From assembly GCA_017551025.1 (NCBI GenBank), contig JAFZNG010000030.1:1-34716 (forward strand): a stretch of DNA of 34,716 nucleotides, given 5' to 3'. Below the pieces are notes generated by a model. It had not been told where the DNA came from, made no database searches, and saw only the letters and a list, made by a program, of their open reading frames with translations. A program made the position numbers and the translations under genes. The first letter of the stretch is position 1. Every line of letters starts with the position of its first letter. Of this stretch, positions 1 to 34,716 are shown in pieces. Origin of the DNA: Paludibacteraceae bacterium. GTDB taxonomy: Bacteria > Bacteroidota > Bacteroidia > Bacteroidales > Paludibacteraceae.

Positions 1-100
1 ATATCCCGTACTTTTGTGCTAATTCAGCATAAGTTAGATCACTTGTTTCGTACTCATGGATGATTGCCATCCGGTCGACTTTTGTTGTTTTGTACTTCAT
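1..100 (-). CDS. Transposase OrfA N-terminus (partial)
   Basis: The reading frame starts at ATG 100-98 and runs off the left edge after 33 codons. The visible part, with MKYKTTKVDRMAII at the start and then LTYAELAQKYGI, looks like the helix-turn-helix of IS3-type OrfA proteins, which bind the element's ends; OrfB would supply the DDE catalytic domain outside the window. It lies about 40 bp inside the proposed element end, as expected. The call rests on a short stretch, so another HTH transposase family is possible. Confidence 0.6.
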   Translation of the reverse strand, partial: MKYKTTKVDRMAIIHEYETSDLTYAELAQKYGI

Positions 101-141
101 AAGGACACCTTTTTAGTGTCAACTTATTTCAGGATAAGACA
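1..141 (-). mobile_element. IS3-like insertion sequence, one end (truncated by window)
   Basis: The minus strand carries the start of a transposase ORF (from 100 down to 1) preceded by a short leader. The likely outer end is TGTC at 141-138, followed inward by a segment containing AAATAAGTTGACA. A TG-starting terminus next to a short HTH-type first ORF fits IS3-family elements. The other end lies outside the window, so family and target duplication cannot be confirmed. Confidence 0.6.
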
Positions 142-159
142 CTATGGTCCAAATCGGAT

Positions 160-202
160 TTGGACGGAAGGGAAGAAAGAGGAAGGGCTAATGGACGAAG
201 GG
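160..202. repeat. Purine-rich degenerate repeat (heptad-like)
   Basis: Non-coding purine-rich tract just outside the IS end. Its right part (GGCTAATGGACGAAGGG, 186-202) uses the same GCTAATG and ACGAAGG units found in frame in uvrA (13674, 13933, 14644) and at the end of the AraC gene (30907). The periodicity is imperfect here. Confidence 0.5.
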
Positions 203-215
203 AAAAAAATGACAC

Positions 216-263
216 GAGAAAAGTGAGAAAAGTGAGAAATTCTCAAAATTCTCAAAATTCTCA
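216..263. repeat. Nonamer tandem repeats in inverted arrangement
   Basis: Two copies of GAGAAAAGT (216-233) are followed by about three copies of AAAATTCTC (ending at 263). The second unit is nearly the reverse complement of the first, so the block can fold into an imperfect AT-rich hairpin. It lies in the 294-bp gene-free stretch between the IS end and the first terminator, where I see no gene. Confidence 0.65.
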
Positions 264-307
264 TGGTAAAAATAAAACATTGGTGTAGGGAGTAATAGGC
301 ACAAAAA

Positions 308-341
308 AAGCGTCCCTCCTTTTCGACAAGGGGGGACGCTT
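308..341 (-). terminator. Rho-independent terminator
   Basis: The arms AAGCGTCCCTCC (308-319) and GGGGGGACGCTT (330-341) pair over 12 bp with one G-T wobble around a 10-nt loop. On the minus strand the stem is followed by a run of seven T (307-301). It ends the transcript carrying the 557-residue secreted protein and the 49-residue peptide. Confidence 0.85.
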
Positions 342-394
342 GAGAAAAAACTTTATCCTTGATTCCTCACGACATGCGTGAGAGCGTTCTCGGA

Positions 395-544
395 TTAGTC
401 TACATCACCAGGGATGTCGGTAGAAGGGGTAGAACCACCACCTGCACCAGAAGTAACACCCAAACCAATCGACGGGCCTTGCATCAATCCCATGGAAGCC
501 CATGTGGCCAGTTCCGTGCTCGGAGCAATATAATTCTTTTTCAT
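395..544 (-). CDS. Small 49-residue Bacteroidales-type peptide
   Basis: An ORF of 49 codons starting at ATG 544 and ending in TAA at 395. It begins MKKNYIAPSTELATW and ends in a Gly/Ser/Thr-rich stretch and an acidic tail (IPGDVD). Many Bacteroidales genomes carry short proteins that start MKK-x-Y-x-x-P and have a Gly-rich end; their function is not known to me. It begins 50 nt after the stop of the upstream secreted protein gene and ends 54 nt before a strong terminator, so it is probably the last gene of that transcript. There is no signal peptide or membrane segment. I infer that it is expressed from its start context, its position and its resemblance to that peptide type. Confidence 0.65.
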   Translation of the reverse strand: MKKNYIAPSTELATWASMGLMQGPSIGLGVTSGAGGGSTPSTDIPGDVD

Positions 545-594
545 TTTCTTTATATCAATTTTAAAAGGTTTCACAATTAAGAGATATATTACTC

Positions 595-2268
595 TTATTT
601 AACTACTTGACCCTGTACGGTGTAAACTACGTCGCCGCGGCGGATGTAGAGTTGACCATCCTCGCCCATGAACTTAACAGCCTTAACGCTCTCAGCCTCT
701 ACGTTCTCAACAGCCGTAGCATTCTGCTCCTGGTTGAAGACCATGCGGATGCGTTGCGGTGCAGAAGTAGTAGAAATGGCAGTCATCGGCAAGAATGCTT
801 TACCCGCCTTAAAGGTGGTACCGTTGTAAATCCACAGTTCATTGCCATGCAGGATGTAGGCCTCTGTAAAGCTTTCTGTCTCCCATGCTTTAGCCGGCTT
901 AAGAAGGTTCCCCATTACATTAACAGCATCTGCTATAGATTTGTACAAATTCAAGTTAACACTAGCTTCAGTTTCACTATAGAGAATCAAACCTGCTTCT
1001 TTCGGAAGGATACCTCCTGCTTCAGCAACTTTCGTAAGATTCAATGCATCGTTAGTCATTCCTCCTGTTGCAATCCATGCAGTCACACCTTCAGGAAGCA
1101 CAACGTTATAGTTAGGACTGGAGAAAGTTGCAAGACCATAACTGTTGAGCATTGCAACGCAACCTTCAACAACCTCATAACCATTCGCAGTCTGCTCAAG
1201 AGCACCTTTAGTCGGATCAAGATACTCTGAAATGTCTGTAGAGAAAGTACCACCGGTAATAGTTCCGTTAAGAACAACTTGCTCCTGCACCTCACCGGTC
1301 ATATCAATATTTCCAGTGATAGTACCACTTTCGATTATAATATTCTCAGTCTTGGATTGCGATGCATCCGTCTTAACTTCATTGATAGCATAACCAGTGC
1401 CATCCGTAGTTTGGCTTTCTATAGTTGCGTTATCAGTCACATGCAATACCATACCTCCCGCATAGCCATTTTTCGAGTCTTGGATAATAGCACATCCATC
1501 GCCTCCCGTGTAACCATTACCATTAGCATCAGGCTCCACATAAGTTGTAGCCGTGGCCAAAATGTGAGCATTATCACTTACCTCGATTATACCGGCTTTT
1601 GCGTAGATACCAGTGGTTCCAGATACATTTCCTTTAATGAACCATTTTCCATAGCCTGCTGCATAGATACCAGCATAACCGGATCCTGCAACTACTGTTC
1701 CATTCACATAAATTTCAGGAACATTGCCTGTCGTCTCATTTACATTACCATTAATATAGAGGCCTGTCTTGGCGCTCGTAACATGGCCATTAACTATCAT
1801 TTTAGCGCCATAAGCAGAATGTCCGTTAGCGGTAACAAAAAGGATATAATCACTATTGGTACCAACGATATTAACATTCTCACCAACTTCAAGAACCGAA
1901 TAATTCTCAGCAGCAGGATCCGTCGAACCTTTTATTACAACTGCATCTACACGACTAGTAAAAGTACCAGTTCCTGTAATAATTAATTTTCCATGCCAAA
2001 CTCTAAAAACAGGATCCGTGTATCCTTTTAGGTTATAACCATTCAAATTCAGAGTAACCTCTTGACCATCTTCAATGATGAGAGGATTTGCAGTGTGCTC
2101 TGCCAACAACTCAACATCATTTGTCAAGGTGATTGTTCTTGTAGACGGAATGTTAGTGAATGCGCTCACCAGATCAGCAGGAGTTCCTACACTCTTGTCG
2201 TCAGCCCAAGCGTTTGCGCCCATCAGCAACATAGTTGCCATCAGCACGAGAGAATAAATTTTTCTCAT
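595..2268 (-). CDS. Secreted beta-helix-like protein with type IX-like C-terminal tail
   Basis: A 557-residue protein. It has an N-terminal signal peptide (basic MRKIY, a hydrophobic core, then ANAWA before DD). Residues of roughly 40-350 are rich in short Gly/Asn/Thr beta strands (for example KLIITGTGTF and repeated GT-I segments), which suggests a right-handed beta-helix like pectate-lyase-fold adhesins. A Bacteroidales-type module follows (ATFSSPNYNVVLPEGVTAWIATG), and the protein ends LYIRRGDVVYTVQGQVVK. That tail resembles those of three other secreted proteins in this window and probably directs outer-membrane export or anchoring by the type IX system. No catalytic residues are recognisable, so an adhesin or surface role is a guess. 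The promoter is unclear; TTGCTTTG at 2349-2342 is a weak −7 candidate. Confidence 0.8.
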   Translation of the reverse strand: MRKIYSLVLMATMLLMGANAWADDKSVGTPADLVSAFTNIPSTRTITLTNDVELLAEHTANPLIIEDGQEVTLNLNGYNLKGYTDPVFRVWHGKLIITGTGTFTSRVDAVVIKGSTDPAAENYSVLEVGENVNIVGTNSDYILFVTANGHSAYGAKMIVNGHVTSAKTGLYINGNVNETTGNVPEIYVNGTVVAGSGYAGIYAAGYGKWFIKGNVSGTTGIYAKAGIIEVSDNAHILATATTYVEPDANGNGYTGGDGCAIIQDSKNGYAGGMVLHVTDNATIESQTTDGTGYAINEVKTDASQSKTENIIIESGTITGNIDMTGEVQEQVVLNGTITGGTFSTDISEYLDPTKGALEQTANGYEVVEGCVAMLNSYGLATFSSPNYNVVLPEGVTAWIATGGMTNDALNLTKVAEAGGILPKEAGLILYSETEASVNLNLYKSIADAVNVMGNLLKPAKAWETESFTEAYILHGNELWIYNGTTFKAGKAFLPMTAISTTSAPQRIRMVFNQEQNATAVENVEAESVKAVKFMGEDGQLYIRRGDVVYTVQGQVVK

Positions 2269-2299
2269 TTGATTTTAATTAATTTTTAGTTAATACTGT

Positions 2300-2313
2300 G
2301 AGGGTTTCCCCTC
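2300..2313. other. Small stem-loop in leader
   Basis: GAGGG (2300-2304) and CCCTC (2309-2313) pair around a 4-nt loop, upstream of the 557-residue protein gene. It has no T run, so it is more likely a leader structure than a terminator. Confidence 0.4.
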
Positions 2314-2340
2314 GGTTATCTATAATTGGTTGATTTGTTA

Positions 2341-2451
2341 TCAAAGCAAGTTGTTATGCCTTAGCCAATTTTTCCCTTGAGGAGTCAGGCAGTAAAGCAG
2401 GAAAATGATGCAAGGCACACCTACTGTTAAAAAAACTAAAAATACTCCCAT
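2341..2451 (-). CDS. Small single-span membrane protein (36 aa)
   Basis: The ORF runs from ATG 2451 to TGA 2341-2343. It begins MGVFLVFLTVGVPCIIFLLY, one hydrophobic helix of about 20 residues, and continues with a short basic tail (CLTPQGKNWLRHNNLL). A clear AAGGAG Shine-Dalgarno, unusual for this phylum, lies in the last codons of the upstream gene, and only one base separates that gene's stop from this start. This tight coupling with the upstream small membrane protein supports a real gene and a shared role. The function is unknown. Confidence 0.7.
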   Translation of the reverse strand: MGVFLVFLTVGVPCIIFLLYCLTPQGKNWLRHNNLL

Positions 2452-2452
2452 A

Positions 2453-2683
2453 TTATTCTCCTTTCTTTTTATCGGTTAAAATCAATCCTACGCACAGTGC
2501 GGATAGTGCGAGGGAAAGACCAAGGATATAAATCAATATCTTATTGTTGTCTAAATCTTTAAATAACGACGCGATAACCACACCAGTCATGACATACTTG
2601 GAAATATCTATCAAGTAATTACTTAGCTTTTCTCGCCTTGACTTTCCATTAGTTATTTCCGCTTTCTTTTTTACGGTTGTCAT
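2453..2683 (-). CDS. DUF6722-like small membrane protein
   Basis: A 76-residue protein with a basic N-terminus (MTTVKKKAEITNGKSRREK), a first hydrophobic helix around YVMTGVVIASLF and a second around IYILGLSLALSALCVGLIL, then a Lys-rich end. The pattern 'YLIDISKYVxTGVVIxSLFKDL' matches my memory of the DUF6722 family in Bacteroidales, whose function is not known. It is transcribed from the promoter at 2719-2750 and is followed after one base by another small membrane protein, so the pair may form a membrane complex. This last point is inference. Confidence 0.7.
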   Translation of the reverse strand: MTTVKKKAEITNGKSRREKLSNYLIDISKYVMTGVVIASLFKDLDNNKILIYILGLSLALSALCVGLILTDKKKGE

Positions 2684-2718
2684 ACGCGCGTAGTTACCTT
2701 ATAACATAAAATCCGGCG

Positions 2719-2750
2719 CAAAGGTACAAAAAAAAATCCATATACGCAAA
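2719..2750 (-). promoter_or_regulatory. Bacteroidota promoter for the small membrane protein pair
   Basis: On the minus strand a TTTGCGTAT element (from 2750) is followed by the −7 box TACCTTTG (2726-2719). The predicted start of transcription is about 30 nt upstream of ATG 2683. Confidence 0.8.
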
Positions 2751-2778
2751 TATTTTTTCACTTTTTTCGTAGAAAAGC

Positions 2779-2810
2779 AAAAAAATGCACGCGAGAGGTG
2801 CATTTTTTTT
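2779..2810 (-). terminator. Terminator, possibly bidirectional
   Basis: AAAAATGCAC and GTGCATTTTT arms surround the loop GCGAGAG, with A and T runs on either side. It ends the transcript of the 1246-residue protein and four-helix-bundle genes. A near-identical hairpin ends the hipBA operon at 7094-7125. Confidence 0.85.
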
Positions 2811-2835
2811 GGTGTAGGGTGTAGGGTGTAGGGTG
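2811..2835. repeat. Heptad array GGTGTAG
   Basis: Three and a half copies of GGTGTAG between the terminator and the stop codon of the four-helix-bundle gene. It is the inverted partner of the array at 3218-3242 (23 of 25 positions complementary). Confidence 0.85.
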
Positions 2836-3201
2836 TTATTCTTGTGGGAGATATTTTGAGCGGAGCGTAGATAACTGTCTGCTTATGGAATTAATCTTTG
2901 ACTCCACTTCTAAAAATTGTTCTTGACTAACATATCCTAGATCCACAGAAATATCCAGTTGGCTTTCCACTTCTTTCATTGAAGCATAAGCAATCTCCAA
3001 GAAATGGACCTTCTCTTTGGCTGAGTAGCGACTCATCCCTTCGGCAATATTTGACGTGACAGATATAGCAGCACGGCGTACTTGATCGCAAAGGGCATAG
3101 CGCTCTTCTGCCGGAAAAAACTTGAGCAGTTTATACACCTCTATCACCCATGCTTTGGCATCTTGATAGACATTCAACGTCCGATATGAGTATTCGTTCA
3201 T
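2836..3201 (-). CDS. Four-helix-bundle protein (23S intervening-sequence type)
   Basis: A 121-residue, wholly alpha-helical protein. It shows the family hallmarks LNVYQDAKAW near the N-terminus, then LCDQVRRAAISVTSNIAEG and a later FLEIAYASMKEVESQL. These match the family first found inside 23S rRNA intervening sequences and now known as free-standing genes in many Bacteroidota; its biochemical role is unknown. It begins 39 nt after the 1246-residue gene ends and shares its promoter and terminator. Inverted heptad arrays directly follow the stop codons of both the preceding gene and this gene, so the gene looks like an inserted cassette. The cassette idea is inference. Confidence 0.88.
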   Translation of the reverse strand: MNEYSYRTLNVYQDAKAWVIEVYKLLKFFPAEERYALCDQVRRAAISVTSNIAEGMSRYSAKEKVHFLEIAYASMKEVESQLDISVDLGYVSQEQFLEVESKINSISRQLSTLRSKYLPQE

Positions 3202-3217
3202 ATAGTATATATTTATA

Positions 3218-3242
3218 CACTCTACACCCTACACCCTACACT
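3218..3242. repeat. Heptad array CACCCTA (inverted partner)
   Basis: CACTCTA, CACCCTA and CACCCTA in tandem, abutting the TAG stop of the 1246-residue gene. It is the reverse complement, with two mismatches, of the array at 2811-2835. Confidence 0.85.
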
Positions 3243-6200
3243 ATTCCACCAGGACGCCGGTAGGCGTATAGGTCTTGTCGCCACGGCGGATATAGATCAT
3301 GCCATTGATTAGGACCTTGATTGCCTCGTAATTACCACGTATATTGTCTAGGATGCCATCGGTCTTGGGAGTAGCGCGATAGGTTGCCGTATAGGTCGCG
3401 TCGCTTGTCACCTTCGTCAGTCGCGGACTCCAGCCGGCGAACGTATAGGTATATTCCTCGTCCGGCTCCTTGGTCGGCACGACGGCCGTACTCGGTACTT
3501 GTCCGTACGCCACCTCAGCCCGATCGAGCTCCGTGCCGTCCTCATCCAGGAAGATAATAGTATAACTATTTACCGTACTCTCATACGTTGCCGTATAGGT
3601 CGCATTGCCGTCCACAACCGCCAACTCCGGCGTCCAACCGGCAAAGGTATAGGTATATTGCGCCGTACGCGGACGGACGGGTTCCGCACCGTCGTAGGAC
3701 GGCATCGTGCCATACGGCACGTTGCTGCGCTGGAGTTCGGAGCGGTCGTAGTTGCGGAAGATAATCGTATACTCGTTATAATGCACCGTATAGGTGGGCG
3801 TATAACTGGCATCGTCCGTCACCGGCGCGATCTCCGGATACCAGCCTGCGAAACTATAGTAGCAATGCTCCTCTGCGTTGCGACCGGGGATATAGTTGGT
3901 GGACGGCGTCGCACCGTACGGCAAGGTCATCCGATCGATCTCCGTCACGCCATCCTCGAAGTAGAAGATGACGGTATAGGTATTCACTACGCTGTCAAAG
4001 ACAGCGGTGTAGGTAGCTTCGCCCGTTACGGCTACAGGCGCTACATCCCAACCCACGAATGAATAACTATATTGCGCATCAGAGGGTTGAGAGGGGGTGG
4101 CGCCGGTATAGGTCGGCACGAGGCCGTACTCTACTGCCGTGCTCTGGAGCACCTCATCGCCATTCTTGAAGGTGATAGTATAGGTTTTCTTCGTCGCAGT
4201 GAACGTCGCCGTATACGTCGCCTCGCCCGTTACTGCCACCGGCGTTAGATCCCAACCGCTGAAGGTATAGGTATACTCATCGGTCTCCGGTTTGGTCGCA
4301 TCCGCATGCGTGGGGACAACGCCGTACAATACCATCGTCTGGTCGATTTGCGTGTTATCGTCGTTGAGCCAGGTGATCGTATAGGTATTAACCGAACAGC
4401 CATATATGGCTGTATACACTCTATCTTCAGTTACGGCACTGAGTTCACTATCCCAGCCGTTGAACGTGTATGTGTATTGTGCATCGGCGTTTTTAATAGG
4501 TGTAGCGCCATTGTACGTGGGTATGACTCCGTACTCTACCGAAGTGCTTTGAAGAACCTCATCGCCATTCTTGAAGGTGATGGTATAAGACCTTGTGGTA
4601 GCGCTATACGTAGCGATATAGGTTGTATTGCCGGTAACGGCGCTCAGTTCTTTATCCCAACCGCTGAACGTATAGGTGTATTGCGCATCTTCTTCGCGCG
4701 ACGGCTGCTCCCCCGTAAAGGAAGGAACCTGCCCCTCTTCCAGTCTCGAGGAAGTGATCTCCGTTCCATCGTAGTCCACAAAGCGGATCGTGTAATAATG
4801 CAGGTCGCAAGCATACATATAATGTTGGAGTGCATAGGATGTTACTGCACAGTTACTACCGGTAGCGTCCAACTGCTCACGAAGCCGTCCTCCTTCCGCA
4901 TCAGCATCATAGGTGGTTTTGTTGATTGAGGTCATACACCATTGACTATCTGATGCTACCCATCCGTATCTCATCGTTTCGATAGTTCTACCCTTGCTGT
5001 CATAGGTATTTATTACCTTGGTATCGTAATACCAACCGGCAGTCTTATTGTACCGCCAATCGATTTGCTCCTTAATTTTACTACCCTCATAGGTATAATC
5101 GTGTCGGAGCATTCCTATCCATTGCCAATCGGTATAATCCCATTTATACGAATAGGATGTTACTTTTATGCCATTCTCATACACATCTTCCGAACTTGAG
5201 AGCCCTTCCCAATCATTCTGAGTTGCATTCCATTTATAAGAAGAAGTCTTAACTTGACGATTTGTTGCATCATACGCTTTCTCCGTTCGCGAAATGCCTA
5301 CCCAAACATTAGCTGTTTTATTCCAAGTTAAATAATCATTCAGGGTTTCTAAATTCTTATTGCCGTCCTTATAGGCATAGTGGCGACGTACATTATTTAT
5401 CCACCCAGTATTGTTCACCCAACTATAGGTATCCGACTGAGTCACATTGCCCGATGCATCATATTCCTTGGTTTCCCGTTTTACACCCTTCCACTTATTC
5501 GTGGTAGACGTCCATTTCATCGATACATCTTCCGTCATCAACTCCTTTCCAGCAATCGTAGCATATGCCAGTTCACGAGTCGTGGAGTCCGTTGAGATCC
5601 ACGCAGAGCCATTCAAAACAGTAACTACCGATAAAGTATTGATATTCTTTGCATCATAGGTATTAACCGTCCTTGCGCTGTCCTGCCATGCACCATTTCG
5701 CCATGCCCGTGCATAGCTCTCCATGAGACGAGTAGATTGATACGTGTTGGTTACTTGCGACACGTTCACCCAAGCCGAACTTTTCCAAACCGACTTCGTC
5801 TGTACGCTAATCCGAGAACTAGTACCATCATACTGGGTTTCGGTTTTGGTATTATGCACCCAGCCGTTCGACCATTTCCATACGATTTCCGAAAGCACAA
5901 GCGTACCAGAATAGGTTTTGGAGGTACGCGTCTTACCCACCCAAGCATTACTCCAGGTATAGGTCGCGTTATCCATCACGTTATCACCATCATAGGCATT
6001 CGTAATACGCGTATTATTCTGCCAAATCTTCGAAGTATTATTCCACTTATAGGCAATATGCTCGGTCTCTTTCTTTTGGGCATTGAACGTAGCCGTATAT
6101 TTAGAAGACCCCTTCCATACGCCATTGGTCATACCTGAATATTTTTCCTCCAGGACCTTGTTTCCAGCGGCATCGTAGTTATAGACATTCTTGGTACTAC

Positions 6201-6981
6201 CCACCCAAGCGCCGTTGGAATAGGACGAGTAATATTCATACAACGTTTGAGCGCCCGAGGTGTTGTAGTCATAAACAAACTTAGACGAGCCCACCCAAGC
6301 GCCATTGGCATAACTGCCGTACAGGACATCCAAAATCAACTGACCGGCGGCACTGTAGGTCTTCTCACGACGTTGTCCATGCTCCAATTGACCTGCCGCA
6401 TTGCGAGCGTAAGTCGTATATTCCGTCTCACGTCCTGCTGCGTCATAGACGTAAGTCTGCTTAGATACCGCAGACCACGCCCCGTTGAGCCAGTCGAAGA
6501 CCGTCGTAGCCGTATTCTTACCATCCGTAAACTCATACTCGGTCTTTGCATTACCTATCCAATTGGAGGTAGTATTATCCCAAACATAAGTAGAAGTCAT
6601 CACCTGAATACTACCCTCGTACCGATCTTCCTTCTTCGTCTTGCCGACACGTGAACCATCCGCATTGACGGTCCAAACAACTTCGCTGATGGTATGACCG
6701 GCATCGTCATACGCAAAGATGGTCACTTCCGTTAGTACCGAGTCGATATTAAAGATGAAAATAGAATCTGTAGGACAAGATGCTGCGGCGGCAGAGCGCA
6801 TCGGCGCACGCAGCACCTCAGGATTAACAGGCGCCACATACCACTCGGGATCGGAAATCGTATCCACCGACAGCGTATCTGTCATCAGCGTATCTGTATC
6901 GAAAACCAACTCATTTGCCCACAACGAGACACTGCTTAGCAACTGCGTCACCAGTATCAGGATGGCACTCAATCGTTTCAT
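3241..6981 (-). CDS. Large secreted repeat protein: YD-like array, seven InlB B-repeats, type IX-like tail
   Basis: A 1246-residue surface or secreted protein. A signal peptide (to about residue 23) precedes a spacer and then, from roughly residue 75 to 720, an array of about 40-residue repeats with the pattern 'NGAWVG...VYxYDAAGN', resembling YD-type beta-sheet repeats. From about residue 740 to 1205 there are seven repeats of 67-70 residues (YTITF...YG..P......YTYTF.GW...VT....YTATY), the Listeria-Bacteroides (InlB B-repeat, Flg_new) family. It ends GMIYIRRGDKTYTPTGVLVE, the tail shared with three other proteins here. No enzymatic domain is visible; InlB-type repeats usually make stalks in adhesins. 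It is first in a two-gene transcript from the promoter at 7035-7066. It is not an Rhs toxin: no Rhs core or C-terminal toxin follows the array. Confidence 0.85.
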   Translation of the reverse strand: MKRLSAILILVTQLLSSVSLWANELVFDTDTLMTDTLSVDTISDPEWYVAPVNPEVLRAPMRSAAAASCPTDSIFIFNIDSVLTEVTIFAYDDAGHTISEVVWTVNADGSRVGKTKKEDRYEGSIQVMTSTYVWDNTTSNWIGNAKTEYEFTDGKNTATTVFDWLNGAWSAVSKQTYVYDAAGRETEYTTYARNAAGQLEHGQRREKTYSAAGQLILDVLYGSYANGAWVGSSKFVYDYNTSGAQTLYEYYSSYSNGAWVGSTKNVYNYDAAGNKVLEEKYSGMTNGVWKGSSKYTATFNAQKKETEHIAYKWNNTSKIWQNNTRITNAYDGDNVMDNATYTWSNAWVGKTRTSKTYSGTLVLSEIVWKWSNGWVHNTKTETQYDGTSSRISVQTKSVWKSSAWVNVSQVTNTYQSTRLMESYARAWRNGAWQDSARTVNTYDAKNINTLSVVTVLNGSAWISTDSTTRELAYATIAGKELMTEDVSMKWTSTTNKWKGVKRETKEYDASGNVTQSDTYSWVNNTGWINNVRRHYAYKDGNKNLETLNDYLTWNKTANVWVGISRTEKAYDATNRQVKTSSYKWNATQNDWEGLSSSEDVYENGIKVTSYSYKWDYTDWQWIGMLRHDYTYEGSKIKEQIDWRYNKTAGWYYDTKVINTYDSKGRTIETMRYGWVASDSQWCMTSINKTTYDADAEGGRLREQLDATGSNCAVTSYALQHYMYACDLHYYTIRFVDYDGTEITSSRLEEGQVPSFTGEQPSREEDAQYTYTFSGWDKELSAVTGNTTYIATYSATTRSYTITFKNGDEVLQSTSVEYGVIPTYNGATPIKNADAQYTYTFNGWDSELSAVTEDRVYTAIYGCSVNTYTITWLNDDNTQIDQTMVLYGVVPTHADATKPETDEYTYTFSGWDLTPVAVTGEATYTATFTATKKTYTITFKNGDEVLQSTAVEYGLVPTYTGATPSQPSDAQYSYSFVGWDVAPVAVTGEATYTAVFDSVVNTYTVIFYFEDGVTEIDRMTLPYGATPSTNYIPGRNAEEHCYYSFAGWYPEIAPVTDDASYTPTYTVHYNEYTIIFRNYDRSELQRSNVPYGTMPSYDGAEPVRPRTAQYTYTFAGWTPELAVVDGNATYTATYESTVNSYTIIFLDEDGTELDRAEVAYGQVPSTAVVPTKEPDEEYTYTFAGWSPRLTKVTSDATYTATYRATPKTDGILDNIRGNYEAIKVLINGMIYIRRGDKTYTPTGVLVE

Positions 6982-7034
6982 TATCTTATTGCGCGAGACT
7001 AATCAAATTATTACAAAAAAACAATATTCGGGCG

Positions 7035-7066
7035 CAAAAGTACAAAAAATATCCCAAATACGCAAA
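7035..7066 (-). promoter_or_regulatory. Bacteroidota promoter for the large repeat protein
   Basis: On the minus strand TTTGCGTAT (from 7066) and the −7 box TACTTTTG (7042-7035). The spacing matches the other promoters here. Confidence 0.8.
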
Positions 7067-7093
7067 TAAAATACACAAATTTCACCGAAAAAC

Positions 7094-7125
7094 AAAAAAA
7101 ATGCACACGAGAGGTGCATTTTTTT
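7094..7125 (-). terminator. Terminator of hipBA
   Basis: AAAAATGCAC and GTGCATTTTT arms around the loop ACGAGAG, flanked by A and T runs. It differs from the hairpin at 2779-2810 by one loop base. Confidence 0.85.
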
Positions 7126-7167
7126 GGTGTAGAGTGTAGGGTTTATGGTGTATGGTGTATGGTGTAT
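7126..7167. repeat. Heptad array GGTGTAG / GGTGTAT
   Basis: Six heptads (two GTGTAG-type, one GGTTTAT, three GGTGTAT) fill the space between the terminator and the hipA stop codon, touching the stop's last base. Confidence 0.85.
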
Positions 7168-8441
7168 CAAAGATACACGTGTGTACGCTCGATGGCATCG
7201 ATAGTCGATTGCGGGATGTCGCTATTCTCTTTGGCAAGGCTCGGCCATTGAGCCACAGCATCGAGTACTTGGTCAATGATGTGCTTTGCGCCCTTGACAT
7301 TCATCTCGCTGGCGACAGTGAGCAGGTCTTCACGCGTGATGTGATCCCATTTATTGTTAATCGACATCTGGTGGGTTGCCGTCCACCCGCCATTGGGATT
7401 GTATGCCCAACACATATCATATGCCGGCGAGAGACGCCACTCCCCCTTGCGGTTCATAAGAAACGAAGTATTCTTGGTATGATCATCCTGGTTGCGCGCC
7501 ACCACATTAAACACCATACGACGATAAAACTCCTCCGCCTCAGGGTACGTAAGACGCAGACGTCGCATAATACCGAAGGCTTGTTCGTAAGAATAAGCAT
7601 GCAGCATATTGAAGTCGTAATGGGCAATACCGCAAAGCGTTTGCATATGGAGCTTATGCCCATTGACACGATCGAAACGGCGCGTCATAAAGTGGGCGCG
7701 GTCGTGCTCACGATAGAGACGACACTCGGTCATATTAATGCCGGCGGCCTTGGCGAGCAGATAATGGACGTATTCTATCTCGCCGAAATGCATCGGGTCA
7801 CCCAGTTCTTTATTAGACACACCATCCAACTTAATCAACCAGAAATCAAATCCCTCGGGCGCCGTAGTCTGTCCGCTACGTACCTCACCCGTAGCATCGT
7901 TATAGGCAATCACAGCCTTGGGGCGCTGCCCTCCGGCCGAAGTGCCGACACGAATAATATTAGCAATTGCCTCTTGCGAATCCGTTTTGAGGTTCGTACG
8001 GAATGCTTCCTTGTTATGTAACACTTGATTGGCGACCGCAATCAGCGACTCCATCTCCAACTTATCTGAATGCTCCAAGTAATCCGCATAGGCCGGCACA
8101 AACTCCAGCGCTCCCATTCCCCGTTTACCCTGATAACAAAGCCGCTCAATAGGATTAGCAAAAGATTTACCTACAGATACTAACCATTTATCCAACAATG
8201 CACGACCAAAGGCATCCGGCAATGCATCAGCAAAAAGTCCGGGCAGCCCATTAAAGGTGTTACTGCGCAATTCCGGGAACTCATAAATTTTGTTTTTAAC
8301 CACCGGCATCATCAACGGAGACAATTCAATGCCCTCCGTCGCAAAATCTTCATCGTAACGAAAAACCGCCATGTTGCGGCGTTCGTCCCAAGCAATGGCG
8401 CCTACGCGCTCACCCCATAAGATAACTTCTGCGTTTACCAT
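7167..8441 (-). CDS. hipA: HipA-family serine/threonine kinase toxin
   Basis: A 424-residue protein of the usual HipA length. The N-terminal HipA 'couple' domain covers about residues 1-115 (LPGLFADALPDAFGRALL around 66-83). The kinase part has the Gly/Ser-rich loop GTSAGGQRPKA (166-176), where E. coli HipA carries its regulatory Ser150, the catalytic motif NQDDHTKN (317-324) and the metal-binding Asp in SPAYD (342). All key residues appear intact. E. coli HipA phosphorylates glutamyl-tRNA synthetase and causes dormancy; the target here cannot be read from sequence. ATG 8441 overlaps the hipB stop by 7 nt (ATGGTAA), so translation is coupled. The operon is ended by the hairpin at 7094-7125. 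Confidence 0.93.
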   Translation of the reverse strand: MVNAEVILWGERVGAIAWDERRNMAVFRYDEDFATEGIELSPLMMPVVKNKIYEFPELRSNTFNGLPGLFADALPDAFGRALLDKWLVSVGKSFANPIERLCYQGKRGMGALEFVPAYADYLEHSDKLEMESLIAVANQVLHNKEAFRTNLKTDSQEAIANIIRVGTSAGGQRPKAVIAYNDATGEVRSGQTTAPEGFDFWLIKLDGVSNKELGDPMHFGEIEYVHYLLAKAAGINMTECRLYREHDRAHFMTRRFDRVNGHKLHMQTLCGIAHYDFNMLHAYSYEQAFGIMRRLRLTYPEAEEFYRRMVFNVVARNQDDHTKNTSFLMNRKGEWRLSPAYDMCWAYNPNGGWTATHQMSINNKWDHITREDLLTVASEMNVKGAKHIIDQVLDAVAQWPSLAKENSDIPQSTIDAIERTHVYL

Positions 8442-8788
8442 TCGGATTCAGGATTAGAAGATTGAACAATATTGGTTGATTTAGAAGAACTTGCACGTTT
8501 AGGTTGCGGGTGAGATTTTAAGTAATCTGCTATCGCAATAGGATCCAACTGCTCTTCTTCGAAAAACAAATACAGCATATTCAGTGCGTTCAACGAACGC
8601 AGAATCATAAGCAATGTCAGCAATGATGGATTGCTACCATTCTCAATCTGACTGATACTAAATACCGAGACGCCACTACGCTCAGCAAGGGCTTTCTGAG
8701 ATAAATTAGCGGCTATGCGTAAGCGCTTTATCTTATGCCCAATTTCCTTCAAAAGGATCTTGTCTGATGCCAAATACAAGTCAATCAT
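8435..8788 (-). CDS. hipB: HipB-like antitoxin, Xre-type HTH
   Basis: A 117-residue protein. Residues about 12-70 form a Cro/C1-type helix-turn-helix (GHKIKRLRIAANLSQKALAE, then SGVSVFSISQIENGSNPSL), and a longer, partly disordered Ser/Lys-rich tail follows. Such proteins bind and neutralise HipA and repress their own operon. It precedes hipA with a 7-nt overlap. A palindrome TAGATATATCTA sits 3 nt upstream of its start codon, between the −7 box and the gene, which is where an autorepressor should bind. The tail is longer than in E. coli HipB (88 residues). Confidence 0.9.
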   Translation of the reverse strand: MIDLYLASDKILLKEIGHKIKRLRIAANLSQKALAERSGVSVFSISQIENGSNPSLLTLLMILRSLNALNMLYLFFEEEQLDPIAIADYLKSHPQPKRASSSKSTNIVQSSNPESEW

Positions 8789-8790
8789 AT

Positions 8791-8802
8791 TAGATATATC
8801 TA
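8791..8802. promoter_or_regulatory. Candidate HipB operator
   Basis: A perfect 12-bp palindrome TAGATATATCTA in the hipBA leader. A related TAGATATA lies at 8832-8839 beside the −33 element, which would allow two-site binding. Assigned by position only. Confidence 0.5.
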
Positions 8803-8813
8803 TATTTACGCTG

Positions 8814-8845
8814 CAAAATTACAAATAATTTTAGATATACACAAA
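8814..8845 (-). promoter_or_regulatory. hipBA promoter
   Basis: On the minus strand TTTGTGTAT (from 8845) and the −7 box TAATTTTG (8821-8814), with 20 nt between TTG and the −7 box. The leader is about 20 nt. Confidence 0.75.
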
Positions 8846-8871
8846 TATTTTTGCAAAAAAATTGAATTTTC

Positions 8872-9354
8872 TTACTGCTTGGTGGCGTGGAGGGTGATCT
8901 GGCCGTTACAGTTGGCGGCATAGTTGCCGTAAGTGGCGGTGCCAACTACGTCACTCTGCCAGTCGAGATTACGACCAACCAGCGTAGCACGGCCGTAAGA
9001 GAAGATCAGCTGTGCATGAATCTGACCATAATCGTAATTCACCGCATTCGACTCCAGCACGAGTTCGTTACCGAACACCATCGCCCGAATCGAATCGTTG
9101 TAACCGACGATGACTACCTGGTTGTCCGCACCGTACTTATGGATCTCGAAGACGCCGGTATCGTTGAGCGGCAGCGACGTGAGCTTGGTGCCCGCCACAT
9201 AGAGGTCCACTGCCCCCTCGGCCTGATAGTCGTACGCTCCGACAAAGACATCACGGGCATCTACGGGTTCCTGGTCCTGGGGTTGACTGCATGCCACCAT
9301 CATAAGGCACATACCTATTGCCAGACCGAGCCGGCTAAAGAAAGAAGATTTCAT
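8872..9354 (-). CDS. Lipoprotein, lipocalin-like beta protein
   Basis: A 160-residue lipoprotein starting at ATG 9354 (MKSSFFSRLGLAIGMCLMM). A lipobox VACS follows the hydrophobic segment, so the mature protein starts at that Cys and is membrane-anchored. The rest is beta-rich (DLYVAGTKLTSLPLND, VVIVGYNDS, QLIFSYGRATLVGRN) and resembles the small lipocalin-like lipoproteins common in Bacteroidales; no function is known. An ATG at 9426 in the same frame is rejected because it would put the EF-G terminator hairpin inside the coding region. I see no clear promoter, so read-through from the EF-G paralog gene is likely. Confidence 0.75.
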   Translation of the reverse strand: MKSSFFSRLGLAIGMCLMMVACSQPQDQEPVDARDVFVGAYDYQAEGAVDLYVAGTKLTSLPLNDTGVFEIHKYGADNQVVIVGYNDSIRAMVFGNELVLESNAVNYDYGQIHAQLIFSYGRATLVGRNLDWQSDVVGTATYGNYAANCNGQITLHATKQ

Positions 9355-9390
9355 ACGCGTAAAAAGACTTAATGGGTTAAAGGATTTCGA

Positions 9391-9422
9391 AAAACACCGC
9401 CTCACAGCGAGGCGGTGTTTTT
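9391..9422 (-). terminator. Terminator after the EF-G paralog
   Basis: AAAACACCGCCTC (9391-9403) and GAGGCGGTGTTTT (9409-9421) form a perfect 13-bp stem with loop ACAGC and a T run. It lies 18 nt after the EF-G paralog stop codon on the minus strand. Confidence 0.9.
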
Positions 9423-9440
9423 GCATATTGGGGACGAGGC

Positions 9441-11597
9441 TTACTCTTCCTCGGTCTGCGATGCTGCGTAAGCGGCCAGCAGTTTCTCCTGAACGTCAGC
9501 CGGAACGAGCTGGTAGGAGTTGAACTGCATGGTGAACGTAGCGCGACCACCGGTGAGCGACGAGAGCGTCGTCGAGTAGCTCGAGAGCTCCTTCAAAGGT
9601 ACTTGGGCTTTCAGACGTGTGAACTGCTTCTCGGTCTCCATACCCAATACCATACCGCGACGGCCGTTGATATCCGACATCACGTCACCCACGATCTCCG
9701 ACGGAACAAATACCTCTACGTCGTAAACCGGCTCCAGTACCTTCGGGTTAGCCTCCTTGAAGGCCTGTGCAAAGGCGTTACGGCCTGCCAGACGGAACGA
9801 GATTTCGTTACTGTCTACCGGGTGCATCTTACCATCGTAGATGATGACACGAACGTCGCGAGCGTACGAACCGGTCAACGGACCCTGCTCCATACGATCC
9901 ATCAGACCCTTCAGGATAGCCGGGATAAAGCGTGCATCGATAGCACCACCGACGATCGAGTTGATGAGCACGAGCTTACCACCCCACTCGAGGTTGATCT
10001 CCTGCTGGTCCTTAACGGAAATCTTATATTCCTGGTTACCAAACTTATAGGTCTCCTTAACCGGCATACCTTCCTCGTAAGGTTCTACGATCAGGTGTAC
10101 CTCGCCGAACTGACCCGAACCACCGGACTGCTTCTTATGACGATAGTCGGCACGCGCAGCCTTGGTAATCGTCTCGCGATACGGGATCTTCGGTTCGTCG
10201 AACACGATTTGCATCTTATCGTTGTTCTCCAAACGCCACTTGAGCGTACGGAGGTGGAACTCACCCTGACCGGAGATAATAGTCTGCTTCAGTTCCTTAG
10301 ACTGCTCTACTACCCACGTAGGATCCTCCTCGTGGTAACGGGTCAGGAGGGCTGCCAGCTTCTCGTTGTCGCTCTCGGTAACGGGACGGATAGCACGACG
10401 ATAACGCGGTTGCGGATATGCGATAGGTGCGTACTGGTTGTCGCAGTCCTTGGCATTCAGGGTGTTACCCGTACGGGTATCTTTCAGTTTCACGGTTGCA
10501 CCGATATCACCAGCTGCCAGTTCGTCTACCGGCACGCGGATCGAACCTGCTACCTGATAGAGCTGCGAGATACGCTCCTTGCTGCCACGCTCCATGTTCT
10601 GCAGGTCGTCACCGTTGTGTACGGTACCCTGCATTACGCGGAAGTAGTTCACCTCACCGATATGCGGCTCTACCGATGTCTTGAAGACATACAGACTGGT
10701 CGGTGCCTTAGCGTCGGTAGTTACAGCCTTACCGTCTACGGTAGGATAGCTGAACTGTGCAGGCGACGGCGCCATACCGTTCAGGAAGTCCATCAGACGA
10801 CGAACACCCATATCCTTCAGACCCGAGCAGCAGAGCACCGGATACATCGAACCGTCAGCATAAACGGTCTGCAGACCCTGCATGATCTCCTCGTCGGTCA
10901 GACCTTCGCCCAGGAACTTGTCGAGCAGCGTCTCGTCAGCCTCGGCTGCAGCCTCACTGAGTTGCGAACGCATCTCCTCTACCTTATCGGCATACTCTGC
11001 CGGGATGTCCTTCAGCTCGGGTGCACCACCTTCCGGCTTCCAAACCAGCATCTTACCCTTCAGCACGTCGATCACGGCATTGAATCCGCCACCGGCATTT
11101 ACGGGGAACTGGATCAGCGTACACTTGTTGCCGAAGTTCTCCTTCAGTTGGTTGAAGGTGCGCTCGAAGTCAGCAGCCTCGTGGTCGCACTTATTGATAA
11201 CAAACGCCAGCGGCTTCTTGGCGTGCTCTACGAGACGGAAGTTGTTCTGGGTACCTACCTCAACGCCTCCATTAGCGCTCAGCACGATCATGGCCGAACC
11301 GCACATCTGGAGGGCTGCCACCGTACCGCCGCAGAAGTCATCCGAACCTGCGCAGTCGATGATGTTGAGTTTTTTGTTCTCAAACTCAATGTTGCAAACG
11401 GTAGAGAACACCGAATAACCGTACTCCTTCTCTACAGGGAAATAGTCACATACGGTGGATTGCGCCTCAATAGTACCGCGGCGCTTGATCACCCCGCACT
11501 CGAACAACATCGACTCCATCAGAGTCGTCTTACCGGATCCCGAGCCGCCTAACATAGCGACGTTCTTGATCTCATTAGCTTGATAAACTTTAGCCAT
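9441..11597 (-). CDS. EF-G paralog with degenerate GTPase site (EF-G2-like)
   Basis: A 718-residue translation-factor GTPase starting at MAKVYQANEIKN (ATG 11597), 19 nt after the upstream gene. All EF-G domains are present: the G domain (1-270), domain II, domain III (ISGQGEFHL), domain IV (SGGSGQFGEV, HPVDSNEISF) and domain V (RRGMVLGME). The P-loop GGSGSGKT (17-24) and NKCD (135-138) are kept. The G3 motif is DCAGSDDF (81-88) instead of DTPGHVDF, so the catalytic His is Ser. The usual switch I ending RGITI is also missing (EKEYGYSV). Bacteroides thetaiotaomicron has an EF-G paralog, needed for gut colonisation, that I recall is reported to lack GTPase activity; this looks like the same type. 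The canonical fusA should be elsewhere in the genome. Confidence 0.88.
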   Translation of the reverse strand: MAKVYQANEIKNVAMLGGSGSGKTTLMESMLFECGVIKRRGTIEAQSTVCDYFPVEKEYGYSVFSTVCNIEFENKKLNIIDCAGSDDFCGGTVAALQMCGSAMIVLSANGGVEVGTQNNFRLVEHAKKPLAFVINKCDHEAADFERTFNQLKENFGNKCTLIQFPVNAGGGFNAVIDVLKGKMLVWKPEGGAPELKDIPAEYADKVEEMRSQLSEAAAEADETLLDKFLGEGLTDEEIMQGLQTVYADGSMYPVLCCSGLKDMGVRRLMDFLNGMAPSPAQFSYPTVDGKAVTTDAKAPTSLYVFKTSVEPHIGEVNYFRVMQGTVHNGDDLQNMERGSKERISQLYQVAGSIRVPVDELAAGDIGATVKLKDTRTGNTLNAKDCDNQYAPIAYPQPRYRRAIRPVTESDNEKLAALLTRYHEEDPTWVVEQSKELKQTIISGQGEFHLRTLKWRLENNDKMQIVFDEPKIPYRETITKAARADYRHKKQSGGSGQFGEVHLIVEPYEEGMPVKETYKFGNQEYKISVKDQQEINLEWGGKLVLINSIVGGAIDARFIPAILKGLMDRMEQGPLTGSYARDVRVIIYDGKMHPVDSNEISFRLAGRNAFAQAFKEANPKVLEPVYDVEVFVPSEIVGDVMSDINGRRGMVLGMETEKQFTRLKAQVPLKELSSYSTTLSSLTGGRATFTMQFNSYQLVPADVQEKLLAAYAASQTEEE

Positions 11598-11616
11598 TGT
11601 GTTAAATATTTTAAGG

Positions 11617-12567
11617 TTATTTATTATCCGTAACCAGGCGCACCGATTGTCCAAAGGAGCGCAAGTCATACGTGTACATTTCGTAGATTATCGAATTGAA
11701 CGTAAACGAATACGCATTGATGCGACTGTTGATCGACGAACTGGCCGTCCAGTACCGGCCGGACTCTTGCAAAAACGACATCACGTTGCGCTTCAAGTTG
11801 CTGTCATAATAGCGCTGACCGGCGCAAGGCAGAAATACCGCACCGGCATCTTCCAAGGGCTTCCACTCTGCATAACTGTACTCATTCGTATCCCATCCTG
11901 CTCCATAACCGGGCTCGAAGCTCGCGCCCCAAGGTTGCTCCCAATCGTCGGGCAACAGCACCATACCGCGTGCACCCTGGATAGTAGCCATACCATTCAG
12001 ATTCGTAGCATTCGGACGATCCAAGACGATCCATTGCCACTCCTCAAAGGTCAACGTGCGCCACAGTCCCGGCGCATTACCGCCATTCTGGATCGGGTTA
12101 TGCACTCCCCAGTCTGCCTGACTAAAAGAACCCACCATGTCATAACGGAAATTACCATCCTTCGGAGCAAGGTCCTCAGGCAGATAATCCAGCGACTCAT
12201 CACTCGTACTCCAAGGCTGATACTCCTTGGCGCCACTTGCCCAACCGCTGGTTCCCCAACAGAACAAGTCGATCCATCCATCATAGGATGGAGAAATACG
12301 CAAGTTATCACTCTTATTATCCGCACTACCGATATTCCCATTGCCTTCTGCTCCTACTACGCCATACTGACGCGGACAGAAACGCCACACATTCGTTGCA
12401 GCGCAATATTGCAGGTTTCCCATCGAGAAACGCACACTACCTCCTCCCTTCAGGGAAAATACACCGGGTAAAGCACCCTCTATCTGGGCATTCTGAGCCG
12501 TCATCGACTGTGCACAAAATACCAGCACAGCGGATACCACAATTAAGAGTCGAAATGTTTTCTTCAT
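11617..12567 (-). CDS. Secreted FISUMP-like protein
   Basis: A 316-residue protein with a signal peptide (MKKTFRLLIVVSAVLVF, cleaved near SMTAQ). The mature part has the motif order typical of a large Bacteroidales secreted family: FSMGNLQYCAATNVWRF, SYDGWIDLFCWGTSGW, WRTLTFEEWQWIV, GMVLLPDDW, GAVFLPCAGQR, YWTASS and SVRLV. These resemble FISUMP / formylglycine-generating-enzyme-fold (C-type-lectin-like) domains; members are thought to bind ligands at the surface. ATG 12567 is preferred to ATG 12579 because the −7 box at 12597-12590 would leave only a few leader bases for the upstream one. It is the first gene of a transcript continuing into the EF-G paralog. Confidence 0.8.
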   Translation of the reverse strand: MKKTFRLLIVVSAVLVFCAQSMTAQNAQIEGALPGVFSLKGGGSVRFSMGNLQYCAATNVWRFCPRQYGVVGAEGNGNIGSADNKSDNLRISPSYDGWIDLFCWGTSGWASGAKEYQPWSTSDESLDYLPEDLAPKDGNFRYDMVGSFSQADWGVHNPIQNGGNAPGLWRTLTFEEWQWIVLDRPNATNLNGMATIQGARGMVLLPDDWEQPWGASFEPGYGAGWDTNEYSYAEWKPLEDAGAVFLPCAGQRYYDSNLKRNVMSFLQESGRYWTASSSINSRINAYSFTFNSIIYEMYTYDLRSFGQSVRLVTDNK

Positions 12568-12589
12568 CGTAATAGACATAAAATCGCTG

Positions 12590-12620
12590 CAAAGGTAGCA
12601 CTTTTTTCGGACATACGCAA
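12590..12620 (-). promoter_or_regulatory. Promoter of the FISUMP-like / EF-G paralog transcript
   Basis: On the minus strand TTGCGTATGT (from 12620) and the −7 box TACCTTTG (12597-12590), with 20 nt between them. Confidence 0.8.
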
Positions 12621-12983
12621 GTTTTTCCGCAAAAAAATTTTTTGCCTATATATAATTAGATATAGATACTATACTATATAATGCAGCCTTAATCCCTTCA
12701 AATCCTTCCCTCCGCACAGCAAAATACTCCAAGATGGCAAATGTTATGCGAATACATTTCGAAATGCATACGATTTTGCCGTTCGCAATGAATTTATGCG
12801 GAATTTTATCATTTCATAGCCCTCTCTCGGGCACAGAGGCTGAGAAGAAATAAATCAATGGCGTGCGAAGGGATGGTAATGGTGGAAAATATGCGTTTCG
12901 TCACTATATGACGCATTTTATCGTCTGCAATAGGTTGTTTAGTCGGTTTTTGACAGATAATTGGAGAGAAAAAACAGAAAGAG
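12621..12983. other. 363-bp gene-free region between divergent promoters
   Basis: No ORF with coding character is visible. It holds an AT-rich TATA-type tract (about 12645-12682) and a segment at 12819-12875 with a weak resemblance to TPP-riboswitch motifs (GGCTGAGA, GCGAAGGGA). An imperfect inverted repeat (ATGCG ... CGCAT, about 12891-12916) is also present. Otherwise I see nothing assignable; a small RNA cannot be excluded. Confidence 0.4.
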
Positions 12984-13014
12984 TTGCGTATGTGGAAAAA
13001 AAGTAGTAATTTTG
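12984..13014 (+). promoter_or_regulatory. uvrA promoter
   Basis: TTGCGTATGT (from 12984), 20 nt, then the −7 box TAATTTTG (13007-13014). The start of transcription should be near 13019, only about 5 nt before ATG 13024, so the mRNA may be almost leaderless. Confidence 0.8.
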
Positions 13015-13023
13015 CAGTCTAAA

Positions 13024-15687
13024 ATGAGCGAAAAAAACGAGCATAAGGAAATTCGTGTGGTTGGCGCGAGGGTGCACAATCTGAAGAACATCAGCGTAAG
13101 CATCCCCCGATATAAGCTAACCGTCATCACGGGACTCAGCGGCAGCGGCAAATCGTCGCTGGCGTTCGACACGATCTTTGCAGAGGGGCAACGCCGTTAC
13201 CTGGAGACCTTCAGCAGTTATGCTCGCGGGTATATCGGACAGATGGAGCGTCCGGATGTAGATCAGATAACAGGACTCAGTCCCGTGATCTCGATCGACC
13301 AGAAGACCACCAGCAAGAATCCCCGCTCTACGGTGGGAACGATTACGGAAGTATATGATTTTCTGCGCCTTCTGTACGCACGCGCCGGCGAAGCCTACTC
13401 GTACCTAACGGGCGAGAAGATGGTAAAATATACCGACCACCAAATCCTGGAACTCATCGCTCGCGAATATGCCGGGCAAAAGATACTGCTACTCTCCCCA
13501 CTGGTCAACAACCGCAAGGGCCATTACAAGGAACTCTTCGAGACGCTGCAGAAGAAGGGATTTGTACAAGTACGTGTAGATGGCGAGCTGATGGAGATCA
13601 CTCCCGGCATGAAACTGGATCGCTATAAGAATCATACGATCGAGGCCGTCGTAGATAAACTGAAGGTGGATGGACGAATGGCGAATGGCGAAGGGGCGAA
13701 TGATGATTTGGATCTCAAGCGTATGCGGCAGTCGATCAACCTGGCTATGGACCAGGGAGACGGCATCGTAGCTATTGCTACCAGTGAGCCGCAGCAACCG
13801 ATACGCTATCTGAGTCGCCACCTGATGTGTCCTACGACCGGTCTGGCCTACCGCGAACCCGCTCCGCATACCTTCTCGTTCAACAGTCCGAGCGGATGGT
13901 GCGAATGCTGCAAAGGACTGGGAAAAATAAAGGCGAATGGCGAAAGGGCAAATGGCGAAGGGGCGAAGAAGGACGAACTGGAGGATATCATACAGAGCGA
14001 CAACTGGTATGAGCGCCTACTGGAATACAAAGCCCCAACCGATGAGGAGGGCGAGGAGAAAGAGGAACGAGAGTGGGTAGAGTGTCCCGAATGCCACGGC
14101 AAGCGACTGAGCAGAGAATCACTGAGTTACAAGATAGGTCCGTACACCATCGCCGACATGAGCGAGATGGATATCGACGTACTACTCAAAGAGCTGTCAG
14201 CCATCAGCCATCAGTTATCAGAACGCCAACAAGCCATAGCCGAACCGATACTTAAGGAGATATGCGGCCGACTACGCTTCATGCAGGCGGTAGGGTTGAG
14301 TTATCTGAGTCTGGGGCGTCCGTCGGACAGCCTCTCGGGTGGTGAGAGTCAGCGTATCCGTCTGGCCACGCAGATAGGCAGTAGGCTCGTCAACGTGCTG
14401 TATATCCTGGACGAGCCCTCGATAGGTCTGCATCAACGCGACAATCAACGCTTGATTGCTTCGCTTAAGGAGTTGCGCGACCTGGGCAACTCGGTTATCG
14501 TCGTCGAGCACGACGAGCAGATCATGCGCGAGGCGGACTGGGTGGTTGATGTAGGACCTAAGGCCGGTCGACTGGGCGGCAAGATACTCTTTAGCGGTAC
14601 ACCCGATGATATGCTACGGAGCGACACGCTGACGGCACAGTATCTTAATGGCGAAAGGCGAATGGACGAAGGGCGAAGAGACGAACCATTAGCCACTAAC
14701 CCCTCGCCATTAGCCATTACCCTCAGCGGTTGTACGGGCAATAACCTCAAGGACGTGACGCTACGTCTACCGCTGGGACGGATGGTATGCGTGACGGGCG
14801 TGAGCGGTAGTGGCAAGTCGACGCTCATCAACCAAACGCTCTACCCCATCCTATCGCAACACTTCTACCGCAGCCTGCGTAAACCGTTGGCCTATAAAGA
14901 GATAACGGGACTGGAGCATATCGACAAGGTGATCAATGTAGACCAGTCGCCTATCGGACGTACGCCGCGTTCGAATCCCGCCACATATACGAACGTATTC
15001 AATGATATCCGCGAACTGTTTGCCCAGATACCGGAGTCGAAGATGCGCGGTTGGCGGGCAGGACGTTTCTCGTTTAACATGCACGGCGGACGCTGTGAGG
15101 AGTGCAAAGGCAACGGATTCAAGACGATACCTATGCACTTCATGCCGGACGTCTATGTGCCCTGCGAAGCCTGCAACGGCAAACGCTACAACAAGGAGAC
15201 ACTGGAGGTACGATTCAAGGGTAAGTCGATCGGCGAGATACTGGACATGACGGTGAATCAGGCGGTGGAGTTCTTTGAGAACCAGCCGACTATACTGCGC
15301 AAGATCAAGACCATACAGGACGTAGGACTGGGGTATATCAAACTCGGTCAACCATCCACGACTCTCTCCGGCGGTGAGAGTCAGCGTATCAAGCTCGCCA
15401 CGGAACTGTCGCGTCCGTCTACGGGTCGCACCCTCTATATCCTGGACGAACCCACGACAGGTCTGCATTTCGAGGATGTGCGGGTGCTGAACGGCGTACT
15501 GCGCCGACTGGTGGACAAGGGGAATACGGTGGTCATCATCGAGCACAACCTGGACGTCATACGTGCCTGCGATTGGGTGATCGACCTCGGACCGGAAGGA
15601 GGACGATGCGGCGGACGCATCGTAGCGGAAGGTACGATAGCGGATATCAAACAATGCAAAGAAAGCATCACAGGGAGATTCCTGTGA
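13024..15687 (+). CDS. uvrA: Excinuclease ABC subunit UvrA
   Basis: An 887-residue UvrA, the ATPase that finds DNA lesions with UvrB in nucleotide excision repair. It has two ABC ATPase halves: Walker A GLSGSGKS (37-44) with signature [12 protein letters not shown], and Walker A GVSGSGKS near residue 593 with [12 protein letters not shown] and LDEPTTGLH. The C-terminal zinc finger is complete (CEECKGNG ... CEACNGK). The first finger starts CPTTG, as I recall for other Bacteroidota UvrA. ATG 13024 is chosen because the −7 box lies at 13007-13014, inside any longer reading. It is somewhat short for UvrA (about 940 residues), yet carries four in-frame heptad arrays, at residues 217-227, 304-315, 392-401 and 541-566, giving stretches such as [13 protein letters not shown]. 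It is first in a plus-strand transcript with the antiporter and AddB-like genes. Confidence 0.96.
13674..13702. repeat. In-frame heptad array GCGAATG in uvrA (1)
   Basis: ACGAATG, GCGAATG, GCGAAGG and GGCGAATG in tandem, encoding MANGEGAN in the inserted (UvrB-binding) region of UvrA. Confidence 0.8.
13933..13968. repeat. In-frame heptad array GCGAATG in uvrA (2)
   Basis: Five units (GCGAATG, GCGAAAG, GGCAAATG, GCGAAGG, GGCGAAG), encoding [13 protein letters not shown] just after the first zinc-finger segment of UvrA. Confidence 0.8.
14198..14225. repeat. In-frame heptad array CAGCCAT in uvrA (3)
   Basis: CAGCCAT twice, then CAGTTAT and CAGAACG, giving [10 protein letters not shown]. The unit differs from the other uvrA arrays but the period is again 7. 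Confidence 0.8.
14644..14721. repeat. In-frame bidirectional heptad array in uvrA (4)
   Basis: GCGAATG-type units (14644-14680) are followed by their reverse complement type (GCCATTA / GCCACTA, about 14687-14716). The two halves can pair (TAATGGCG with CGCCATTA). It encodes the linker between the two ATPase halves of UvrA. Confidence 0.75.
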
Positions 15688-15718
15688 ATTAAAAATTAAA
15701 AATTCAAAATTAAAAATT
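15687..15718. repeat. Heptad array AATTAAA at the uvrA/antiporter junction
   Basis: AATTAAA twice, AATTCAA, AATTAAA, then AATT. Its first base is the last base of the uvrA stop codon, and its end supplies the first two bases of the TTG start of the next gene. Confidence 0.9.
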
Positions 15719-17597
15719 GGCTGAGTTTATCGTAAATAATCCGTTGAGCGGGTTGGCGCTGATCATCGGCATCATTCTGGTGGTGCCGCCCGTATGCCGC
15801 AAGATCCACGTACCGAGTATCGTAGGTTTTATTGTGGCGGGTATACTAATCGGTCCGTACGGTTTCGGTATCTGGACCGGTACCCAGACCATTCAGACCC
15901 TGGGTAAGTTGGGCATGCTCTATATCATGCTGCAGGCGGGTATTGAGATCGATCGCAACAACTTCTCGCAGCACAAGCGTCAGGCCGCTGAATTCGGTGT
16001 ACTGAGTTTTTTGCTGCCTTTTATGCTGGGTCTCGCAACCAGCCGTTGGTTGCTGGGATTCAACTGGAGCACGAGTGCGCTGATGGGTGCGATGTACGGT
16101 AGCCATACCCTGATGACCTATCCTATCGTGAGCCGGTACGGCGTACAGAACCAGCGTTCGGTGAATATCGTGGTAGGCGGTACGATGCTTACCATTACCC
16201 TCTCGCTCTTAGTGCTGGCCCTGCTGAAGGGACGGATGCTGCATACGACCGATCCCTCGTTCTGGTGGGTACTGGCGGGTAAGATGATCGTGTTTGCCTT
16301 TGTCGTATTGCAGGGATTTCCGTATATCACGCGTCGCGCTTTCTTACGGGAACGCGATCCGATGTTCTGCTATATGCTGATCATGGCCATGCTGGTTGGT
16401 GCGGCCTGGCTGGCCGACTGGGCCGGACTGGAGAGCATCTTGGGCGCCTTCCTCTGCGGCGTAGTACTGAACAAGTACGTACCGAATCGCAGTCCGCTGA
16501 TGCAACGCATCAACTTCATCGGTAACAGCCTGTTTGTGCCTTTGTTCCTGATCGGCGTAGGCTTGATGATTGACGTGAGTCTCATCTGGGAGAGCTGGAC
16601 GACGATCACGATAGCCCTCGTGATGATCGCTACCAAACTGCTGGGTAAGTGGTTTGCCTCGTGGATTGCGCAGTTACGCTTCGGGTTGAGCGGTATGGAG
16701 CGGCAATTGACCTTCGGTCTGACCCACGCCACGGCGGCCGGTACGCTGGCTATCGTGACAATCGGTTACGAGATCGGTTATTTCGATGCACATATCCTAA
16801 ACGGTGCGGTACTGATGATCTTGCTGCTCTGCACTATCTCCAGTTTCGTCACGGAGCATGCCGCCAAGGAACTGGCACTCCAAGAGGAGTCACGTCTGGA
16901 GGCCGACAAGCAGGACAACAGTTGGCTGATGGTGTCGGTAGGAGAAGATATATTGCCCCAACTGGAGGAACTGAGCTCGTTGAGCGAACTCCACCGCACC
17001 GAGTTTACCGCCGAACCCGACTGGGCGGAGACGCTGAACCTCATCGAACGCACCTCGCGTTCGGCTATCGTCTATCACGCGGAGCAAACCCTGAGTACGG
17101 TAAACCGTCTGCTGGTGGCCGTACCGAAGTATGCAGAGAAGGAGCACGACTTCATCTCCTGCTTCGGTCAGGTACGCCGACTGAGCAGTCAGATCGGTGC
17201 GAAAGTCGTCTTCTTCTGCGACGAAGACACGCGTGAAGCCCTACGGGCTATGTGTCGCCGCAAAGGTAAATATTTGCGTGCCTCGTACCGCGAGATGGTG
17301 GACTGGGAGGATGTACTGATGATCGCTAAGGAGGCCAAGCAGGACGACATGATTGTGCTCATCAGTGCCCGCAAGGCGACAGCCAGTTACAACACGCTCT
17401 TCCAGCAGATCCCGGATATGCTCTCCCGCTTCTTCGGCGGCCACAGTTGGCTCGTCGTCTACCCCGAGCAGTTGACCGGCGTAGCGGGCAATGATATCCT
17501 GCTGAGCGAACAAGCCCATACGAGCGGTATGTGGGGCGTGATCGGTTTCTTCAAGCGCATGGTACAACACGTGATTCATAAGATTCAAACTCGATAA
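15717..17597 (+). CDS. Cation:proton antiporter (CPA2 type) with C-terminal regulatory domain
   Basis: A 626-residue membrane protein. About residues 1-385 form the multi-helix antiporter domain (PVCRKIHVPSIVGFIVAGILIGPYGFG near the N-terminus, then GLESILGAFLCGVVLNK and THATAAGTLAIVTIG), which exchanges Na+ or K+ for H+ across the inner membrane. The last 230 residues are soluble and resemble a tandem universal-stress-like domain (SWLMVSVGEDILPQLEEL; VVFFCDEDTREALRAM), probably regulatory. The start is TTG at 15717, formed where a heptad array meets the coding region; no upstream ATG fits. It lies 29 nt after uvrA and 4 nt before the next gene, so the three genes form one operon. The transported ion cannot be told from the sequence. 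Confidence 0.88.
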   Translation: MAEFIVNNPLSGLALIIGIILVVPPVCRKIHVPSIVGFIVAGILIGPYGFGIWTGTQTIQTLGKLGMLYIMLQAGIEIDRNNFSQHKRQAAEFGVLSFLLPFMLGLATSRWLLGFNWSTSALMGAMYGSHTLMTYPIVSRYGVQNQRSVNIVVGGTMLTITLSLLVLALLKGRMLHTTDPSFWWVLAGKMIVFAFVVLQGFPYITRRAFLRERDPMFCYMLIMAMLVGAAWLADWAGLESILGAFLCGVVLNKYVPNRSPLMQRINFIGNSLFVPLFLIGVGLMIDVSLIWESWTTITIALVMIATKLLGKWFASWIAQLRFGLSGMERQLTFGLTHATAAGTLAIVTIGYEIGYFDAHILNGAVLMILLLCTISSFVTEHAAKELALQEESRLEADKQDNSWLMVSVGEDILPQLEELSSLSELHRTEFTAEPDWAETLNLIERTSRSAIVYHAEQTLSTVNRLLVAVPKYAEKEHDFISCFGQVRRLSSQIGAKVVFFCDEDTREALRAMCRRKGKYLRASYREMVDWEDVLMIAKEAKQDDMIVLISARKATASYNTLFQQIPDMLSRFFGGHSWLVVYPEQLTGVAGNDILLSEQAHTSGMWGVIGFFKRMVQHVIHKIQTR

Positions 17598-17601
17598 ACG
17601 G

Positions 17602-20340
17602 ATGAGATCGTATCTACAGCAATTGGCGCGCCAGATGGTGGAGCAGGTAGGAGACGAACTGCAGGACTACACCTTTGTGTTTCCCAACCGCCGTGCGGGA
17701 TTGTTTTTTCGCCATTACCTGGCCCAAGAGATGCACCGTACGATCTGGGCACCCGAGATACTCACCATCAACGACTGTTTCCAGCAACTCAGTTCGCTGC
17801 GTACGGCCGACCAGTTGACGCTGCTCATCCGGCTCTACCATTGTTACTGCCGCGTAGCGCAAGAAGAACCGCTGGGCGAATGGTTGTTCTGGGGCAAGAT
17901 GCTGCTACAGGACTTCTCCGAGGTGGACAACCACCTGACGCCGAATGTTCGCGAACTCTTCACTACGATACGCGACCTGCGTACGGTGGACCAACAATTT
18001 GCCTACCTGAGCGACCGCCAACTGGACGCCATCCGTACTTTCTGGAGCGAGGTCAGTCCCCAGGACCGTCCTACGACGGCACATTTCATGCATCTATGGG
18101 ACTGCCTGTGGCCGGTATATGAAGCCTATCGCACCGAACTGCTGCGCGACGGCATTGCCTACGAGGGATTGCTCCACCGCCACCTGATCGAGCACTGGGA
18201 CGAAGTGCCGTCCGAGCGATTGAGCCGTCGGTATGTCTTCATCGGCTTCAATGCCCTGACGGCCAGCGAGGAGCAATTGATGGTGCTGCTACGCCAAGCA
18301 GGCCGAGCCTCATTCTATTTCGACTATACCGATGCGAAGACAACCGATCCGCAAAACCGAGCATCACTCTTCGTAGAACGCAACCGTAGGTTGTTCGGAC
18401 TCGAAGACGGTCCGCAAATCGAAGCGGAGACCGAGCAGAAAGATATACGTCTGATTGCCGTTCCGAGCACGACAGGCGAGGCCCATGAGGTATGGCGCGT
18501 ACTGGACGAATTCTTCCCCAAGGGACAGTCCCACGAACCGCTGACCCGTACGGCAGTCGTACTGCCCGACGAACGTATGTTGCTGCCCATTCTGAACGGT
18601 CTGCCCGAACAGATCGACAAGGTGAACGTGACGATGGGTTATCCGCTGCGTGCCACGCCGGCCTATGCCCTGGTAGGACTGCTGCGCGGACTGCTGCAAC
18701 GCCGCACCGAGGCGGGTTATTACCACCAGGACGTCACGGATGTGCTGAACCATCGTTTCGTGCGGCAGTATGCCTACGAGGCTTCGCGCCAACTGCTTCG
18801 GCGTATCGATCAGCAGAACCTCATCTATATCCCCGAAGAGGCCATTCCGGATCAGCCCTTGCTGGAAGCTATTTTCCGGAGCCCCAAGCAGCAGACCCAA
18901 ACCCTGGATTATCTCCGGGATATCCTCAGGCAGGTAAGCGACGACCCTACGGAGGAACTCTTCACCATCGAGACGGCGCTCAACCAGATCGAGCAGACAC
19001 TCCGCACCTATCCCGTCGTCACTACGCCGCAGGAACTGTTTCTTATGATCGAGATGCTGCTCGACGACCGCACTATCCCCTATGCCGGCGAACCCCTGGA
19101 GGGACTGCAGATCATGGGTGTACTGGAGACGCGTGCACTGGACTTCGACCGACTGATCATCACGGGCTTCAACGACGATCTCTATCCCGGTAGCAGCACC
19201 GGACACAGTTTTATTCCCTATACGCTGCGACGCGGTTTCGGGCTCCCTACCCCCGAACGCCAGGACGCCATCTTTGCGTATAACTTCTACCGCATGCTGT
19301 CGTATGCCAAGCAAGTGGTCTTCATCTGCAATGCCGACACTGACAACCACGGTGAGCCCTCGCGTTACCTGAGTCAATTGCGTTACCAGTACGGCATGAC
19401 CATACGTCGTGAACTAGTGCAGCCAGACAGTACCACGCGTGGCGAGAGCCTACCGCTTACTATCCCCAAGACGCCGGAAGTCATGCAACAACTGGCCGAC
19501 TATATCGACCCTCGCGGACGACACGGTTTCTCTGCCTCGGCACTCAATGAATACTTGCGTTGTCCTGCCCTCTTCTACTGGTCGCGCGTGGCGGGCAAGA
19601 AAGCCCCGCAGCCTGTAACGGAAGAGGTAGACAAGCGCACCTTCGGTACGGCCTATCACCGTATCCTCGAGCACCTCTATGCTCCCTACTGCGGAGCGCA
19701 GATCACGCACGAGACCATCGAGGCGATGGAGCGGCAGTTGGACGAGCAATGGGATACGATGCACGAGACAGACGAACTGCGCCACGACCTGATGGCGATG
19801 ACGGCACTGCGCCGGTATGTAGAGATGCAATTGGAGCGCGACAAGGGGCGTGTGCCCTTCCGCTATATCCGTTCGGAGATGCACTGCGAGGGCGTATGGA
19901 CAGCCGGCGACGGACGGCCGGTACGACTGACCGGCCAGATTGACCGCATCGAGGAGAAAGACGGCGTGATACGGCTGGTGGATTATAAGACAGGCAAGGG
20001 GGATCCGGTGTTTGACAACGTACCGTCGCTGTTTGCGGCCGACGACACGAAGCGCAACACGTATGCCCTGCAGACGATTCTCTATACCATGCTCTACCCC
20101 GCCGATGACAACCGTCCCGTAGCACCGCATATCTATTCGCTACGCCAACCGGCGGGCGAATCGACCGCCGTGCGCCTCAAGGACCACGACAGTCTGGACC
20201 TCAGCGAGATAGAAGCCCCCTTCCGCGAGGGACTGACCAAACTGATTGACGAGATCCTCAATCCCGAATTGGATTTTGAGACCCGTACGAATGTGTACCG
20301 CTGTTGCGATAACTGTGATTTCTACTCACTCTGCCATTGA
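17602..20340 (+). CDS. AddB-like PD-(D/E)XK nuclease with Fe-S cluster
   Basis: A 912-residue AddB-type protein. The N-terminal part is an inactive helicase-like domain (FVFPNRRAGLFFRHYLA; LDFDRLIITGFNDDLYPG around residues 513-530). The C-terminal nuclease domain carries Asp781 (GQID), then Asp794 and Lys796 (VDYKTG), and the QTILYTMLY motif. Four Cys fit the AddB iron-sulphur staple: Cys654 (YLRCP) and the C-x2-C-x5-C set at 902, 905 and 911. AddAB repairs double-strand breaks by resecting ends and loading RecA; the AddA helicase partner is not in this window. It starts 4 nt after the antiporter stop, and its end overlaps the convergent exosortase gene by 15 nt. Confidence 0.88.
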   Translation: MRSYLQQLARQMVEQVGDELQDYTFVFPNRRAGLFFRHYLAQEMHRTIWAPEILTINDCFQQLSSLRTADQLTLLIRLYHCYCRVAQEEPLGEWLFWGKMLLQDFSEVDNHLTPNVRELFTTIRDLRTVDQQFAYLSDRQLDAIRTFWSEVSPQDRPTTAHFMHLWDCLWPVYEAYRTELLRDGIAYEGLLHRHLIEHWDEVPSERLSRRYVFIGFNALTASEEQLMVLLRQAGRASFYFDYTDAKTTDPQNRASLFVERNRRLFGLEDGPQIEAETEQKDIRLIAVPSTTGEAHEVWRVLDEFFPKGQSHEPLTRTAVVLPDERMLLPILNGLPEQIDKVNVTMGYPLRATPAYALVGLLRGLLQRRTEAGYYHQDVTDVLNHRFVRQYAYEASRQLLRRIDQQNLIYIPEEAIPDQPLLEAIFRSPKQQTQTLDYLRDILRQVSDDPTEELFTIETALNQIEQTLRTYPVVTTPQELFLMIEMLLDDRTIPYAGEPLEGLQIMGVLETRALDFDRLIITGFNDDLYPGSSTGHSFIPYTLRRGFGLPTPERQDAIFAYNFYRMLSYAKQVVFICNADTDNHGEPSRYLSQLRYQYGMTIRRELVQPDSTTRGESLPLTIPKTPEVMQQLADYIDPRGRHGFSASALNEYLRCPALFYWSRVAGKKAPQPVTEEVDKRTFGTAYHRILEHLYAPYCGAQITHETIEAMERQLDEQWDTMHETDELRHDLMAMTALRRYVEMQLERDKGRVPFRYIRSEMHCEGVWTAGDGRPVRLTGQIDRIEEKDGVIRLVDYKTGKGDPVFDNVPSLFAADDTKRNTYALQTILYTMLYPADDNRPVAPHIYSLRQPAGESTAVRLKDHDSLDLSEIEAPFREGLTKLIDEILNPELDFETRTNVYRCCDNCDFYSLCH

Positions 20341-20934
20341 TCGTTTGCCGTAGCGCTCGACAAACCAGACCCATAGCAGAAACATCAGCCCGTAGAACAA
20401 ATACTTGAAGATATAATCATGGAGCACGGTGAACCAGTCCGGATGGTGCTCCAAAAAGAGCGTGATGATAGCGATACGCAGGATATTAAAGGCATGACAA
20501 TTAACGGCTCCCAGGGGGATGAACCATAGTTTATGCTTCCAGCCGCCTCGTGCGGTGAGCATGATGCAGAGCCAGATGAACAACTGTTTCAATCCCGAGC
20601 ACGACCATACGATAGCGGTGCCGGCACCGCCTACAAAACCTACGGTATGCCCGTTACGCAGTTCTACCGTATCTCGTACCTGCGACACAAGCCAATAGAC
20701 GCAGGCGACAATATGACGGCTCATCACCTCAAAAGGCGTCGTAATATCCCACCCGAACCATAGTACCATATTGTCAGTGCCCGTCTCATCACCGATGACG
20801 GTGAACTTCCAGAGATAGTTCGCCACCAGCATCGTCACCACAAAGATGAGGATGTCGGCATACGGACCCGGCGTCTTTTGTCGTTCGTCTTTCGACGTTT
20901 GTCTATATTTTTGTTTTAGCGTAGGGCACTTCAT
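20326..20934 (-). CDS. Exosortase/archaeosortase-family membrane protein
   Basis: A 202-residue multi-span protein starting at ATG 20934. The catalytic residues of the family are visible: Cys112 in VWSCSGLKQ, Arg153 in FNILRIA, and His172 in VLHDYIFKY. These transpeptidases cleave C-terminal sorting tails (PEP-CTERM-like) at the membrane; no protein here has such a tail, so the substrate is unknown. The start overlaps the end of tsaD by 32 nt and probably uses the tsaD promoter. The soluble N-terminus (residues about 11-21, RQTSKDERQKT) is encoded by a heptad array (20875-20902). Upstream extension to 21081 is rejected because it only mirrors tsaD in another frame. The gene ends 15 nt inside the convergent nuclease gene. 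Confidence 0.82.
   Translation of the reverse strand: MKCPTLKQKYRQTSKDERQKTPGPYADILIFVVTMLVANYLWKFTVIGDETGTDNMVLWFGWDITTPFEVMSRHIVACVYWLVSQVRDTVELRNGHTVGFVGGAGTAIVWSCSGLKQLFIWLCIMLTARGGWKHKLWFIPLGAVNCHAFNILRIAIITLFLEHHPDWFTVLHDYIFKYLFYGLMFLLWVWFVERYGKRSMAE
20875..20902. repeat. In-frame heptad array CTTTTGT in the exosortase gene
   Basis: CTTTTGT, CGTTCGT, CTTTCGA and CGTTTGT in tandem (plus-strand reading), immediately after the tsaD stop codon and inside the exosortase N-terminus. Confidence 0.75.
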
Positions 20935-21979
20935 CGATGGCACAGAAATCGCGGTCCAGGTATTTGAAATAACCCGCCTGGCAAACCATGGCGGCATTGT
21001 CGGTCGTAAAGGAGAAGGGCGGGATATAGACCTGCCAGTGGTAGCGTTGTCCGTAGTCGAGGAAAGCCTGACGCAGACCACTGTTAGCGGATACGCCTCC
21101 TGCCACGGCTACATGGTTGATCTTGAGGTCGCGTGCCGCCCGCTTGAGTTTGGTCATCAGCACGTCGATGACGGTCTGCTGGAGGGCAGCACAGAGGTCC
21201 TCACGCAGGTGGGGCACCGCTTCCGCCAATTGGTCTACGGTCTCCAGGCCGCGTTCGCGCAGCATGTCGCGTATGGTATATAGGAACGAGGTCTTGAGTC
21301 CGGAGAACGAGTAGTCGTACCCCGGGATATTCGGACGGGCGAAATGATATTTCGTGGGATCACCCTGCTTGGCGAGTTTATCTACCCACGGTCCACCCGG
21401 ATACGGCAGTCCCAGCACCTTGGCACATTTATCGAACGCCTCACCGGCGGCATCATCGATAGTCTGACCGATGATCTCCATCTGATTGTATGCCTTGACC
21501 AGCACGATCTGGCTATTACCGCCCGAGACGAGCAGACAGAGGAAGGGCAACTCGGGATGACGTATCTCGTCGGACATCTTAAGCGCCTCGCGCATTGCAG
21601 CCGAGGGTTCTACGAAATGCGCCAGTACATGCCCTTGCAGATGGTTGACCTCGATGAGGGGGATACCCAGCGAGAGGGCCAGTCCCTTGGCGAAGGACGT
21701 ACCTACGAGCAGCGAACCCAGCAGACCCGGACCACGCGTAAAGGCGACCGCCGAGAGCTCTTCCCTGCGTACACCCGCACGACGCAACGCCGCGTCTACG
21801 ACGGGTACGATATTCAACTGATGTGCACGCGAGGCCAGTTCGGGAACGACGCCTCCGAACTCCTCATGCACCTTCTGCGAGGCAATGACATTGCTGAGCA
21901 ACACGCCGTCGCGGATCACCGCCGCCGAGGTGTCGTCGCAACTCGATTCAATTGCCAAAATAACCACACTTGTTTTCAT
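20903..21979 (-). CDS. tsaD: tRNA N6-adenosine threonylcarbamoyltransferase TsaD
   Basis: A 358-residue TsaD (ASKHA/Kae1 family). With TsaB and TsaE it transfers the threonylcarbamoyl group to A37 of ANN-decoding tRNAs. Visible motifs are ILAIESSCDDTSAAV (start), ELASRAHQ, FTRGPGLLGSLLVG, the metal-binding HLQGH, LLVSGGNSQIV, YDYSFSGLKTS and VAGGVSANSGLR. ATG 21979 (MKTSVVILAIESS) is chosen because the −7 box lies 19 nt upstream at 22005-21998, so longer readings would start before transcription. The length is normal for the family. The downstream exosortase gene starts within its 3' end. Confidence 0.97.
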   Translation of the reverse strand: MKTSVVILAIESSCDDTSAAVIRDGVLLSNVIASQKVHEEFGGVVPELASRAHQLNIVPVVDAALRRAGVRREELSAVAFTRGPGLLGSLLVGTSFAKGLALSLGIPLIEVNHLQGHVLAHFVEPSAAMREALKMSDEIRHPELPFLCLLVSGGNSQIVLVKAYNQMEIIGQTIDDAAGEAFDKCAKVLGLPYPGGPWVDKLAKQGDPTKYHFARPNIPGYDYSFSGLKTSFLYTIRDMLRERGLETVDQLAEAVPHLREDLCAALQQTVIDVLMTKLKRAARDLKINHVAVAGGVSANSGLRQAFLDYGQRYHWQVYIPPFSFTTDNAAMVCQAGYFKYLDRDFCAIDEVPYAKTKI

Positions 21980-21997
21980 AACTTCCAAAATCGGCTG

Positions 21998-22027
21998 CAA
22001 AGGTACAACAAAATTTGCATATATCAA
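21998..22027 (-). promoter_or_regulatory. tsaD promoter
   Basis: On the minus strand TTGATATATG (from 22027) and the −7 box TACCTTTG (22005-21998). It overlaps the divergent waaA promoter, so the two may compete. Confidence 0.8.
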
Positions 22028-22045
22028 AAAAAAGTAGTACTTTTG
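22015..22045 (+). promoter_or_regulatory. waaA promoter
   Basis: TTGCATATATC (from 22015), 20 nt from the TTG, then the −7 box TACTTTTG (22038-22045). Transcription should start near 22050, before ATG 22069. Confidence 0.8.
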
Positions 22046-22068
22046 CGCGATATTTATCATGCGAGAGT

Positions 22069-23286
22069 ATGCACTTTTACTTTTTTATACTAAAAATAGC
22101 TGCTTTTTTCGGTCATAAGCGTGCCCGTCGGTTGGTGAAGGGTCAGGCACAAGGGATGCGTGACATCCGTGCCTATCTGGCGGCTCACCCCGAGCGCACA
22201 CTGGAGGGTTGTGTATGGTTTCATGCCGCCTCGGTAGGTGAGTTCGAACAGGCCCGTCCGATCATCGAGCGGCTTCGTGAGGAGCAACCCCACCGCGTTA
22301 TCCTGCTAACTTTCTTCTCGCCTTCGGGCTACGAGATGCGCAAGACGTACGACAAGGTGGACTTGGTAACCTACCTGCCTTTCGCTACGCGCCGCAATGC
22401 CAAGCGGTTTGTAGAACTGGTAAAGCCCTCGATGGCGGTCTTCGTCAAGTACGAGTTCTGGCCGGCCTATATTCGTCAGTTGAGTCAGCGCAAGATCGCC
22501 TTGTACTCCGTAGCGTCTATCTTCCGCGAGCAGCAGTATTTCTTCCGCTGGTACGGCGGAGCAGAGCGTAAGTTGCTCAAGCAGTTCACCCATCTCTTTG
22601 TGCAGGACCAGGCCTCGATCGACCTGTTGAAGCGTTACGGTATTACCCAGACGAGTCTCTCTGGCGACACGCGTTTCGACCGCGTGACGAGTATCGCGGG
22701 GCATGCCAAGTCGATACCGGAGGTGCAGCAGTTCGTGAAAGGACAGCAACAGGTCATCGTAGCCGGTAGTACTTGGCCGGAGGACGAAGCCCTATTGCAT
22801 CGTTATCTGGAGGAGCACCCGGAGGTACGTCTTATCCTGGTGCCCCACGAGATAGACCGTGCCCATCTGCACGGCATCTTCCATCTCTGGAAGGGACGTC
22901 ATGTCCTGCTCTCTGAGGCGGACAGCAAGAACCTGCAACATACGCGTACGCTGGTGGTGGACCGTATGGGTCTGCTCAGCTCGATCTACCAGTACGGCCA
23001 CGTAGCTTACGTCGGTGGCGGTTTCGGCGACGGTATCCACAACACGATCGAGGCAGCCGTCTATGGTCTGCCGGTTATCTTCGGTCCGAACTACCGCCAT
23101 TTCCGTGAGGCGATAGCCCTAATCGAGCATGGCGGCGGCCGCAGCATCAGCAATTACGACCAACTGGCTGCAGCCATCGACGAGCTGCTCAGCGATCGCC
23201 ATACGGCCGGCCGCAATGCGGCCAGCTACGTAGAGTCGGAACTGGGAGCGACAGCAAAAATCTACGGAAAGATTTTTGCGAATTAA
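22069..23286 (+). CDS. waaA: 3-deoxy-D-manno-octulosonic-acid (Kdo) transferase
   Basis: A 405-residue glycosyltransferase (GT30) that adds Kdo to lipid A precursor at the inner membrane. An N-terminal hydrophobic segment ([12 protein letters not shown]) anchors it. The catalytic HAASVGE motif, the [11 protein letters not shown] and [10 protein letters not shown] segments, and the nucleotide-sugar-binding end [29 protein letters not shown] (in pieces) are all present. ATG 22069 is chosen because the −7 box at 22038-22045 excludes an earlier in-frame start at 22015. Its stop codon is inside a heptad array, and hisS starts 31 nt later in the same transcript. Confidence 0.95.
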
Positions 23287-23315
23287 AAATTCAAAATTAA
23301 AAATTACAAATTATA
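23281..23315. repeat. Heptad array AATTAAA at the waaA/hisS junction
   Basis: AATTAAA, AATTCAA, AATTAAA, AATTACA and AATTATA. The waaA stop codon TAA is part of the first unit; the hisS ATG follows 2 nt after the last. Confidence 0.9.
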
Positions 23316-23317
23316 TC

Positions 23318-24622
23318 ATGGCACAAAAACCAAGTATACCTAAAGGTACTCGCGACTTCGGCGCCCTGGAGATGGCGCGTCGCAATTATATCTTCGACAC
23401 CATCCGCAGTGTGTTTGCGCTCTACGGCTTCAGCCAGATAGAGACGCCGGCGATGGAGAATATCTCCACCCTGATGGGTAAGTACGGCGAGGAGGGAGAC
23501 AAACTCCTCTTCCGCATTCAGAACAGCGGTGAGAAAGCTACCCAGGCACCTGAGAAGGGTCTGCGCTACGACCTGACCGTTCCGTTTGCCCGTTATGTGG
23601 TGCAGCACCGCGAAGAACTCAGTTTCCCCTTCAAGCGCTACCAGATCCAACCCGTCTGGCGTGCCGACCGTCCGCAGAAAGGACGCTATCGTGAGTTCTA
23701 CCAGTGTGATGTAGATGTGATCGGTAGTGACAGCCTGGTGGGCGAACTGGAACTGATCCAGATCGTCGAGGAAGTGTACCGTCGTCTGGGTATTCGTGTC
23801 TGCCTGCATATCAACAACCGTAAGGTGCTGGCCGGTATTGCCGAGGTAATCGGTGCACCGGATAAGATGGTGGATATCACCGTCGCTATCGACAAACTGG
23901 ACAAGATCGGCGTGGAGGCCGTCAACCAAGAACTCGTCGAGCGCGGACTGAGCAATGAGGCCGTAGCGGCGCTGCAACCTATTCTGAACCTTAGCGGCAC
24001 AACGGCCGAGAAACTGACTGCCCTGCGCACGATTCTCGCGAACAGCGAAGTAGGCCTGAAAGGCGTAGACGAACTAGAAGAGGTCTTCCGTCTGGTAGGC
24101 GAGACCAGCCTAAACATCGAGTTAGACTTGTGTCTAGCGAGAGGTCTGAACTACTATACAGGGGCTATCTTCGAGGTCAAGGCGCTGGATGCCCAGATAG
24201 GCAGTATCACGGGGGGCGGTCGCTACGACAACCTGACGGGTATCTTCGGTATGCCGGGTGTATCGGGCGTAGGTATCTCGTTCGGTGCGGACCGTATCTA
24301 CGACGTACTGACCGAACTCAATCTCTTCCCCGAAGCACTGCAGTCGGGCACGAAGGTGCTGTTCACCACCTTCGGTCAGAACGAACTCACGATGGCGCTC
24401 ACGTGGGCGAAGGCTTTGCGCCAAGAGGGTATCGCCGTAGAGGTCTATCCCGAACCCACGAAGATGAAGCGCCAGATGACGTATGCCGACCAGAAATCCA
24501 TCCCTTGGGTGGCGATCATCGGTGGGGATGAGTTGGCGCAGCAGAAGGTGATGCTCAAGAACATGACGAGCGGTGAGCAACGCCTCGTAGCGCTCGACGA
24601 ACTGAAACAAATCTTGCGTTGA
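23318..24622 (+). CDS. hisS: Histidyl-tRNA synthetase
   Basis: A 434-residue class II synthetase that charges tRNA-His. It has the opening KGTRDFG, motif 2 around [19 protein letters not shown], the histidine-binding RGLNYYTG and GGGRYDNL segments, and a C-terminal anticodon-binding domain ([11 protein letters not shown] onwards). ATG 23318 is chosen over an upstream TTG at 23276, which lies inside waaA and the repeat. It is co-transcribed with waaA and probably with the peptidase genes downstream, as no terminator is visible in the 44-nt gap. Confidence 0.97.
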
Positions 24623-24666
24623 AAGAAATCCTTAAAATTTACATACTACTTTTTTTAATCATTTTT

Positions 24667-26025
24667 ATGAATCGTTTTTCATTATTTCTTGTAGCGATCC
24701 TGTTGCTCTCGAGTACCGGTTTCGCTCAGCAACGATCGGCGGAAGAAGCCGCCGCGCTCGCTGCTCAATTTGTGAACGGGGAACCCGCTTTGCGCCGTGT
24801 CCACCGTGCCCCGCAGACTGCCGCAGAGATGCGGTTGGTGCACACCCGTCAGAAAGCCTCTCGTGAGGAGAATGCTTTCTATATCTTCAACCGTGCCGAC
24901 AATGCCGGCTTTATCATCGTCTCGGCCGATGAACGTACGGCTGACGAAGTGATCGCTTATAGCGAAGAGGGACAATTCGACATGCAGACGGTCAATCCGA
25001 ACCTGCGCTGGTGGCTGGAGCGCATGGAAGCGGAGATATCGTCGATACCTGAGGAGACGGAGGTCAATCCCGCTCCCCAGATCGATCCGGCAGAACCGAT
25101 CACGCCTATCGCACCCCTGCTGAAGAATGCCAACGGTCAGGCCATCAACTGGTATCAGGAGACGCCGTACAACAACCTCTGTCCGATGGATCAGCGCGAC
25201 AACACGCGTTGCCTCACGGGTTGCGTAGCTACGGCCGCGTCGATGGTGATGTATAAATGGCAATGGCCCAAGAAAGGTTCGGGGCAGAGCAGTTATACCT
25301 GGTACGACTGCAAGGACGACTACTGCAACCGTTACTGGACCCAAAACCTCTCTGCCAACTACGGCGAGACCACCTACGACTGGGAGCATATGTTGCCCTC
25401 GTATGATGGTAAGGACTACAGCGCGACCCAGGCCAATGCAGTAGCCACGATTATGTACCACGCCGGCGTTGCCAGCGAGATGCAGTACGGCGGCCAGGCC
25501 ACGGGTGGTTCGGGTACGCTGACCGATAAGATGGCCTACGGTCTGATCACCTATTTCGGGTATAAGATCGATAAGTTCATCTCGATGTACTCCAGTTGGA
25601 CGTATGGCGGTGCCCATTCGGGTGTGAATGCCGAGTGGAACGTGACGACCGACCAGATCACCGAGTATTTCAATGCCGACCTGGAAGCCGGTCGCCCGAT
25701 TATCATGGGTGGCGAAGACAGTTCGAGCGGTGGTCATGAGTTCGTATGCGACGGTCGTGATAAGAACGGTCGCTTCCATATTAACTGGGGATGGGAAGGT
25801 GACGGCAATTGCTACACGGCGCTGACCACCATGAGGCCGACGATGACTACGTATAACTTCAACGGCGGACTGGATGCTATCATCGGTCTGGAGCCCAACA
25901 CCCCCGAGGCCGTAGAGCAAACCACGGTTGTGCCCGAGGCGGAGAAAGTGCTACGCGACGGCCAAATCCTTATCCAACGCGGAGAGAAGACCTACACTCT
26001 GACGGGGCAAATCATTAAGAATTAA
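24667..26025 (+). CDS. Secreted C10-family cysteine peptidase with type IX-like tail
   Basis: A 452-residue streptopain-type (C10) peptidase. A signal peptide (cleaved near GFAQ) is followed by an inhibitory Spi-like propeptide (about residues 21-150, with FIIVSADERT). The catalytic domain has Cys186 in LTGCVATA, His357 in SSGGHEFVCDG, and the NWGW loop. It ends GQILIQRGEKTYTLTGQIIKN, the tail shared by three other proteins here, implying outer-membrane export. The true start is ATG 24667; an upstream TTG at 24619 overlaps the hisS stop. It is followed 16 nt later by a paralog. C10 peptidases of Bacteroidales include Porphyromonas/Prevotella interpain-like enzymes that degrade host proteins; the substrate here is unknown. 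Confidence 0.9.
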   Translation: MNRFSLFLVAILLLSSTGFAQQRSAEEAAALAAQFVNGEPALRRVHRAPQTAAEMRLVHTRQKASREENAFYIFNRADNAGFIIVSADERTADEVIAYSEEGQFDMQTVNPNLRWWLERMEAEISSIPEETEVNPAPQIDPAEPITPIAPLLKNANGQAINWYQETPYNNLCPMDQRDNTRCLTGCVATAASMVMYKWQWPKKGSGQSSYTWYDCKDDYCNRYWTQNLSANYGETTYDWEHMLPSYDGKDYSATQANAVATIMYHAGVASEMQYGGQATGGSGTLTDKMAYGLITYFGYKIDKFISMYSSWTYGGAHSGVNAEWNVTTDQITEYFNADLEAGRPIIMGGEDSSSGGHEFVCDGRDKNGRFHINWGWEGDGNCYTALTTMRPTMTTYNFNGGLDAIIGLEPNTPEAVEQTTVVPEAEKVLRDGQILIQRGEKTYTLTGQIIKN

Positions 26026-26043
26026 AAATTAAAAATTAAAAAT
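26020..26043. repeat. Heptad array AATTAAA between the C10 genes
   Basis: Three AATTAAA units and a fourth begun as AAT. The first gene's TAA stop (26023-26025) and the second gene's ATG (26042) both fall in the array. Confidence 0.9.
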
Positions 26044-28111
26044 GAGAAAATTATTTCTGGGCTTGGTAGCCCTTTTGGTGTCGCTGACACTTTCGGCAGA
26101 GCGCGTATCGCTCGACGACGCAACGCTCGTAGCCAATAATTTCATGAACCCTGCCACCTCGTCGATGACGAAGAAAGCTATGCCGGCTAAGCGCATGGTC
26201 CACAAGGCTGTCGCAGAAGACAACCTCTATTACGTATACCAGAATGCCGATGGCGAAGGCTGGGTGATCGTAGCTGCTAACGATGCCGTAACGCCTATCC
26301 TGGCGTATTCCGAGACCGGTACGTTCCGTACCGATAACCTGCCCGTCAACGTGCGAGCATGGATGGGAAAGTACAATAACTTCATTCGCAAGATCGAATC
26401 CGACGGCGTAGAAGCTACGGAAGAGACCAAGGCTGAGTGGCGCTCGCTGCGCAAGGGTGTGCGTCGTGCTACGTCGGCTGTGGTAGTGGGTCCGCTGATT
26501 CAGACCCAGTGGGATCAGGACGCACCCTACTATAACCTCTGCCCGGGAACGGGTAGCAACAAGGCCTATACGGGTTGTGTAGCTACGGCGATGGCACAGG
26601 TGATGAAGTACTGGGAGTGGCCTGTACAGGGTACGGGTAGCCACTCCTACCGTCCGCTGGACGTCAATAATCCCTATAATGAATATACGGGTCAGCCTAA
26701 TTACTCGAGCCGTTATACCAGCACTTTGTCTGCTAACTTCGGCCAGACCACCTACGACTGGGCACATATGCTCAATTCCTATTCCGGCACGTACACCAAC
26801 ACCCAGGCTACGGCTGTGGCTACACTGATGTACCACTGCGGTGTCGCTACCGAGATGATGTACGGCAACGATGCCGACGGCGGTTCGGGAACCTACACCG
26901 GCAACTATGGTGATGAGGAAGACCACCAGTGCGCTCAGAACGCACTTTGGATGAACTTCGGCTATAAGAAATCCACCCTCACCAGCTATATGCGTGACGG
27001 CTACGAGTATGAAGGTACCACTTACTACCAGAGTTGGACGGATGCCAACTGGACGGCGATGATCAAGGCCGAACTGGACCTACAGCACCCGATTATGTAC
27101 GGCGGCGCCAGCAGTCAAGGTGGTCACAGCTTTATCTGCGACGGTTACCGCGACGACAACTACTTCCACTTCAACTGGGGATGGTCGGGTAGCAACGACG
27201 GTTATTATAAGCTCTCGAGTCTCCGTCCTGGTAGCGGCGGTGCCGGAGGTGGTAGCTATAACTTCTCCGAGGATCAGGACGTAATCATCGGTATCGTGCC
27301 CGACCGCGAGGACACGCCGCAAGAGCCCGACACCGTTATATGGTCGGTTCAGGGCGTAGAGACTCCGGTAGAATATACCCACAATAGTGCCCTCGTACTG
27401 CCCACCGAACCGGCTGACTGCGAATGCGGTCGCGTATTCGTAGGATGGACGGCACAGAGCACCATCACCAACGGCCAGAAACCCAACGATCTCTTCACCG
27501 AGGCTGGCAGCAAGCGCGTGACCGCCAACGTCACCTACTATGCTGTCTTCGCTACCCAAGAGGGCACCGGCACCGCCAGCGTAGAGTCCACCATCGTATT
27601 TGCTAACCAGGGATATCAAAACGCACAGGACATCACGGAGGTGGCCATGGATAACTGCACGCTGACGTTCTCCAAAGGCACCAACACCCAAAACGCGCCT
27701 AAATACTATGACAGCGGAGCTGCTGTGCGTTGCTATAAGAACAACACCCTGACGGTCAGCTCAGAGAATACTATTACAAAAATCGCATTCACCAACGTAA
27801 CCAACTACGACGGCGTCGTAGTAGCCAATGTAGGTACCTATAGTGGAACGACATGGACGGGTAGTTCGAATTCCGTGACGCTGACCAACGCACCGTCTGA
27901 CAACTCTCAATGGCGTATCACATCTATCAAGGTGACCACCGGTGGCGGCACATCCTACACCGGCTATACGCTCAATTGCAATTGCGGTGGTGCAGGTACG
28001 GAGCAGATCAACCTGCAACCCGCTACACGCAAAGTCATCTACAACGGACAGGTATATATCCTGCGCGAAGGACGCACCTATACCCTGACGGGACAGGAAA
28101 TTAAAAATTAA
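26042..28111 (+). CDS. Second secreted C10-family cysteine peptidase, with extra C-terminal domains
   Basis: A 689-residue paralog of the upstream gene. A signal peptide (MRKLFLGLVALLVSLTLSA) precedes a Spi-like propeptide (YYVYQNADGEGWVIVAANDAV, in pieces). The catalytic domain has Cys179 in YTGCVATAMAQ, His362 in GGHSFICDG and the NWGW loop. After about residue 430 there is an InlB-like piece (FVGWTAQ), a beta-rich domain (TITKIAFTNVTNYDG) and the tail GQVYILREGRTYTLTGQEIKN. The tail's last residues and stop are encoded by a heptad array. It begins 16 nt after its paralog, so both are probably made from one transcript. Confidence 0.9.
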   Translation: MRKLFLGLVALLVSLTLSAERVSLDDATLVANNFMNPATSSMTKKAMPAKRMVHKAVAEDNLYYVYQNADGEGWVIVAANDAVTPILAYSETGTFRTDNLPVNVRAWMGKYNNFIRKIESDGVEATEETKAEWRSLRKGVRRATSAVVVGPLIQTQWDQDAPYYNLCPGTGSNKAYTGCVATAMAQVMKYWEWPVQGTGSHSYRPLDVNNPYNEYTGQPNYSSRYTSTLSANFGQTTYDWAHMLNSYSGTYTNTQATAVATLMYHCGVATEMMYGNDADGGSGTYTGNYGDEEDHQCAQNALWMNFGYKKSTLTSYMRDGYEYEGTTYYQSWTDANWTAMIKAELDLQHPIMYGGASSQGGHSFICDGYRDDNYFHFNWGWSGSNDGYYKLSSLRPGSGGAGGGSYNFSEDQDVIIGIVPDREDTPQEPDTVIWSVQGVETPVEYTHNSALVLPTEPADCECGRVFVGWTAQSTITNGQKPNDLFTEAGSKRVTANVTYYAVFATQEGTGTASVESTIVFANQGYQNAQDITEVAMDNCTLTFSKGTNTQNAPKYYDSGAAVRCYKNNTLTVSSENTITKIAFTNVTNYDGVVVANVGTYSGTTWTGSSNSVTLTNAPSDNSQWRITSIKVTTGGGTSYTGYTLNCNCGGAGTEQINLQPATRKVIYNGQVYILREGRTYTLTGQEIKN

Positions 28112-28126
28112 AAATTAAGAATTAAA
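28099..28126. repeat. Heptad array AATTAAA at the C10/DUF1599 junction
   Basis: AATTAAA twice, AATTAAG, AATTAAA, then the bases leading into ATG 28128. The upstream stop codon is within it. Confidence 0.9.
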
Positions 28127-28127
28127 A

Positions 28128-28664
28128 ATGGCTAATACAGCACAGCAATTCGACCAGGTGACGGCTAAGTGCCGTGAGATATTCGTGAATAAGATGCAGG
28201 ACTACGGTGCCTCGTGGCGCATCTTCCGGCTGCATGGCATCACCGACCAACTGTATATCAAGGTCTGCAACATACGCCAGCGTCAGGAGACGGGTGTGAG
28301 TCTCGTAGGCGATGACATCGAGGGTAACCTGCGTGCCATCATCAACTACGGCGTCACGGCCATCATCCAGGCGCGGCGTGGCTATAGCGATGCTATCGAT
28401 ATGAGCAACGACGAGGCAATGCAGACCTATGATGCTGTGCTGGCAGAGACCAAAGAACTGATGCTTCGCAAGAATCATGACTACGGAGAAGCCTGGCGCG
28501 AGATGTCGAAAGAGGGCATCGTAGACATGATTCTGGCGAAAGTCATCCGCATCAAGACCATCCTCGAGCACGAGGGTAAGACCGTCGCGTCGGAAGGCGT
28601 AGAGGGCAACTATTTCGATATTATTAACTACGCTATCTTCGACCTGATCCATTATGAAAGCTAA
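28128..28664 (+). CDS. DUF1599 protein (tandem-duplicated fold)
   Basis: A 178-residue cytosolic protein. It contains two copies of the same segment: KMQDYGASWRIFRLHGITDQ at about residues 24-43 and KNHDYGEAWREMSKEGIVDM at about 120-139, each followed by an Ile-Arg-rich stretch. This internal duplication is the mark of DUF1599, which has been linked to nucleotide chemistry but has no settled function. It overlaps the next gene by 11 nt (ATGAAAGCTAA), which implies coupled translation with the DoxX-like protein, a pairing I recall as common in Bacteroidales. Confidence 0.85.
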   Translation: MANTAQQFDQVTAKCREIFVNKMQDYGASWRIFRLHGITDQLYIKVCNIRQRQETGVSLVGDDIEGNLRAIINYGVTAIIQARRGYSDAIDMSNDEAMQTYDAVLAETKELMLRKNHDYGEAWREMSKEGIVDMILAKVIRIKTILEHEGKTVASEGVEGNYFDIINYAIFDLIHYES

Positions 28665-29799
28665 CAAGCCATTCGCCTCTAACCATTCGCCATTCGCCAT
28701 TATCGGCCACTGTAGCCGATTATTGATCGCCGCCGTATTCCTCTTCTCGGGTGCGGTGAAAGCCATCGACCCGCTGGGAACGGTATATAAGATAGAGGAC
28801 TATCTGAAGGCCTTCGGCGGGTTTATGACCGAACTGCTGCCACTGGCGACGGTGGCTGCCGTATGCCTGATATGCGTGGAGTGTCTCCTGGGCGTTGCGA
28901 TGCTACTGAATATCCGTACGCGTTGGACGGCATGGCTGTCGCTGGTGTTCTATATGGTGATGACGCCTCTTACGCTTTGGATCGCCCTGACCAATCCGGT
29001 CTCCGACTGCGGTTGCTTCGGCGATGCACTGGTGCTCACCAACTGGCAGACCTTCTATAAGAACGTCGTGCTGCTCGCGCTGGTCATCGTACTGCTCCTA
29101 TGCATGAAGCGCATGCACAACCCCTGGAAATGGCCCTTGGAACTGATGGTGATGAGTCTGGCCTTGGCGGGTGTGCTGACCCTGATGGCATGGACCCATT
29201 TCCACCTGCCGTTGATAGATTTCCGTCCGTACCGGATCGGCAATAACCTGCCCGAACAGATGGAAGGCGGCCGCGCACCCATGGTGGATTATGTCTTCGT
29301 GTACGAACGCAACGGCGAGCGCCAGGAGTTCACCACCGACAGTCTGCCCTCTAAGGACGAGGGTTGGCAGTTCGTAGAGCGCCATGACGTGATCATCGAA
29401 GAGGGCATCGAGGCACCGGTGCACGACTTCGAACTCACCCGTTGGTTTGACGGCGAAGTGATTACGGACGATATCCTCACATCGGAAGAACCCGTGACGC
29501 TTATCGTCATGTACGATATCCAAAAGGCCGACCGTGAGCAGTATCAGAAGATCGTCCATCTGTTCGAAGAGACCCCGTCACCCATTTATATCCTAACGGG
29601 TTCGAACGATGACGAGATTGAGGCCCTGATGAGCGATCTGGAGGCACTCTCGGATGAGTCGCTGCGCAGTCGTATTGAGGAGGAAGCACTCTGCACCGCC
29701 GATCCCGTCATGCTCAAGACCATCGTTCGTGCCAACCCGGGTGTCTTCGTGCTGCAAAACGGCACCGTCATTGATAAATATAATTTACGAAATCGATAG
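28654..29799 (+). CDS. BT_3928-like protein: DoxX/MauE membrane domain with thioredoxin-like C-terminus
   Basis: A 381-residue protein. Four membrane helices of the DoxX/MauE type occupy about residues 20-150 (FLFSGAVKAIDPLG; the redox-type motif SDCGCFGDALVLTNW), another helix follows near 160-178, and the last 170 residues are soluble and thioredoxin-like without a CxxC motif. This matches the family named after B. thetaiotaomicron BT_3928; its reaction is unknown. The first 19 residues (MKANKPFASNHSPFAIIGH) come largely from a heptad array and look like an addition to the family's usual start. ATG 28654 overlaps the DUF1599 stop. Confidence 0.85.
   Translation: MKANKPFASNHSPFAIIGHCSRLLIAAVFLFSGAVKAIDPLGTVYKIEDYLKAFGGFMTELLPLATVAAVCLICVECLLGVAMLLNIRTRWTAWLSLVFYMVMTPLTLWIALTNPVSDCGCFGDALVLTNWQTFYKNVVLLALVIVLLLCMKRMHNPWKWPLELMVMSLALAGVLTLMAWTHFHLPLIDFRPYRIGNNLPEQMEGGRAPMVDYVFVYERNGERQEFTTDSLPSKDEGWQFVERHDVIIEEGIEAPVHDFELTRWFDGEVITDDILTSEEPVTLIVMYDIQKADREQYQKIVHLFEETPSPIYILTGSNDDEIEALMSDLEALSDESLRSRIEEEALCTADPVMLKTIVRANPGVFVLQNGTVIDKYNLRNR
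28668..28702. repeat. In-frame heptad array GCCATTC in the DoxX-like gene
   Basis: GCCATTC, GCCTCTA, ACCATTC, GCCATTC and GCCATTA. These are reverse complements of the GCGAATG-type units in uvrA. It encodes the N-terminal PFASNHSPFAI. Confidence 0.85.
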
Positions 29800-29808
29800 T
29801 AGGCCATT

Positions 29809-29836
29809 TTGAATTTTTAATTTTTAATTTTTAATT
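29809..29836. repeat. Heptad array TTTAATT (inverted orientation)
   Basis: TTGAATT and three TTTAATT units, the reverse complement of the AATTAAA arrays elsewhere, between the DoxX-like gene and the AraC gene. Confidence 0.9.
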
Positions 29837-29841
29837 CGAAT

Positions 29842-30918
29842 TTGACTCATCAAATTCTCATATCGCTTCCGATGATGGTATGCCTGTTTTGGGGCATCTA
29901 TTTCCTGATTCGGTTGTTTCGTCCCGAACCCGAGCGGCGCGTAACGGCAACGCTCGTGCTGTTCTACGCCGCAGCTACGGTGCTGTATCTCGACCACTGG
30001 CTCTATTTCTCGGGCATAGTGCGCGTATGGGGCGAATGGAGTTACGGCATCGTCAATCTGCTCGTATATCCTCTTTATTATACGTACCTGCGTGCGCTCA
30101 CGCGTGCGAATAGGGGGGGGCGTGAACTAATCGCACTCTTCTCGTTTGCCTTGCCGGGTGTCGTGCTCTTTCCGATAGGACGCTATACTGCGTTGCTAAG
30201 CGATGCGCAGACTTTTCTCATCATCCGTCTATGCTTTGCCCTGCAAGTCGTGTGGGTACTGGTGCGCGGCTACCAATTGCTTCGGCATACGATTCGCCGT
30301 ATGGACAACACCTACTCCGACGACCGCAGCCGACTCTTGCGTCCTACCCACAACCTGCTGATCCTATTCGGCATCACCTCCGCAGTCTCGATGATTCTCA
30401 ACGTCCTCGGACGGGAGTTCTTCACCCACGAAGCCTCGGTCAGCCTTCCGGCCGTCGTCATGTCGGTGCTGCTATACGGTCTTGGGTTTGTGGCAGCCCA
30501 TACCACGCTGCCTGCGGAGACGGTCAACGAAGAGACGGCGGGGGAAAGCCTACCGGCTACGGACAAAGAAGAGACCTCGGAACTGATTCGCCGCATCGAC
30601 ACCATCATGCGTGAGCAGTTACTCTATACCAATGCCGGGCTGACCATCCAGGACCTGGCGGTCGCCGTAGGTAGCAACCGCACCTACGTGAGCAATGCCA
30701 TCAACCGCACGTATCACATCAGTTTCTCGCAGTACGTCTCGCGTCAGCGCATAGCGTACGCCCAACTGATTCTAAAGGATCCGCGTTACCGCACCGACAA
30801 GGCGGCAGTCAGCGACGCGATCTCTTTGAGCGGCTTTGCCTCCGACCAAACCTTCTACCGCGTCTTCAAAGACCTCACCGGCCAAACACCCCTGCAATAT
30901 AGAAAGGCGAATGGCTAA
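29842..30918 (+). CDS. Membrane-anchored AraC-family transcription regulator
   Basis: A 358-residue protein. About residues 5-215 contain around six or seven hydrophobic helices (ISLPMMVCLFWGIYFLI; LIALFSFALPGVVLFPIG; LPAVVMSVLLYGLGFVAA). A linker leads to an AraC helix-turn-helix pair at about 255-355 (LTIQDLAVAVGSNRTYVSNAIN; AISLSGFASDQTFYRVFKDLTGQTPLQYR, in pieces). Such fusions sense a signal at the membrane and act on nearby or distant promoters. The start is TTG 29842; ATG 29872 is an alternative that keeps the first helix. The last residues KANG and the stop come from a heptad pair. Its targets are unknown. Confidence 0.85.
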   Translation: MTHQILISLPMMVCLFWGIYFLIRLFRPEPERRVTATLVLFYAAATVLYLDHWLYFSGIVRVWGEWSYGIVNLLVYPLYYTYLRALTRANRGGRELIALFSFALPGVVLFPIGRYTALLSDAQTFLIIRLCFALQVVWVLVRGYQLLRHTIRRMDNTYSDDRSRLLRPTHNLLILFGITSAVSMILNVLGREFFTHEASVSLPAVVMSVLLYGLGFVAAHTTLPAETVNEETAGESLPATDKEETSELIRRIDTIMREQLLYTNAGLTIQDLAVAVGSNRTYVSNAINRTYHISFSQYVSRQRIAYAQLILKDPRYRTDKAAVSDAISLSGFASDQTFYRVFKDLTGQTPLQYRKANG

Positions 30919-30920
30919 TG
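30907..30920. repeat. Heptad pair GCGAATG/GCTAATG at the AraC gene end
   Basis: Two units that encode the C-terminal Ala-Asn-Gly and the TAA stop of the AraC regulator. Confidence 0.65.
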
Positions 30921-30925
30921 GTGGA

Positions 30926-30949
30926 TTTTAGTATCTCAATGTACTAAAA
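30926..30949. other. AT-rich stem-loop after the AraC gene
   Basis: TTTTAGTA (30926-30933) and TACTAAAA (30942-30949) are perfect 8-bp arms with an 8-nt loop. It may be a weak terminator or a protein-binding site; there is no long T run. Confidence 0.45.
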
Positions 30950-30962
30950 ATTGACAAAAATT

Positions 30963-30978
30963 AGTACTTCCAAGTACT
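30963..30978. promoter_or_regulatory. Palindromic operator candidate, ATPase gene 1
   Basis: AGTACTT, CC, AAGTACT: 7-bp arms with a 2-nt centre, 16 nt upstream of the −33 element. The same site lies at 33904-33919 before ATPase gene 2. Confidence 0.65.
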
Positions 30979-30994
30979 TTTACAATAAAAATAC

Positions 30995-31025
30995 TTGCAT
31001 ATATCAGAAAAAATCTGTACCTTTG
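30995..31025 (+). promoter_or_regulatory. Promoter of ATPase gene 1
   Basis: TTGCATATATC (from 30995), 20 nt from the TTG, then the −7 box TACCTTTG (31018-31025). A block of about 40 nt (30988-31027) is identical to 33928-33967. Confidence 0.85.
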
Positions 31026-31027
31026 CA

Positions 31028-31110
31028 GCCGAAAATGTGATTTTTTGCATCAAAACATATGCCGAAAATGTGATTTTTCATACAAAAACAATGCCGAAAA
31101 TGTGATTTAG
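31028..31110 (+). repeat. Three copies of an 18-bp leader repeat with mini-ORFs
   Basis: Copies of GCCGAAAATGTGATTT begin at 31028, 31061 and 31093 (spacing 33 and 32 nt). Copies 2 and 3 read ATG CCG AAA ATG TGA (Met-Pro-Lys-Met-stop); copy 1 reads TTG CAG CCG AAA ATG TGA. The third stop codon ends 9 nt before the ATPase ATG at 31115. A fourth copy is at 33854. Confidence 0.85.
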
Positions 31111-31114
31111 CATT

Positions 31115-32455
31115 ATGGAAATGCTTGAAAGAAAGATAGATACGTATCTTGCGAACTGGAAGAGTAACCCTAAGCGCAAGCCGCTAATCGTCAAAGGTGC
31201 TCGTCAGGTGGGCAAAACGGAGTCCATTCGGGCGTTCGGAAAAGCCAACTATGAGTCGGTAATCGAAATCAACTTTGTGCTTCAAAAGAAGTTCAGAGCC
31301 ATTTTTGATGACGGCTACGAGGTAGAAACGATTATCAAGAACATCTCGATGGTGGATCCTTCTTTAAAGTTTATTCCCTATAAGACCCTACTCTTCTTCG
31401 ACGAGTTGCAGAAATGTCCGGACTGTGCGACCTCGCTCAAATCATTCTGCCTGGACGGACGTTATGACGTCATTTGTTCCGGTTCGCTCATGGGCATCTA
31501 TTACGAAGAGATTGAATCCAATGCGGTCGGCTTCAAAGAAGACTATGAGATGCATTCGATGGATTTTGAAGAGTTCCTATGGGCGAAAGGTTATGGGCGT
31601 GAGCAGGTAGAAGATATGTATCAACATATGATTACTTTGCAGCCCTTCTCCCAACTGGAGTTGGACACACTCATGGATATTTTCCGCGAGTATATGACGC
31701 TCGGAGGAATGCCGGAAGTGGTGAAGAAATTCATAGATAACGGACATTTTGAAGGCACATTGAAATTGCAACGCCAGTTGTTGAAGGACTACGAAGAGGA
31801 CATTACCAAATACGCCAAAGAAACCGACAAGGCAAAGATCTTGGCGGTATATAATCATATCTCTACCTTCTTGGCAAAGGAGAATAAGAAGTACCAGATT
31901 ACCAAAATTGCCAAGGGTGCTCGCAATAGAGAATATATCGGTGCAGTAGATTGGTTGAGTGCTGCCGGAGTGATCAATACGTGTTACTGCTTGAACAACG
32001 TCGAACTGCCCTTGAAAGGCAATTACGATGCGGATTACTACAAACTCTATTATCACGACACGGGTCTGTTGATTGCCTCGCTGGACGAGGAAGCACAGGA
32101 AGACCTGCGCGCCAATAAGAATTTCGGCACCTATAAGGGTGCCATCTACGAGAATGTAGTGGGCGAGATGCTTATCAAGTCCGGCTACGAACAACTGTAT
32201 TTCTACCGGCACGACAATCCGTCGTTGGAAATGGACTTTTTCGTACGCGATGCCGATTCGCTAATCCCTGTTGAGGTCAAAGCCAAAGACGGCGCAACCG
32301 CTTCGCTCAATAATCTCATTAAATGGGATTCGTACCCCGACGTGAAATACGGAATTAAGTTGGGCTATAAGAACATTGGTTGGAATGACCGGTTCTATAC
32401 TTTCCCCTATTTCTTGACTTTCCTGCTCAAGCGTTTTCTAAAGGAACGAAAGTAA
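31115..32455 (+). CDS. AAA-type ATPase with DUF4143 / nuclease-like C-terminus (1)
   Basis: A 446-residue P-loop ATPase of the AAA_14/DUF4143 class. Walker A is GARQVGKT (28-35), Walker B LLFFDELQK (92-100), and a sensor-like ICSGSLMGI follows. The C-terminal half is the DUF4143 region; Asp374 (EMDFF) and Glu387-Val-Lys389 (PVEVKAK) look like a PD-(D/E)XK nuclease-type core. These proteins are abundant, often multi-copy, in Bacteroidota; no function is established. Base composition is more AT-rich than the housekeeping genes nearby. It has its own promoter with a palindrome upstream and the 18-bp repeats in the leader. I see no terminator after it. Confidence 0.88.
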   Translation: MEMLERKIDTYLANWKSNPKRKPLIVKGARQVGKTESIRAFGKANYESVIEINFVLQKKFRAIFDDGYEVETIIKNISMVDPSLKFIPYKTLLFFDELQKCPDCATSLKSFCLDGRYDVICSGSLMGIYYEEIESNAVGFKEDYEMHSMDFEEFLWAKGYGREQVEDMYQHMITLQPFSQLELDTLMDIFREYMTLGGMPEVVKKFIDNGHFEGTLKLQRQLLKDYEEDITKYAKETDKAKILAVYNHISTFLAKENKKYQITKIAKGARNREYIGAVDWLSAAGVINTCYCLNNVELPLKGNYDADYYKLYYHDTGLLIASLDEEAQEDLRANKNFGTYKGAIYENVVGEMLIKSGYEQLYFYRHDNPSLEMDFFVRDADSLIPVEVKAKDGATASLNNLIKWDSYPDVKYGIKLGYKNIGWNDRFYTFPYFLTFLLKRFLKERK

Positions 32456-32500
32456 AATACACTTTTTTACGATTTGAGAGTGGGTTTTTACGATGTGCGA

Positions 32501-32530
32501 TTGCTTTTTGATAAAAAAGCAGTACCTTTG
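32501..32530 (+). promoter_or_regulatory. Promoter of the lipoprotein pair
   Basis: TTGCTTTTTG (from 32501), 19 nt from the TTG, then the −7 box TACCTTTG (32523-32530). The −33 extension differs from the other promoters here. Confidence 0.75.
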
Positions 32531-32547
32531 TGCGTTGTATTGTTATA

Positions 32548-32580
32548 AATTAAAAATTCAAAATTAAAAAATCAAAATTA
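32548..32580. repeat. Heptad array AATTAAA in the lipoprotein leader
   Basis: AATTAAA, AATTCAA, AATTAAA and a degenerate fourth unit, between the promoter and ATG 32588, so it is transcribed as a 5' leader. Confidence 0.85.
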
Positions 32581-32587
32581 TATCCTT

Positions 32588-33325
32588 ATGAAGAAATTCT
32601 TATTTTTCGCCATGGCATTTGTAGCAAGTGCATTGGCAATGACAAGTTGCGATCCGAACAATCCGCAAGAAGAGCAGGAACTCAAGCCCGCAGACCTCAT
32701 CGGCACCATGTGGCGCACCGACAGCGTCTTCCTGGAGGGACAGAAGAGTCCGGGTCCGCACTTCATCGTGGACATCATCGCAGCCGACAAAGCCGTACTG
32801 AACGGTGACACCGTGACGTACCACTTCGACGGCAACCACCTCATGGTGGATGGTCGCGGCATTGATTTTGAAGTAACAGCCTTCTACGGTGAGACCGCCA
32901 AGATGAAAGACTCCGGTGCACCGATGGAGATGTACGTAAGCAAGTTGCCCGCTTTCGACATAGAGGACCAGATCCTTGAGCCGAAGCAGGAAGACTTCGT
33001 AGGTACCTGGAAACTGGCGTACTACACCATGGATAGCCACACGCTGGAAGGCACATGGTACAATGCAGGCACCAACCCGGGCGTTGAGACTTGGGAACTC
33101 CGTGCAGACGGTTCGGCAACCTACCATAGCACCTTCACCGGCGAGACACAGAACGGCGAGTGGAGTTGGGAGTATGGTCTGCAGATGGTCAACAACCCCG
33201 CACAGAGTCATATGCAAGGTGATGACGACCGCATCACCGTACAACCGCTCACCAAGAAATGGATGGGCTTCATCCGCGGCGACGGCACGACCTACTATCA
33301 GTGGTACTTCGTACGAGTTAAATAA
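32588..33325 (+). CDS. Lipoprotein with lipocalin-like domains (1)
   Basis: A 245-residue lipoprotein. The signal peptide MKKFLFFAMAFVASALAMTS ends at the lipobox Cys21. The mature part has two similar beta-rich halves, each beginning with a Gly-Thr-x-Trp motif (IGTMWRTDSVFLEG near 38 and FVGTWKLAYYTMDS near 138), typical of lipocalin-like Bacteroidales lipoproteins. Its signal peptide closely resembles, also in DNA, that of the next gene 12 nt downstream, which points to tandem duplication of at least the 5' part. The function is unknown. Confidence 0.8.
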   Translation: MKKFLFFAMAFVASALAMTSCDPNNPQEEQELKPADLIGTMWRTDSVFLEGQKSPGPHFIVDIIAADKAVLNGDTVTYHFDGNHLMVDGRGIDFEVTAFYGETAKMKDSGAPMEMYVSKLPAFDIEDQILEPKQEDFVGTWKLAYYTMDSHTLEGTWYNAGTNPGVETWELRADGSATYHSTFTGETQNGEWSWEYGLQMVNNPAQSHMQGDDDRITVQPLTKKWMGFIRGDGTTYYQWYFVRVK

Positions 33326-33337
33326 ATTGAAAATTAT

Positions 33338-33784
33338 ATGAAGAAATTTTTATTCTTCGCCTTTGCGCTGGTAGCCGGTGCATTGGCATTTACAAGTTGT
33401 GAAGGTAATGACCCGCAGAACGCTATTATAGGCGAATGGTCGTATGATGCACCTGCATGGGAAAGCGGTTATTACGATGAATTTGTAGCTATCTTCAACG
33501 AGGATGGCACATTCCAACTCCGTGACTACGGACACGAAGGTCCGGGTGCGCCGAGAAACAATAGCTTCAATTATTTCGAAGGCACCTACTCTATTAAGGG
33601 TGACATCGTCAATGCCCATTTTTCCGGACATGGTTGGTATTTCGGAGACGAGAAAAACCCCGTATCCTCATTTGACCCATGGGATGAGAAGATCAAATAC
33701 TCTATCGATGGTAACAAACTGACACTCATCCGCTACTACGGTGAGGACTACCAAGCAGAGCCCGAAGTATATACCAAGCAATAA
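33338..33784 (+). CDS. Lipoprotein with lipocalin-like domain (2)
   Basis: A 148-residue lipoprotein, paralogous to the upstream gene in its signal peptide (MKKFLFFAFALVAGALAFTS, Cys21) and in its Gly-x-Trp opening (IIGEWSYDAP). It is one domain long and beta-rich (FVAIFNEDGTFQLRDYG; KYSIDGNKLTLIRYYG), the pattern of lipocalin-like stress or surface lipoproteins with unknown ligands. It starts 12 nt after the first and is followed by a good terminator, so the two form a short operon. Confidence 0.78.
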   Translation: MKKFLFFAFALVAGALAFTSCEGNDPQNAIIGEWSYDAPAWESGYYDEFVAIFNEDGTFQLRDYGHEGPGAPRNNSFNYFEGTYSIKGDIVNAHFSGHGWYFGDEKNPVSSFDPWDEKIKYSIDGNKLTLIRYYGEDYQAEPEVYTKQ

Positions 33785-33804
33785 CTGAAGCAAAGAAATT
33801 TGCA

Positions 33805-33843
33805 AAAAAGAATGGCATATGCTTGCATATGTCATTTTTTTAA
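33805..33843 (+). terminator. Terminator of the lipoprotein operon
   Basis: AATGGCATATGC and GCATATGTCATT arms pair over 12 bp with one wobble around a 2-nt loop, with an A run before and a T run after. Confidence 0.85.
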
Positions 33844-33853
33844 TACCATTATT

Positions 33854-33871
33854 GCCGAAAATGTGATTTTT
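33854..33871 (+). repeat. Fourth copy of the 18-bp mini-ORF repeat
   Basis: GCCGAAAATGTGATTTTT. In frame it reads TTG CCG AAA ATG TGA. Here it lies upstream of the promoter of ATPase gene 2, not in its leader. Confidence 0.8.
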
Positions 33872-33882
33872 ATATCAAAAAC

Positions 33883-33898
33883 TTGCCGATACCGGCAA
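33883..33898. other. Inverted repeat TTGCCG-ATAC-CGGCAA
   Basis: Perfect 6-bp arms with a 4-nt loop, between the 18-bp repeat and the AGTACTT palindrome. Possible regulator site; no counterpart before ATPase gene 1. Confidence 0.45.
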
Positions 33899-33903
33899 AA
33901 ATC

Positions 33904-33919
33904 AGTACTTCAAAGTACT
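33904..33919. promoter_or_regulatory. Palindromic operator candidate, ATPase gene 2
   Basis: AGTACTT, CA, AAGTACT, 15 nt upstream of the −33 element; the same arms as the site at 30963-30978. Confidence 0.65.
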
Positions 33920-33934
33920 TTTTTGACAAAATAC

Positions 33935-33965
33935 TTGCATATATCAGAAAAAATCTGTACCTTTG
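33935..33965 (+). promoter_or_regulatory. Promoter of ATPase gene 2
   Basis: TTGCATATATC (from 33935), 20 nt from the TTG, then the −7 box TACCTTTG (33958-33965), identical to the ATPase gene 1 promoter. The leader to ATG 34030 is about 60 nt and lacks the 18-bp repeats. Confidence 0.85.
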
Positions 33966-34029
33966 CACCGAATTTATAAGACAAAACACACAAAAGCATT
34001 ATTTTTGTCGTATATAAACGATAAATATT

Positions 34030-34716
34030 ATGAATACAAATATTATTTCGCGCAACGAGTACATCCTACGCATTGAGCACTACTTGGGTAAGGAAACGAT
34101 TATTGTACTAACCGGGCAACGACGTGTCGGTAAGAGTTACGTGCTCAAAGATTTTGCGCAGCGGAAGCGACAGGAAGGTGCTAATGTAATATATATAGAT
34201 AAAGAAAGTAAGGACTTTGATGCTATCACCAATAGCGCTGAACTGAATCAATATATAGAAGATCATCGTTTGCCGAATGGTACGAACTATATTCTAATTG
34301 ACGAAGTGCAGGATATAGAAGACTTTGAGAAATCCGTGCGGGCTTATCGCGTTGAGCCCGGCTGCGAGATTATCATTACCGGCAGCAATGCAGAGTTATT
34401 CAGCAGCGACTTGGCAAATCGCTTAGGCGGACGGCATCATAGCATTTATATCCAATCGCTGACATACCAAGAATTTCTGATCTTTCATAATTTGCAAGAT
34501 TCCGACGATTCGCTGCGCTTGTATATAGAAGCCGGAGGACTGCCCGGATTGCGAAATTACATGATTACGGATGGACGTGAAGTAGCAGAGTATCAAAAGG
34601 ATGTCTTTAATACAGTGCTACTGAAAGATGTTATCCTGCGTCATAAAGTGCGTAATGTGTCTTTTCTGGAGCGCCTATGCCAATTCGTCGCAGATAATAC
34701 AGGTAAACTTTTTTCC
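34030..34716 (+). CDS. AAA-type ATPase of the AAA_14/DUF4143 class (2, partial)
   Basis: The first 229 codons of an ORF that runs off the right edge. It starts MNTNIISRNEYILRIEHY and has Walker A GQRRVGKS (29-36), Walker B YILIDEVQD (Asp91-Glu92) and the sensor ITGSNAELFSSDLANRLGGR. These match the same class as the gene at 31115, though the two proteins are clearly diverged (GARQVGKT against GQRRVGKS). The promoter cassette is almost the same as that of ATPase gene 1. The C-terminal DUF4143 region would be outside the window. Confidence 0.88.
   Translation, partial: MNTNIISRNEYILRIEHYLGKETIIVLTGQRRVGKSYVLKDFAQRKRQEGANVIYIDKESKDFDAITNSAELNQYIEDHRLPNGTNYILIDEVQDIEDFEKSVRAYRVEPGCEIIITGSNAELFSSDLANRLGGRHHSIYIQSLTYQEFLIFHNLQDSDDSLRLYIEAGGLPGLRNYMITDGREVAEYQKDVFNTVLLKDVILRHKVRNVSFLERLCQFVADNTGKLFS

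Follow-up and report, generated by a model that had tools for sequence, protein, structure and literature searches.

How can short tandem arrays built from quite different words all come to repeat every 7 nt? The question is raised by a 34,716 nt stretch of DNA (the window) that forms contig 25 of the genome G000 (1.94 Mb in 36 contigs, 95% complete), whose closest relatives by uvrA are Paludibacteraceae or Bacteroidales metagenome genomes, many of them named from ruminant gut compartments. TRF returned 16 period-7 rows in the window, corresponding to 15 places (the rows at 14650 and 14655 overlap), and a mismatch-tolerant detector found 12 period-7 arrays, where 20 order-1 Markov copies averaged 0.1 and never exceeded 1. 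The original prediction of at least 16 arrays therefore stands as a count of TRF rows, but the robust arrays number about 12. Among the other periods of 5–20, the same detector gave more than one array only at the harmonic 14 (nine) and at 15 (three). Exact runs of at least 10 numbered ten at period 7 and two at period 9, with none or one at every other non-harmonic period up to 24. The GC content of the window is 51%. Chance is ruled out as the origin of the arrays by the comparisons with Markov copies, both in the window and in the genome sample described below, and codon-driven periodicity was rejected because many arrays are intergenic and 7 is not divisible by 3. An assembly artefact was also rejected, in our judgement, as the arrays measure 20–40 nt and occur in independently named assembly series (UBA, RUG, RGIG and others).

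The arrays were predicted to lie at gene junctions or in frame within genes, and this is where they are found: nine places are junctions, four lie in frame in uvrA and one in the opening codons of an ORF starting at 28654. At the left of the window, a GGTGTAG array (2811..2836, no strand assigned) is located between a terminator-like hairpin and the stop codon of a 23S-IVP gene (2836-3201, minus strand), while a TACACCC array (3216..3241, no strand assigned) overlaps the end of a minus-strand ORF (3241-6981). A composite of GGTGTAG and GGTGTAT (7125..7167, no strand assigned) separates the end of a hipA-like gene from a terminator-like hairpin and is one of the 14 places in the genome with three perfect copies of the word ACACCAT. 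The remaining junction arrays are built on AATTAAA. One on the plus strand (15687..15718, third unit AATTCAA) begins at the uvrA stop codon, a site where relatives have other words or none. Further plus-strand arrays are an AATTAAA/AATTCAA composite (23281..23313) where a glycosyltransferase gene (22015-23286) meets a histidyl-tRNA synthetase gene (23276-24622), an AATTAAA array (26014..26053) between two peptidase C10 genes, and an array with an AATTAAG unit (28098..28129) that ends at the ATG of a DUF1599 gene and whose composite sequence has verbatim copies at other sites. A minus-strand AATTAAA array (29806..29836) directly follows the stop of the 28654-29799 ORF, and an imperfect AATTAAA/AATTCAA array (32543..32580, plus strand), which can alternatively be read as period 14, lies upstream of an ORF at 32588.

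Within genes, the GCGAATG and CAGCCAT arrays at 13670, 13932, 14197 and 14650 are all in frame in a single gene, uvrA (12961..15687, plus strand), which encodes UvrA interaction and ABC ATPase domains and whose frame stays open across the four sites. In order, and all on the plus strand, these are a GGCGAAT-type array encoding 11 residues (13670..13702), a degenerate GGCGAAT/GGCGAAAG array found by TRF and not by the stricter scan (13932..13967), a TCAGCCA array encoding SAISHQ (14197..14214), and a degenerate array of GGCGAA-type then CCATTAG-type units in a variable loop (14647..14719), again detected by TRF and missed by the stricter mismatch-tolerant scan. A GCCATTC array (28668..28701, plus strand) occupies the first codons of the 28654-29799 ORF (MKANKPFASNHSPFAIIG). 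Most of the unit families originally named are thus present, but CTTTTGT never forms a tandem array in the window, where it occurs singly at 11, 79 and 20875 and as its complement at 33990.

The genome-wide excess that the original prediction called for is present and strong. In 400 kb of G000, exact runs of at least 10 gave 91 arrays at period 7, made of 30 words, against 33 at period 14, 21 at period 21 and no more than 12 at each remaining period from 2 to 30; with runs of at least 12, there were 65 at period 7, and none at any period in one Markov copy. We also searched a 3.09 Mb pool, from which L100, L101, L103, L093, L094 and L098 (other groups), L026 (taken to be the same genome as G081) and L043 and L054 (covered by L274-L283) were left out, and found 244 exact runs of at least 12 at period 7, the next non-harmonic periods being 11 (43) and 8 (33). 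These last two periods form minor secondary peaks in the pool. Across six genomes of the genus, period-7 arrays per Mb numbered 228 in G000, 160 in G288, 145 in G081, 130 in G002, 50 in G190 and 33 in G014, and period 7 was the largest of periods 4–24 in five of the six; the exception, G014, had 33 per Mb at period 7 and 40 at both 11 and 14. Controls from 20 genomes in 18 other genera of the family gave four arrays in 293 kb (14 per Mb), two of them in G084, though these controls are not composition-matched because their GC is lower (34–45% against 52% in G000). Further controls gave one array per 100 kb in G515 (same class), one in G061, eight in G084 and none in G093, which makes G084, outside the genus, an outlier with about 80 per Mb. 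From these counts, the period-7 excess is characteristic of this genus, with G014 a weak member, and is shared by at least one genome of another genus, G084.

An excess of this kind belongs to a known class. The LSSR5-11 repeats of Mrazek (2007), as cited in the available text of PMC4679880 and PMC4692102, are tandem arrays of 5–11 nt units beyond chance expectation in which heptamers are over-represented and form the top class in most genomes, and a polymerase register has been suggested for them. Here too, tandem units of 5–11 nt exceed the chance length of their own genome, and heptamers are the most abundant unit length. Pure local slippage, in which the polymerase slips by 7 nt, arrays grow in place and words match through composition, would draw on that proposed polymerase footprint and on the heptamer excess of many bacteria described in the same two sources; it also agrees with the single period shared by many words and with the clear single 7-nt steps seen between L025 and L026 and at L276. 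Local slippage alone explains the fixed period and the diversity of words. The words are AT-rich (30% GC), and therefore composition could favour some of them; analysis of word composition and self-complementarity revealed nothing beyond this AT-richness.

The words themselves are what local slippage alone does not explain. The 240 arrays of the 3.09 Mb pool carry 83 words, and two arrays from the same genome share a unit with a probability of 0.106, against a permutation mean of 0.048 and with none of 2000 label permutations reaching 0.106, a result that holds when AAAAATT is removed. In a 120-genome family sample, G000 has 44 places with three perfect AATTAAA copies (23 forward and 21 reverse by contig), and the seven other genomes of the genus have none; 11 of the 120 genomes have such matches, with at most six each outside G000. 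Three copies of ACACCAT are found at 14 places (28 matches) in G000 and once each in two of the 119 other genomes. The near relative G081, whose DNA is about 83% identical to G000 in the rluD region, uses AAAGTCG (12 of 58) and AAAAGTC (7 of 58) and also AACCCGT. The period is fixed while the words are largely private to each genome, and overlap speaks against strict privacy: G288 likewise has AAAAATT as its top word, each of the four nearest relatives (G044, G186, G081 and G201) has imperfect or shorter AATTAAA modules, though fewer of them, and GTCGAAA arrays occur in nine of ten genomes at differing densities. GAATTAC was not a widespread word, being present in only five of 296 genomes of the phylum.

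Beyond single words, whole modules recur. In the G000 sample together with the window, 39 overlapping imperfect period-7 26-mers occur at three or more places, and composite modules show 31-nt identities involving G000, G186, G201 and G081. Array length has its mode at 4–5 units (61 of 89 arrays in G000, 24 of 32 in G288 and 29 of 57 in G081). Dispersed, multi-copy arrays in both orientations are also what an ordinary mobile element, such as a MITE, a REP-like sequence or a transposon remnant, would leave behind if heptamer arrays lay within it by chance. What is shared, however, is the array alone, since by eye the flanks of arrays with the same word look unrelated and neither terminal structure nor target duplication is evident, and we regard such an element as very improbable.

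Orthologous sites were then compared across relatives. The junction 3' of uvrA has a period-7 array in 16 of 80 sequences (the window and 79 loci), in 13 words, and among other periods of 4–13 only period 8 was detected, in three of the 80. On the 5' side, 16 of 80 were scored, one of which, L091, was discounted because the region taken was too long; two had period 8 and one period 11. Comparable variation is seen in four UvrA loops among the 40 of 80 uvrA loci that were aligned. In an rluD-like gene, 15 loci were aligned and five dropped for opposite orientation; by eye, seven of the ten informative loci have period-7 stretches with differing words in one loop, and L158, L166 and L173 have none there. 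In G000, the frames of mutS (876 aa) and of the rluD-like gene (345 aa), both named from their sequence, stay open through ACACCAT arrays. At eight mapped orthologous sites of G000 and G081, three had a different word, five no array and none the same word. The pair L013:2302 and L205:4912 keeps a 7-8-7-7 layout with three words changed alike, which suggests concerted change in place through misaligned copying within the array and not replacement of the whole array.

Closer genomes were compared as well. Phase-variable contingency loci switch expression on or off by copy number within a strain; the changes seen here are differences between genomes. In 15 locus pairs that are 89–98% identical in their aligned parts, 50 of 68 arrays could be mapped (the 18 without mappable flanks were left out): 14 were identical, two had the same word with a changed copy number, nine had another word and 25 had no exact run. 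A second set, 100 kb from each of two genomes 91.9% identical where aligned, allowed 10 of 11 arrays to be mapped, three identical, one with the same word and six without an exact run. Pooled, the 60 mapped arrays comprise 17 identical, three with the same word and changed copies and 31 scored as 'no array', a class defined by exact runs in which some members still hold degenerate arrays; in both sets, arrays are counted from each side of a pair and some loci recur across pairs, so that entries are not independent. As predicted, then, the arrays are no constant component of the genes beside them, and the corresponding position in a relative often has a different word or is empty.

Five whole-array absences are clean by eye (L057/L063, L049/L050, L072/L079, L277:17236 and L283:18169). 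L049 and L042 carry an array that L050 lacks, and therefore losses happen. Read in the L049 frame, L050 is also missing the uvrA stop codon there. A 35-nt array of ATCTGAA lies at the uvrA stop codon of L072, a site that is empty in L079 (94% identical) and L067 (89%). This would be a gain by parsimony only, and two losses could mimic it. The word ATCTGAA occurs at 14 places in the genome of L072 (G587) and at nine in that of L079 (G588), and at none in the other eight of ten genomes searched. Across 17 pairs, 67 clean indels of 4–60 nt included four tandem ones of any length, one of which was of length 7.

Whether the arrays are kept for a function was considered from their location. By a simple ORF rule, the 89 arrays of G000 divide into 40 that adjoin the start or end of a gene, 33 within ORFs and 16 in other positions, and 15 of the 57 arrays of G081 are inside ORFs. 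At the uvrA stop site, 15 of 17 units include a stop trinucleotide, against 51% of random words; this near-constancy would follow if arrays that do not preserve the stop were lost from the site. At the uvrA promoter site, next to what we take to be the promoter motif, TTTC is common to all six arrays and CTTTC to five, hinting at selection or ancestry there (L055 and L060, which supply two of the six, are 98% identical). The position of nearly half the G000 arrays beside genes, the stop trinucleotides and the shared TTTC would all suit selected cis-elements through which a heptamer-reading protein of the cold-shock or S1-like kind acts, be they its binding sites, translation leaders or transcription elements, and such a role is proposed in the available text of PMC4679880 for the TAACTGA repeats. 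Words that differ between species at one site, arrays missing in close relatives, the 33 arrays inside ORFs and the mixed orientation of AATTAAA do not suit them, and we consider this explanation unlikely. The location data are signs of site filtering, perhaps with local regulation, and not of a single function.

A strict 7-nt unit, many possible templates and a modal module length might also be produced by templated repeat addition, with a telomerase-like or other reverse transcriptase copying RNA templates that contain 7-nt repeats. We searched with one profile, RVT_1 (PF00078), which had no match in G000 (95% complete), the densest in arrays of the six sampled genomes, or in the third densest, G081 (100% complete). 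G288 and G002 had matches over the cut-off, and among the sparse genomes, G190 had one below it and G014 none. As the profile has no match in the array-rich G000 and G081, spread by a reverse transcriptase was rejected and appears improbable in the extreme.

Local slippage alone, in addition to leaving the recurrence of private words at unrelated sites and the verbatim composites unexplained, sits poorly with the lineage-private word carried by the array of L072, gained on parsimony, with the rarity of single-unit tandem indels between close genomes (one of 67 of length 7) and with lengths that peak at 4–5 units and show no decay; we rate it as a possible but rather doubtful account. Copying between sites explains the private words, the composites, the few single-unit steps and the modal length, and we therefore favour slippage combined with template switching, that is, arrays in a 7-nt register (STRR/LSSR-type heptanucleotide repeats) whose words are copied between sites, a reading to which we give an even chance. 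The arrays, typically of 4–5 units (28–35 nt), sit in insertion-tolerant places such as gene junctions and variable loops of conserved proteins, and their register would come from replication slippage or misalignment. The end of a growing strand may briefly copy a stretch of another array elsewhere, by ectopic template switching at 7-mer homology, and then return. Words would thereby be homogenized within a genome, spread to new sites and replaced at old ones, with no need for a reverse transcriptase. The arrays would be mostly neutral or weakly selected, with stop codons, leader sequence and promoter-flanking DNA as side effects. In no case was copying from a donor to a recipient array seen directly. 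The original idea of one mechanism behind 7-nt repeats of differing sequence fits these data, and it is the mechanism itself that we infer. More tentatively, copying may act genome-wide, spreading 28–35-nt modules so that a private vocabulary is written into, or overwritten at, junctions and loops while the register stays fixed.

Cyanobacterial STRR sequences are degenerate heptanucleotide arrays at many sites, with several words per genome, and are mainly confined to non-coding DNA. Degenerate heptanucleotide arrays are likewise dispersed at many sites here, in an unrelated phylum, but many stand in frame in genes (the intragenic shares in G000 and G081 do not fit a mainly non-coding distribution), and we could compare single sites between close genomes for the presence or absence of an array and for a change of word. 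Heptanucleotide repeats of Calothrix and Nostoc are mentioned in the available text of PMC4692102, which also describes Xanthomonas GGGAATC arrays, 186 and 183 in two genomes, most commonly four units long and mostly in the same intergenic places in both, with variation in length and sequence. That is one G-rich word family, as opposed to the 83 words and the word replacement between species found here. The TAACTGA repeats of marine Beggiatoaceae, according to the available text of PMC4679880, form arrays of two to six units that in most cases directly precede a start codon, and are present in five Bacteroidetes as well; unlike the present set, they consist of a single word, and TAACTGA (canonical AACTGAT) is not a unit in the lists of the six genomes sampled. 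The available text of PMC12699852 reports high STR density in Bacteroidota, and 'heptanucleotide' does not appear in its main text. Compared with LSSR5-11 as described in the sources above, the arrays here have words common to sites within a genome that differ between related species, and whole arrays turn over. A multi-family heptamer set in Bacteroidales was predicted to be undescribed, and none is among the matches listed in our literature searches. No paper on private heptamer vocabularies in Bacteroidales was among those matches either, a search with most subscription papers outside its scope. The general heptamer excess of bacteria is known; the private vocabularies and the turnover of whole arrays appear to be new.

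The literature since 2007, in the text available of PMC4679880 and PMC4692102, offers the polymerase-register idea without a test. In this genus (178 genomes), arrays are dense, a site filled in one genome can be empty in a close relative, and words are private, which makes local slippage and copying between sites separable. Conserved genes (uvrA, mutS and the rluD-like gene) hold rapidly changing loops encoded by heptamers, a point relevant to annotation and to how loops evolve. If the proposed copying is true, these bacteria would harbour a mobile form of repeat that needs neither transposase nor reverse transcriptase and whose word content evolves in concert across the genome.

A second preferred repeat period, of 11 nt, was found in the samples of three genomes, namely that of the window (G000), a near relative (G081) and another of the six array-counted genomes (G288), and the 11-nt word AATCACCTACT was common to all three samples.

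Two GGTGTA arrays of the window lie downstream of different genes, and each adjoins a near-identical terminator-like hairpin (AAAAAATGCAC...GTGCATTTTTT), read from the sequence at 2780-2811 and 7095-7125. Heptamer arrays also stand on either side of a 23S rRNA intervening-sequence-protein gene (PF05635; 2836-3201). Further along, two adjacent peptidase C10 genes (24619-28111) each contain a Spi-type inhibitor domain (PF01640 and PF13734). Sequence reading also identified a near-identical pair of promoter-like regions (ACTTGCATATATCAGAAAAAATCTGTACCTTTGCA; 30930-31130 and 33860-33990), both containing the element GCCGAAAATGTGATTTTT, which is in tandem at 31028-31108.

Among the uvrA loci of related genomes, six (L055, L056, L060, L077, L095 and L102) carry pyrimidine-rich period-7 arrays within ~100 nt upstream of uvrA, with a TACCTTTG-like promoter element immediately downstream of the array. 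These arrays contain CTTTC, or TTTTC in L102. Between the orthologous arrays L013:2302-2318 and L205:4912, the 7-8-7-7 unit layout was kept and three units were switched to one identical new word. In another relative (L050, ~12600), the array at the 3' end of uvrA was lost, and with it the codon at which the gene stops in relatives; from the sequence, the uvrA frame therefore appears to continue beyond that position.
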